Assembly (NCBI GenBank): GCA_016800925.1
Contig: JABCPU010000082.1
Location: forward strand, 1-64,000
DNA length: 64,000 bases
Direction of reading: 5' to 3'
Origin: Suillus spraguei
Taxonomy: Eukaryota; Basidiomycota; Agaricomycetes; Boletales; Suillaceae
Under the pieces are notes generated by a model. It saw nothing but the letters and a program-made list of their open reading frames with translations, ran no database searches and was not told where the DNA came from. The position numbers and the translations under genes are program-made. Positions 1 through 64,000 of this stretch are shown here, one piece after another (position 1 is the first letter of the stretch; every line of letters begins with the position of its first letter).

Positions 1-560
1 TTCAATTTCAACAGTATCAGATATGTCCAGTAGCACCAATTCACTCCCCTCGAACTTCCGACACGGTTGCAAGTCATTTCTACTGGTATCAGGGACATTG
101 AGCCGAGTAGTGGACTTAGAGTGACAGGCAACAATGCTACTAGTACTGCAGCGGTATATCATTTTGATCAATCATGGCGCTGTACATTACTAATTTTTTT
201 TGTAAAAGCAGGACTTTACACTGCCGTCTCTTCAGTATTGGATGCACAGCGAGGGTTCAGATGCTGTGAGCCATGTGATGCATAATACTAATGGTTCTAA
301 TTTTACAACAAGTGTTGTTTGTGTCATTCCTATTGCACAGACACATGCCATTGATTTCCCAGAGTTTGGGCTTGGGGCCTTTCATCCACTTCTTTGTGGT
401 GCAGGACCTCAAATGTCAGGTGTCAGTAATACTGCCCCTCCATCTTACTCAGACTCAGTTACTGCAGCCAAGAATCTGTCTATGTAGTGACAAGGTCATA
501 TATCTCTTAGATTCAAATTAGCTTAGGAAATATCATTTAAATGTTAATAGCCATCAAAAT
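1..560. other. No supported gene; left flank of the gypsy fragment
   Basis: Only short overlapping reading frames occur here, and none resembles a protein family I recognise. The stretch lies beyond the point where the minus-strand gypsy element loses homology, so it is either host DNA at the truncation point or another decayed repeat. I see no LTR end, tRNA or terminal inverted repeat. Confidence 0.5.
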
Positions 561-676
561 GACATGTGGCTCATAGGGACGAAGCTCACTGTTCAGAGGT
601 GAATACTGGGCGGAAATTATGAGGATTGACTTGAGCATAGTCCTTATCCCCCTCTTTGGGGTAGACGTCCCAACGT

Positions 677-1855
677 CTAGTAAGGGAATCCGGGTTTGGC
701 TCCAAGTTTTCCGGGACGGAAATGGATGATGAGATTGAACTGATGGAGGAATTCAGACCAGCGAGCCTGACGGCGAGAGAGGAGTTTGGTAGTGGAGAAG
801 TACTTGAGGTTTTTGTAGTCCATAACCACATCTATAGGCTCGGACGAGCCTTCTAGGTAATGTCGCCAGGTCCAAAAAGCTTCGTGGATGGCTAGGAGTT
901 CCTTGTCATGGGTGTCATAATTGAGTTCCGGAGCGGACAGAGTACAGGAATAATAGGCAACTGGACGAAGCTCTGAGTCCGGACATACAATGGACAGTAT
1001 TCCAGCTATGGCATAATCAGAGGCATCGGTTTCCACAACTATAGGAACATCCGGAATCCAGTGGGTAAGTACCGGAGCGGAAGTGAAGGCTTTTTTGAGT
1101 GCTCCGAATCATTTCTGACAGTCTTCAGAAAAATCCCAAGGGACTCCCTTGTGCGTAAGCTGAGTGAGGGGAACTACAATATCCGAGTAGTTGAAGATAA
1201 ATCGACGATAGAAATTAGCGAATCCGAGGAAGGATTGAATGTCCTTGATCTTCCGAGGTTCAGGCCAGTTGACAATAGACTGGATCTTCTCTGACGACAT
1301 TGTCAAGCTGTCCGGAGATAGCAGGTAACCAAGATACTCGATGGAGGATGAGTGGAATTCACATTTCTCGGTTTTGGCATAGAGTTGATGTTTACGGAGG
1401 CGGCGTAGTACTTCTCAGACGTGTTTCCTATGACTCGCAAGGTCTTCAGAATAGATAAGGATGTCATCCAGATATACGATAACGCATATATCCAGCATAT
1501 TGGCAAACACGCTATTAACAAAGCATTGAAAAGCTGCTGGAGCGTTTGTAAGGCCTTCCGGCATTACCAACCATTCATAGAAACCATAGCGCGTTCGGAA
1601 GGAAGTCTTCCACTCATCTCCCTCTGCTATCTGGACGAGATGGTAAGCGGAGCGGAGATCAATTTTGGTGTAAACTTTAGTGCGGCTCGGAGAGTCTAGG
1701 AGGTCGGCAATGAGGGGTAACGGATATCGGTCCTTCTTGGTAATCTGGTTGAGGCCTCGGAAATCCACACAAAGGTGAAGGGAACCATCCTTCTTTTTCA
1801 CAAACAGGACAGGGGCTCTGTGAGGAGAGGATGAGGATCGGAGGAGTCCAGACAA
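677..1855 (-). pseudogene. pol: Reverse transcriptase and RNase H of gypsy Pol
   Basis: At 1415-1855 the reverse transcriptase has the [17 protein letters not shown] block, KIDLRSAYH, and the catalytic YLDD intact. One conserved position has changed (PEGLTNAP where PFGLTNAP is usual). A second segment, SFLGFANFYRRF, follows at 1109-1306. RNase H begins at about 1036 with METDASDYAIAG, followed by the ELNYDTHDKELLAI block and a chromodomain-side linker (WDVYPKEGDKDY) near 600-660. The parts lie in different frames, separated by shifts and stops. Template and primer function cannot be intact, since PR, RT and RH are no longer one polyprotein and integrase is missing. Confidence 0.85.
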
Positions 1856-2080
1856 GATGTTTTCATTGAGAAACTTCCGGAGGGCTTCAAGCTCGACCGG
1901 AGAGAGAGAATATATGGTTCCGAGAGGTGGACTAGCTCCTTCCTCTATCTCGATTTTGAGGTCATAGGGTCGGTGAGGAGGTAACTGTCCGGCTTTGCCT
2001 TTGTCAAAGACATCTGCGAATTTGTGGTATTCAGAAGGGATTCTGGAGAGATCTGGAGATTCAGATGATACGGATGCGGA

Positions 2081-2975
2081 TCAGAGATTAACCCTGGAGG
2101 GACAGAGATAGATGCTGAACTGAGTGGATCCTTCTAACTTGCAGGAACGGCAAAAAGCCACTGCATTTATCAGAGATATGTTAGGGACCGAAGTGTCAGC
2201 GGAGGGTTTGGATTTGGTCAGAGGAGGGGTCTCTGCCACGGATGGGATGCTCTGAGGCAACGGAGATACTGGAGGGGAGGATTCCTCCTTGGATAGAATA
2301 TCCAGAGGTAATGGAGGTGTCAGATTTGATTTTCCTGCCACAGATGGTGTGTCCGGAGGCAGCGATGATGTGGATGGAGTCAATGGCATTCCCTGTACAA
2401 TAGTTCGGAACTCGATGCTGCCCAATACCCAGTCAATCAATGGATTGTGTCGGGTGAGCCAGCTATATCCGAGAATGATATAACATGAGGAATCCAAAGG
2501 GGTAACGTAGAACGTGTTGAAGGTGATTACACCGGAGGAGAATTGGACGGATAGGTTTATGGCTTCAACAATATTGTTATTGCATGTACCATCAAAAAAC
2601 GGAGCGGAATTTGATAGGTAGGAATGTTATGTTTTCAGACGAAATCAGTGTCTATGAAGCAGTGGGAGGAACCACAGTCTATGAGGGCCAGAAAGTCAGA
2701 TATATTGGAGAAGGATGGAAGTGAGACGTATGGACATAGAGAGTTCAGATCAGGAAGAGTTACAGCATTGAGTCGTAGCTCCGTTGTACGGATTGGGCCA
2801 ATGTGACCCTCATCCCACACGGAGTCAGGAGAGTCACAGACTAATTTTTTGCCTCGTCTGAGGCTTCCGGATCATTTTCTGGAGTGAGCACGGTAGCACG
2901 GCCTTTGGCAGCGCGTGAAGTGGATTTGGTGCAGTCTTGGGCAGTGTGGCCAGGTCCGCCACAGAACATACAGAG
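2081..2975 (-). pseudogene. Zinc knuckle and aspartic protease region of gypsy Pol
   Basis: The region starts with a CCHC knuckle (C-x2-C-x4-H-x4-C) in the frame that follows Gag. A protease-like segment follows at about 2650-2820, with LIDCGSSHCFIDTDFV matching the D-S/T-G active-site pattern of retroelement aspartic proteases, although the residue after Asp is Cys rather than Ser or Thr. Further on, YIILGYSWLTRHNPLIDW (about 2420-2480) is the conserved block that ends gypsy protease domains. A Pro/Ser-rich linker then leads towards reverse transcriptase. Several frames are needed to read all this, so the region is decayed. Confidence 0.75.
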
Positions 2976-3276
2976 CCTTTTGTTGATACGCCTCTGATGC
3001 TCCTGGGTGGTTAGCTTTCCATCCGCACCAACAACGCTAGGAAGATCCGAAGGCTTCGGGGCAGAGGAGGTTGTAGAGGATGTGGGCTTATTGAATTTGG
3101 GTGTATCGGATCTGGTCGAGTTGGAGTTCGTCCAGTTAGATGCTGACTGCCTAGGAGGATTGGAAGAGGTGACTTTACTCTCTCGGGTGACTTTGCCCCT
3201 ACACTCTCAGTAGCGGGTGTTGATGGTCTGGGCGAGAGTCTTGAACTCCGAATGGGTAGTGGGTTTACCCATGCGA

Positions 3277-4008
3277 CTAATCTGGAAGTCCATTGTAGAA
3301 TTGGCGTCGTAGAGCTCCGTCTCCCCATTCACGTACTTGGGAGGCAAGTCGCTGAAATTCTACAACATACTTGTTAATGTGTTGTCCGTCACACATATGG
3401 AGCTGTTCCAGCTGCATTTCCGCGTCTCCGGAGGGATCGTGAGGTCCGAAGTTGGTTTGGAGCTCGAGCATGAACTCAGAGTAGTCATCCATCCAGTCTG
3501 GACGGTTGCTATATCTGTCCAAAAGGAGATCTGGTTCGAACCACTTGAGCGCCATACCCTTGAGGTAAGATTGGGCGAAGTTGACTTTAGCACGTCCAGA
3601 ACGGAACGTGTTATGTTTGCTCTGGAAGTTGAGCTCACATTGGATGAAGAATGCTCGGAGCTTGTGAGCCTCGGATCTGTCGAAGGTATCTGGTTCGTGG
3701 ATTTTGACTTTGCTATCGTCCGAGGTGGTGGTACGACGGCTACTGCAAGTGAGGTGATTAATGGCTATGGATAGTAGAGCTAAGACCCAGTCCTGAGGGT
3801 TCAGATGGTTATGATCTTCTTCAACATCCGGATCCTCATCGTCCAGATCATCACCTCCATCATCTGGTGGGTTGCCGCACAGCTCATCATCAAAGCAAAT
3901 GGTTGGGCGTGAATTAGTGTCTGGGTCATCTGTGTTCCGAGTTGGTGTAACCGGATCCAGTCTGGCTTGACGTGCAGGGATGCTTTGACCTATATCGCTC
4001 ATGCTCAC
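3277..4008 (-). pseudogene. gag: Gag of the gypsy element (fragment)
   Basis: This open stretch of about 243 codons has a low-complexity acidic N-terminus (many D and E around residues 40-65) and then a retrotransposon Gag core. The core has a PDTFDRSEAHKLRAFF-type segment, a conserved W in GMALKWFEP, and a CDGQHINKYVVEFQRLA segment, as in capsid regions of fungal gypsy elements. The frame is lost near 3277. The CCHC zinc knuckle (CMFCGGPGHTAQDC) lies downstream in another frame at about 2930-2975. Gag would assemble the cytoplasmic particle; this copy cannot be full length. Confidence 0.8.
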
Positions 4009-4169
4009 ATGGCGTTGAGAGAAGCTGGTGAATGTTTGGATGATGGGTGTCGGATCTCATTGGATTGGACCAAGTCCGGCTCCTCGGAGAGTGTTCTGAG
4101 TTTTACGGGGAGGCATGACGTGGGATGGTGTAGAGAATGTTACTCAGAAAGGTGTGAGTTCGAATATAC

Positions 4170-4937
4170 TGTTAAGACCGTACTCAAAGGGAGAAAGATC
4201 CGAAGGGCTTTGGCCTCAGTTCATGCACTGTGCCCCTTTCCCGAGTAATGCCCCTTATTTCAGGGAGTAGGTATACGTCCGAAGATCTGGAAGGAGTTGC
4301 GTGACAGATCCGGACATCCGAAGGTATCGGATGTGATACATCCGAAGGTTATCCGGAACGTAGGAATAGAACAAGGATTAAGACTAGCTTTGGAACGAGT
4401 TCCTAACTAGACACTAACAGACATAGACTATCCGAAGATAGAGTCAGAGATATAGACTAAAGGAATCAATCCCAAGTCTCAGAAGATGACTTAAAGCGGA
4501 AAGTGACTCAAGTCCGGAGGAAGCAGAATGAGCAGAATCTAAGATGATATTCGAACTAAGGTTCTACAGAGATCTACAAGTGGTTTATATACTGTAAGCA
4601 TCTAATATGAATAATCAACAAGTCTGGGACCGAGGGCTATGTACAAAGTGTAACGGAAGTCTATTAGTTAATGCGCAGCGGATCAGTAAGCATGAATCAG
4701 AAATGAAACACAGGTAACGGATCAGTGACACAGGACGGAAGTATACACAGCCGGAATACCGGAAACAGGAGGAATGACGAAAGGAGATAGACACAGATAT
4801 ACACAAGGGAGTTAGAGTGTGAGAAGTAGTCACATTTGGATGGGTGATCCGGACAGGATCTGTGGACGGACGGAAATAGAATCGATCGGATCTGATCGCA
4901 TATGGTGGATCTGGGATTAGAAGTATGGTATATGACA
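4170..4937 (-). repeat. LTR-A, the Gag-side (5') LTR of the gypsy element
   Basis: This is the reference copy of a 768-bp LTR, called LTR-A here. In the sense direction it starts TGTCATATACC and ends GGTCTTAACA. It lies directly upstream of Gag, so it is the 5' LTR. A TATA box (TATATAAAC in sense) lies at about 4588-4596. Five other loci carry the same sequence: solo LTRs at 11752-12448, 13576-14972 and 15853-16621, and two half-LTRs at 7216-7568 and 32964-33319. The bases that follow the LTR inward do not start with TGG, so the primer-binding site is not a standard tRNA 3' end. Confidence 0.85.
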
Positions 4938-6745
4938 GCTTCAATGAAGTATTGCCATCCATGCTGTCGAGTTGAGCAGGGTCGAGTGGTTCTTCATCAG
5001 CTTGCTAAATGAAAAATTAGACTGTGTGAATTAGAAGTACATGTTATAATACTTTATGGTTGCAGGGCGGACAAGCATTGATCATCCTCCAGTTGGGGCT
5101 ATCATGTCCAAGTGCCTGATTGACGAGACTCTGGACAATGATGCAAGAGACATAGAAAGGCATCAAAGGCAATAGCAAATTGATCACGGAATGACTGGAA
5201 GTAAGTACACTGCTAAATATCAGTAGCAGAAAGTGTGGATATAAGAATTGACACACATTATGAAGAGCACAAAGAACTTTTACCATAGCTTCCACACTAA
5301 ATGAAGACTTGTGGCAACGGATTTGATGGTAGAGCTCTAGACATTCCGAAGAGATAGCAATGGTAGGTTGTAGGGGAGAACAGCCCAGGAAGCCAGCCTT
5401 GATTAAGGTATCACTGTTTTGAGGGTTCCACGACGACAGCAAGACGAGAGAAAACTATTATAAAGAAGTCTGAAAAATCAACCAACAAATGGGCAGAAAC
5501 AAGCCATATGTTGAGCTCATCATTGGGGACAATGAGCAGCTAAGTGGGTGATAAGTGGAGCATAGTGATAGTGGTGTGGGAAACAGTTGGTGACGCTATT
5601 TGGGATTAGGCGGGAGTGACTAATTGCGGCTGAACAGCCGGGACCACATTAAGTAAGATGAGGAGGATAGCTGAAGAGTCAAGGGTACTGCTGGTCTACT
5701 GGTTTATTTGCTGGTATAGTAGAAGATAGCTATGTGCTACTAGTTAGTAACAGGATCAGGTACCTGACATAATTACTAATTAGTAATATTCATGGTGCTA
5801 CTCAGGTGCTAGTGAAGCTCATGGGTAGGTCGATGTCCACATCTGATCCTATCTAGATGCCCTGACATGTCATCATGTTATGTAATGCTGGTAAGTGATC
5901 AACTCACAACATCATGTTCTCGTCATTGGAGCTCAAGCTGATAAGATTTCAATGATGCCTTGATCCCCCATTCAAGTTCCTGAATCTTGTGTGCCTCCGA
6001 GGACCTCAAGGCACATGGTGAAGCTTTGGCATATGGGCTGAACCATGCATTGAATGTGCTGTATTTGTGAGAAGGTAAGTTGAATCCCATGACTTCTGTG
6101 ATACTTACCTGAGTTAGGTTTGGATGATGATATTATACTGTAATCATTGTTTGCGACCCAGTCATAGCATCCCTTGACTGCATTATGGTTGCTTCCTTAC
6201 TCAATTGTCATCTCAAATGCTGGAACGAAACAATTATGGGCCTTGATTAACGATTCATTAAGTTGCATTTGAGAGTAGTTACATTTTGATCATACTAATG
6301 ACATGATGTAGTCGGAAGCCACACTCTGCCCGTGAACTTTGATCTGCATTTGTGTTGTTATCATGAAGCCAATCAATTGTTGTGCTGTTGCAGCATCGCC
6401 AATAACAATGCAGATCCAAAAAAATAGGGGTGTGTTGGAACAAGTGGGCACACTTTTGCAAGGCGGCATTAATCATATAAAATAAGCACTTATCCTTCAT
6501 AGCTACTCTCATCTTTCAAAGTCAAACCCATAAAATGTGAGTTGCTCCTGTAGAACTTGTTCTCACTGATACACAGTTTTTTTACAGATGTTGTCAAGCA
6601 TTGGATATGTAGATTCCCTGTCATTGTTGCGCTCCCTGGAGGTACATTAATTTGAACCTACCACTGTAATGCCACCTGCTAACTACATGAAGGAGTGTGT
6701 AAACTTAAAGTGAAAGGCTCTGAATGACTTCATAGACAGTTCTCA
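4938..6745. other. No supported gene
   Basis: This stretch of about 1.8 kb sits between the gypsy LTR and the small ORF that ends at 6922. Short frames exist on both strands (for example a minus-strand frame at 6279-6512), but none has a recognisable domain or splice structure. Base composition and many stops suggest old repeat or decayed coding DNA. The minus-strand frame at 6279-6512 could be a downstream exon of the interrupted ORF at 6922-7215, but I cannot show that. Confidence 0.4.
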
Positions 6746-6921
6746 ATGTCCCTCTCACAAGAGGTGCATTTGTGCCTCCCATCTTCTGCGGGCCTCGTGG
6801 CATTTGTCATGCATGATATATTTAAACCTGCGAAAGCATGGAAAGGCACCTTGTCTTTGTCTTGCTCACCTGTAATTGCCAATCTAATTGTAAGTTGGCT
6901 AGCACCCCATGACCATATCTT

Positions 6922-7215
6922 CTATGTCTCACTGCATTTGTCAGAGATAATAACACTTGGGACAGATTCAATGATCCAGTCTCTGGATTGGTCCTTCCTG
7001 AACGAGCTCATCTTGAATATTTTGGAAAAGTTGCCAGCTTGGGATCTGTGGTCTATTGCACAGGTGTCTTGTCTCTCTTGGGAGCTGGCACCACAGATAA
7101 CATAGGAGGCATCAAATTTCGTTCCTTTGGCAGACCTGAAATCTTGGATGACATCAAGGCATCTCTTCACCATGTCTTGTTGGGGTAGATGCACTCTATC
7201 AGGCTCAATTTCAGC
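6922..7215 (-). pseudogene. C-terminal part of an ORF interrupted by the 26.1-kb insertion
   Basis: This is an open minus-strand frame of 98 codons including the stop, with no ATG at its upstream edge. Its 5' part lies about 26 kb away at 33315-33404: joining position 33315 to 7215 gives one continuous frame that starts ATG-TCA-GAT at 33404 and runs 127 codons. The product has no domain I recognise; it contains the segment CLDVIQDFRSAKGTKF. It may be one exon of a larger gene or part of an old transposase. Its value is as evidence that 7216-33314 is an insertion with a 5-bp TAAAC shared by both junctions. Confidence 0.6.
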
Positions 7216-7568
7216 TAAACCACTTGTAGATCTCCGTAGAACCTTAGTTCAAATATCATCTTAGATTCTGCTCATTCTGCTTCCTCCAGACTTAAGCCAC
7301 TTTCCGCTCTAAGTCATCTTCCAAGACTTGGGATTGATTCCTTTAGTCTATATCTCCGACTCTATCTTCGGATAGTCTATCTCTGTTAGTTTCTAGTTAG
7401 GAATTTGTTCTGAAGCTAGTCTTAATCTTCGTTCTACTCCCGTTTTGGATAACCTTCGGACGTATAACTTCTCCCTGAAATAAGGGGCATTACTCGGGAA
7501 AGGGGCACAGTGCACGAACTGAGGCCAAAGCCCTTCGGATCTCTCTACCTTTGAGTATGGTCTTGACA
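7216..7568 (+). repeat. LTR-A right half, split by the 26.1-kb rearrangement
   Basis: The sequence matches LTR-A in the sense direction from the TATA box (TAAACCACTTG) to the 3' end (CTTGACA at 7568). The first half of the LTR is absent here and present at 32964-33319. The five bases after the LTR (7569-7573) are GTGAC, the same as the five bases before the other half. Together the pieces make one solo LTR of about 704 bp that had inserted in an F-box gene. Confidence 0.8.
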
Positions 7569-8428
7569 GTGACCCACACCAAGGATGCAAAGGAAACCTG
7601 CCCAGTTCAACAGAACACCAAAGATATCCACGTGTTGCAGTCTTGGGAGGGAGTGACATGACACAGGGACTTGTGCAAGGGTGTCTTGATCAGACACACC
7701 AGTCAAGAAGGTGAATGGGACACTATCGAGCTCCAGAGGAGGGAGGAATTGTTCTGAATGGGCATGGTAAAAGTCGTTGGATCGCTTGAGCTTGATGAAC
7801 TCAAGGCGCGAAGCTGCTGAACCGCTTTGAGTCAGGTTGTGCAAACTGAGAAGTTGAAGTGTAGCACAAAGTGGCTTCAAAGTATCACTGATGACCTCCA
7901 GTAAACACCATCAGTCCATCTGCAGGAACAAAAAGGCAAAGAGGTGGGGGCAAACAGTCTGCATAGAGTTGGCCAGTTTCAGTGGAGGATGAAGACATGC
8001 ACCTGAGGGTAGAGACATTTAGACTTTCTTGAGCTGTACATAAGGCAAACATCTTACCTGATCAATTCACATGATTCTGGATCACGAGTGTCAATGAGAA
8101 TGTCCAGCAAGGAATGTTGCAACCGCATGATAAAATTCAACAACTGATCAAAGGGTTGTTGATGGAAGGTGAATATGTTATTGGGATGTGATTGGATGAG
8201 TGCCTTGAGATTGATACTGAGTGTTTACCATAAGGTCAGGACAGATAGCACAAGCTTTCTCCAGCGGAAGCTCATGGATGCTAGTACAGTCAGCAGAGTT
8301 ACACTTTCAGGACTGAATGCACGTCCTTCTTCAGATTCACAGTCATGTGTGGCTAATGTGAATATGTATGAGAGTAACTCCAGTGGAAGGGAGTTGATAT
8401 GACATCGTGGGACAACCTGGGAACTCAT
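7569..8428 (-). pseudogene. F-box protein gene, N-terminal part (continues at 32963 downward)
   Basis: The minus-strand frame starts at 8428 with an F-box: INSLPLELLSYIFTLA, then RWRKLVLSVLTLW, as in the large mushroom F-box families whose products recruit targets to SCF ubiquitin ligases. An in-frame TAA follows immediately after LTLW (about 8222-8224). The same frame then continues with SINLKALIQSHPNNIF up to about 8050, where a GTAAGA donor occurs. A second open stretch (7545-7880) has leucine-rich-repeat-like text (RLEFIKLKRSND, LPRLQHVDIF). At 7569 a solo LTR had inserted; across it the frame continues in 32958 and below with the typical CPLLQRLVI block. With the stop, at least one frameshift and the split, this is a pseudogene. 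Confidence 0.7.
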
Positions 8429-9000
8429 AGAATGATATTTGAGCAGTAGACAATGGCTCGAGGTAGTTGCCTATGAAGCACTGCTCAGTAGTATAGATAG
8501 ACAGGTGAACAGTGAAGGTTAGAGCAATGACAAGAGTAAGCTCAGATGAACTGATGAGTTGGATTTGACAGCAGCTATGGATCAATGGTAGATGATGTAG
8601 AAAGCTGGTGAGAGCGAGGGAAGTGCGCGACAGTACAAACTGCTTTTATGCAACAATTTGGTGGAAAAGGAGTGCAGATTGTCTCTTGGAATTATAAGAG
8701 ATCAGTAACAATGGAGTTTGGTGTGGAAAGTGAATATGGAATGCAACAATAAGAGGGTGGTGACATGTGGGATTTAAACTGAATATGTGGATAAGGACCA
8801 CCGCTGAAGTTGAATCTAAAAATCCAAGGAATAATGGAGCTAGTAATGATAACAGTACAAATATTTCATACAAGTAGGGAGGTGAACAAGTTGGGTAATG
8901 CTAACGACATTATGCATTGCAGGGATGTACATATCATGGAGGAATAAATGGCTGGGATATTGGACCATGGAGTAGGAAGATGAGGATCATTGAGGTAAAA
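8429..9000. other. No supported gene; upstream region of F-box pseudogene
   Basis: This would be the 5' flank of the F-box gene read on the minus strand. Short frames are present on the minus strand (8343-8585, 8646-8873), but they have no domain signature. No repeat termini are evident. Confidence 0.4.
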
Positions 9001-9990
9001 GAGCATCAAACATTATGAGCTCGACAGTACAAACCATCAAGCTCTGGGCAACAAAAGCTTTGTCATGTGTTGATTGTCATCATGACAAAATTCAGGTGAA
9101 TGAAGGAAACATACGACAATACAAACCATTGTGTCATAGCCAAGGGAGATGGACACGATGGTACATACCATCACGCCAGGGGAAGTTCAAGCCTGAGGAA
9201 GTAAATTACTTAGTCTAACCAAGTGCATGTGTCATGTGTGAAATGAAACCATCAATTGAGGTAATCATTATGTAAGTTATTTGGCATTGTTGGGCTCTTT
9301 GCGTCTCCAAAGTCCCAAGTCCATCATGATTAATCCTTAGTACTACTTCACTTTTCCTTGCACACAGACTCGACAGTTTGTATTGCCAGGCTCATCGTTA
9401 TAGGGGTCCTTCTGTATGCTTGCTTGCTTCCCTACAGCATGACTGTTTGTATGGTCATGTCCCCACCTTGAATGTACCAAGTCCCTCATTAATACCTGGC
9501 TCAATGTCTCCGATTGTCTTCCCCTTCTCTACATGGCATGACTGTTTCCATGGTTGTGTACATCTAGTTTGGGTTAATGGGGACTAACTTGGGCCATTCT
9601 CAACCATTGGACTTCACCACCCTACATGAGACCGCGACCTGCTCCAGTCTCAACCATCAATTCATGTCCCTGCCTTTCTTTCCCAATTTCACTGCCCTGA
9701 ATGCATTGAGTTCCTCATTTCTCCCTGGGTTTGACATCTCTGATGGTCTTTTCTCCTCTCCATGCGATATGACTGTATTACCATCATGTCTGCGCCTTTC
9801 TCATCAACGTTCCAAGTCCTTTGCTACACTCCACACTGCAGCATCAAGCACCAGACGCTGTCTCACATATTTGTCCATCGGCACTCAAGCGGCTTTGCAC
9901 AGACTTCAGAGTGGATGTGTGCATGTCACCAACCACATGATTTCAGTATAGTGCAGGGTGGTTTTGCATTCATCCTATGCATACAATGAG
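9000..9990. repeat. Dispersed unknown repeat, copy 1
   Basis: The stretch shares several blocks with 30590-31560. The clearest are GCTCGACAGTACAAACC / GCTCAATGGTACAAACTG followed by CAACAAAAGCTTTG; a CAATACAAAYCATTG block; CATGGCATGACT; and TCTGCRCCTYTCTCATCAAC followed by RAGTCCTTTGCTAC. Order and spacing are similar, so these are two copies of one dispersed element. No open reading frame is conserved between them. The class is unknown; internal inverted matches in copy 2 suggest a terminal-inverted-repeat or foldback structure. Confidence 0.55.
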
Positions 9991-11210
9991 TCTCCAAGAC
10001 AACCCCTACAGTCCAACGACCATAGACTTGGAAGACATTTCAGCATAATGTCAATATTGAGGTTTCCTTGTAAAGCTTTGAGTAATATTTCAATTCCACT
10101 GCGAAAGTTTCAGGAATGTCCAAAATGATGATTGTATTGCAGTATTGGATATCAATACATTACAATGTACTGTAACTCCTATGAAATGCAATATACTTGC
10201 AACAAAAAAAACCCAAATGTAAGAAATAGAGAATCATCTTCCATTCATCCTCCAGGTTCATTCTTTCCTCTTCCATCTCTAATTCCTCTCTGTATCTCTC
10301 TCTTCCACTCTTTCCCTCTTCCTCTCGTCCTTTCCTCTTCTCCTGCATCCTAGTGTCATCTGCAAGTGTTTGTGCCATGTCAGCACTTGCTGGCATGTGT
10401 GGGGCATTTGTGCATGGTGCCAGTTGCTGATTGGGTGGGATGATGGTTGGAAATGGTGGTGGCAGCATATTGGTGCATGTGGTCCTAGCTTCACATTGTT
10501 CACTTCAAAGGGGTTCCAGTGGAGTGCGCACATCACATCAATATGAATTGATTCCCCCAGAGCTCGTCCTCATACCCAATATCCTTACCACACCCCTACT
10601 ATATCCCTACTATATCATGCCTGTTTGCCAACAATATGTTACTCTTGCTGTCCACCATACACGGTTAATTGTACATGGGCAGCAGCTTTTGATTGTTTGG
10701 GAAACGGGGTATTGAAAAATAATGAGGGAACATATGAGACCAAATATTGGATAAGTATGAGTGAGTACAAGCAGAGAAAGTATCAGTGACCTTGATATTG
10801 GAGAAGTACAAGTGCAAGAAGAATAAGCGGAGACCCAGGTGCCATATGTCAGAAATAACTGCCAATATCCAGCTGATAGGGATGCTCTGGGCGGTAAAAA
10901 GTGTCCTTCAGTTCCTGCCACTCAGATGATGTTATGTTTCCAGGCCTGAGATAAACTTCTTTGACATGTTTGAAGATTCCTAGCCATGGACTGCAGCAGA
11001 GCTATATGCACATAACATTAGTTTAGCCCTCAATGTAGAGGAGAATGTCAAGAAGGGCCTACTCCACTCCTTTGAGTCCTCTGTCCAACTCTGAAACAGG
11101 TGAGACATTGACCTTGCATTTCTTGCCAGTTGAAATGTCATCATCAATGAGTGGCAAATTGACCTGGCACTTCTCACACTCCTTCAAGGCCAACTGTGAG
11201 TAATGTGCTT
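9991..11210. other. No supported gene; pyrimidine-rich tract near 10240-10345
   Basis: No reading frame here has a recognisable domain. The plus strand carries a strongly C/T-rich run of about 100 bp (10240-10345), which makes the minus-strand frame at 10279-10468 rich in Glu and Arg by composition only. A minus-strand frame at 10610-10921 might be an old coding remnant belonging with the F-box-like sequences upstream, but nothing specific supports it. Confidence 0.4.
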
Positions 11211-12970
11211 TCATTCAACTTCCCGCATTCTCATTTTTTTCATGCAGAAACTTCCAGCAAAGAGAAAGGCTACTTGTGTCTCATGAGACTCAAACAATGA
11301 AGGGGATGCCAGCGGCGACACCATTAAAAAACTATGAATGCCAGCATTGCCCAGCACAGAAGTTCCCAGCATGGCCCCAGGTGTTGGATGACTCAATGCA
11401 TGTTGAGTAATATCCAGGATTGCAGACAAGTAATTGGGAGCGGATGTCAGAGATTCCTTGTCAAGGTGCAATTTGAGTGTTTGAATGTGTAGAGGCACAC
11501 AAACTATGTCTAATAGAGACATGAGGTACCACAGCGGTCCAGCAAGGACATGTAAGCTATGTAAAGGAATAAGAAGGGTATTTGTTTTCTGCATAAGATG
11601 ATGATGATGATGATCAATGCATCAACCATAAAGCCAAAGCTGGTGAATATCATGTTGCGGCAAGAACTCGACAAGAGCAGGAGTTGGACACTCAATGTCA
11701 ATGGACAAGAATATAAGCTGCAGGAGATGAAAGGTTGCGCATCAACACTGCTGTTAAGACCATACTCAAAGGGTAAATGATCCAAAGGGCTTTGGCCTCA
11801 GTTAGTACACTGTGCCCCTTTCCCGAGTAATGCCCCTTATTTCAGAGGAGAGATATACGTCCGAAGGTTTGGAAGTGGTCACATGATGGATCTCGACGTC
11901 CAAAGGTATTGGATATGACATGTCCAAAGGTTATCCAGAACATGGGGATGGAACGAGGAATAAGGCTAGTCTCGGAACAAGTTCCTAACTAGAAACTAAC
12001 GAAGGTAGACTACTCAAAGGTAGAGATACAGACTATAGGAATCAATCCTAAGTCTCGTAAGATGACTAGAGCTGGAAGTAACTCAAGTCCGGAGGAGCAG
12101 AATGAGCAGAATCTAAGATGAGTAACTAGCATGGATAATCAACAAGTCCGGGACCAAGGGCTATGTACGATGTATAACGGAAGTCTATTAGTAAGTGCAC
12201 AGTGGATCAATAAGCACAAGTCAGAAATGAGACATAGGTAACAGATCAATAAGCAGGAGGGAAATATACCTAGTCAGAATACCCGGAGACAGGAGGATTG
12301 CCGAAAGGAGGTAGATGCAGATGTCCACAAGGGAGTTAGAGTGCAAGAAGTAGGAACTTTCGGATAGGAGATCCGGATAGGATCTGTGGACTGGACGGAA
12401 GCAGGATCGATCTGATCTGATCTGAGATCAGATGTATGGAATATGACAACTGCCCACTGAAGGGCACTCAATGAAGTATGTGTGATGCTGAGGTCAGTCA
12501 ATGAAGAGTTTTGCAATGATGAGAGGGTGAGAGAAATCATGGATCAGGGGAAAAATATAGGTGAGTTTGCATGCAATGTTTGAAAATTACATCTGGGAAC
12601 AGCAGCCAAGTCAGGAGAATCAGCGGAGGATATGCATGGTAAGATGCCTCCCAATCTGAGAACCGAAGACTCCTGCAGCTTGAGTCTCATATGGACTGAA
12701 ACAGAGGTGCAAAATCTCTGAGCATTTCACCATCTGTCATGATAGAGACAAAGAACACTGCATGCTTTCAAATGACTCCAAGAAACTGAGGAGCACCTTG
12801 AGGTGGTGATCATCTGCATCAAGGAGATTGCATTGCAAATACTTTGGCATATGAAAAAAGGTTGTGTGCCTGTACAGGAGCAGGGTGAGACAGGCTTGGG
12901 TGCTGATGAGCAGGACTTGTTATCAAACTGCAAGCCTACAGAACGAAAGTAGAGAGGTGGGATCATCAAA
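11211..12970 (-). pseudogene. F-box/LRR-type gene remnant 2, interrupted by a solo LTR
   Basis: The minus-strand text resembles the C-terminal part of the mushroom F-box/LRR family seen at 7569-8428. At 12727-12850 are PKYLQCNLLDADDHHLKVLL and FLESFESMQCSLSLS (read in a frame different from the longest ORF). At 12453-12540 is NSSLTDLSITHTSLSALQWAV. At 11640-11740 comes LSIDIECPTPALVEFL, and at 11211-11594 a long open stretch with HSLHVLAGPLWYL and IQTLKLHLDKESLTSAPN. The LTR at 11752-12448 sits between ALQWAV and the continuation LMRNLSSPAA. The F-box itself is not found upstream, where the tyrosine-recombinase element begins. Several frames are needed; the gene is dead. Confidence 0.5.
11752..12448 (-). 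repeat. Solo LTR-A with target duplication ACTGC
   Basis: On the plus strand the copy runs TGTTAAGACC to ATATGACA, so it is in the same orientation as the gypsy LTR at 4170. The five bases before (11747-11751) and after (12449-12453) are both ACTGC, a perfect 5-bp duplication. It is shorter (697 bp) than the 768-bp reference because of internal deletions near the middle. A perfect duplication with no internal region between means the copy arose by LTR-LTR recombination of a full element. Confidence 0.9.
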
Positions 12971-13039
12971 GAAAGCTTACCCCTTGGCTCAGGGGAAGAC
13001 CCGTCTGTTATCGTGGCTATCTACCTTATAATGCTCAAT

Positions 13040-13575
13040 GAATGGGAGTCAGAACAAAATCAGGCTGGACAAAGAGCAGCGGGCACATCCAGAGTACGAC
13101 GTTCAGCAGAACCAACGTCTGATCCCACACAGATTGAATAAGAGTTTACTGCAGAGGATAACAGGAGTCAACGAGTCAGCATCGAGCCAGGAGAACCTGC
13201 TCAGAAACGACCTAAACTTGACTTTACCTGTCTTGAACTCAAATCAACAGTTAATGAAGAACCATCCAGGCCCCTATCAGCAGACCTCAGATAAACTGTC
13301 CGCATCTTACAAAATTGGGCACAGGATCAGAAACAAGCCAAACTCAAACTCATGTATCATGAACGGAGTCCAGAGTTTTATGAATCTGGATGGGCTGATA
13401 TCATTGCCAGACAAAGCCTCAATCTTGATGCCATCCACACCATCATCACTACATCAAGATCAGTTGATAAACATACAGAATCCATCGGAAATGTTGAATT
13501 TACCTACAGAGTCTCTGAAACGGCCACAAAGAAAATTACCAAGCAAGGCCACTGGAATGCTGCATGGAACAGAGC
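13040..13575 (+). pseudogene. gag: Gag of the tyrosine-recombinase element, 5' part
   Basis: The coding frame is the one containing the open stretch at 13352-13575 (YHERSPEFYESGWADII, then NLDAIHTIITT, then QGHWNAAWNRA). Upstream the same frame is broken by TAA codons at 13139 and 13292 but otherwise reads as a hydrophilic Gag N-terminus. The pattern W..A...A..FPxR..EL, common in Gag of basidiomycete tyrosine-recombinase elements, is completed beyond the solo LTR that begins at 13576. The product would be the nucleocapsid or RNA-binding protein. Confidence 0.75.
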
Positions 13576-14972
13576 TGTTAAGACTGTACTCAAGGGGTGA
13601 TAGATCTGAAGGGCTTTGGCCTCAGTTTGTGCACTGTGCCCCTTGTCTGAGTAATGCCCCTTATTTCAGAGAGGAGATATATGTCCGAAGATCTGGAAGG
13701 AGTTGCGTAGCGGATCCGGACGTCTGAAGGTATCGGATATGGTATGTTCAAAGGTTATCCGGAGTGTGGGGATGGAAAGAGGACTAAGGCTAGCTTCGGA
13801 ATGGATTCCTAACTAGAAACTGACAGAGGTAGACTATCCGAAGATAGAGTCGGAGATATAGACTATAGGAATCAATCCCAAGTCTCGGAAGATGACTTTG
13901 AGTGGAAAGTGACTCAAGTCTGAAGGAAGCGGAATGAGCAGAATCTAAGATGATATTCGAACTAAGGTTCTACAGAGATCTACAAGTGGTTTATATACAG
14001 TAAGTATCTAAGATGTTATGACTGGGATGGCGTCACCAGCGACAGTGAAAAGACACAGCTGGTCTGCTGGGAAGTTCTTACAATGTCCAGAAGAGGACAA
14101 GGTGAAAGTACAAGGAACGCGTTCCGAGTACGATCAAGGGTTCAGCCTCAAAGACAAGTCTAAGAGGTTCTATGAGAATAGAGACTAAGGCTAAGGAGTG
14201 CTTAGACTTAGAGACGACTTAGGTTGGAGACCTAAGTGAAGGAGATTCCAGGTAAAACCCAGTAAGATTAAAGTAAAGAATCTACTACAAGTACACTGTG
14301 CTTATATAGGTACATATGTGCGCACAGACCAGGTAACTGTGGGAATATAAGTGCGTATCCTAATGAGGAAGGCATATATTGTACAAGCATGTTGAAACAC
14401 ATGAGTAAGAGATGAAAGCACGTGTTTAGCATACGTGTATGCTAAACTGGCTGAGTCCGAGTATAGAGTCGTGGGAGTTCATGACATCACATAATATGAC
14501 ATGTCAACGACGTATAGTTGAATCGTATAGTCATGTGATGTCTGATGGAAGTGGAAGTGTCCGAGCAATAAGCTCACTATCACGTGATATACAAGAATAG
14601 AAGGAAAATGAATAGGGGCACGTACGACTGTAACATAAGACGGATAATCAATGAGTCCGGGACCGAGGGCTATGTACAAAGTGTAACAGAGGTCTATTAG
14701 TTAATGCGCAGCGGATCAGTAAGCACGAATCGGAAATGAAACACAGGTAACGGATCAGTGACACAGGAAGGAATTATACACAGCCAGAGTACCGGAAACA
14801 GGATGAGTGACGAAAGGAGATAGGTGCAGTTATATACAAGGGAGATAGAGTGCGAGAAGCGAGCACATTTGGATGAGCAATCCGGACAGGATCTGTGGAC
14901 CGGATGGAAATAGAATCAATCGGATCTGATCAGATATGGGTGGATCTGGGATCAGAAGTATGGTATATGACA
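13576..14972 (-). repeat. Solo LTR-A with target duplication AGAGC, itself carrying a nested LTR
   Basis: The copy starts TGTTAAGACTG at 13576 and ends TATATGACA at 14972, flanked by AGAGC at 13571-13575 and 14973-14977. Without the 622-bp nested insert and its 5-bp duplication it would be about 770 bp, equal to the 768-bp reference. It interrupts Gag of the tyrosine-recombinase element between codons for NRA and SQAL, and the frame is restored when the LTR and one duplication are removed. Confidence 0.92.
14014..14635. repeat. Solo LTR-C nested inside LTR-A, target duplication TAAGA
   Basis: Inside the LTR-A copy, 622 bp begin TGTTATGACTGG and end GACTGTAACA, with TGTTA/TAACA as terminal inverted bases. 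The flanks are TAAGA at 14009-14013 and 14636-14640. The uninterrupted LTR-A sequence (TATCTAAGACGGATAATC) is recovered when the insert and one TAAGA are removed; the copies at 15853 and 32964 show this empty site. No second copy of this family is in the window. Orientation is unknown because no coding region is linked to it. Confidence 0.92.
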
Positions 14973-14977
14973 AGAGC

Positions 14978-15425
14978 CTCACAAGCTCTCAAATTCGCTT
15001 TCCCATTCTGACAGGCTGAACTTAATGCCTACTCAGAACACATTAATGAACAATTTGATCAACAATCGGAAAGCTGCCATGAATGAGTCATCAGATATGA
15101 CAAATTTGTCAGATTCAGAGTTGGAAACACTCGCAGGTATGAATTGTCAGACTTTGAGTGCTTCAGGGACATCTACAGCTCTCACTTCTCCACTGGAGGA
15201 AGACTGCATAATGAAACAGAGGAATCTAACAAATCCACTGGAGGAGGTCGAGAAAATGTCACCAAACGAGAACCCTGTCATAAATGGAATAATGGTGAAT
15301 GCACACACAGTGCAGCCACCTGTCGTTACGCACACGTCTGCAATGTCAAACAAAATGGACGTATCTGTGCCCGTCGTCATGTCAAAACAAAACATCATGA
15401 GGACGGGAACACTAAATCAGCCTGA
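14978..15425 (+). pseudogene. gag: Gag 3' part with CCCH-like finger
   Basis: Directly after the AGAGC duplication the Gag frame continues (SQALKFAFPF, then QAELNAYSEHINEQF), with TGA stops at 15009 and 15084 where Arg or Trp codons would be expected. It goes on with YELSDFECFRDIYSSHF. The end is a finger-like cluster, CHKWNNGECTHSAATCRYAH followed by C, and a His/Lys-rich tail, ending at 15425. Cys spacing (C-x7-C-x6-C-x3-H) resembles the Gag fingers of related mushroom elements. The overlapping frame at 15025 onwards becomes the real coding frame only after about 15420, where the RT ORF begins. Confidence 0.75.
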
Positions 15426-17640
15426 AAAATACCTTAAACGTCCACGTTTTCGCCAAGGGCTGATTTGGTCGCCAACTGATAATTCATTTAGCCCAACCAC
15501 ACGTTCTACAGATGATGCAGCCCGCACAGTATGCAATCATCCAGATCTCTTCAAAATAGTAACACCAATCAACGTTGATTGGTTTCAAGTTCTCCTTGCT
15601 GACCATCCAAATCAACCTTTTGTTTTGTCGGTGTGTCAAGCCTTACGTGAAGGTTTTTGGCCATGGGCAGATGCTTTGGATGAGTCATATCCCTCTATAA
15701 ACGATAACTCAATGCACACCTGTGCAAAATCAGCGGATCAAGAAAAGTTTATTGAGGAACAGCTACGAGAAGAAATATGTCTTGGATGTGTATCAGAGTC
15801 TTTTGGTCCAGATTTATTCCCTGGAATGTACAGTGTGCCAATGCATACCGTCTGTTAAGACTGTACTCAAGGGTAGAGAGATTCGAAGGGCTTTGGCCTC
15901 AGTTCGTGCACTGTGCCCCTTTCTCGAGTAATGCCCCTTATTTCAGGGAGGAGTTATTCATCCGAAGACCCGGAAGGAGTTGCGTGACAGATCCGGGTGT
16001 CCGAAGGTATCGGATATGGTACGTCCGAAGGTTATTCGGAACGTAAGGAGAGGACAGAGATTAAGGCTAGTTTCGGAACGAGTTCCTAACTAGAAACTAA
16101 CGGAGGTAGACTATCCGAAGATAGAGTCGGAGATATAGACTATAGGAATCAATCCTAAGTCTTGGAAGGTGACTTAAAGCGGAAAGTGGCTTAAGTCCGG
16201 AGGAAACAGAATGAGTAGAATCTAAGATGATATTCGAACTAAGGTTCTACGGAGATCTACAAGTGGTTTATATACTGTAAGTATCTAAGACGGATAATCA
16301 GCAAGTCCGGGACCGAGGGCTATGTATGAAGTGTAACGGAAGTCTATTAGTTAATGCACAGCGGATCAGTAAGCATGAATCGGAAATGAACACAGGAAAC
16401 AGATCAGTAACACAGGACGGAAATATAAACAGCCGGAGTACCGGAAGCAGGAGGAATGACGAAAGGAGATAGACGCAGATATACACAAGGGAGTTAAGGT
16501 GCGAGAAGTGAGTACATTCGGATGGGTGGTCCGGACAGGATCTGTGGACCGGATGGATATGGAAACGATCGGATCTGGTCGGATATGGTCGGATCTGAGA
16601 TTAGAAGTATGGTATATGACACCGTCCCTAAACCCAATTCGGATAAACTATGCCTTGTAGTGGATCACACAGCAGGAGAATACTTGCTGAACTCCATGAT
16701 TGATTCAGATGCCGTTAGAGGCACCAAACTTGACGGTTTGCATTCGCTTGGTGCTTCCCTGCTGCAATTTCAACAAGAACATCCTAATGATAAATTGGTC
16801 CTTTTTAAATCAGATGTTTCTCAAGCTTTTCGGCGGTTACCTATGCACCCGCTGTGGCAAACCAAGCAAGTGCTAACGGTACAAGGTCAACGTCATGTGG
16901 ATTGTTGCAATAACTTTGGAGGACGAGGATCCCCTAAGACTCGTCTGTTACAACTCTGGGACAAGCTCGGAATTCCTCATGATCATCCCAAATAACTTTT
17001 TGGTTCAACTCTGACCATTATTGGTTTCGACGTCAACCCTAATGCTATGTCTGCTACTTTGCCGAGGCACAAAAAGAATGAGTTGATCAAGCATTTACGT
17101 GACTTTGCCTGTAAAAAGTATCATTGGACGCTTCACGAATATCAACAGCTTGCCGGATGGTGCAAATGGAGTTTCAATATTTTCCCTTTGCTCAAACCAG
17201 GACTTTCGGCTGTGTATGAGAAGATTCGCGGGAAAATTCAACCACGTGCACGCCTTCATGTCAACAATCCTATCATTTGCAAACTCACTTGGATGGCTGA
17301 TCATATGGAACATTTACCTGGGCTCATGTTTTACAAAGGATCAATCATCTTTGCCTGCGGATGCTCCTAAAAACACCATCTTTTTCTTTGAAGCATTGGC
17401 GGTTTGCTCCGCAATTCATGCAATCCCTAACATGACAGAAGTCCCACCCCGAATGCTCATACACCAATAACACAAATACAGTGTCGATGTTCAACTCTCT
17501 CCGTGCGCATCTTCCTTATAATTCCATCATGCTCTCGGCAATGGATGTTCTACTCGAGTATGAGGTAAACTTACGTGTAGAGCACATTAGTGGATGTGAG
17601 AATATGGTTGCTGACGCACTCTCATGTTTTCAAAATGAAA
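15420..17640 (+). pseudogene. Reverse transcriptase-RNase H of the tyrosine-recombinase element
   Basis: The open frame from about 15420 to 15852 encodes the RT N-terminal region (RPRFRQGLIWSP, then CLGCVSESFGPDLFPGMYSV). After the solo LTR it continues in frame as PKPNSDKLCLVVDHTAGEY, then FKSDVSQAFRRLPMHPLW and NNFGGRGSP. The next words are TRLLQLWDKLGIPHD, so the stretch that should carry the YxDD catalytic motif is deleted. A TAA occurs at 16993-16995 in HPK*LFG. The connection segment (GFDVNPNAM, QLAGWCKWSFNIFPLLKPGLS) and an RNase H-like part (FFFEALAVCSAIHAI, VSMFNSLRAHLPYNS, VADALS) follow in shifting frames. It cannot be enzymatically active. Confidence 0.8.
15853..16621 (-). repeat. 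Solo LTR-A with target duplication CCGTC
   Basis: The copy runs TGTTAAGACTG to TATATGACA (769 bp) and is flanked by CCGTC at 15848-15852 and 16622-16626. Removing the LTR and one CCGTC fuses ATG-CAT-ACC-GTC to CCT-AAA-CCC and restores the RT reading frame. Orientation is the same as the gypsy LTR at 4170. It is the least eroded LTR-A copy in length. Confidence 0.93.
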
Positions 17641-17715
17641 GAGTTTTGGAGTTGGCACCAGATGCCAGCTTTTTGATTTCGAACCCCCTCGGAATGTGCT
17701 GGGGGCAGCAAAAAA

Positions 17716-18720
17716 ATGATGCAAGTTTCACTATCATCCAGGCAGTCTGTACGGCAAGCCTGGACACACAAGCATCTCTTATATGAACGTTCAGTGGCGC
17801 TTGGTTTTGCTATTGATTCCACTACTGCGTCTGTTTACGACTCACATCTCAACTCTTACATCACTTTCTGTTGGCTGCACCACCTCCCTATTGATCCCAC
17901 AGTGGATACATTATCTTTTTATGTTGTATGGTTATCACACCATATTGAACCTCGGTCAGTTGACTCATATCTTTCAGGCATCACCAGTCGGCTAGAGGAC
18001 ACATACCCTATGGTACGGGCAGTGCGACGTTCACCCTTGGTTACACGGACTCTCCGTGGTTGCAAACACCGTATGTCAAAACCAATACAAAGGAAGTTAC
18101 CTTTGTGTGTGGATGACTTGCAATGTGTGCGCTTGTTTTTTGGTTCTTCACTGCAACATGATGATAGTCTCTTCCTTGCTCTGTTATTCACTGGTTTTGC
18201 AACACTCCAACGTCTTGGAGAATTGACCTGGCCAGATGCAATCAGCCATCAGACTTACCAGAAGGTGCCTTTATGACACACACTCACTATCACCGACACC
18301 GCCATGTCATATACACTGCCTTCCCAGAAGAATGACAGTTTGGGGACTGGCACCACTATCCTCATCCCGTCACGTTCTGTTATTGATTTGGATCCTCTTC
18401 CGCTCATCCATTGCTATTTGATGTTTCGTGACACTGCATTTCCAAGTCAGCTGGCACTTTGGTTGTCGAGCACGGGCGCCATACCAACTAGAAGTTGGTT
18501 CTTACGACGCTTACGTCGACACTGTGGTAATGCGATGTCAGGACATTCAATGAGGGCTGGAGGTGCAACTGCACTTACGATTGCGGGAATGGCTCCAGAC
18601 CTTATTCAGGCAGCAGGTCAGTGGTCCTCTGATGAATTCAGAAAGTATATCCGCCAGCATCCTTTTCTGCTCAATGCTTTACTACACGGCTTGGCTTGTG
18701 AACGCAACCCTGCTACATGA
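17716..18720 (+). pseudogene. Tyrosine recombinase of the DIRS/Ngaro-type element
   Basis: The frame encodes an N-terminal SAM-like region (ATSVYDSHLNSY-type text, then WLHHLPIDPT) and a catalytic domain. The catalytic Arg lies in ATLQRLGELTW, the His-x-x-Arg box in SGHSMRAGGAT, the second His position is Trp in AAGQWSSDEF, and the nucleophile Tyr lies in FRKYIRQHPF, the R-HxxR-H/W-Y set of tyrosine recombinases. One in-frame TGA at 18274-18276 separates the first and second halves; the frame is otherwise open to 18720. The enzyme would insert the circular cDNA of the element. With one stop in about 330 codons this is the best preserved part of the element. Confidence 0.85.
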
Positions 18721-18840
18721 ACGGATTGACTCACACATGACCTCATTCTTGACTCAGACTGGATTTCATCTAATCGCTTGTTCGACTGGACCTTACCTAC
18801 TCGCCTGGCACCATGACCACAAAACAACGAAAAAACAGGC

Positions 18841-20090
18841 TATAAAAAAATAAAATAAGCCTTATAGCATTTCTATTGTGCCTCTGACACTCAATTCTGG
18901 TCTTTTCTTGCCTATTGAAGTCTGTCTCCTAGTTTTATTGCTCATTCTCAAGCACATCTTATCGAGTCTAGCATCTGTTTTGCCTTACACTGCCGTATCA
19001 TGTACTTTTCGCTCTCTCAGTTCGCAATAAAACTTGTCTGAGTCCCCCAAGTATGAAACTGGGGGACTCCGCTTGCCTAATCGCTGTGAGACACCAGTGT
19101 AAATTGATTCAAGCCTTTCTCTGACAATACTAGATGAGTCCACAGGAGTTCCGCATTTTTGGCGCAATGTCTATTACTCCACAACGCATAGACATAAAGA
19201 CTTAATTCTTTGACGGTCCGATAGGCTGAACTCTAAGGTACAACATCTGCTAGTTTTTCTTTCGAAACTTGATGTGTTGAGTCCAGCGCACAAAAGTGCA
19301 TTTCCCCTAAAGTTCGCGCACTTTGTCACACCAAGTCACACGTCTGCCGCAATGACTTCGCAGTGTCAGCACCGTTTGTACAGAAGTTGTGCGTTAGGGA
19401 CATAGTTAGAGGCAATGGCACTTGACACAATCTGTATGAAGCGGCAGAAATGTGAAATCAATGCTATTGAACTGATTATGTGACTGTTTATTGTATCCCA
19501 AATCTCGAGTTAAAGAATTAGTAGAGTAATTAAGGTGAAAAATGAGGTGCACTTGAATAAGCTTGCGCAGGTATATGATAATTGTGCAAAGAATGATGGG
19601 GAATCATATGATAGCGTGTATTATTGGGTGCATGATATAAATTATGCTAAGCAGAGAATGGGTGATGTGGGTGTCCAAGAGGAAGTAAAGTATGTGCAAC
19701 ACCAGAATAAACAGTCGAGAGGGAATTGATAGCACAGGAACAGAATGGGGAGTAGTGGATGAGGATGAGCTCATTGAATACTGCAAGTCATTGAGTCGAC
19801 AATGGATCGCAGGACGCTCAACTCTGGAAGTGACTTGGCTGGCCCGAGTGCAGCATTTTCATCAATGAGGGAGACAGCCATAAAAAACACCATAGTAAGC
19901 CACTGTTCTCCTGATGTTTGGTGTATTACCAGCTCGCTGATTTCCCAAAGCTCTGCACACACCTTATGGACTTTTTCTTGTTGGGTTCTGGTGCACTTGT
20001 TTGGACTTGACCATGCAGCAGATTGGTGTTTTTGTGCCGCTCTTTGGCATTGTGGAGTTTTGATTTACACAGTCTCAATGTAATGCTTTG
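18841..20090. other. No supported gene; hairpin at 19040-19069
   Basis: A perfect inverted repeat GAGTCCCCCA (19040-19049) and TGGGGGACTC (19060-19069) is separated by 10 bases. It could be a structure in the 3' region of the tyrosine-recombinase element or part of its terminal repeats. I do not find the same motif at the 5' side. The rest has only short frames without domain similarity. Confidence 0.5.
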
Positions 20091-20129
20091 GATAGATTGT
20101 CACGTCTGGAGCATATTTCTTTTATTGCA

Positions 20130-21175
20130 GATGATCCTGACAAGCATGTAGCCCCGGAAAAAATTGTTTCAGTATTCTCTCATCATGTATAACAATCATA
20201 CCATATTCCAGAATTTTATGTGGTGATCTGACCTTCAGAGTGAGCCTTAGATGCACAAAACTAGCTTCTGTTACAAGAACACCTTCTTGCACCCCTACTA
20301 TCATTTTTCCTCCTATGCATTGCTGTCTACTCTCATCCCAACAAGGCCCCCACACTCATTCTCTGCTATCTCATCTGGCTTGCCCTCATCATGCCATACC
20401 TTGCTTATGCCTGCCTTCTCCATCACCATTGCTAAAGTGTGCTCACTCTTTGCACCTTACACGCGCTCATTCCCACACCTTACACATGCTTGTTCCCACA
20501 CCTCACACTTTATGTGCGCCCTTTGCATTTCATGCTTTCCTTTGTGCTTCAACACACACTACCCCTTGGTTCACTCAAACGACTTGTTGGCTCTTGGACT
20601 ACGACTGGTATCATTCTTTGCTTTATCCCTTTCAATCTGTTATCTTTCTTGACTCGTGTGTCACCTCATTGGCTCGTACCTTTTATACCTTCGGCTCTGC
20701 ACCTATGACTCCCTTTCGCACATGCATGCTTTCATTGGCTCATACACCTCTGACTCATCTCTGAGCATGCGTCATCTTATTGGTTATCTGACTTCATACC
20801 TAATTAGCAATACTTACATATTCGTGCTCCGCTTCAATATCATGTATAAATACGTGCAGATAACCTTTGTACTTCTTTAACTTGAATCTACTTGATCTTC
20901 GACCCTGAACTTCCTTTCAATAAGCTTTGATAAGCTTATTGTCTATACTTCAACTTCTTAGAAGCTCATTGCTTCTAAGTCTATTTGATCATTGTAGAAC
21001 CCATCGCTGAGAGGTGGTTGTGAGACAGTGCATCGTGCCCACCTCCAACCCAATGCAACTAGAGCACTCCATGCTAGGTGATCAATATGCATGAGCCACC
21101 ACTCTTTATAGAGCGCTCGTCGCAGACACCCTCAAGTTCCTGAGCGCCCAGCTAGGTCGCTAACAGCCTCCAGCA
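20130..21175 (+). promoter_or_regulatory. Putative LTR-like promoter region of an unidentified retroelement
   Basis: Three ATTGG (CCAAT-box) motifs at about 20672, 20735 and 20776 are followed by a TATA-like GTATAAATACG near 20846-20856, then two hairpins in the would-be leader (20918-20941 and 20957-20979). The stretch ends in a CA (GTCGCTAACA at 21166-21175), which looks like the end of an LTR. A possible start is TGTCACGTCTGG at 20098, but the flanking five bases (TAGAT and GCCTC) do not match, so the borders are not proven. The long frame at 20240-20764 is composition-driven (Ser, His, Pro, Leu) and not taken as a gene. Confidence 0.35.
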
Positions 21176-21237
21176 CCAATAAGTTGATCACAGGATGAGA
21201 TCTACTTCAAATTTCTTCAAAAAAATTATGAAATTAT

Positions 21238-21890
21238 AACCCTACTCAATAACAGTTTATTTCTTCAGTTTATTTGCTGTTTGAGCAATAAGCAATGGGA
21301 AATAAACTGTCAGAGTTATTGAGTGGCAGTTTATTTGCGAGTTTATTTCATTGGCAAAGATGTCGGAGTAAACTGAGTCTGATTGGGTGCTGAGCCACCA
21401 AAGCACAAAGATTTACTGATATTGAGCACTATGAGTGACTACTGGAGCAAAGATAGACTACTAGTAGGAGCTTGAGCTCTTGCTTGCTTCATGGGACCAT
21501 GTCCACATCTACCATATCTACTACTGTGTCTGTCCCATCGTCAATGGTCCCAGGCCACCGATCTGAGTGTAATTGCAATGAGCTGATCCCCAGAGTCTTT
21601 GGCCTTGGCGAGGAGCACAACTGCAAGATTTTCCAAGAGGTTTGTTGTATTCTCTTTTGCTTCTCCGTTGGCACTGATGTTGTCTATGTACTGAGTTATT
21701 GCGCGCCATGATGACTATACTGCTGGTCTCCAGTTCACGGTAAAGTGCCAGCAAGTCATGTGGCTGCTCGTGTTTCACTCTCTGTGTCAGGAACAGCATC
21801 TGAACCTTACGTGACAGTTTGTTCCAGTTTATTTCATTATGAGCGCTCAAAAAAATAAATTGAAGAAATAAAGTGTCATTGAGTAGGGTT
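21238..21890. mobile_element. Non-autonomous DNA transposon with inverted ends, 653 bp
   Basis: The left end AACCCTACTCAATAACAG is matched in inverted orientation by the right end, which read inwards is AACCCTACTCAATGACAC. The match continues through TTTATTTCTTC for about 40 bp with few mismatches. Copies of an AGTTTATTT-type motif occur repeatedly inside both ends. TAT lies immediately outside each end (21235-21237 and 21891-21893), consistent with a 3-bp target duplication. No transposase is encoded; a minus-strand frame at 21521-21850 has no similarity I know. A 3-bp duplication would suit PIF/Harbinger-like mobilisation, but this is not established. Confidence 0.7.
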
Positions 21891-22008
21891 TATGCATTAT
21901 GTTGGGGGAAACCCATATGCAACATACATAAGGATTTCGTGCAGAATTGCGTGTGCTAGAGTTGATGCGTGGACTCTTGGGACACACGGACTCGTGGGAC
22001 TATCTAGT

Positions 22009-22390
22009 ATATCTGGAGAAATGGAATTCAGCCAGATGAAATTACGTTGACTGGACAACTATGTTAAAAATCAGAATATGATATATGACAGCTGAATGTG
22101 TACTGACCCACCCATACTCTTTAGATACCGTTTACTCTTGCAATATAAAGGCAATCACAAAACCAGGAACACAGACTCCCAGAGTCACATGAGAGACGTC
22201 CACTAAAAATGTTTGGTTACTCTGACTCACAGCCAAACTGAAAACTACTCCATATGCATGCAAGAAAAACCACCAGAAGCACAGTTATGTTGATGAAGTG
22301 CAAGATCACAGAATATTATGGAACTGTCAATCTGATAGTGTGTGAGCTCGAGGTGAAAAATACAAATGTCCTGTAATGATTGAGCATTGA
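22009..22390 (-). pseudogene. Intron-containing fragment of YVC1 (vacuolar channel)
   Basis: Read on the minus strand, the stretch matches 54212-54627 of the YVC1 gene. Shared blocks include GAGCTCACACACTATCAG, TTGCACTTC-TCAACATA, CTTCTGGTGGTTTTTCTTGC, GACGTCTCTCATGTGACTC and TTCTCCAGATAT. The fragment spans the exons for the first membrane segments and the introns between them, so it is a DNA-level copy, not a retroposed mRNA. Small indels break all frames. The likely source, the intact gene, lies 31 kb downstream on the other strand. Confidence 0.85.
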
Positions 22391-22752
22391 GGTGTGATGA
22401 GCTCGACTCGGAAGGAGCTGAAACGGTGGCTTAAACCTTAGATTGTTGGTGGATAAATACAGTAGCTAGTTTGTGTGTACGCTACACGTTTGTCAGTGGG
22501 TTCCCTGTGCAATCAAGTTAGATTGTACTTCGACGACATGTCTGAGACTTGCGGATAACTCAACAAATCCCTCTATTTTCGACTCACTACTTGTGATAGA
22601 CATCCTACGCTCACTTACAGCATTGCAAGATGATCAAGGACAGAGTGCAACGAGATTCACCTCGATGATGCAGTCAATCAAGCATGGCCCATCAACTTGA
22701 TTTCTGGCAAATTCCCACCTGCCTGTCAGAACTTAAGAAAAGACTTGATAAG

Positions 22753-22912
22753 GATGATGAGAATGTCTGCAAGACGCTGAAGAGTGAGACCATCTGCAGT
22801 ATGATATGTCCTCAGGGAAGTCATAAAAGGAGAGGTGAGATCGTATATTTAGGGAGGTGAAGCAAATATGCAGATGGTCTCACTCTTCAGCATCTTGCAG
22901 GCATTCTCATCA
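22753..22912. repeat. Inverted repeat beyond the NPR3 3' end
   Basis: GATGAGAATGTCTGCAAGAC-GCTGAAGAGTGAGACC-ATCTGCA on the left (22753-22798) faces its complement on the right (22869-22912), with only a few mismatches over about 45 bp and a spacer of about 70 bp. A transcript through it would fold into a long hairpin. It may be the remnant of two head-to-head repeat ends. Neither arm belongs to the NPR3 coding sequence, which ends at 23040. Confidence 0.7.
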
Positions 22913-23039
22913 TTTTCAACAAGGATAGCAGGGTCCTTGCAAACACACTGCCAGGATAGTGAGTGTCTTAGTTGCACTTCCAAATACTCAAGAGTCACAA
23001 ATATGTGTAGCCTGACGGTCCCAAGGGCAAATAATATAG

Positions 23040-25529
23040 TCACGCAGGATGCAAGAAAGTTTGTAGCTACGTAGTGCGTCAGTGTGGGGCAATCGACAAA
23101 ACACGGAACGTACATATTCTTCATAATGATGCAGCACCTCTCGAAGTTGTTTGCGTGATATCTCTGCTGTGTAGAGGATCTCGTCATCCGTTCGCTTACC
23201 GTCAAAGTACTGATTGATCCTGATAATGTGTCAAAGGGATGTGAGTAAACAAGCAAATCGAAAACTGACAGTGCAAATCGTCTTGCGATATATTCATCCT
23301 TCCCCTCCGACATAGCTGCCAACCACTTTCGCTCCAACGGGCTCGCTGTTCCCGGATCGCTAATCATCGAAGGCTCAAGGGTATCCTCAGATGATCCCCA
23401 ACCAACATTTTCCTCTCCTGAATCTTCTGCAGATATTTCGTCAAAGACATCTTCAGCTTCTTCAAGCAGTATCGACTCTGATACATCGCTGGGCTTGCTC
23501 TGCCCCGAGTCCATAGACCGTCTCGAATATCGCCTAGCAGCTTTGGGCGAAAGTGACAACCAAGGCACGTTTATTCGTGGATGCTCGTGTGCATCACCTA
23601 CGCCATAGTCGCCCCTGCGGCTACTTCTGCGACGCTCGCGAAGACGGTGACTCGCCAGTCGCTCTAGCTTCCGTTCATGTGCTTGTCTGACATGGACTTT
23701 GAGCTCAGCAGTGGCAACTACACGCACGTGCAGATGCAGTGTAATAAGGAGGTCCCGTTTCAGCATCCAAACCACGACTTCGTGGTATAGAGATATGAGA
23801 TCCTTGGACTGCACGACTGTTGCGAAAAAGTGGTTATCGGCCTGCTTAGAATTAGAATTAGAGATCGTGGCCATAAGCACAGGGAGGGGTAAGATAGATG
23901 GCTGTGGGAAATCACGTTTGAATTCACCAGCAAGAATTGCAAGCCTGCATTCAAATTAATTGATTACAAATTTGAGGAACTATATTATACACTAACGGTT
24001 TATCAAACTTAGGAGCAATCGAAAATATAGTCTTCAATCCATTGTGAACTGTGTCGACAATCTTGGCCCGTCGGTGGTGAACTAACCAGCGAACAGTTGG
24101 ATATACCTGGGAATGTAGGTCCCAATCAAGTAAACTCGCCATGTCTGCCAGTCTGAAAACGCTGTCATCTTGAATATCAACGATACGAAAGTAGACTCAC
24201 GATAATGTAACAGAAGCGGTTTCAAGAAACTTGATCAAGCCCTCTGCCAGGCTTCTCTCTTCAGCGTGCACGTGCGACCCTCTCAAGTTCATATACGGAT
24301 CCAGTTCCTGGTCAGTATCAAGGAGAAGTAAACTTTTCCAAGGCACAAGGGATGGCAGGCGCCACCCAAAACTGAGCTCGCGGCCCCATAGCTGAGAATC
24401 GGTTTGATTCTCGAGACGGCCCACGAATCCGAGTTCAAATTCCTCTTCGCTGTGCAATAGGTGGTCCAGATAAGGAGGGAGCTGCAGTTCGAGGGGGAGA
24501 TCATTGAGAGTGATGTGGGCCATGTTAGATGATTTTATAGCATCATAGAGATTTTTCATTGCCGTAGCAATGGATGACACTCGTTGTGCGTGCAATGCAA
24601 AGTCAGAGAAATGCTCTCCTAGACATGCATGTCAGCAATATGTACTCCGCAACTGCCGGGCGCGACTAACCTTTGACTATATACTCTGTTTCAAGCGAAC
24701 CAATTGCATCGCACTCCAATTCTACAAAGTTTGACAGGACCTGTTCTTGGAAAAGCACGGCAGTAACAGTAAATGCAATTTGTTCGTAGATCGTGTCGAA
24801 ATATCTTGCAACATTCCCCGAGGCTGATGATGATGGGTCTGGTAAATCGAACACAAGGACAAGATGAAACATGTGCAGCCACGAGCTTTTGGGCGTCGTG
24901 GTAGAGTGTGCATCTCCACCCAGAGAGACTTCAGAGATATCTTTGTCTGGTAGATTGGATTCCCGATGTCGAGACCCACGACCTCGTGAGCCAGTTTTGT
25001 ATCTCTCTGGCTTGAAACGCCATATGCCATCTGGTTCTGCACAGACGGGATGCCCAGCGAAGACGAGGTTATCAATGACGAGCTCAAATTTCTGGTGGCA
25101 TAGGTGTCTCTGCGGGCATAGCATTCCAGCTAGGAATTGGGCAGTGTAGTCAAACAAACATTGGTACTCATTCGCGACGGGGTCGATTTCTCTTCGCTCA
25201 TCGTTGCAAGGAGAGTCACGACCTGATGCTGGAATAGCGGAACAGGAGAAAGACATGGACCTGTCGCGACTCTCGGCGGGTCTCCTCCACGCGTAGTCAT
25301 CTATATTGACATCTACGGCACCCTCCATGTGCGTTTCGGCTAAGGCATTTGAATTGTCTAAGTAATGTGATGCACGCCAAGGGTTGTCTAACTCGAGACC
25401 ATCGACAGGTGGACGTGGACGGGAGAGTCTGGGTCTAGTATTCTCCACGAACGGTGGCCATCGATGAACAACGTTTGGCCCCTTTGCTGACGAGGTTACC
25501 AGTAAAATTGCCAGGAGTGTTTCAGCCAT
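23040..25529 (-). CDS. NPR3: Nitrogen permease regulator 3 (NPR3/NPRL3), multi-exon
   Basis: The product belongs to the NPR3 family, a subunit with NPR2 of the SEACIT/GATOR1 complex that restrains TORC1 at the vacuole when amino acids are scarce. The first exon (25529 to about 24673) opens with ETLLAILLVTSSAKGPNVVHRWPP, the NPR3 longin-domain signature, and has the CHQKFELVIDNLVFAGHPV block. Exon 2 carries HFSDFALHAQRVSSIATAM and continues to DDLPLELQLPPYL-like text; exon 3 covers the SQVYPTVRWLVHHRRAKIVD segment. The last large exon holds a winged-helix-type end (YFDGKRTDDEILY, ISRKQLREVLHHYEEY) reached through a 52-nt intron with a GTCAGT donor. A short final exon LQTFLHPA ends with TGA at 23040. 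All splice junctions keep frame. It is the only apparently intact host gene in the 26.1-kb block. Confidence 0.88.
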
Positions 25530-26550
25530 GCGACAAAAAGGTTATGAAGCCCTTTAAGAGCAGGTAAGTAAGTCAGAGACCAGTGATAAGGTAGACGTCA
25601 TGCGGATTCGGTTTCCCAATACTATCCGTTACGCTCATTTCGTGACGGTCCACTAATTCGTGATTTTTGTCTACAGCACTCAATTTTAAAGCAATTACTT
25701 AGCTACTTCACTGGGTATGTTCTACATATTATACTAGCATATTCCAAGTGAAACAAAACAAAACCATTCAGAGATGGTGAAGATCATGTTTTCAGCGTGA
25801 CGCCTGCAAAAATCCGTCACCTGCCTTGCTGCCAATGTCGGACATTAGATTTAACAGCTGCAATCCATGACACATCGGGGTTATCGATATTTAGGACAGG
25901 TTTATATGTTGTGCAAAATGTGAAGAAAATATTTGAAATTCAAACTAACATAAAACTAGGTACACAACTTCAAAATTTGCCAGTGTTTTATGTGTAATCC
26001 AAAATATCAAGCATCCACAACCATATTTCCACAGACAATATGTCAACAAATATAAGAAATATGATCAAAACTTATATGCTTGCTTCAATTTAAAGTTTAA
26101 TCTTCACATAAAATTTCGGACAAAACTTAGATGGGACAATATACTTGCCAATATATCAAGTTTTGCCTGACAATTAGACGTCCCTCAAAATTTTAAGTGT
26201 ATGCCGGTGACAGAATGTCATGACAAAACTTCAAGTTTTGTCTGCAGATGAAATAAATCATCTGATCATCGCCTGCCCACTGTTCACTCATGGCCTGAAT
26301 TCGTTACCTGGTGCAACATGGCAAATTTTCACAACAAGACAGACCAATGACTGGAGATGCAGATGGTGTTTGAGTCTGAGAAGGCATCTGAGAGAGAGTA
26401 CCTGGAATGCTAGAAGCACTTGTAGCAGGTGATGAGTGAGATTTGTCAAATGGTCTGAGAGTGAACAAAACAACTCAAAGCAACTTTGTCGAGGACTGTG
26501 AATGCAAGTGAGCAGAGTGATTTTGAATGACAGTCTAAATGATTGTCTGA
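25530..26550. other. No supported gene; AT-rich upstream region of NPR3
   Basis: The first few hundred bases should hold the NPR3 promoter (minus strand). The rest is AT-rich with no supported gene. A near-perfect palindrome GACAAAACTT-C-AAGTTTTGTC at about 26222-26242 and related AAGTTTTG motifs at 26157 and 26120 hint at an old repeat, but I could not find its ends. Confidence 0.4.
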
Positions 26551-26556
26551 CAAGGT

Positions 26557-27912
26557 ATTATGTCAGAAAAAACCTAAGGGCCATTACAATGCCGCTGGAT
26601 TACAAGTTTGGCTAGTGCCTTGAAAGGCGCCTTATAAGACCTTACAAGGCATCAAATGACTACAATTTGGTACTGTAGCGGTGTCTTGCTACTTAAGGGT
26701 CTTATATAGAACATGTATACAGTGACAACACAACTGTACAGGGATAAGACTTCTTGCTAGTCCTTAAGTACACGGTCTCCGACTTTTCTACTTTGTGAGA
26801 GATAATGTGCTGAGTTCTTGGGTGGGTATCTTTCAATGGTCTGTCTCTTGAAGATCTGTGTGAAAGTGTTGAGTTTGGGATTTGAAGTAGTGTTGTATAG
26901 TAGGTATGTTTCACCCTAGTAGATCGTGTTTCAACCTATAAAAGTCTGTTTCAACTTTGTCGTGTTCTCCGAGTGCGTGTCTCCCCTTACGTTGAAAGAG
27001 AGAGTCTTTAGATCTGTATATGTAAAGCTTAGTCTGAGAGCTGTTAGATATTATATAGTCAACCCCTGTAAGGTAGTATATAATGCAGAGTAGATATAGA
27101 TTTCTTAGTCTTACTTCAAGGCTAGATTGCCTGCACTTTTAGTTCTTATGGTTCTCACATGGTCAGAGACAAGAGTTTCAAGTGGGAAGCTGTTATTACA
27201 GGTGAAAATGGACTCCTTATATACCTTTTGGAGGCCCTGCTTACTAAGCATGATTCTACACATAGATTGGTAAGAAACCTTCCTATTTAGTGTGTTGAGT
27301 CAGCTTATTTTACTAAGTACATTATAAATACAGTGAATTCTTACAAAGCATGACAAAAGGCTGTTGAGTCATCTCAGGGATTGGTCATGCAAAAGCTGAC
27401 AAACCAAGCCTTTTGGGTGAGCTTACTCATCCTTTATACTAAGTAGATCACAAATAAAGTTCAAATCTTACAAAGATCTTACAAAGCATGATAAATCATG
27501 ACAAAATATGATGAGTCAAGTCTGAAAGTCTTATAAATCATCAAATTTGAGAATAGAAAGTTCTGGAATAAAATGAAAGGGGATAGAATATGAAGGAACT
27601 AAATAAAAGTAAAATATATAAAAGACAATCAAAGTGTGAGCAAAAATATAGGACAACTTAGAGATATAGTATGCACTGTTGGATCTTTCCTATCACTCCT
27701 TTTTATATATTAGCTTGGTATGAATCTCATACCATGTATGACAGTGGGCTGCTTCAATGTAAGGTTGTCAAAAGGACCCTTATAAGTGCCTTATAATGTC
27801 CATTAAAAGATTATTGTACCCAATTATAATACGATAAAATGACATGTACCAACTTGGCCCTCAAAAGGTATTATATGGTATCTGAAGGCCGGAAACTTTT
27901 TTCTGACATAAT
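26557..27912. mobile_element. Non-autonomous element with 16-bp terminal inverted repeats
   Basis: Both ends carry ATTATGTCAGAAAAAA in inverted orientation (26557-26572 and 27897-27912), and a looser match continues inward (GGCC, CCTTATAAG motifs). The interior is AT-rich and non-coding, with repeats of CTTACAAAGCATGA between 27340 and 27500. No clear target duplication is visible next to the ends, so the mobilising family is unknown. Length is 1,356 bp. Confidence 0.65.
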
Positions 27913-27995
27913 GATTGAAGAATGTTAAGATGGATAAGATTTAAGTAATTGTGCAAATCACTGTCCCGAGTGCGATTGAGTTATTTGACAAGGGC

Positions 27996-28252
27996 AATGT
28001 CACAACCCACAAACGAATTAACGCAAGGGCAGAGACTAGGACTCAAACTAAGGTTATCACAAGAGAAGAGAAAGGAGCAAGGACGTCTTGGATTGCTACT
28101 ATGTAGATACAAGAGGTTTGAACTAAAGAACTACTACAGCAAAACTAGCTAACTATATACACATATTGAAACTGAGATGTAAACTGAGTTTGAAACTACT
28201 AGCCAATCATAAAATAGAAATGAGAATCATACGATGTGATAGTTGTGACATT
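27996..28252. mobile_element. Short element with 11-bp inverted ends (MITE or solo LTR)
   Basis: AATGTCACAAC at 27996 is repeated as its exact complement GTTGTGACATT ending at 28252. The inner part starts TGTCACAACC and ends GTTGTGACA, so it could also be a small LTR (253 bp) with a TATATACA box inside. The flanking 5-mers do not match, so neither reading is proven. Confidence 0.5.
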
Positions 28253-28680
28253 GTTATGACATCATATTCTAGAAGATACTAAGATCATGTGATACTATCT
28301 TATCTTATCCGATAGCATCATAAAAGATCTCTTCTTCTTCATCAGGAAGTTCAGTTATAGAAGCAGATATGGGGATTTCAATAGGATTTGGGTTTGTCTT
28401 AGCACTGGGTTTAGACGCTTTAGGAAAATTGAGAAAGGAATAATGATTTGTGTTTGGAATTCGTGACAGGCAATGATCGAGGACATAACATCAGTCTAAG
28501 AGGATAGATAATACAGTTGTAAAGCACAATGTACATAGCAAAAAAATAAGAGACTAGGTACAACTACACATCAGAGTCTGTCCAAACTAAGCAAGACATC
28601 AGCAAAGCATGAAGGAAGTTGGTTGATGGAGTGTTCTTACCAGGCATCTTTTTTAACAGGAATTTGTAACATACCACTTT

Positions 28681-28926
28681 TTACATTGACTCAGCAGACA
28701 AACAACCAATGTTCAAGCCAGATGCAGTCCAGGCCTGCGGTCGAGTCCAGGAGACTTTCTTTACACTCCCATTGCCTGGATAATCAAACATAAGCACTGC
28801 TGAGGTTGCATATGCTAGAACAAACTTACTTTTGTCCACATAATACATTCCACAGATAAAATCAACTTCTTCCTCCACTAATGAGTCGTCAAGGTGACTT
28901 TGGTCATGGACTGAGGTGTGATATGG
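28681..28926 (-). pseudogene. Unrecognised ORF, 3' part, split by solo LTR-B
   Basis: A minus-strand frame of about 82 codons (SVHDQSHLDDSLVEEEVDF, then FICGMYYVDKSKFVLAYATS, then GNGSVKKVSWTRP) ends with TAA at 28681. Removing LTR-B (28927-30174) and one copy of the duplication joins it to an ATG-containing stretch at 30180-30212 (MSFQTSSPINTP). The text has a beta-propeller-like feel (short hydrophobic strands), but I do not recognise the family. It is probably part of a larger, decayed gene. Confidence 0.4.
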
Positions 28927-30174
28927 TGTTACAACCATGCAAGACTGGGCTACTAAGAAGTCCTGGTCTTACATGGGGTTGTACCAGAGGGACGGAAAGT
29001 CGAAGGGGCTTGGCCTCAGCTCATACGCTGTGCCCCTTACCCGAGTATGTGCCCTTAATTTCGGATGAAGTCCAAGGGGGAGTTATAGTGAAGTCCAGAT
29101 GGAGTCCGGATGAACTCTGTAGGACAGAATAGCTTGATAGAGCTCCAAAGGACTTCCAGATGAGTGCTGGAATGCGCCAGAACTATTTCCGGATGGTAGG
29201 GAGTAATGGTAAGACTACTAGAACAAGTTCCAAGTAGAATGAATGAAGGATGGACTCCTGGACCAAGTCCAGGGCAGGATAGGAGCAAAGCTCTGGAGGG
29301 AAAGATGATCCATAGATGTCGGAGGATAGGATAGGATAGATCCGGAGAACCAGAGGTCCGAAGGTCCAGAGCTCAGAGGAGCGGAAGAGTGGAGGGGCGG
29401 ATGATTGGATGATTGATGATCAGATGAGCGTAGCTCTATGGATCTTGGGGGATGTGTTGACTACTAGAGAGGAGTAGGTCCAGATATGGTGTAGAGGTAG
29501 TATAGACTACTCCAGACAAGGTCCGGAATAGAAACAGATAGGATAAGACTACCACAGGTAGAGTCGGAGGTGAATCAGATGAGAGACAGGAAATGGACGA
29601 AGTCCGAAAAGGATATAGGACAAAGGATCAAGGCTCTGGCCTAGGGAATGATCCCATAGGTCTGAGTCGGAAGCTTACAAGGGCCAGAGCCCAAGTGCGA
29701 GAACGGAAACAGATTTATATAGACATGGTAACAAGATACAGAAGTCAAAGGAATATACAGAAAGTATAGGAGAAGGCATACAATGTTCAGACTGGGGTCT
29801 GCAGGAAGTTTGTACTACAAGTTTATATACTGTAGGTAGCATGCCAGAAGGCAAGTAAGGATAGTCCGAGGCTATGTCTGAGGCATTGCAGAACACAAGG
29901 CTATGAACTCAGAAATAAGACTTGTACGAAATATCTTATCAAGACGGATGTCAAGATAACTGAAGCCAGAGGTGCAGAGATAACCGAAAGCGGACACAGG
30001 TATTAACCTAAAAGGAGTAACGTGCAGGTGCGTGGGAATAGTTTTGGATATGAGCATGGATCGGATATGGACTGGATCGGATATAGATATGGATGGATGG
30101 ATGAGTGGATTAGATATGTGAGTGGATGGGTGTTGGATGTCACTGGATTGGACCTGAATGTACGGTATATGACA
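28927..30174. repeat. Solo LTR-B, 1,248 bp, target duplication TATGG
   Basis: The sequence starts TGTTACAACC and ends GGTATATGACA, with TATGG on both sides (28922-28926 and 30175-30179). It shares with LTR-A a box of about 60 bp near one end (GGGGCTTGGCCTCAG, GCTGTGCCCCTTACCCGAGT) and the ending GTATATGACA, so it is a related but distinct gypsy family. By analogy with LTR-A the sense direction is minus, but no coding region is attached here. No internal region remains, so it formed by LTR-LTR recombination. Confidence 0.9.
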
Positions 30175-30589
30175 TATGGGGTGTTGATTGGGCTAGATGT
30201 CTGGAATGACATTCTAAATTTAAACAAGGGTAGATTCACATAATACAGTGCTCTGTCATCACAGAAAAGGGAACTTAAAGTCAGGAAGGCAAGTGGGCAA
30301 TGAAAACAATGTTAGTTGTGTGACTTCGCACTTAATTAGTTCAAGGACTTTCAGGACTTTCAGACTTTCAGTACACTTTTGAGGACATTAAGACATTGGA
30401 CACTTTAAGGACATTACCATGATAGGCATTGTTTACATTTATTTACAAAAACTCGTCCATAGTCAGAGTTCATAGTCTTATATGCCTTGTGCATTGACTC
30501 TGAACTCTCAGGTATGACACATTTATATAGATACTTAATATATGTGTGCATTGACTCTGAACTCTCAGCTTGACTTATAATAAACAACA

Positions 30590-31560
30590 CAACAATAGTT
30601 CCAGAACAGAGATACACATGACCGTACATACAGTCATGCCATGTGAATGAGGAGAAGGCCATCCACTGGGGACATTGAACTAGCGAGTAGCAAAGGACCT
30701 GGTCACTCTGAAAGTTGGTAATGAAATCAGGAGGACAATGATCATGTGAGCTCAATGGTACAAACTGTCGAGCTCCGGCCAACAAAAGCTTTGTATGTCC
30801 ATGTCAATGATCATCCTAAGGAAGTTGCATGTGAATGGAGGAAAGACACAACAATACAAATCATTGCACCAGGGGGGGGGGAAGGAAGTTCTGACCAAGT
30901 GCATGTGCAAAATTATTATGTATGTCAAAGTTCCTGGAAAGTCCATTCATCCTTCATTTGATCAGACCAGCTACTTCCCTGTACCTGTCTGCAACTGTAA
31001 GTCACTCCTGTTGGCCACCATACACATTTAATTGCTTCCCATCTTTCAAGATAGCTCAATTCTCATGTCCATGTCCCTTGGCTACAACACAACAATTTGT
31101 ATTGTCAGGTCTTTCCTCCATTCTCATGCAACTTCATCAAGATGACCATCAACACATGAAGAAATGCCAGTCGCCTGGAGCTCGAACAGTCTGTCCTGTT
31201 GAGCTAGTAGTTCCTGATGACCTTTCATCTCCATTATTGTCTTCCTCAATTACAACCACATGGCATGACTCAAGTATGTCTGCACCTCTCTCATCAACAT
31301 TCTGAGTCCTTTGCTACTCCCTCGCTCGGTGCCCTGATGGCCTTCCACCTCATCCACAGAGCATGATGCAGGTACTGTGGGTACATGTATGGAAGGCAGC
31401 AGTGAGTTATTTGGTGCACTGGGCGATACCTATGTGGTTCACAACTCCTTCCCTGGGTCATACCACCCAGACTATCTCAGTCAGAATTGACTGCCCACCC
31501 CAGCAGACTCCTCCTCAGGTCTTGACTGCGATTAACATATATATATTATTCTGTAGTTCA
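30590..31560. repeat. Dispersed unknown repeat, copy 2
   Basis: This is the second copy of the element at 9000-9990, with the same ordered blocks. In addition, part of its left side (CATGCCATGTGAATGAGGAG, AAGGCCATC, GAGTAGCAAAGGAC, 30640-30700) matches in inverted orientation the right side (GTCCTTTGCTAC, GATGGCCTT, 31305-31350). The copy therefore has internal inverted repeats, like a foldback element. A run of at least 10 G occurs near 30871. No coding capacity is recognised. Confidence 0.5.
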
Positions 31561-32262
31561 TAATATATCACATGCCCTTGCATGTGAGCGCCACTGTAAA
31601 TTTCTTGACATAAGTAATAATACTGCGATCAAGCTTTTAGCGATGAAAGTGGTGATCTGAGCAAGCTTGCGAGCATGGATAAGTCATAATATGAATGTAC
31701 TGGGCCAACCACATCCTGTACTCAGCACTCCTGTCCACCCTCTCCTTTGATAGCATGTGGTGAGGTCAAGCAGAGGGACACTAGTAAAGCAGGGGGACAG
31801 CAGTTTCGAACCCTACAAAACCAGCTTCAATTTTTGCTTCATCTTACATCAAGTAGCCAATGCCTCACTGTGCGCACAACTGTGTTGTATTCAATCTCTA
31901 TCACAATTATAACTCATTCAATACAACTGAGTGTTTACATTCATGTGCAAGCTCGATTTCTGCTGCATGGAGCCAACCCCTATTGCACTCAAACTATATT
32001 TTGTTTCAATGCGGTTCTTTGAAATCAGCAATGTACCATGCACGCAGACTTGGATGATATTGTTGCAGAACAAGATAGACAACAGCATACTACATATCTA
32101 TGTACAAAAAGAAATCTTTTACAGTGGACGTAAACTTGAACAGAATTTCCTTTTATAAGATGAACCGTGCAGCAGCAATGACTTGTAGTCTATACAATGC
32201 GGGATGCACTACATGTTGCAACAAATAATTACCCACCCATTCCCGATCACCATGCAGCCCAA
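31561..32262. other. No supported gene
   Basis: Short frames on the plus strand (31747-32022, 31860-32057) overlap each other and show no domain. The stretch lies downstream of the F-box C-terminal part on the minus strand and may contain its last exon (for example near 32160-32215, just after a possible AG acceptor), but I cannot confirm this. Confidence 0.35.
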
Positions 32263-32963
32263 TCATAGTAGTGACTCACTGATATTGTTGGGTAAGATAT
32301 ATGTAGAAGGACTTAAGTCTTTGATGTCTCCCATCAACACAAGGTCTATGTTCTTAAGTTGCTTCAGCTTCAGGAACTCTGGTTGTGTGAGAGGGGAGAC
32401 CAGAATAGACATGATGGCATGGTAGGGTATAGTTGTATCTGCATCCAGCAACAGAGCTACCAGCGCATTTGGTGTGTGAAGTAGCAACAGATCATGCAGC
32501 TTAGAGAAAGCAGACATAAAGATGCTGAATGCAGTGACACTTGCATGAACCATATTGAGCAACAATTGCTGAAGCTTTGGAAACAGCATGCTAGTTCTGC
32601 TGATGGCTGCTGGGTGCTCGCTGAAGCCAGTTGCACAGTAGCTGAGGAGACTTTCAATGTTTATGCCTGTTTTGCTGGCATTTTGTGGGACGACTGGATT
32701 TATGTCCTCAATGGAAAGTGTGATAAGGTTTGGGGCATCAAGGCGACTGAGTAGCATAACCAATGAATCCATCTCAACATACCCCACATACCCCAAGTGA
32801 CATCACACTGCAACAGTGATGTGGCTGCAAAAGGACTGGCCCAGATTCCCTAATGACAAGTCTTTGCAGCAGAGGACACACATTGATTATTGCTGAAAAC
32901 TGATAAATGTTGGCCTGAGAGTTCTGTCATGGTACAAAAGCTCCAATGACTGAATGCAGTGAC
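32263..32963 (-). pseudogene. F-box protein gene, C-terminal LRR part
   Basis: On the minus strand, immediately after the GTGAC flank of the half-LTR, the text CIQSLELLYHDRTLRPTF continues the frame of 7569-7880, and a shifted frame gives CPLLQRLVIRES. A long open stretch (32263-32796) follows with LRR-like segments such as LFPKLQQLLLNMV and LKLKQLKNIDLVLMG, ending at a GTGAGT that could be a donor. This is the substrate-side half of the F-box protein whose start is at 8428. In the present order the two halves are about 24 kb apart and in the wrong sequence, explicable only by the rearrangement. Confidence 0.65.
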
Positions 32964-33319
32964 TGTCATATACCATACTTTTAATCCCAGATCCGACCAT
33001 ATGCGATCAGATCCGATCGATTCCATTTCCGTCCGGTCCACAGATCCTGTCCGGACCACCCATCTGAATGTGCTCACTTCTCGCACCTTAACTCCCTTGT
33101 GTATATCAGTGTCTATCTCCTTTCGTCATTCCTCCTGTTTCCGGTATTCCGGCTGTGTATATTTCCGTCCTGTGTCACTGATCTGTTACCTGTGTTCATT
33201 TCCGATTCATGCTTACTGATCCGCTGTGCATTAACTAATAGACTTCCGTTACACTTTGTACATAGCCCTTGGTCCCAGACTTGTTGATTATCCGTCTTAG
33301 ATACTTACAGTATATAAAC
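32964..33319 (+). repeat. LTR-A left half, split by the 26.1-kb rearrangement
   Basis: The sequence begins with the sense start of LTR-A (TGTCATATACC at 32964) and matches it to the TATA box (CAGTATATAAAC), then stops matching at 33320. The flank before it is GTGAC (32959-32963). The missing remainder of the LTR is at 7216-7568, followed by GTGAC. The two halves share only the 4-5 bases AAAC/TAAAC at the break. Confidence 0.85.
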
Positions 33320-33404
33320 ACCCTCGTATTCCAGGTCCTCTGAGAGATGCTTTTGTTTGTGTCATATTGCTGGCATTTGTATATGAGTTACCTGGATCTG
33401 ACAT
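33315..33404 (-). pseudogene. N-terminal part of the same interrupted ORF
   Basis: Thirty codons on the minus strand, starting with an ATG at 33402-33404, run in frame up to the TAAAC at 33315-33319. Beyond that base the frame enters the half-LTR. When the 26.1-kb block is removed, keeping one TAAAC, the frame continues into 7215-6922 with no stop or shift. The encoded start is MSDPGNSYTNASNM. The frame may extend further upstream of the ATG. Function unknown. Confidence 0.6.
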
Positions 33405-33950
33405 ATGATTGGAAGTATGACCGAATTTTTAAAGAAATTCAAGATGACACAAAATAAAATGGTGCTGAATGTGCACGAGCAGACGGTGCTCAGAAGACAA
33501 GTGTGCGACGTGCAGATCAAAACCGACTGATCAGTCAGACACTTTATCTAGATTGGTAAAGGGGCCTCTAAGTATGACGCAGAGTCACGAGGTTGTTTCG
33601 ACCAGCGTCGCGAATCGATTCAACTTAGTTAAACAAGTTTAACTCCGATGAAAGACTGCCGTATTTAGATATCAAGAAGGCACCTTCCGGCTGTATTGCA
33701 TCCGAAATGGCACAATCCAATAAGGCACATTCCGTGATTGTGAAAATTCCAATACACTTACTATCTTCTTATCGATTAGTACACTTATTTGTGATGGTAC
33801 CCCCAGGACGTCGTTATATACTAAGCTCATCGTCTAGCAACACTTGCAATGTCAAAGTTCTGACTGCTGATAAGCGCGAGAATCCTCTTGGGTGCGATGG
33901 AATTTTACGCAGCAAATCCCATTTCCATACCAGTGTCGAGGACTGGCGTA
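33405..33950. other. No supported gene
   Basis: No coding region with family similarity is seen. A plus-strand frame (33707-34048) runs into the dispersed repeat at 33953 and ends there. The region separates the target ORF from the eIF5 fragment. Confidence 0.4.
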
Positions 33951-33952
33951 CT

Positions 33953-34120
33953 GATATTAAAGGGCTCTTGTCTAACTTGAACACGATCAGTTTCTCATCT
34001 TCCAAAACTTCTGTTTTGGCTACCAGCCCCCGACTCGCTTATTATTGACATGTTTCATGTCTCTCGGATTAAACGCAAACTAGTCTTTTTATTTTATTGA
34101 TGCTAGTTTTATGTGATTCT
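33953..34120 (+). repeat. Dispersed repeat shared with 56652-56843
   Basis: Blocks shared with the second copy are GGCTCTTGTCT, CCAAAACTTCTG, ACCAGCCCCCGACTC, CTTATTATTG-CATGTTTC, GTCTCTC, AAACTAGTC and TTTATTTTATTGATGCTAG followed by TATGTGATTCT. The match stops exactly where eIF5 homology begins (34131). Both copies are in the same orientation and both lie at the edge of a gene remnant or gene (eIF5 fragment here, YVC1 3' end there). Confidence 0.7.
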
Positions 34121-34130
34121 ATTGCTAATG

Positions 34131-34590
34131 AATTGCTCGACGTCTTTGTTGACAAATTTGTCCTTGCAAGAACCCTGAGACAGACCTTATCATCCTCAAG
34201 AGCGGTCGTAACGAGGATATCGTCAGGGATTGCAAGGCTTGTGGTGAGTGGACGGACGTTGACATGAAGCACAAGCTCGTCATCTTCATTCTAAAGAACC
34301 CCAAGAAGAGTAAGAAAGGGGCCAAAGGCGAGACAAACGGAAATGGTGGCAGAGCACACGCGTCAGCTCCATCTGTTCCTCCTGACGAAAATGCTGGTGG
34401 TTCCGGTAGTGATAGCGATGACGAGATTACCAGGAAGATACTTCTGCCGAGGCTGTCAAGGCTCGCGCTAAGGCGTTGGAAAGTCAGATTGGCGTACTGT
34501 GACTGTCCTTGTTCTTGTTCAAGCACTATTCACCGAGGTTGCGAAAGAGATCAATACATACAAGGCCCTGCGCAAAGGTTCGTTCTCCTC
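34131..34590 (+). pseudogene. Translation initiation factor eIF5, truncated pseudogene
   Basis: The text LLDVFVDKFVLA, then NPETDLIILKSGRNEDIV and RDCKACGEWTDVDMKHKL is the end of the eIF5 N-terminal domain, including the second half of its zinc ribbon. A Lys/Gly-rich linker and an acidic SGSDSDDEITRK stretch follow, then AEAVKARAKALESQI and QALFTEVAKEINTYKAL, which belong to the middle and start of the C-terminal W2 domain. The first about 110 residues and most of W2 are missing. At least three frameshifts separate the parts (one base missing in FVL-C-K, shifts after TRK and after SQIG). eIF5 is the GTPase-activating protein of eIF2 and is essential, so a complete copy must be elsewhere. Confidence 0.85.
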
Positions 34591-34625
34591 TTTCTAATCT
34601 ACGCGGTGTCTTGCCAAGGACGAGG

Positions 34626-35277
34626 TTAAATATCGTCAATATCGACATCCCCTTCGTCACCGAATTCAAACGTGCACTCTCCGTCCTCCTCAGGGAAGGT
34701 GTCGGTTTCATTGATCTTGGCATTTTCCGGTAACTCGCCGTAGGCTTTCACTATGTATATTGTATAGATGTTTAGTATGTGATGAAAGAAATTAGATTAG
34801 ATTACGTACAATTTCTGGCTTCATCAGCCGTGTACTTGACAATGACATCTGCTTTATCATCCTGGAAATCCCGCAAAGAAAGAAGAACGATGTCTCCCTG
34901 GTTGATCCACACCTGAAAACAGCCTCAGATGAACGCATCAATATGATTACTGTGAATACTAATACTGACCTTCTTTCTCATTTTACCACGGATGTGGGCT
35001 AGCCTCTTCTCGCCGTCGAAACACATGGCCTCCAGACGGCCATTACCAAGCATCTTGGTAACTTGCGCGTATTCTTGTCCGTCCTCACGGAAGACAAGTT
35101 CACGCTTATCGTCGTCATTTTCGTTCTTCCCACGTCGGCGGTTCTTTCCACCCTGAAGACAGGTCAGCGCGCAGTTCCCTTCACAACTCACAAGGGTCTG
35201 ACCTTGCCTTTATTCTGGAGGAGGTGATTAGGTTGACTGGTTGTAACAGATAATAATGAGTTACATACCTTCGGCAT
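34626..35277 (-). CDS. TIF11: Translation initiation factor eIF1A
   Basis: Four exons encode 139 residues, the normal size of eIF1A: 35269-35277, 35152-35970-type boundary at 35152-34970, 34912-34810 and 34750-34626. The first exon codes only for MPK. Exon 2 starts [19 protein letters not shown] and carries the OB-fold text [16 protein letters not shown] and [12 protein letters not shown]. Exon 3 has [20 protein letters not shown]. Exon 4 ends in the acidic tail ([15 protein letters not shown], then VDIDDI). Donors and acceptors are GT-AG throughout and all junctions keep phase. eIF1A binds the 40S A site with eIF1 and guides scanning and start-codon choice. The basic N-tail and acidic C-tail are both complete. 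It converges with the eIF5 fragment, only about 40 bp away. Confidence 0.96.
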
Positions 35278-36860
35278 AGCTAGTTCCTTTGCTTTGATCT
35301 CACTAGATACGGGATGGTGAAGACAAAGAAGCTCATCGATAAGCTGGTAGCGCCACTGCTAAAGTGGGCTACTTGATTTGTCATCATTTCCCGCTCTGTA
35401 TTCTCTATACATATTCTTATTCACTACACGTATAGCGGTGTCGAACTCACTTCCTCGAGTTTGTCCTTACGCTTAAGTCGAGGTGGTGCTTGACAACACG
35501 ATTCTCTGTAGCAGTCCGCTTACTCTCACACATCGGTATCTCTATCTGAAATAGCTCCGTTGTGCGTCCCCCTGCACCCACTCCCATTCATCAACCTCTA
35601 CCTCGTACTTGAACGACTTATTGCAGTTCTTAACCTGGTCTGACGTTACGCCAATATGCTACCGCAATATCATATGTGAGAAGTGCACCGTTGCCGACCA
35701 TTAGCAAGGATGGGGTGCCAAAGTAATCACGGTGGTGACCGAAGTAATCATTCTCGCTCTGTTTTGCAACGGCGCCTGCGGACTGTGAATCTCTTCCCTG
35801 CTGACTTGACAATGACACCCACATATCATATCCTTGCAATGGGTAGCGGTTCCCTGCAAGGATCGTTGCACCCTGTTCTTTTTGTTAGGCAGGCACTGGG
35901 GCAGTGGGTCTGGTAGCAGTGTTGACGCTTTTCCAAAACAGCATCTCAGCTCGCATCATCGATAAAGACACCCTCGCATCGGACATCGTGGTGCTGGAAT
36001 ATGGGTTTGTCACACATCCACTCATCACATCACCGTGGTCTCATTGAATGCATTGACAATAAACAGCCTCTCATTGCATCCGATAGACGAAGTCGACGAG
36101 GACGGCTGGCAATTTTTCCTATATGGGAACGAACTAGACCTGACGAAGATCGCTGATAGCGAAGAGCTTGTCTTCGAGGCCATCGCGTTGATAATACCAA
36201 GAGAGATTGCATCCTGCAAGGTTGTTTGGCTGAGCGACTTCTGGTGCATTTTGTGTTTCTATGTCTCAATGCAAGTTTATCGGTTTGTTTCAGGGCCAAT
36301 ATCCGGATGGTGGAAATTTGGGTTCGTCCAGAAAAGAGGTTTGCCGACAATTCTCTTCTCGAGACATACAGCGCTGAGCGTCTGCCTGTGATCTCTGAGA
36401 TGCTCGGGGCGACCACCTCGATTGTTGACAAAAAATAACGTCTGGAGACCTGACAAGCGGACGAAGTAGTCACTCCTGCTCATTTCAAATACAGACACTT
36501 CCACCTGTATTAGATACTCAACCAATTCATTTTTGTCACCTTTTGGGCTGCAAACATCGAACACTTCGCTTCGGCAGCAACACTGACGCCTGAAGGCTGC
36601 GTAGAGTACTTAGCTCGGGAGTGGCAGTGGACTTTTCAGTACCACCGACTAAAGTTCAAACTCCGTGCTTTCCTGCCCAGTGCCAGGTATCTCCGAGATT
36701 GACCTACCACCCAAGCATGCATGGCAGTATCATGCCAGACTGGTCACACGCCTAGGTTACCAGTCTATCTCTATAGGCGTACAAACACCGCTCTTGCCCT
36801 TCACTGTCAGTAATTCGCCAGTCAATTAACAGCAGCCTCTGTTGTCTTCCCAACCTGACA
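35278..36860. other. No firmly supported gene; possible decayed coding pieces
   Basis: The first part should hold the eIF1A promoter (minus strand). A minus-strand stretch at 35630-35839 reads DYFGTPSLLMVGNGALLTYD, which looks protein-like but is isolated. On the plus strand, 36035-36220 (DEDGWQFFLYGNELDLTKIA) and 36294-36438 (RMVEIWVRPEKRFADNSLLE) could be two exons, but the phase across the only obvious intron (GTTGTT...TTTCAG) does not fit. I cannot name a family, and these may be remnants of one or two old genes. Confidence 0.35.
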
Positions 36861-37706
36861 ATGACAAGGGGTGTATCATTAGTAAACACTCTTCCGGTCG
36901 AGGTTTGTAGATCTCAGATTTCACCAAGACTACTTGATACTCAAAATATATTTTGTCGGCATCAGCTTCTCTACGAGATACAGCTCTTCTCTGTATCTCC
37001 TACTCTCCCTCTAACGTGCAAGTCACTCTACAAAATATTCAGTGCGTCTCCGCCTTCCTACCGTGCCCAATATCTCGTCGCGTCTGTCAAAACCCCACAA
37101 ATCAGCGATGACTTGATCCTCTCAAAACTATTGCGGTACCCAATCTGCACAGTGGACGTTTTAGACACGTTGTTTCGAATGTCAAGCAATATTATACCTT
37201 CAACATGGATACCGCAACTTCCAAGACGCCTGTTTCGTTCACTCACGCCAAAGTCGCATGCAAAGACGCCTTTGTGGACAGATCAAGACCATCCGCTTCC
37301 CTTTTTAAAATATTTGTTCACTAGTCCGAAAATCCGTCCCCCGGATGTCAACTCACACGATGGATATGCCCTCACAAAAGCTGTCCAGGTGGGCTTCGTG
37401 CCTCTTGTTCACTTTCTCCTTGATCATGGAGCTTCTCCTTGCTGCAAAAACAACATATCAATTCTTGTCGCTATTCACCGCAAGGATCTCTCGCTCGTGC
37501 GACTGCTTGTGGAAAGAGTGGATTGCCGAGAGCGTGGTCCAGAGGCGTTGAAGCAGAAGGGGAGGTGGAAAAAATTAGAGGATCGAGTGCAAGTGACACC
37601 TGAAATGCTCAAGGTTGCGGTGAAACTGGATGCGCGGGATATTGTGGAATATTTTATGACAGAAAAAGGATGTGTGCCCGATTTACAGACTCTACAGATG
37701 ATATGA
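36861..37706 (+). CDS. F-box-like protein with C-terminal ankyrin repeats
   Basis: A short first exon (36861-36902) is followed by a 63-nt intron (36903-36965, GTTTGT...CATCAG) and an exon to 37706, giving about 260 residues. Spliced, the start reads NTLPVELLYEIQLFSVSPTL then TCKSLYKIFSASP, an F-box-like helix pair. The unspliced frame is also open because the intron length is a multiple of three, but it breaks this motif. The C-terminal half has ankyrin repeats (YALTKAVQVGFVPLVHFLLD then HGASP; ISILVAIHRKDLSLVRLLVE; EMLKVAVKLDARDIVEYFM). Such proteins typically act as substrate adaptors in protein degradation; the partner is unknown. Confidence 0.75.
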   Translation: MTRGVSLVNTLPVEVCRSQISPRLLDTQNIFCRHQLLYEIQLFSVSPTLPLTCKSLYKIFSASPPSYRAQYLVASVKTPQISDDLILSKLLRYPICTVDVLDTLFRMSSNIIPSTWIPQLPRRLFRSLTPKSHAKTPLWTDQDHPLPFLKYLFTSPKIRPPDVNSHDGYALTKAVQVGFVPLVHFLLDHGASPCCKNNISILVAIHRKDLSLVRLLVERVDCRERGPEALKQKGRWKKLEDRVQVTPEMLKVAVKLDARDIVEYFMTEKGCVPDLQTLQMI

Positions 37707-37959
37707 TGACTGTAAATTACAACGTCCGTGATCAATATCCAATTCGTCGTGCAGTCTCATCGCCCAGTGAAAACTCCTTCCAGGCGAAACGAAGGAAATC
37801 ACGAGACAGAGCTTGGTGACCACGTCAAACCACACCGTACTGGTATCACGATGGGACGCAATAGTAATCGCCACGAAACTTGATATAAGTTCCGATTCAC
37901 AAAGAAGCAAGCATGAGTTCATGTGATGTGACTCGAAGACATTCAACGGTAATATAAGT

Positions 37960-38992
37960 CTACGCGCTAAAAGTCGCTTTCCTCATTGTATCTCTTACAT
38001 ACCATCGTTTCCTGGGATCGCCTTCATAACGAACACTCCAACTTCCTGGATAACCCAGTGCATAGCCCACACATTTTCCCCGTTGATTAGAATCTGGCCT
38101 CCAATAAGCAGGAGGTGGATGTTTACGAGACAGCTTCTTCTTAACCGTCTTGGCGCGTGTCTTGAGATGTGATTGTGAATCCTCAGGAAAAGCAATGGGA
38201 AAAACCATGCAGGTTGCCCGCAATGAATGCGGGGAATCAATGACACCAGGTAGTGGCGGTCCCAGTGCCTGCCTTGGCACTGCTCCGTGTCGATGGCTTT
38301 CAGTAACCATCACTGCAGGGTGAGGAACTGGTAAATTTCCTCTCATGCAAATGAGTTTCTTGTCGTCTTGTACAAATGGCTGAAGAGGAAGATTTTCCAC
38401 AATGCTGAAATTCGTGGAGACTACATATTACGCACCTTGGCGTGCTTTTTCAACCACGCGTCTAGCTGTGCAAAGTCCACGGCTACAGACTGGGCGCGTC
38501 TCATCCGTTCGTCGGCCTGGATGGGATTGTCTTCGCAATCAGGTGGTCTTGTTCTTCAAATGAGGAAAATCATGAGCGGAAGAAAAAGTCGATATAAAAC
38601 AAAGTACTTTGGCCTGGGAGGGGGTTTTGGGATAGTTGATATGATTCTTGGAGGTGTTGTACCGGAAAGCAGACGAAATGCTATACGGATGAGCTGCTAT
38701 GAAGAGTTTCTTACAAGTTTGGATACATACTTGTTAATCCATCCTCCAGCGGCGTTTTCTCGTTCTCGTTGCATCGCTTTTTCTTCCCGGGAGCATGACT
38801 GGAAGTTGTTGATAGACACTCCCCAAACTCTGAGAAGAGGAGCTCATGCAGCTTGCGTTTCAAGGTCGTAATCTCGACGTCAGATGTACAGTCCACATCC
38901 ACGAGTGATTCTACATCAGACCTAAGCTGTACTCGAGAAACAAGTTCAAAGTCTTGGCCCCGGAAGTGCGGATTGGCGAACTTTGGGATCAT
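37960..38992 (-). CDS. Unrecognised basidiomycete protein, four exons
   Basis: The best model starts at the ATG at 38992 (MIPKFANPHFRGQDFELVSR, then a coiled-coil-like ITTLKRKLHELLFSEF). A GTATGT donor at about 38731 leads to a small Pro-rich exon (GTTPPRIISTIPKPPPRP), a third exon (PPDCEDNPIQADERMRRAQS, then AWLKKHAK) and a fourth exon from CCA-TTT-GTA near 38374 (PFVQDDKKLICMRG) to the stop at 37960. The last exon has VKKKLSRKHPPPAYWRPD and YALGYPGSWSVRYEGDP. These acceptors were chosen because they are the only ones that keep frame. Charged and Pro-rich stretches suggest a nuclear or regulatory protein. No domain recognised. A GTATGT near the end could be a donor, so the true C-terminus may differ. 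Confidence 0.6.
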
Positions 38993-39095
38993 GATCAGAC
39001 GTTGTTTTGGTCTGTTGTCCGAAAGCTTCTGAAGGCTACTATATCCACTAATAGGTCAGGCACTTCAACTACATACTCAAAAATCATCGCTGGTC

Positions 39096-40120
39096 ATGGC
39101 CCCAAAATCGTCGCTAAAGTCGGCTTCAAAACCATCGATTTCAAATCCTGGAAAACGAGCATTTTTATCTGCAGATTTGCCTTCCAAGCCGACGAAGCCC
39201 AAATCAAAGTTGATACCGAAACCCGTGAAGGAGCCTGAAGTTGCTTCAAAAAAAAGTGGAGGCTCGGATGCCGAGGATGATGACCACCTATATGGTTTCT
39301 CAACAGACGAAGATGATTCATCCGATGAGGATGCAGATGCTGGCGAAGAGGTTGATATTGGGAAACTACCTACCGTCGCCAAGGATGATGCAACAGTAAA
39401 GAGGAAACTTGAGAAAGCAAAACGGCATCCAGTAAGTGCATAGACCAGCTATTGACATGTCATCACTTACAGTAGAGTAGACTCAAGACCGAGGTGTGAT
39501 ATACATGGGCTGCCTACCACATGGGTTCTACGAAGATCAGCTGAAGGGATATCTCTCTCAATTCGGGGATGTAACGAGACTCCGTATCTCACGGAACAAA
39601 AAGGTACTCAAATTTTCGTTGTGGTTGGTATCATCTGACGGTAAATTAGACTGGTAGATCAAAACACTACGGCTTCGTCGAGTTTGACTCGGCGTCCGTC
39701 GCGCAAATTGTCGCAGAGACAATGGACAACTATTTGTTGATGGGTCATATACTTAAGTGCAAGATAATACCCAAGGAGAAAGTGCACCCCGAGTTGTGGG
39801 TGGGTGCAAATAAAAAATGGAAGGCCATACCAAGAGATCAGATTGTGCGGAAAGAACATAACAAGGTCCGTCGAATGAAGGTTTACTGATGACATGACTC
39901 AACATTACTGTTGGTAGCCACGAACCCAGGAAAGCATACGAAAAAGTGAGAAGCGTCTAATTCAAAGGGAGAACCAAAGGAAGCGAAAGCTGGCTGAAGC
40001 TGGCATCAAATATGATATGGACGCTGTCAGCTATGTAGGCCATTTTTTTTCGACGTGCAAATAGCCGTGGCTTACCCTGGTGTCGTACAGAAAAAGAAGC
40101 TGAGAACAGTAGCGTCATAA
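39096..40120 (+). CDS. NOP15: Nucleolar RRM protein of the NOP15/NIFK family
   Basis: Five exons (39096-39431, 39481-39603, 39650-39865, 39918-40034, 40091-40120) give 273 residues with all phases kept. The N-terminal third is basic and low complexity, then acidic ([17 protein letters not shown]). One RRM follows: RNP2 in [17 protein letters not shown] and RNP1 in [17 protein letters not shown], with the family mark [19 protein letters not shown]. The C-terminus is a basic helix ([20 protein letters not shown]) and [12 protein letters not shown]15/NIFK proteins bind pre-60S particles and are needed for 27S pre-rRNA processing in the nucleolus. The ATG lies about 100 bp from the divergent unrecognised gene, so the two may share a promoter region. 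Confidence 0.92.
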
Positions 40121-40695
40121 TTTAAATTGACATATCTCGGTGTTTCATCTATCTAGCGAGGAGATATCCTGTAGTATTTTATCATCATATAGCTCCTGGC
40201 TACCCGACTTGTGCTTGAGCAAACTTCCTCACATCAACTTGCGGATACTTCTCCCCATTGTCGATTCATTTCCGGCGCAAGCTCAGATAGTTTGGGTAGC
40301 TCTATAAAAGCTGAATGGATGTGCGCTCTCCAGGCCGATAGCTGTTTGCTTTTTCGTGTTAGTGAGGCCTGAGGGCGCTTCCGGACATGGCAGTACATTT
40401 GATGATGAGTGCGATCACTTTTCCTGAAAGCTTTGGACGTTGCGAACAGTGCCTTACTGTTTACATCAACACTGTATCTTTCCGTGCAACTTGCAGTTTT
40501 CCTCATTGTGTACCGATTTCAGACTAAGTAACATTATTTCTATTTCGTTGACATTATATCCACAACACTGTTATTAGCTATTGACACGAACGGCTTGTAG
40601 CGATATAAACTGAGGAGGGTATCCATAAGTAGTGAGCTCCCGCGGCCAAGTTAGCAAGAAACCGTATTCAGTGTCCTGCACACAGTGATATATGC
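40121..40695. other. Intergenic, convergent 3' ends
   Basis: NOP15 ends at 40120 and the phosphate symporter ends at 40696, so this stretch is shared 3' flank. Only short frames occur (40234-40506 minus), none with known similarity. No polyadenylation signal can be placed with confidence. Confidence 0.45.
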
Positions 40696-42788
40696 CTAGG
40701 AAGTTGCTTCAGGAACGCCTTGGATATAGCCTTCCTGCTCCTCATTCGAAATATCTTCAAGCGATCTTTGCTTTGTTTCGGGAATAAGAAGTGTGGAGAA
40801 AATACCAGTCAACATAAACAGAGCTAAAATCTCCATGCTAAAACTCCAATTTAGATCCTGTACATAGATTAAAATCCGTGCTCACATATGATTAATGAAT
40901 TTGTTCGTGCCACCAATGTTAACTAGTTGAGCAAAGCCAACCTGGGATATGACAGCTCCAAGCTTGCCGGATGCAGCAGAGATACCATGTGCAGTTGAAC
41001 GATAACGAGTGGGGAAAGCCTCTCCCGGAATGACGAAAGTAGTCGTGTTAGGACCGAAGTTTTGAAAGAAGTTGGCGAGGCAGTACAGAAAGACAAAGAC
41101 TCTCTTGTTCGTTGTGTCGGTATTCTCCAACTTATCGAAAGCGAAACCTACCGAGAAATTGTCAGTCTCTTGTATTAGAATTCATTGAGGTAGAGTGCAC
41201 GAACCCATGATGACGAAAAGGATGGTGAGTACGGTGAACCCCATCAATTGAATGGGCTTGCGGCCCCAGGAGTCGATAAAAAGGAAAGATACCCAATATC
41301 CTGGAATCAAGCCTGCGATGGAGAGGATGAGATTGCCAACGCAAATGTTGTTGAACAAGTTCTGGTAAACATAGAGTGAGGAGTTTTTGTTACTGGTGAG
41401 GCCCCCAAAGTTGATTGCCGTCAAAATGCTTGAGTTGTTGAGACCAAGACCGTAGAAAGCAATCTAAACACAAAAACAGCTTAACTTGGAACCTCAGAGT
41501 TAGGTTGGAACTTACATCGAGAGCAAACCAGGAGTAGGCAGTGCCGATCAGGACTTTCATGTTCTTCCACTGACCGAAGTATGCTCGGAAGTCTGCGCGG
41601 GTTGCCTTTGGGGCTGTGACACGCTGAACCGGGGCATCTTCGCCGTGGACAGACTTGCCGGTTGCCAACACGTTTTCAATATCTATTGTGGCCAACGCGA
41701 TATTGCGCTCGATATCCATGGTGAAGCGAGGAGTCTCTGGGATGGTGAGACGAAAGTAGAGTGCAATTACACCAGGGACGCATCCAAGACCAATCAAGAG
41801 ACGCCAGGTATGATCGATAGGGTCAACGCAAGGGAAAGGAGCTTTGAGGATAGCATCCTTATATGCTCTGACGACGATCATACCGACGATGGCAGCAGCT
41901 ACATTGGGGAGTAATTAACGAAATGATTTTGAGAGGTAATATCAACGAACCTAATTGACCCCATCCTTGTGCAGCAAACACAGCAGTCATGAGACGACCA
42001 CGAGAACGTGTAGCAGCGAATTCCGAGGAAATGATGGCACTTAATGGGTAGTCACCACCGATACCAATACCCATCTATTGATGAATGGTAATGAGCAAAG
42101 TTTGGAGACTTGGATGGTTGTGCTTACAATGAAACGCCAGACAATGATGACGCCAAGAACGTTGACTGCTGAAGACTGACCAGCGAGAGCCTGACCGAAT
42201 GTGGCGATGATCATGATCATTAGCTCAATGCCATCTATGGGAGCGCGGGTTAGTTCTTGGGGCGGTTGGTTCGGATATGAAAATGAACTTACACATGCGC
42301 TTCCTGCCGAGAATATCAGCGAGCCACCCAAAAAGTAATTGGCCAACCAAGTTGCCGACGGGAGTTGCTACTTTGACACCCAAAGACTGGTTGGTACTGA
42401 GCTGGTTTTCTAGTAGTAATAAAAAGTGAGATGAAGGATAAAGAAGTATTGGGATGGTTACTTGTGTGACCGTAGACATAGCCTAACATTGTGGAGGCGA
42501 TGTTGATGGCAAAAATGTCGTAGCTGAGGGGAGATGAGTGAAAGTGACTGTAGCAGGATATAAAAACATACGCATCGGTGAAGAAACCTACACCAGCGAC
42601 TAGGCAAACCTTGACATGGAACCAACTATAGGGACTGTTAAAATTAAAATATGATGTTGTGGGGAAACTTACGAGAAGGGGGCGTTATCAATTTCTGCTA
42701 GAGCTGCACGACGACGCTCATCAAGGATGGCGACGGAATGCTGTGATTTTTCCTGGTATGATGCATCGTGACTGGACTGTTGCTCCAT
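40696..42788 (-). CDS. PHO84: High-affinity phosphate:H+ symporter, PHO84 type
   Basis: The gene has about nine exons and encodes a 12-segment major facilitator of roughly 550 residues. Exon 1 (42788-42673) is the cytoplasmic N-tail. The following small exons read WFHVKVCLVAGVGFFTDA and YDIFAINIASTMLGYVYGHT, then NLVGQLLFGWLADILGRKRM, the MFS signature between TM2 and TM3. GIGIGGDYPLSA is the phosphate-porter family signature. The long central loop (about 41600-41760) separates the halves. FLFIDSWGRKPIQLMG is the second-half MFS motif, and FGPNTTTFVIPGEAFPTRYR lies in the C-terminal half. The protein ends PEATS at 40696. PHO84 proteins import phosphate at the plasma membrane and are usually induced by phosphate starvation; no PHO4 site was searched reliably here. 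Confidence 0.93.
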
Positions 42789-43619
42789 GGCGAGTTAGAA
42801 AAAGATGATGGTATAAGGATTGGGAGCGTGAAGGGGACAAGTACGTACTCACCTAGATATATACCTAGCTGGACCTGATGCATACTGATATTGAAGGTTC
42901 CTTGCACGTGCAATCGAAAGTACAGCATTGATGACTAAAATTTCCTTTTGTTGCTCTGTTCTGCACGTTCAAACTGCGATCATTCGAACGTTTTTAGGTA
43001 CGTGCTGTATAAAGTATTTCGAATTCAAAATTTGGTCATAGTCTAGCACAGCTGGCACGCGCCTTGTTCACAGCTCCGGAGTTGCAGCGCTGTGCATAAC
43101 GTACATTGATATCATGTCGAGCACTTGCCAGGCCTTTATATAGCTTTGTTTACCGTGATACAAAGTACAACTGCCACAAACACTGCCGCAGTCTCCGTCA
43201 ACGGCCCGGGTACTTGTACACAAGGTAGAATGAAGACTGTTTACCCCGGTAATATCTGAACGTTCCTTCATGAACTCCCTCGCTGAGCGAGTTCCGCGCG
43301 AGACACGTATGCGGTTTCACTACCCACACTAGAGAGTTCCATGCGGATTTATAGTTTTGCAATCAGAAGGGATCACCCCAGTGTATGGATTCGTGATTGT
43401 GACCTTCCTGTAAGTCTAATAATGATCAGCTATCTCTCCACCTTGCCTCCACCAACCAGCCAGTGAAAGATCTACCTCAAAGTCGAAGCTCAAATTTAGA
43501 CCGTGGCTGTGTTGTTTAATACTTCCGAACACTTGACTCCAAGCAGTACTACCACTGTCCAGGGTCAAAGCACGTTGGCCCACCAATCTGTCAATTGGAC
43601 CACGTCGTTGCAGCCAGAG
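42789..43619. other. Intergenic, divergent promoters
   Basis: The stretch separates the symporter start (42788, minus) from the LYR-motif gene start (43620, plus). It should contain both promoters. No gene with family similarity is seen; the minus frame at 43416-43673 is the shadow of the LYR exon 1 region. Confidence 0.5.
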
Positions 43620-44053
43620 ATGGCTTCCAAGGCAACTCGACTCAGATCCCTCGCGCTTTATAAAGAACTCCACCGACTAGGCAGAGATTATGAACCCTCG
43701 TATGCCTCAATTTCACATCTACCTAATGTGCTCAACCCAATTCACATTTATATTTTAGATATGACTTCCATGGGAAGCTTAGACGCTTGTTTGAAAGTGC
43801 GCTGGCTCTGTATGATAATCCTATCCCTTATCAATCACTTTCATTTCGACAGAGCACCGGAACCTCACCGATGATGAGGAAATAGAGAAAGCGCTTAGAT
43901 TTGGAGAATATATCAAGAACGGCGAGTTACATGCCCTTTATAACTCCTTGCTTCAACTCATCAAACGTGCTAGAAACCCTTGCCTTGTATTCGCTCCGCA
44001 AGTATCGACACCTCAAGCGGATGTACCCTTCAAATCATACGTCCGATCCTTGA
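43620..44053 (+). CDS. LYR-motif mitochondrial protein (LYRM5/ETFRF1-like)
   Basis: Four exons (43620-43699, 43759-43796, 43853-43921, 43974-44053) encode 88 residues, the usual size of small LYR proteins. Exon 1 reads TRLRSLALYKELHRLGRDYE, with the LYR-type motif as LYKE; exon 2 gives YDFHGKLRRLFE. Exons 3 and 4 give NLTDDEEIEKALRFGEYIKN and ALYSLRKYRHLKRMYP, closely matching the ETF regulatory factor branch. LYR proteins bind the acyl carrier protein in the mitochondrial matrix and help assembly or regulation of complexes; LYRM5 acts on electron-transfer flavoprotein. The third intron keeps frame only with a GC donor (GCGAGT at 43922). Confidence 0.88.
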
Positions 44054-44777
44054 CACATTGTTATCGCTACTCTTGGCGTCGGCCGAATTCACTCTCTTTC
44101 ATGACAACGAATGTTGCGAGAGCTGTCCGGAAGAATAGTCACGCCATGTGAGGCGCGTGCGTATGAAAAAGTTCAGAAACCGCCGCACGTTGCTGCATTG
44201 ATTCATCATTGTCTGGTATCTTATCCCTCGAGCAGCTTGAATCTCCATGCAAACTTGACTTATCCACTCTTGTCGAGGGAAGATCGCAAATACCTTGATA
44301 GTGTGTACTACGTAGTGCAGACCCTGGCTTGAGGGTTGAAATTGCCGAAGAACGTTCATCGATTCAATTTGTTCAGAAATTGCGCAAGAAACATTTCCAG
44401 CAACAAAAGAAATCGTAATCCAACGTTCAAGGTGTAGTCTATCACCTCTCGGTAAAAATTCCCTGTATCTTTGAGACTTTTTAGTTTCTTCCTTTCTTGG
44501 GAAAGCTAGACAAAGTGTCATAAAATTCAGTATCAGTATTGGCCCTGGCTCTTAGCGAATTTGACGATTCCGGCATTGCGTGTTGTTCCAACATCTCCAC
44601 CCGTTGCAGGATCAAAGCTTGAAGTGAGGCGGGCATGTATGTGAGGTCTGTTTGCGGTTTACCAATCCCACCTTCATATATATTTACGTAACAACCCTGT
44701 AGTTATGACAACGCCATGTTGTATGTAAGCACCAAGTGGAGGAACAACTCTTCCAACTTACCTAGTGGTTTTGGACA
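44054..44777. other. Intergenic; possible small minus-strand exon at 44533-44640
   Basis: On the minus strand, from an AG acceptor near 44640, a frame reads HIHARLTSSFDPATGGDVG then TRNAGIVKFAKSQGQY and stops with TGA at 44533. It is compact and protein-like, and could be the last exon of a small gene whose first exon lies towards 44700. I do not recognise the family and could not join an upstream exon. The longer minus frame at 44099-44521 looks like a shadow. Confidence 0.3.
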
Positions 44778-45604
44778 ATGGTCCCACCAGTGCAGATATC
44801 GAACTCCGGTTCGAGATCCGTGTCTACAGGCGTTACACTCCAGGTCAACATTTGCTATCCAAGACCGGAGCTGAATTCCAAGAAACTGGCAATCCTCTTG
44901 CATCCCTGGTCGTGGCTTGGGGGCAACATGCATGAACCGTCAGTGTCAGGCCAGTGGACAAGTTCTTGCATATACTAATGATGGTGAGTCCAAAGGATTC
45001 TGAAGTTGCTCACTAGATTGTTGCAAGACAAGAACTACTATGTGATACGGTACAATTCGCGAGGCGTCGGCAAGTCTAGTGGATGGCCTTCCTTCACAGG
45101 CAAAGCAGAAGGCGAGGATCTCAACGCTCTTGTGCAAGAGTTCTTGGCAGAGAAGCCTGAAATTGATTCTTTGACGGTTATCGTGAGCATAACATCCTGC
45201 TAAATATCAGTGCACGCCTTGATTCAAGTCTGCAGGGATATTCTCATGGCTCTTTGATAGCCTCGCTTCATACCGTTTTGAACCCCAAAGTGAAAACATC
45301 ACACATACTACTATCCTACCCCCTTAGCCCGAGAGGATTACTGACCATGTTCCAAACTGGCACGTACAGTTTGGCATTACGTGATATCTTGTGCAACCCT
45401 GAAGCCAGACTGCTTCTCATATACGGAGACAGGGATGAGTTCACGAGCAAGTCCAAATATGATGAGTGGGTTGATACACTCAGGCAAACTGATGGCTTGA
45501 AGGCTCAGTTTGATGTTGTTCCGGTGGTGGATGCAAATCACTTTTGGCAAAGTAACGGCGCTAGAAGTGCGTTACAGCAGGCTGTTGACGGTTGGATATC
45601 GTGA
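44778..45604 (+). CDS. Alpha/beta hydrolase, about 238 residues
   Basis: Three exons (44778-44938, 44996-45182, 45236-45604) join in phase. The product has the hydrolase order: LAILLHPWSWLGG (strand 3 and oxyanion region), YYVIRYNSRGVGKSSGW (strand 4 with the RGxGxS turn), the nucleophile elbow G-Y-S-H-G at the exon 2/3 border, LLLIYGDRDEFTS with the likely acid Asp, and DANHFW with the catalytic His. The first exon starts VPPVQISNSGSRSVSTG. The family is close to small bacterial-like KANL3/Tex30 hydrolases; the substrate is unknown. A further upstream exon is possible, since the ATG at 44778 is the first in frame but the 5' flank holds other splice-like sites. Confidence 0.8.
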
Positions 45605-45881
45605 TAGACTAGCCTCTATATCTTTTGTCTGTACCATTGCTGCGTAATATACCAGTGTCTTGTCGTCCTCGTTTCGGACCCGCTTTTTGCCTAGCAATAT
45701 ATTTGGTGCTGCCAAAATCGGATTCAATCACTCATCACTGAAAACAACCATCACAACCTGTGTTCCCTCATTACTTTTCCCAACGTATCTGCCAGTCAGG
45801 TCTTTCGAGGATACCCTCACTCTGTAAATTTCTTTCTTTTCTTCGTTCTGTTAGTCTAACCCTCAGATATCAGGGCGCACC

Positions 45882-47419
45882 ATGTGAGTTGTTCGTGTTA
45901 AGTTCTTACCTACAACTCTCTGACTGATGATGTCGTGCAGGCCTCTGCCAGACGAGAGACCTCGTCAGAGCGTTGCAAATCTCATTGGACGCTTCGAGCA
46001 GCAGAACAAACGCCAGTCGTCCTCTGTTGCGTCTGTGATCCCGCGCAGCTCCAGTGTTTCATCACAAATTGCCGGTGATTCCGTGAAAGAAGATACAAAG
46101 GAGAAGAGGGAATGGCCACCTAAACATGTGGCATCCACGAGTGCGGATACAACCGCGCTCACACCGTCTTCTTCTTCCGCAGCCCAGAACACATCGCCAC
46201 CCATAAGCCCTCAGCCCATCACAGAGAAGTTGGCAGAGACCACCATGACTGCACTCGCGCCATCAGAACCCGCAAAGCCTCCCACAGTGAAGAAGCAGGT
46301 CTCTGGGAAAGCTACACCCACTTCTGGGTCTCGGACGAACCCAACTTCACCTACAAAACCACGTCCTTCTACCACAACAGTCAAATCACCAGTGAAGTCT
46401 CCACCTAAATCTTCACTCTCTTCTTCTATCTCTCAACCTATCAAGCCACAACACACAGGACAATCGGTTGCTTCTAATACTTCCAATGTCCGCAGTACCC
46501 CAAAATCAGTCCCCCGATCAACACCCGTCACTCCTTCTCGACCGAAAACACCCGCCGTGCATACAACGAATGCATCTCGTCCAAAGACACCTTCCTCAGG
46601 TTTGTTTGCACCTACAGCAGCATCTCTTGCACGCTCTCGTAATGTCCCTCTACCCGCTCCTCCGCCAGTAAAGAAGGCGACACTCAGTAGCAGCGCGGCT
46701 GAACGATTGAGCAAGCCTACTGCTGCATCTATGTCGAAAGCGCGCACTCCTCCTCATACGGCTAGCCCTATCCGTACCGCTAAATCGACGTCTCCAGGTC
46801 TCACTCCCCGCGGACCGTCGAAACTTAGGGTAGGATTGGCACCTGCAAGGATGAAGGAAGCAAAGGCGCAGGAGGATGCCACCAAGGTTGCTACCAACGA
46901 TGTTGACCATGAACTCGATCGTCTAGAAGGTGGATATTCTGAGAATGGGCATGAACCAGAGGAAACCGTGGTTTCAGAAGGAACCACCGATTTGCATGAT
47001 GAAGTTCGTGATCACGTGGATGAAGTACCTGCCGTAGTGGCCAAGGGGTTGTAGAGGAAGTTGTGGAGAGTATCGTGGAAGTCTTTCCAGATCCCGAGGC
47101 AACACACGCTGAGGTTCATGTTGACGAAATCGCGGTGGACGACGTTCCCCAAGTTTCTGAGCCTGAAGTGCACCCCGAAGCTCTGGTCGAAAACCCGCTG
47201 TCCCATGGAGATGTCAATTCTAATGGTTCGGTTGAGTCCCAAGAGCTCGCACCTGCCACAGAGGAAACCGTGCATAGCACAGTTTCTGGGATTCCTGCAG
47301 TTGAGGACGACATCGAGGACATGGTGGTCATGCTAGAGTGTGTTACTTTATCGAAGCACCGACCCCAAAGCATCGTCAGCATCCCGGATGATCACGGAGA
47401 AATTCCTGACGAGGATTAG
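45882..47419 (+). CDS. Ser/Pro/Thr-rich disordered protein, with a frameshift
   Basis: The start codon is split by an intron: AT at 45882-45883, GTGAGT donor at 45884, acceptor at 45940, then G-CCT-CTG. The N-terminus MPLPDERPRQSVANLIGRFE has a short conserved-looking helix; the rest is low complexity (blocks such as SKPTAASMSKARTPPHT, PKTPAVHTTNASRPKTP) and then acidic (ELDRLEGGYSENGHEPEE). The frame stops at 47054, but the next frame continues for about 120 codons with the same acidic style (VVEEVVESIVEVFPDPEA to GEIPDED at 47419). One base missing in the GGGG run at 47045-47048 explains the break. The many S/TP sites suggest regulation by proline-directed kinases. Function unknown; perhaps cytoskeletal. 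Confidence 0.7.
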
Positions 47420-48016
47420 TCACAATGACCTAGGTCCGCCAGGAGCATTGTAAATGAGTCTGTCGTCTATCGTGTGCATACGGTTAGTGGTAAGTGATCA
47501 CATTTTTTACGGAGGCTTTGGTGCTGAAACGACATCTCTCAGAGGTCTTTCCCAATACGTTCATTTAGTGGTTCTGCATTGCCGATTCTGACCTTTCTTC
47601 CTTGTTATTTTGCTCTGACACTTTGCTTTGCTACCTTTTGTTGACTTTTGCCCTGAATTTTCCACTGCACTACCGCTGCAGTTGATCACGCGTTATTATG
47701 CATCATCACACCCATCTTGTTACTTTCGTCAAGTCTCTCCCGAGCTCATCATCCATCACATTTTGCTTCGGAATACAGCATACCCTGACTTGCCGCACAT
47801 ACAATTTTGAGAGTCGCAATGGCACATTTCGTTGAGAGCAAATTCAATACATGCATGGTCTACACTTCATGTGTGCGCACTACTTGTAGGGTATCCTTCA
47901 GGTAAACAAACGGAAAGTAAAACTACAAACGCAAGCAGACGACTGTACAAGGGCATATGTGAGATTACATTACATAATAATGGAAAAGCTAAGGTGTCGG
48001 AACCATAGCGGGTAGA
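47420..48016. other. Intergenic, convergent 3' ends
   Basis: The stretch lies between the end of the Ser/Pro-rich gene and the end of the minus-strand SRA gene. The frame at 47628-47810 has no similarity. Nothing else is seen. Confidence 0.45.
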
Positions 48017-49218
48017 TTATCCAGCACGAGCTTGCCTCCTTAATTTTGCAAGTTTGCCGATGGTGAGGGTGCGCCTTATTGGTATCGGCTTCTGCCTTCC
48101 TCATCAATTCGCTAGAGACAGGAATCAGTCGCATCGACGGGCTTTCGCAGTGTTTCTCACCTTCAGCGTGAAGGTGCACATCTTAAAGCCTTTCTTTCCG
48201 TCCATCATCTTGGCCTGGTCTGCATCAGTAATGGTTCCTAATATAGCGAAATAATCAGTACCTCGTCAACAACATACAGCCCGTCGTAACGATAACTAAA
48301 CGTGGATAAGTAAAGTGGGCAAGGAACAAGCGTCTTCCCTCACCCTTGGCTTGGAGAATAAGTGTTGTCATCATTCGCTCCACGTACAACTCGCACTGGA
48401 CGCTTAGTTTCAGCGGAAACCTACTCAACATGTTTGTATCACTAGGTAGAGCTGCCACAAATGAGATTACTTACGAACAAGGCTCTATTGGATGTAGCAT
48501 CGGGGGACTGGTCGCTTATTTGTTTCTATAATGCAAGGGTCACAAGGTTGATAGGACAAGGACTTGATATTGCTTACTCCATCATCATCTTGCCCACCTG
48601 AATAAGGGTTAACACGGTGAAACACGAGAACTATAACGCGATGACTAACCCGAGCCAACATATGTACTGAAAGAAATCGAAGTCGCATAAGTATATGGAA
48701 TGGTCAAGTAGCAAACGGACACACATAGTATTTCCCCTGTCGACATTATCCTCATACCCTTTGGACAAACATATAGAAAATGCGCCGAGCTCTTGATCCC
48801 CGTGTATTCCAGCTTGGCGTTGTACATGTACGCCTGCTTCGGCTAGCGCAACTCTACGAGTATTGAAAGGGCAGGGTATGAATTCATTGTAGTATAACAA
48901 TCATACTTTATGCACTCACTTTGAATTGAAAATCGTACCAACCGGCACGCCGCTAATATGTCCAAACGTTCGCCCCTCGCTGTATCAAACAAGATATTTG
49001 CATAATGTTTCACAAACAAGCTGATTTCGAGCTTACCGTGATGTCATCTGGTGGTTCAACGTAGTTGATCAACTGAGTGTTTCATGACTCATCAACATTT
49101 AAGCTTTAAGTCTTACCGTGGGAACGAGCAAAGTAATGTCTAACTTGGTACGAGTGTAAGTATAGAAAGTTACAGTCCTCAAACTGGGTGAATTCTGATA
49201 CTGCTCGAGACGATACAT
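48017..49218 (-). CDS. SRA/YDG-domain protein (modified-cytosine reader)
   Basis: A chain of about ten small exons encodes an SRA domain protein. From the ATG at 49218 it starts MYRLEQYQNSPSLRTVTFYT. The domain begins with GRTFGHISGVPVGTIFNS, then RVALAEAGVHVQRQAGIHGD, GAFSICLSKGYEDNVDRGN (the conserved SGGYEDDxD loop), TYVGSGGQDDDG, KRPVRVVRGANDD, the hallmark YRYDGLYVVDE, and ADQAKMMDGKKGFKMC. It ends KPIPIRRTLTIGKLAKLRRQ then ARAG at 48017. SRA domains flip and bind 5-methyl- or hydroxymethyl-cytosine in DNA, as in UHRF1 and plant SUVH proteins. Here no RING, PHD or SET partner domain is seen, so it is a stand-alone reader. Exon borders were read by eye; one acceptor near 48235 is uncertain. 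Confidence 0.85.
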
Positions 49219-49741
49219 GCCATGTTAAATACTAAACGAGACTTAAAGGGAATATACAAGAAACGAGTTGAATGGACAAACAAGACAAAGGCTGAAACAA
49301 TGAACATGACAAAAAGATTATACATAAAGTGGTCATTCCTTCGTACGGTTGTGATCTCCGGAACAACCACGAACGTGGCGTCGACATCATTGCATCAGAG
49401 AACCTGTGAGTCTTTCCGGGGTGCTTCACATTGACAATGTCTATGGCCCACCGGTCCTATGGCAGCGATGCGGTCGCAACGCTTTGCATGACATCTGAAG
49501 TCTCTAGGGGGACAATGAGAAAATGAGATATCATTGTCTTGCAGCTGGGAACAGGCCACATTGCAAGGGAGAGTCGTGAAGCGAATCTGCGTCAGCATTG
49601 CATTTTTCCAACGTCTGTTAGACTGTAGCAGACAGCCTATCAACTCTGGGCACGTGTGTTCAAGTCAGAATGCACTCGGAAACTGTCTTTATTGGGTTCT
49701 GGAAGTAACATGTCGTGAAGTAAAACCATACAGCGCAGAAA
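49219..49741. other. Intergenic between SRA and macro-domain genes
   Basis: It should contain the promoter of the SRA gene and the 3' end of the macro-domain gene, both on the minus strand. No gene is supported. Confidence 0.45.
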
Positions 49742-51021
49742 TTAATTATCTACAGAACCTTTCGCGCTCAACAAAGGTTCGACGCTTTCCGTAACATCTT
49801 CTGACCCGAGGGGGAAGTAGTATGGAATGAATTTTCTGATTGCAATCTCATGAATGAATGCTCGTGCAAGTGTAGTATTACCACGTACTCGTATACCTTC
49901 CGATCGCCGTCTCTGGTGGTAAAAATGACAAATACTACGTGGTCCAACTGAAAACTTACAGTCATGGTCATTCCAGTGTCACGACAGAGCTCCCGGTTAC
50001 CTGGTTATTTCCTTCCAAGAAAATGCGTGTCTCCTTGAGCGCAACGTGAGTCGCCTCGTCGACGGGGTATCCATAGATACCAGTTGAAATCAAAGGGAAG
50101 GCCTGCGCGTCGATTAAAGTGGTATGACGACATTGCTTGCCATAATGTCGTTGATGACTCACGATGCTCTTGCAGTTGTTGTCTACCGCTAACTGAAGAC
50201 TTATTCTATAGCAGGACGTAAGTTGGCTAGCCATTGTCTGCGTGTCTGAAGAAACACTCCATCTCGGTCCTACAGCATGAATAACGTGTTTCCTGGGCGT
50301 AGAATATTGGAATGAGGACAGAACGAGCGCCAAAAACGGTGCACTTACGAAGGGAGCTGAAAGCCTGGAGTAATCTTAGCATCTCCAGTTGTACAAGGGT
50401 GCCGCCCAGGATACAATTCCCTGCCTTTATCAAGTGAATGAGATAAGGTGACATTGCGACTAGCGCTGTGAAGGGGAACAGATCATACACGCTTTGGCGA
50501 GTGCTGGACCCGCAGCCATATGGATCGCCCCATCCACTAAACCTTGTGAGTTTCATATGACGGACGCACTTGAGAGCTTGACAGACCTCCGCCGCCGCCT
50601 ATGGTTGGTTCATATGCGTCAATAGATAAGCGCTGATTCATTATACACTATGGACCACGACGTGACTCACCCTGCAATGTTGAATTGGCAGCGTTGACGA
50701 TTGCATCCACCTCGATTTCAGTAATGTCACCTTGACTTATACGAAAGTTAGAAGAGATGAATTCAGGAGTGCACAGTGACCACTGGCTAACTAGAGATGC
50801 ACACGACTCAGAAGCGATTGTTTGGGTGGATAAATGGGCGTTTCGACATCTTGGATGATAGCATTCGCGAATAGTTCGCCCACAGTACGAATACTTTGCG
50901 GCTGAATTCGACTGGGCATTAGTTCAGAGTAAGTGGAAGTTTGAGTGGTCGTGGGAGAAGTCGAGCTACTATCATATACAAGCACGGTTCGCTCGATCAA
51001 CCAGAGAAGCGCTTTCCTCAT
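49742..51021 (-). CDS. Macro-domain protein (ADP-ribose hydrolase-like)
   Basis: Several exons from the ATG at 51021 (MRKALLWLIERTVLVYDSSS) encode a leader of about 75 residues and then a macro domain: GDITEIEVDAIVNAANSTLQ (ADP-ribose pocket, IVNAAN), VDGAIHMAAGPALAKAC, CTTGDAKITPGFQLPS, KHVIHAVGPRWS, AFPLISTGIYGYPVDEA and LDHVVFVIFTTRDGDRKVYE. It ends FIPYYFPLGSEDVTES and SAKGSVDN at 49742. The GDA, VNAAN and STGIYGYP motifs match MACROD-type enzymes, which remove ADP-ribose from acidic residues or deacetylate O-acetyl-ADP-ribose. The leader (SRIQPQSIRTVGELFANAII) is not part of the fold. The tail after the domain is short and has no motif. Confidence 0.85.
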
Positions 51022-51363
51022 GGTTTCTTCTTCGAGTCGAGTACGAAAGAATGGAGCTAGAACCTATAATGGGTGTTGAACAGATGTAAACTTATTGTAT
51101 ACGAAGGTAGATACACTAGCTAGAACGCTGCTAGCAATGATACTGCATACATGTCACAATGCATCAAGGAAATGCGAATGTGTGCGTAAATTGACTAATG
51201 CGAAAGACTCCAGGAAATATAAATGACACAAATGCTTCAGTTAGAAAATACAACATTAAGTGCACATTGGGCACCTGAAAGTCGAATAAAAATGAGATGC
51301 AATCCAGGTGGTGTGGAACTAAGTACGGACCGTTAATATTAAGATAATATGGACAGTCATATG

Positions 51364-52992
51364 CTAAAGAGGCATTGGCATATGCTGGTGCCAAGTAGTA
51401 TCCAAAGCTGGAGAACCGGCTTGAGATCTATCTCCCATCGTCATAGTTGGAACGAGGGTGTTTGAAATTGACTGAACGACCGGAATTTGGTCAGAGTCTA
51501 AGCTCCGTACAACAGTGGTGATGGGCTCGTTATGAGGATAATACGACCTGCGCTTGGTGGACATAAAGTCATAAACGGTGAATCTAGTAACGAAAACGAA
51601 TTAGAACTGTCATGACAACCTGTATGGCGAACCTACTGCTCTTCCAACTGCCTCACTTCCGGCTTCATTTTGGCTAAGTCCGGATTTGCCTTGCGTTTTG
51701 TGTGGGTCAGTGGTTTTTCAACCATGAGGAACTCGTCAAGTTCGTGAGTCACGTCAAAGTTGGCTTTCTTCATCTGCAAGGGGGATGAATATGAAATCGA
51801 TTAACAATTAGCGATACTCACGTCCGGAACGAAAGGAGGCTGAACTTCTTTGATGTCTAATACTTCCCAATCTACACCCTGCAGCCATGCATGGTTTTGG
51901 ATGTCTTGGAAACCTTGACCATGGGGTCGGCAACCTAGACGTTGGCTAACATTGCGTTCAAGTAACTGTAACTAGGTCAAGAAAAGGGATGCTAACGAAT
52001 CTCAGCACTTACTGCTTGCACAAACTTTACGCAGTTTGAGCTGCATTTCTTATAGGCATCATCGGGAAACTTCAGAGGATCCTTGAGAATAGAGTTGGTC
52101 ATCTTCTCAGATGTGCGTCCATCAAATGGACGTCGTCGGAACAACAACTCGTAGATTGTAATACCAAAACTCCACCAGTCGACACACCACGTGTATCCTT
52201 TCCTTCCAACGACTTCGGGAGCCATATATGCCATACTCCCAGCGACACTAGTGTGTAACCGACGCTCCGAATAATGAATGGCAACATTGAAGTCAGTGAT
52301 ATGTGCATGGCCCTTTGCATCAAGCACGATATTATCTGGTTTGAGGTCACTGCGGCCCTAATTAATGACCAAGGTATTCCCGCTGCAGAACAATCTCACC
52401 GATGAATAATGCGCTGCTTGTGCAAGTAAACGAGAGCCGAGGCCAGCTCTGCAACCCAAAATTGGACTACGTTCTCGCTCAAGCATCCTCTGCTTTCCAA
52501 ATGGACTAATCGTGATACACGATTTAAAAATACACCAATAGAACAAGGCCATGATTGACTCACATCGGAGATCTCCACCCAGCATGAGGTCGAGCACAAA
52601 GAAACAATTTTCGTCATCTTGAAATGCATATCGCAAGTTGACAATGAAAGGGTGATCGATCTATAGAAAAGGTAGTTTGAGAATTGAATATGCAGGTAAT
52701 AAAACTACGACGTGCCTCCTCGAGTAGTCTCCGTTCCTGTATGATGTTCGCCACAGCTTTTTGTTTGATACATCGCGCTTTATCAATGTATTTAAGGGCA
52801 TAAAGCTTCTTAGAACGCTTGTGTTCGACTACCCTGACCTAAACAGTCACTGGTTTATGAGTGGCCATGCAAAGAATATCAAAGATGGCCGACCTTGCCG
52901 AAAGCGCCTTTGCCTACTGCTCTATGGAGGTCAAAATGAAAGAGATTGACTTCAGAATCAAAATCCACAGGTTCAGAAAAACAGCATCCCAT
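51364..52992 (-). CDS. AGC-type Ser/Thr kinase of the YANK (STK32) branch
   Basis: The protein starts [20 protein letters not shown]: Gly2 followed by two Cys predicts N-myristoylation with palmitoylation, which would place it at a membrane. The kinase domain follows: [13 protein letters not shown] (Gly loop), YALKYIDK (VAIK Lys), [20 protein letters not shown] then [11 protein letters not shown] (hinge), IIHRDLKPDNI (catalytic loop, split by an intron), [10 protein letters not shown] (DFN in place of DFG, typical of YANK kinases), [10 protein letters not shown] and [19 protein letters not shown]. The C-tail has [13 protein letters not shown] and ends [10 protein letters not shown] at 51364. 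YANK kinases are poorly understood; in fungi their targets are not known. About eight exons. Confidence 0.9.
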
Positions 52993-53324
52993 GGTTCATC
53001 ACAGGATAGCGTTGAAGGTTAACGAGCGGGAGGGGAATTTAGGATACTTTATTGAAGGAGAGAAAACAAAAGAATATTTACTCACCTTGGAGACTTTGTA
53101 TCTCGATAAGGAACTGCTGGAACTCGGATAAGTACAATAAATATATCCCATAAACACATAACAACACAAAACTTAGGCACGAGTCACACTACTTAGTACT
53201 GACTACCTGTGACCTGACGACTTGTTGTTCGAGCCACCTTCCAAGTTCACAACCTGTGCGAGTGATCAGGCCTAGGACTTTCAGGAGGAAATACGCTGCT
53301 CTCTAACTAAGCCACATTTGTGAC
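52993..53324. other. Shared upstream region of kinase and YVC1
   Basis: The kinase starts at 52992 on the minus strand and YVC1 at 53325 on the plus strand, so these 330 bp hold two divergent promoters. I see no extra gene. Confidence 0.5.
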
Positions 53325-56300
53325 ATGGATGCGGAGGAGCAAATAAGTCAAGGGTTGCTCGCTCCTTCACAGGAGTTTTTTGCGTCTGTCAAAGTGTTCC
53401 CACTTATTCCCTACTTGAAGAAAGATGTGATCGTGAGTTACATCTTTGAACTCAGGCACGTGTTATGATTGACGCTTTGGTCGGCCATCAATGCAGAACG
53501 CTATTGGTGGGAGACTTTATTCTAACACGTAGTGCATGTGATTGACAAATGTCTCAGATAGTGCGCTTAGTTGGGAGTACGTCGATGTTGCCATGTTTTA
53601 CGGTAGTTCGAGCTGGGTTATTCATAAAATCCTCACAGGCAACTCACAGCGTCAGACATCAATTTCGCCATAGTGCGCCCCTTGGTCATGAAGTACGCAA
53701 GACTTAGGAACATGGCTATAGTGTACGCGTGCATGGTTGTTCGTTCATACTTCTTAGCACAGTCAGGCTGGACTTAGCTCACGCCGGGGTGATGTGTTCG
53801 CGCGCCACCCTCTGTGAGATCATGGCGTTGAAGCTTTTAAGTCACTTCGCATCGAGCAAGATCCAGTTGGTAGCTGTTTTGACGACCCTCTGGTGTCCGT
53901 TAGCAGGAGCTCCAGATGATGTGATCGAGGAGGTGAAATACGCCATCGGGGGGAAGATGAGTATGTCAATGACCCTCAGTGCGCCATTGAGGTCAGTTCA
54001 GGCCATATCTTTTTCAAGTCAATATTAATGATTCTTGATAAGATGGCGATCACCACGAAAGCCAAGACCTTCCTGGCTTCTGCAATTGTTCAGAGCGTTG
54101 TGACTGACATGTACAATGGGCGCATCATAATTTCCATCGCCGGCAACAGATCCATGGTGCCGGACAATTATAAGCAGAGGGCGATTATGTTGTACGACCC
54201 GCGTACGGCACCGATGCTTGATCATTACAGGTCCATCAGACATTCGTACCTTCCATTTTGAGCTCACACACTATCAGATTGAGAGTTCCACGATATTCTG
54301 CGATCTTGCACTTCGTCAACATAGCCGTACTTCTGGTGGTTTTTCTTGCATGTATCTGGAGTAGGCTTTCAGTTTGGCTGTGAGTCAGGGTAACCAATCA
54401 TTTTCAGCGCAGGACGTCTCTCATGTGACTCTGTGGGAGTCTGTGTTCCTGGTTTTTGCGACTGCCTTTACATTGCAAGAGTATACGGCTTCGAAAGAGT
54501 ATGGATGGGCTAGTCAGTATACATTCGGCTGTCATATTCCAATTTCTGACGTAGTTGTCCAGTTTACATTGCCAACGTAATTTCATCTTTAGGTCCAAAC
54601 TCCCTGGCTGAGGTTCGCTTCTCCAGATATGGAACGTGTTTGACACATCGTTTGTCATAATATTTCTCGGCTATCTGGTTTTGCGAGTGAAGGGGCTGTG
54701 GGACAATGATGGTCAGTTGTGCCACTCGTGTAGGTGCCTGGGACTCAATCAAAAGTTGCCATTAGCAAAGATGTCTCAGCTTGCTTTTGACCTGCTAGCT
54801 TGCGGCTGTTGCGTTCTTGCTCCTCGGTATAATTGGACCACTTGCACATTGTGACTTGTTGATTTTCTTTCATAGGCTAGCATTTTGTGCAATATCCAAC
54901 AATGTCGTCGTTTTGTAAACTGTTTCATTTTTCTCTCTTATATTCCTGCTAACTCCTTTACTGAAAGGGCGTTGCGCGCAATGACAGCTGAATTTATTTT
55001 TTTCATCGGTATAGCGGTGGTTTGTTTCTCTGGTATTTTTTTGACCTTGTACACCTTGGGTAATTCGTAAATCACTTACACCGTCAAATCAAGACTACTG
55101 ACTTTTCCCATCCAAGCTTCAGGCACATGGACAATGCGCAATATCGCTTGGTTGATGGTTCAGATCTGGTTCGGCAGCACGTACCTCAGTTTTGCCCAAG
55201 CGAAAAGCTTCCATCCGGTGTTCGGTCCCATTTTAATGACATGCTTCGCGGCGTTGTCGGGCACCTTCTCTTGACTAGTGCGTATTTGTTGCTGATCATG
55301 ACGGGGTCATTGTTGAGTTGACATGATAGTTCTCATCTCCATTCTGTCAAATACCGCTGCTCGAATCGATGCAGTAAGTGATAATTGGTAAGTTACTGAT
55401 TCTGTGCTCAAATAACATTGTACTTTCAGAACGCTACCCAAGAGGTAAGGAAATTATAGAATGTTGGTCAGAGGATCACTTGTCTGATCCAGTATCAAGT
55501 TTCTATTTCAATGCACTATATCGACCATCCAGGGGTGAGGCACCTTCGATGATGCTTCAAATTGTGATACTCCGGACTAAACTTTTTCACCAGCGTAAAA
55601 TCGGATGCTTTATTCAGCTACCAGCCTCCTTTCAACATTCTTGCTTTCATCATACTCAAACCTGCAAGTTACATCCTTTCGCCCCGCTCTTTGCACTCCG
55701 CAAACGTATTCCTAATTAGGCTTACAGTGAGCATCCTTGTATTTTCCTAAGCTATTACCTACCGATCATTTCTGCACCGTGTTTGTTTACTACAGTCATT
55801 CCCTGTTTTGATTGCTATCGCCATGTACGAACGTCTCCTGGCTTCTGAACAGCGACTGCGTGAGTCCGGCAAGGGTGCTGCCCGCAGTCTGTATCACAGC
55901 ATCCCAAGGCACATCAAGAATATGTCATTTGTCGACTATTTTGCTGGCTCAAAGTCAGCGGACTTGTACGAGGCGATTTTCGAAGTCGAGGATTCCAGGG
56001 ATTTTGATCTTTTCGATGACTCAGAAGAAGGCGAGTCCAGCCTGCGGTCGCCACTCGCATCTACTATTAGAGATGAAAACTCTGGGTCACCATCCATTTT
56101 GGAAGCACGGCGTCACGAGAGATCCGCCTCACTTTCAAAGAAGTCGCAATCACAACCCCCGAGGACTCGGAAGGTCAGCGCATTACCTCCATTATCAGAA
56201 CCATCAAGTGCAGGAAAGATCCTACACCTGAATACGTCCACTCCATTCACAAGGTTATTCTCACAACGTTTCATTCACCCGTCATCTGCTTCGCCGGTCG

Positions 56301-56565
56301 AAATGCTACCTGATGTCACGAACATGGACAGGTTGGACTCCTCCGTCAAGCGGATTGAGGCGCTGTTAGAGGACTGTCGTGAATTACCAGTCCGCAAACT
56401 AAAGGACGAGATAAAAGAGTTACAAGTCAGTGAACATAGCGTCATCGTGGTATGATGTGACGAACCGTTTTGCAGGATCGTCAGGCTCGCATCGAAAACA
56501 TTCTGTTAGCCTTGACTCGCGGAATGCGACATGAGGCGGAAATTTTACGGCATAATACTGCATAA
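53325..56565 (+). CDS. YVC1: Vacuolar TRPY cation channel YVC1
   Basis: About twelve exons encode a TRP-type channel that releases Ca2+ from the vacuole on osmotic or mechanical stimulus. The N-terminus starts MDAEEQISQGLLAPSQEFFA; cytoplasmic parts include MKYARLRNMAIVYACMVV and LKLLSHFASSKIQLVAVL. Membrane segments include LHFVNIAVLLVVFLACIW, WNVFDTSFVIIFLGYLVLRV, LAFDLLACGCCVLAPR and FIFFIGIAVVCFSGIFL. The pore region is IAWLMVQIWFGSTYLSFAQA, followed by HPVFGPILMTCFA. The C-terminal exon at 55808-56455 is an acidic and Ser-rich tail (DFDLFDDSEEGESS) ending with a coiled coil (VKRIEALLEDCREL, KLKDEIKELQ) and a last exon RQARIENILLALTRGMRHEA to the stop at 56565. Splice sites are plain GT-AG. 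Residues 100-250 were assembled by eye and are less certain. A broken copy of two exons lies at 22009-22390. Confidence 0.88.
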
Positions 56566-56651
56566 TCAACCTGAGACTACGCTTCGATTTAGAGCGCTTC
56601 GCCATTTGATGACTTTGTCACTTCTGCGTTCTTGTGCCCAAACTCCCGACG

Positions 56652-56843
56652 TTATTAAACGGCTCTTGTCTGACACGATCGGATTCTTATCGATCTCATC
56701 TCCCAAAACTTCTGCTGGCTACACCCGTGTTTGGGCCTTTTTGGTTACCAGCCCCCGACTCACTTATTATTGGCATGTTTCGTGTCTCTCAAATTTAACG
56801 TAAACTAGTCTTTTATTTTATTGATGCTAGTCTTATGTGATTC
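56652..56843 (+). repeat. Second copy of the dispersed repeat at 33953-34120
   Basis: Begins TTATTAAACGGCTCTTGTCT and ends TATGTGATTCT, in the same orientation as the first copy. It carries an extra stretch of about 25 bp (GCTGGCTACACCCGTGTTTGG area) that the first copy lacks. It starts only about 90 bp past the YVC1 stop codon and may lie in its 3' UTR. No inverted ends or target duplications are evident; the T/A-rich tail may mark a SINE- or LINE-like 3' end, but this is uncertain. Confidence 0.65.
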
Positions 56844-57166
56844 TTGATATTCCTCGACTTGTACTACAGACATCCGTGTCGAACAGACCGAGCTAGGCTG
56901 TCTTAGCCAAATAAAACAGAAAGCAGGCTCGAAACCTGCTAACAATCTTTTTCCTTTTACCACACCCTGAGGCCTGAACATTCAGTCATGGTTGGATCCT
57001 CTAAGCTCAATGTCTATCTTAAGTGATCATAGCCGACTGTCACCAACGCAAATTAGATATCTGCTCTTTAGATGTTGGGATTTGGCGGACTATATATCTT
57101 ACATAATCTCATCATGCTGTTGGGTTGCCGGAGCCCTTTGAAGTGATATCGAGTCCTAACAGCAAC
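56844..57166. other. Intergenic, promoter region of CDC16
   Basis: No gene is seen. An ATG at 57114 opens a different short frame (stop after nine codons) upstream of the CDC16 start, and could act as a small upstream ORF if it lies in the leader. Confidence 0.4.
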
Positions 57167-59946
57167 ATGACCTCGACGCCCCCGCCGGCTAGTGCTTTTG
57201 TTGTCCCCCAAATACCTCATCTGACATCGACAGCAAGCTCGCGTAATCGAGTTTCAATAGGATCATCATTCTCGTTAGGCCCGCAACCGATCATTTCCTC
57301 GTTCTCTGCGGCGGATATGAGTGGCTCAACGCATAGTCGACCCCTTGCACTTGATCCAAATCGTTCCATGCTTCCAAGCTCGCCCAGATCCTCGCTTCGG
57401 CGATACCGACGGGCGAAAGAGAGCATAGGCCGCCATCCTCTTGCAAATGATTCTATGGATGCTTTCCAGGACACAGAAATGGAATCTGACAATGGCGATG
57501 GCGAGTGGGGGATGATTGACCGCATGAGGCTGTGGCGGCACGATGCTTTGATGCAGCATCTGTATGAAACTGCCGCCTTCTGGGGGGACAAGATACTATC
57601 ATGGACCAGTAAGTCCAGCCGCCTCGATGATTGTCATTGCCCTGACTGTTCCTTGTTACTGGTGTATCTGACACGCAGATGACCCAAATGATGCGTTTTG
57701 GCTAGCTCAGACTTACTTCATGACTCATCAGTACGCGCGTGCTGAGAGACTCTTGACTAGGCCCTTTCCTGCAATGACAGCAAAAGTGCAGAACGTACCC
57801 TTGAATGGCCTTGAACACGATGTACTGGACGATACTACGATGGGTAGTCTGACCGCAGACACGAAAGGCAAAGGGAAGGAGGGGCACCCTGACACAAACA
57901 TAATGCCTCAATTGCCAATGGGTGACGCTGGCATGATGCAAATTCCCGAAGAGTTGCAGGATTCCGTATCAAGACTTGTGGATATGAGCGTAGCATGCAG
58001 GTATCTTGCTGCGCAGTGTCAAGTGCGGCAAGGGAATTGGACAGACGCGACGGAGATGCTTGGCGAAGCGAATCCATTCCGTCATTCAGGTTGATATTAA
58101 TCATGCACGGCTGCTACCATCCACTAATAGATCATCCAGCAAGGAGTGGGCGTGCCGTACCGAATGTTGACGGTGGTATTAAAGTAAGCAGACGTGTATT
58201 CCTGACCACAACGATTGACCCTTGCTTGCATAGGTCGAAGCCTCCATGTGTCATTTGCGTGGCATCCTTATGCTTAAGCTGAATCGTGGAGACCAAGCAA
58301 AGCTTTGCTTCATGGAGGCATTAACTTTGGACGTAAAATGTTACGATGCATTGACCAGCTAGTCAGTGGTGAAATGATGACTCCAGACGAAGGTTAGGCT
58401 ACAAGTATCATTGCTCATTTTCTGGTATTTGACTGTCATAGAATGGGAGTTTGTTCAGGGCCTCGCTTACAGGGAACAAACGCAAGATGATGCCGATTTT
58501 GTACAGCTCATATACACGTCTCAGTTGCGGAAGTATAAACACGCAGAAGAGCATGCCCTGACCCGGAGACGTCTTGTTGAGGAATTTGGACTCTCCGACA
58601 ATCCTGATGTATTATTCAGTTTTGCTGATGCACTTTACGCTCAATTCCGCTGGGCCGACTGTTATGTCATCACGACAAGGTCAGAATACTTCACACGAGA
58701 AGTTTAAAATCCATCTCAAGATGTCTCAATTGTGTTTACAGGATATTAGGGCTAGTTTCTATTCACGATTCTACTATGCCACTGCACGTTGCTTGCATGT
58801 ACCATCTTAACCATCTTCACTCGAAACTCTTTATTCTAGCACATGAACTTGTGGAGCGGGAACCTGAGAACCCCATTAGCTGGTATGCAGTTGGAGTTTG
58901 GTATCTTGCGTCTGGGAAATGGCCACAAGCCCGACAATACTTCAGGTGAGTTCATCAGGTCTTCTTTCTTCGGTGCCTGTCAAGCATTCACAGTAAAACA
59001 TCATTAATGGATCCACGGTTTGGGCCTGCATGGATTGCGTTTGCCCACACGTTTGCAATGGAAGGCGAGCATGACCATGCTGTCACTGCATATTCGACCT
59101 GCGCGCGCATGTTTACAGGGTGAGGTTGCTATTGATCAGCTGAGTCGTGATAGACATGCTGAAAAGCCTAGTTCCCATTTACCTTTGTTATTTGTGGGCA
59201 TGGAGCAAATTATGCTATCCAATCATTTATTAGCTGATGAAGCATTGAACGCTGCTTACGCCGCATGTGATGGGGACCCTCTTCTCATCAATGAATTGGG
59301 AGTTATGGCGTTCACGCACGGAGAGTGAGTCCAGTGCTAAGCCAATCTTCTGAGGTTCATGCTGATTGAATTCGCAGCTACCAGCGAGCAGCGGATCTTT
59401 TCAAACGTTCGCTTGAACTTGCCCAAGTAACGCAAAGCTCCCAGATGTCGTGGACGACAACATACCTCAATCTCGGAACTTGCTATAGAAAGTTGAAGTG
59501 AGTTTAAGGTGCACAAGAACGTGCAGACCTGACGTGTCTCTCCCAGGAATTATGAGATGGCCAAGACAAACTATCAACATGTGTTGGAAATTGAACCACA
59601 GCACCCTCAGGGTCTTGGTTATTTGGGCATGGTGTATCATCATCTCGGAGAGATCGACAAAGCAATCATCAAATATCATGAGGTATGCTGCAGCCTTTGG
59701 TGTGGTATTTTCCTAATGTCCGTTACATAGGCACTGAGCATTGATCCAATAAACGGACACTTAATCGAACTGCTGAATCTCGCTTTGGAGTCTGACCTTT
59801 GTTGTGGTTCGTTGGAAAAAGTTTACCCTGGTGGCGAGGAAGCTTTTCGGGCTATGATGGTCTCTTTGAAGACCAAGGTCTTAGATGCTTCCAAAAAGCC
59901 CAAAGTGGATAAACCGGGAGCAGATGTGGCAATGAGTGTAGGTTGA
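57167..59946 (+). CDS. CDC16: Anaphase-promoting complex subunit CDC16 (APC6), TPR protein
   Basis: The first in-frame ATG is at 57167 ([20 protein letters not shown]); the open frame further upstream has none. A disordered Ser-rich head leads to the TPR array. The start [20 protein letters not shown] and [20 protein letters not shown] is typical of CDC16. Later repeats include [20 protein letters not shown] then [64 protein letters not shown] and [20 protein letters not shown]. It ends at 59946. CDC16 is an essential scaffold subunit of the APC/C ubiquitin ligase. Near 58350-58362 the frame is lost: KCYDA is followed by a TTG where TTT-GAC-CAG-CTA is expected, one T short; the frame then resumes ([12 protein letters not shown]). 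About ten introns of 45-65 nt. Confidence 0.88.
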
Positions 59947-60320
59947 TGAGGGTAGACGATGTGTTGTAGGTCCGCAGTCCCCACTCGCTATCCTCGCTGT
60001 CCCAAAACGCGATTCCTCTAAATGCCGAAGGCGGCGATCTCCGTAACGCTTCCAGCCTGGCAGTGTGCCTGTTTCTTCCATCATTCGTCCGAATATACAG
60101 ATACCTTTAATGCCGAAATGCCGAGACTTCGTTCTCCACAGTCTCCCACAGCGGACAATACGTCGAACCATAAGAAAGGCAGGGTGCAAGCCTTACGCAA
60201 GACGCATAGCTGTAGTATGACCCTCTTTTTGATCGGGTAAAAATGACCCGATGATGCGGCAATGAGCTCTGCCGCACGGGCGCCTTTGGGTGGGACACAA
60301 CTTGACCATCTTCTCTGACG
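59947..60320. other. Intergenic between CDC16 and the O-GlcNAc transferase-like gene
   Basis: Only overlapping short frames on both strands; no similarity. It holds the 3' end of CDC16 and the promoter of the next gene on the same strand. Confidence 0.45.
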
Positions 60321-63300
60321 ATGAGGTTCACAACCTATAACGCCGCTAGTGATGCCATCTTTGCACGCCTACAGAATGACCCCCTAGACTGGGATTTCTT
60401 AGTACGTTACCAGTATAGTTATTGATTCTTTCATTAAATGGGCAAGCAGGATGCCCTCTTGTCGGAACTCATGATGTTGCCGACACTATCAGAGCAAGCG
60501 TCACTGTTCTGCCGTGAATTGTGCGCCCATTTGAAAGCACAAACCGACAGACTACTCGCGTCAGTAACCCCTCGGCATGCCCATCGTCTGCTGGATGTCT
60601 TTACGTCCGTTGCAAACATCCAACAAAAAGTAGATGGCAACACATCATCCACTCTCCATCATTATGTTAATGCGATTGAAACGGGTATTCGTCTTTCACC
60701 ACCGCTGTGCTCGGGAACCACGTTGACATTCCGAGACATCATTCTTGCCAGCTGGTTTGCATCAGTTGTATTTTCCACGCTACCGCCATCGCCAGAACCG
60801 AATAATATTTTGGAAGCAATCCAAAATCGTGTTAGCACTAACCATCTTCCACATTTCGACAACACTAGCTTGGCACTGGTACATGCAGTCCATCATGCCA
60901 GTGACAGTTTTATTAATGCTACGCTGGATCCCTTTACCGGGACACTGCCCAACGTTGTGCTTTTTCCAGATCAGGCGAAGATGTTGTCGGCTGTCGTTTT
61001 CGCTTCCCCCCACACCACTTCTCATGTATGGGCTGCGCTTCACTCCAGTCAATTGACCTATGAAGTCAAGGCGGCAACCTCATCTGCGCTACTTATCCTT
61101 GCACGACGCATTCAAGAAGGCGCATTGATCGCTGACCTCCGTCTTGATATTCCGCACTGTTCTAGCGATGCGCTGGTTCTCCTACTTCACTATCTTGCGT
61201 TATCATTGTTTCCGAGTGCTTCTGCATTCAATGATACCGGTGTTGTTCTGTGCGGCCTGAGCAACAATGTAGTTCCGAATACACCACGAGTCGCGTCTGG
61301 AAGGGACGTTGCCCGCCTTTACTACGAGAAAGGGCTGCAAATTGATCCAACGCATCCCCATTTACTTTCGAATTTCGGCTCGCTGTTGAAAGACGCGGGC
61401 CTTGATACCTCTGCAATTGGGTGAGTTGTACCAACATTTGTCGAGACTTACATACGCATGAACGATGGAAGGGTTTTCAACCACGCTCTGAAGCTTCACC
61501 CTGAATTAGACATTGCACTGGTCAACATGGCAAATACCCTGAAAGATATGGTTAGTACCCTCCTGCTTCTCATGCGAGCTGCTGCATCCAAACATCTTTG
61601 GCTTCGCAGGGCCGTCCTGCAGATGCAGTTCCCTATTACCTTAAGGCTGTAACCATAAATCCAGGCCTGGTCGATGCCTACTGTGGATTGAGCATGTCGA
61701 TGAATGCAGTCTGCAATTGGACAGCACGAGGTAATTTGTGACCTTCCGCACCAATACGAGCTCAACACTCCGCAGACCATTGGTTGACAAACACAATAGC
61801 AATATGTGAAGAGCACCTTTCGGAGTTTCGGCAGCAGAAAATTGGCATCCTCAGTGAGAGGAGCGTTGATGACTGGCTTCTTACTGTGGCCTTGACTACC
61901 TCAAGACCTCAATGCGACCACGGTTTGAGAAAATGGGTTCACCGATTTTACCTCTTCACAGACGTTTCTGATGGGCGACAATCTTTCAACGAAGGGAGTT
62001 TCCTTATGCGCCTTATTGATTGGTACCGAACTAGGATGCAACACCGACGTTATGTCGACACATATGGAGAAGTACTCTATGGCGAAGAGGCGTCACATTC
62101 TCCACTGGAGGCAGCTCCTACTGCGAGGCCGTTTGGGTCTGTCTTTTCCTCGGCGTCTTCACAAAAGGTCCCAACTGTACTCCCTTTTCACACCGTATGT
62201 CAAGTCTATGTTAATGTCTTTCAAGCTTTTGGTTTACATATCCCAATCAGTTCACACTTCCACTCCCGAGTCGCACCATTCGACGCATTGCACACAGAAA
62301 TGCCCTTCGTGTGTCGCATAATATAATGACACACATATCCCCAGACAGAGTGCCATTGCTGCCGCTGCCTCCGTTCAAACGGCGCATTAACGTTGGTTAT
62401 GTGTCCAGCGACTTTAGGTACATCTAGCCGACACTCTGTTTCATGCGACGACACTGACATGACTTAGTGACCATCCCTTAAGTCATCTGATGAAATCGGT
62501 TTTCCAGCTCCACGACCAGCATCGGTTTTGCATCTTCCTATATGCGACAAGCCCGTCAGATGGGTCAGTCTTCCGAGAGTACTTTGAGCAGGGCGACTTC
62601 AACTTTCTCGACGTCTCTTCTTGGTCAAATGTAGATATTGTTAACAGGATTGAGGAGGATCATATACATATTCGTACGTCACATGCCTCCATCAGTACGT
62701 GCCATTGATGAAATAGCATAGTTGTGGACTTGGGCGGTTATACCAGAGGAGCGAGAAATGAGATCTTCGCTGCAAGGCCAAGTCCCATTCAGATCTCATT
62801 GATGGGTTATGCTGGAACTCTGGCAGCCAGTAGGTATATATAGTCCTGACCTTGGCTATTCTGACCTATTGTTGCCTTGTTCAGGCTGGTGCGACTATCT
62901 CGTCTGTGATAACATCACATGTCCTGTTGACCTATTTGCACGGGTTCAAGCATATCGGAAACGAAGCCTAAATCATTGCTGCCAACACAGTGATTTCGGG
63001 GTTTCCGTAGGAGAGGAGGGTGATCCTGAATCATCCTCTCCCAATTGGATCTAGTATGACCTTCTAGACGCCTACTGCAGATCATGGCTAACATGAATTT
63101 AGCACGGAGTGTCCAATATATATGCCAGTGGGTTGGTTTACCGCTGCCTGGGAGTCTTCAACTTTAAAACCTTTCGTTAGCATACGTATTTTGTCACCGA
63201 CCACAGACAATCTTATCGACACGGCGAAAATCTTTCTATCGAGGAGCGTGCTCAGACACCAGCGAAAAGGCTCTGGAATGATGAAATCAAGCGTAGAGCA

Positions 63301-64000
63301 GATCTTAGACGAGCCCTGTTTCCTGATTTACCCTTGTAGGTACTGCTACCACGTTCTCACAGCCAATTCTGATCCTTATTCCAGGGATGCCATCATTTTC
63401 GCCAATTTCAATCAAGTACGTGACTTTTTCGTCGTTGTTCACTTGCCGTTGTTGATTTTGTCTTTGAATTACAAAGTTGTACAAGGTTTGGACTCTATTT
63501 TTATTATACGCGAACAACTGACAGACAAGATCAAACAGATCAATCCCGTGAGTCCCTGGCTGTATTTGATGCGGTCGCTGAGTTCATGTCAGGACATATT
63601 TGCAACTTGGCTTCGTATTCTAGCACGGGTTCCACGTAGCATCCTTTGGTTGCTGCGATTTCCCTCCGCTGGAGAAGCCCACCTGATCCAAACTGCCAAG
63701 GAATGGGCAGGCAACGAAATAGCATCACGCATCTGGTTCACGGATGTTGCCGCAAAAGACCATCACATATACCGATGCCGAGTTCCTGATCTTTTTCTAG
63801 ACACGTCAGAAGTAAGTCCTTGATGATCAGTGCTCGCTGCATAAACTGACTTGTCTATTAGTGTAGTGCGCACACTGTCGCAGCCGAGTGAGTAGTTGCA
63901 TGCACACACCACAAAGTTCAAATTGACTGTCTGCTATCCAGTGTACTCTGGGCCGGCACGCCGTTAATTGCTTGTGCCTGGCCGAGTCATCGACATAAGA
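60321..64000 (+). CDS. O-GlcNAc transferase-like (OGT/SPINDLY) protein, 3' end beyond the window
   Basis: Exon 1 (60321 to about 60402) is [20 protein letters not shown] then WDFL; exon 2 (to 61421) carries an N-terminal helical domain and the first TPR ([20 protein letters not shown]). More TPR units follow ([40 protein letters not shown]). The catalytic GT41 half starts with [20 protein letters not shown] (His after GYVSSDF is the family signature), then [47 protein letters not shown] with [47 protein letters not shown] and [17 protein letters not shown] transfers GlcNAc (SPY: fucose) to Ser/Thr of nuclear and cytosolic proteins. The gene is cut by the window end at about the nucleotide-binding lobe. 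Some exon borders between 62640 and 63180 were not resolved. Confidence 0.88.

Follow-up and report, generated by a model that had tools for sequence, protein, structure and literature searches.

A 26-kb block of the Suillus spraguei genome begins and ends in the two halves of one mobile element and carries the gene NPR3. An earlier, sequence-only reading took the block for a circular DNA that had been opened at one point and inserted into a coding sequence, bringing NPR3 from elsewhere. We asked whether the block arrived from another locus or was rearranged in place. The window, by which we mean the whole stretch of DNA analyzed, comprises positions 1-64,000 of the forward strand of contig JABCPU010000082.1 (assembly GCA_016800925.1), and the block occupies 7216-33319.

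A solo LTR and an F-box gene divided between the block edges

The edges of the block contain the following features:

7216-7220: junction J1, TAAAC, read directly
33315-33319: junction J2, TAAAC, read directly
32964-33319 (+): 5' half of a solo LTR
7216-7568 (+): 3' half of the solo LTR
32959-32963: left copy of the LTR target duplication, GTGAC
7569-7573: right copy of the LTR target duplication, GTGAC
7574-8428 (-): N-terminal part of F-box gene F, with internal stops (residues 1-148 and 135-235 of P0050, 63-66% identity)
32302-32958 (-): C-terminal part of gene F, with internal stops (residues 233-461 of P0050, 64% identity)

As first reported, TAAAC is present at both edges, the edges are halves of one solo LTR and GTGAC lies outside each half. 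When joined, 32964-33319 and 7216-7568 align to the LTR copy at 15852-16621 (-), and the alignment runs through the join without an indel. Eighteen matching loci span this point and two reach its left side only. We recognized solo LTRs by TG...CA ends and a matched 5-bp target duplication, and the joined element has both. Three further solo LTRs in the block also have matched 5-bp duplications (GCAGT, GCTCT and GACGG), whereas an LTR copy outside the block, at 4168-4938, has none; it lies beside a gag frame and is one end of a longer element. Therefore, the GTGAC pair marks a single insertion.

Gene F is divided at the same place. Compared with P0050, a relative from Suillus subluteus, its halves meet to the residue, between LGVG and HCIQSLEL. 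Of 57 related proteins, 55 have a match in the window, and 43 have matches at both block ends when up to 30 residues of overlap between the two parts are allowed; in all 43, strand and order are as expected. The halves of gene F adjoin in C309, C326 and C36. A genome search with the right-end F-box protein returned three paralogs at 44-47% and no close second copy. Judged by these alignments, the split of gene F is stronger evidence than the marks described earlier.

Two unrelated LTRs at the block edges were rejected, since the LTR halves join seamlessly, share one target duplication and coincide with the cut in gene F. These features bear out one part of the circle proposal, namely that the block is circularly permuted relative to its ancestral order. 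Closure of a circle by LTR-LTR recombination was also considered and rejected: the three other solo LTRs examined in the block have matched duplications, and none looks like a closing recombinant.

A retroelement and a second gene shared by block and flank

The proposed origin elsewhere did not hold. Beyond the edges, a tyrosine-recombinase-like retroelement and an F-box-like gene, K, are each interrupted between block and flank:

6511-7090 (+): K1, first part of gene K, at the end of segment a; paralog C525
12691-12957 (-): K2, second part of gene K; 75% identity to C525, where it adjoins K1
7091-7093: junction J3, CCA (the reverse complement of TGG at J4)
12958-12960: junction J4, TGG
7091-7219 (-): segment d, 129 bp of the retroelement 5' region (C483 594-466), 93% identity to C483
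33320-33653 (-): start of segment e, the retroelement 5' end (C483 down to 128), 96% identity
12959-19112 (+): rest of the same retroelement copy (C483 593-4849)
13575-14973 (-): nested solo LTR, duplication GCTCT, itself with an insert of about 622 bp
15852-16621 (-): nested solo LTR, duplication GACGG
22849-25529 (-): NPR3 gene region, with two frames matching Pfam PF03666 above cut-off

The retroelement is colinear across its three pieces (33653 to 33317 on the minus strand, 7219 to 7091 on the minus strand and 12959 to 19112 on the plus strand), which meet at C483 positions 466/467 and 593/594. The longest piece is broken by the two nested solo LTRs and lacks two short C483 stretches. The retroelement's Pfam matches to reverse transcriptase, RNase H and tyrosine recombinase domains (RVT_1, E 0.0005; RT_RNaseH, 0.025; Phage_integrase, 0.009) all fall below the Pfam cut-offs. 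Tyrosine-recombinase retrotransposons of the DIRS/Ngaro type have split direct or inverted terminal repeats. We found no internal self-repeat in the 5-kb C483 stretch; the C1 copy of the retroelement is flanked by direct repeats of 346-355 bp.

Gene K is cut between 7090, in the flank, and 12957, in the block. K1 matches C525 with 81% DNA identity over 7013-7090 and 67% over 6511-6771, and C525 spans the restored K1-K2 adjacency. At two C1211 loci, open frames match the C525 frame across the same point. The basis for this adjacency is thus one paralog at the DNA level and two loci at the protein level. A possible third junction, 12691/29659, whose two stretches also adjoin in C525, was set aside: the 29.5-30.1 kb stretch is part of a high-copy repeat, and another copy in C525 would explain this neighborhood.

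Because the retroelement and gene K are each split between block and flank, block and flank are pieces of one locus, and NPR3 was not imported. The claims that the block came from another locus and that NPR3 was relocated are not supported. A search of the assembly found no second NPR3 copy.

The target sequence also differs from what was proposed. What was described as an interrupted coding sequence belongs to a repetitive retroelement, as its first frame, and of the 127 codons counted there, 55 lie past 7090 in antisense F-box sequence. Nor is there support for an exact 5-bp core that pre-existed in the target. At the site of TAAAC, other retroelement copies have TGAAG in 26 of 26 places compared and, genome-wide, in 19 of 19 hits of a search pattern under which TAAAC would also have qualified, although the 19 overlap the 26, and the 26 include some evident duplicates with the same flanks and are not all independent. 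These counts do not support a site-specific recombinase acting on an exact 5-bp site common to target and circle. Over 464 bp, the retroelement fragment differs from the majority of the 26 copies at 14 positions. Ten of these differences are common to one to eight copies; the other four are private (0/26) and all lie within 13 bp beside J1. The post hoc chance of four private substitutions being packed in this way is about 5e-05.

Two probable overlapping inversions and the competing explanations

The second junction pair, 7090/7091 and 12957/12958, is part of the same rearrangement as J1 and J2. To compare derived and restored junctions, we used 90 loci of this genome and set aside 6 from the window itself. 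None of the 84 others spans a derived junction, J1 and J2 included. The restored adjacencies are spanned by 1 (gene K), 18 (LTR), and 44 and 44 (retroelement) of the 84, counts that include repeat retrievals of one copy. For every ancestral adjacency, the genome has at least one further locus that carries it intact. Two segments are inverted with respect to the ancestral order:

7220-12957: segment b, 5738 bp
12958-33319: segment c, about 20.4 kb

We consider it probable that a local double inversion of one 26-kb region, whether sequential or within a single repair event, produced the present arrangement. The ancestral order would have been a b c d e and the present order is a d -b -c e. In the putative ancestor, an intact gene K lay over a/b, gene F with its solo LTR over b/c, and the retroelement over c/d/e. 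The first inversion would have turned c and d (20.5 kb), joining the LTR TATA region to retroelement position 466/467 and giving the intermediate order a b -d -c e. In the second, b would have turned along with d, by then reversed (5.9 kb), so that gene K came to abut retroelement position 594/595. Under this scheme NPR3 would be flipped and shifted by kilobases only.

Several properties of the junctions fit this path. If a and e are kept in place, inversions need at least two steps to reach the present order, and only one such two-step path exists; a single linear transposition cannot produce it. Inversion of a single interval restores each derived junction pair. Each pair also shares a short stretch (TAAAC for one, TGG/CCA for the other), and the restored sites have the same length as intact copies, suggesting that short matches or short staggered breaks mediated the joining and that no bases were lost on balance.

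For two inversions to break the same retroelement at points 129 bp from each other would be a coincidence unless they were linked. This spacing, together with the four private substitutions beside J1, makes us lean toward one error-prone episode, a multi-break repair rather than sequential inversions.

The same order could also be written by a circle. Here b and c would have been excised as a 26-kb circle, cut between gene K and retroelement position 595 and closed at J4. The circle would then have been opened in the LTR TATA region and reinserted, reversed, between retroelement positions 467 and 466, 129 bp from its own scar, J3. This route uses the same two cut-and-join pairs as the two inversions, and it is the sole excision-plus-reinsertion solution that we found with a and e fixed. 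Circular intermediates have also been proposed for wine-yeast region B (PMC3053389) and for cattle KIT (as reported in PMC3927395). The sequence by itself does not separate the two paths. However, out of an 86-Mb genome, reinsertion would have had to hit a point no more than 129 bp from the scar, with a shared homology of only a few bases. Searches of the assembly found no close duplicate of the left block end, the right-end F-box protein or NPR3, and during the circular stage the single NPR3 copy that we saw would not have been on the chromosome. The circle explains nothing beyond the inversions and is less economical. We hold it as a minority reading: a circle with the only NPR3 seen, returning reversed near its birthplace within one repair episode, seems unlikely.

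Assembly error, with repeats wrongly joined, is considerably less probable still. In its favor, mobile elements contain three of the four breakpoints, J4 is bordered on one side by about 6 kb of retroelement, and the assembly has apparent duplicate contigs (C379/C1192 and C381/C202, with the same or near-same matches). However, the sequence shared at the junctions amounts to 3-5 bp, much shorter than an assembler overlap, and both junction pairs are base-exact and reciprocal. From unique sequence to unique sequence, the repeats measure about 480 bp at J3/J1 and about 690 bp at J2. In genome searches of the assembly, neither an empty allele nor a second contig for this locus was found, and the flanks and the left block end had no close duplicate; two further searches were crowded by repeats (40 of 976 and 39 of 1972 candidates scored) and are weak on absence. 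Import of a circle or block from another locus with NPR3 aboard accounts for all four marks first described but is scarcely credible, since it would not share with the flank a retroelement copy and a gene K cut with exactly reciprocal ends, and would need two retroelement copies and two K genes broken independently at the same bases.

Comparison with known rearrangements

The preferred double inversion is of a kind already known. It resembles other overlapping inversions, some of which break within transposable elements: inverting one interval restores each junction pair, mobile elements hold three of the four breakpoints, and short sequences are shared at the joins. Here, however, the net result mimics a circularly permuted insertion, and two breakpoints lie 129 bp apart in one element. 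Among the matches listed in a search of the literature on Suillus genomes and transposable elements, Suillus spraguei was not named.

Blocks in circularly permuted order have been taken as a signature of a circular DNA intermediate (in PMC3053389 and, for KIT, PMC3927395, which reports the cattle work of Durkin et al. 2012). The Suillus block resembles both cases in its permuted order and wine-yeast region B (PMC3053389) in having few identical bases at the joins and a site generally unchanged. In those cases, however, the block lies on a different chromosome or occupies several loci, opened at several points, whereas in Suillus the block and its site belong to the same locus, and we saw a single copy. 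We saw no further insertions of the block opened at other points in the assembly.

The closest formal parallel comes from the double-cut-and-join model, in which, according to PMC3283316, a circle made and reabsorbed can look deceptively like inversions in adjacency graphs. The two operations are formally the same as those at the Suillus locus. That treatment is abstract and concerns synteny blocks, whereas ours is a real locus with base-level junctions for which a two-inversion route exists. The locus records a multi-break rearrangement without net base loss at the joins, in the mobile elements of a mushroom. It is a clean caution: for a local block, two overlapping inversions write exactly the same sequence as a circle, here shown at base level.

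One LTR and one F-box gene split between the block ends

Suillus spraguei is an ectomycorrhizal mushroom of the Boletales. The genome examined comprises 86,217,890 bases in 1256 contigs, with the window being the first 64 kb of C1058 (209,978 bases), and repeat searches of this genome scored only the best candidates. The contig pairs C379/C1192 and C381/C202 returned the same or nearly the same matches and scores, as if both nuclei of a dikaryon had been partly assembled separately.

The sequence-only reading took the block at 7216..33319 for an opened circle with half of one LTR at each edge. The marks it described are present: TAAAC occurs at both edges (7216-7220 and 33315-33319), GTGAC lies on the outer flanks (7569-7573 and 32959-32963), and the LTR sequence at 32964-33319 continues into 7216-7568. 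Aligned with another copy at 15852-16621, the two halves join without an indel. Because three further solo LTRs in the block each carry matched 5-bp duplications (read by eye), the GTGAC on both outer flanks marks a single insertion.

Two other copies have features of their own. The nested LTR at 13575-14973 contains an insert of about 622 bp (14014-14635). This insert lies some 20 bp upstream of the TATA region, the point at which the split LTR is broken; the LTR pieces around it overlap by 5 bp, which suggests a target duplication. A copy of the same family at 4168-4938 lacks a matched duplication and adjoins a gag frame (PF03732; 3277-4002, minus strand). It probably represents one terminus of a more complete LTR retrotransposon that lies outside the block.

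Gene F, an F-box gene, is a mark of the split ends that is independent of the LTR. Its N-terminal part lies at the left block end and its C-terminal part at the right; the two are encoded on the minus strand, and each contains internal stops. The parts adjoin in paralogs, within one frame on C309 (465 aa) and C326 (446 aa) and as separate neighbouring frames on C36. From one search, 55 of 57 proteins match the window and 43 match both ends, with order and strand as expected in all 43. The best relative, from Suillus subluteus (63-66% identity), spans the LTR site as LGVG/HCIQSLEL. Together, the split LTR, the GTGAC duplication and the split gene indicate that the block is circularly permuted relative to the ancestral order, as had been proposed. 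Near both block ends (8546-9945 and 30614-31246) lie diverged repeats that C379 and C381 likewise carry together; they could represent a cluster of F-box-type genes that ancestrally surrounded the LTR site.

A second junction pair in a retroelement and gene K

The target that the block interrupts (7091-7215 plus 33320-33653) is a repeat with uninterrupted copies elsewhere in the genome, and it forms the 5′ end of a retroelement. The site is crossed without a gap in 19 of the 20 alignments listed (columns printed); the remaining one shows single-base gaps, but not at the site. A 127-codon frame had been proposed for the restored target: 72 codons stand as the retroelement's first frame, but the 55 codons beyond 7090 are antisense F-box sequence. 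Frames further along the retroelement are similar to reverse transcriptase, RNase H and a tyrosine recombinase; since every Pfam match falls below the cut-off, the DIRS/Ngaro group is a candidate placement rather than a proven one. Agaricomycotina are reported to contain Ngaro elements (PMC3783388). A copy of the retroelement on contig C1 (C1:39000-47500) has direct repeats on both sides (346-355 bp, matching at 96%; 943-1297 and 7910-8255 of that stretch), which may be terminal repeats or a pre-existing repeat.

A natural copy, C483, maps colinearly on the window, as a single element broken into three:
33653 to 33317, minus strand, first piece
7219 to 7091, minus strand, second piece
12959 to 19112, plus strand, third piece, into which two nested solo LTRs are inserted and from which two short C483 stretches are missing

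The retroelement thus runs from the flank into the block, switching at 7091 / 12958. The same two points also divide another F-box-like gene, K: its flank part, K1, ends at 7090, and its block part, K2, starts at 12957 on the opposite strand. K1 and K2 adjoin in the paralog C525 (81% and 75% identity), and two C1211 loci likewise match the C525 frame across the point where they meet. A single inversion of 7091-12957 restores K and the retroelement together, and the restored K site has the length of C525 when TGG/CCA is counted once (by eye).

Both junction pairs duplicate a short stretch, TAAAC in one and TGG/CCA in the other, and in both the restored sites have lost or gained no base relative to their intact counterparts. 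The repeated TAAAC is the LTR version; the TGAAG of other retroelement copies is found on neither side. This would fit the joining of short staggered ends with a partial match (T-AA-) and their repair to one version; alternatively, the element may already have mutated to TAAAC. The pattern lends no support to an exact pre-existing 5-bp site for a recombinase, which the sequence-only reading had entertained.

Routes from the ancestral to the window order

As reconstructed, the segments originally stood as a b c d e; in the window they run a d -b -c e:
a, up to 7090
b, 7220-12957 in inverted orientation
c, 12958-33319, also inverted, carrying NPR3
d, 7091-7219, 129 bp of the retroelement 5′ region
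e, from 33320

Ninety loci were fetched, of which six are the window itself. None of the 84 others compared spans a derived junction, and the restored adjacencies occur at 1 (a to b), 18 (b to c, with two further loci covering the left side only), 44 (c to d) and 44 (d to e), repeat fetches of one copy included; most of the 84 were chosen through matching one piece, making this an adjacency test and not a genome-wide census.

With a and e fixed, enumeration showed that at least two inversions are needed and that only one path is this short (c d is inverted first, b -d second). No linear transposition gives the order in one step, and excision plus reinsertion gives it in one way, with circle b c going back reversed between d and e. 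The inversions and the circle share both cut-and-join pairs and differ in which comes first; the sequences at the junctions therefore do not distinguish the two histories.

We favour the inversions: NPR3 stays on the chromosome throughout, and coincidence is needed only inside the locus, where two breakpoints lie 129 bp apart. With a single multi-break repair, that spacing would become unremarkable. An assembly search found no second NPR3 copy. The element's 464-bp fragment differs from the majority at 14 positions; four of these differences are absent from 26 of 26 copies and fall within 13 bp beside the TAAAC at 7216-7220 (post hoc chance of such packing about 5e-05). These four substitutions suggest local damage, with the caveat that two of them lie inside TAAAC and that not every one of the 26 places counts as independent. 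An unsampled retroelement subfamily could carry all four, but TAAAC appears in 0 of 19 genome-wide pattern matches.

Excision of b c as a circle and its reversed return accounts for the same junctions, but the return must fall within 129 bp of the circle's own scar, and we consider this history improbable. That the order is an assembly error is very unlikely indeed. The closeness of circle and inversions resembles the kinship of circle formation with inversions noted in rearrangement theory (PMC3283316).
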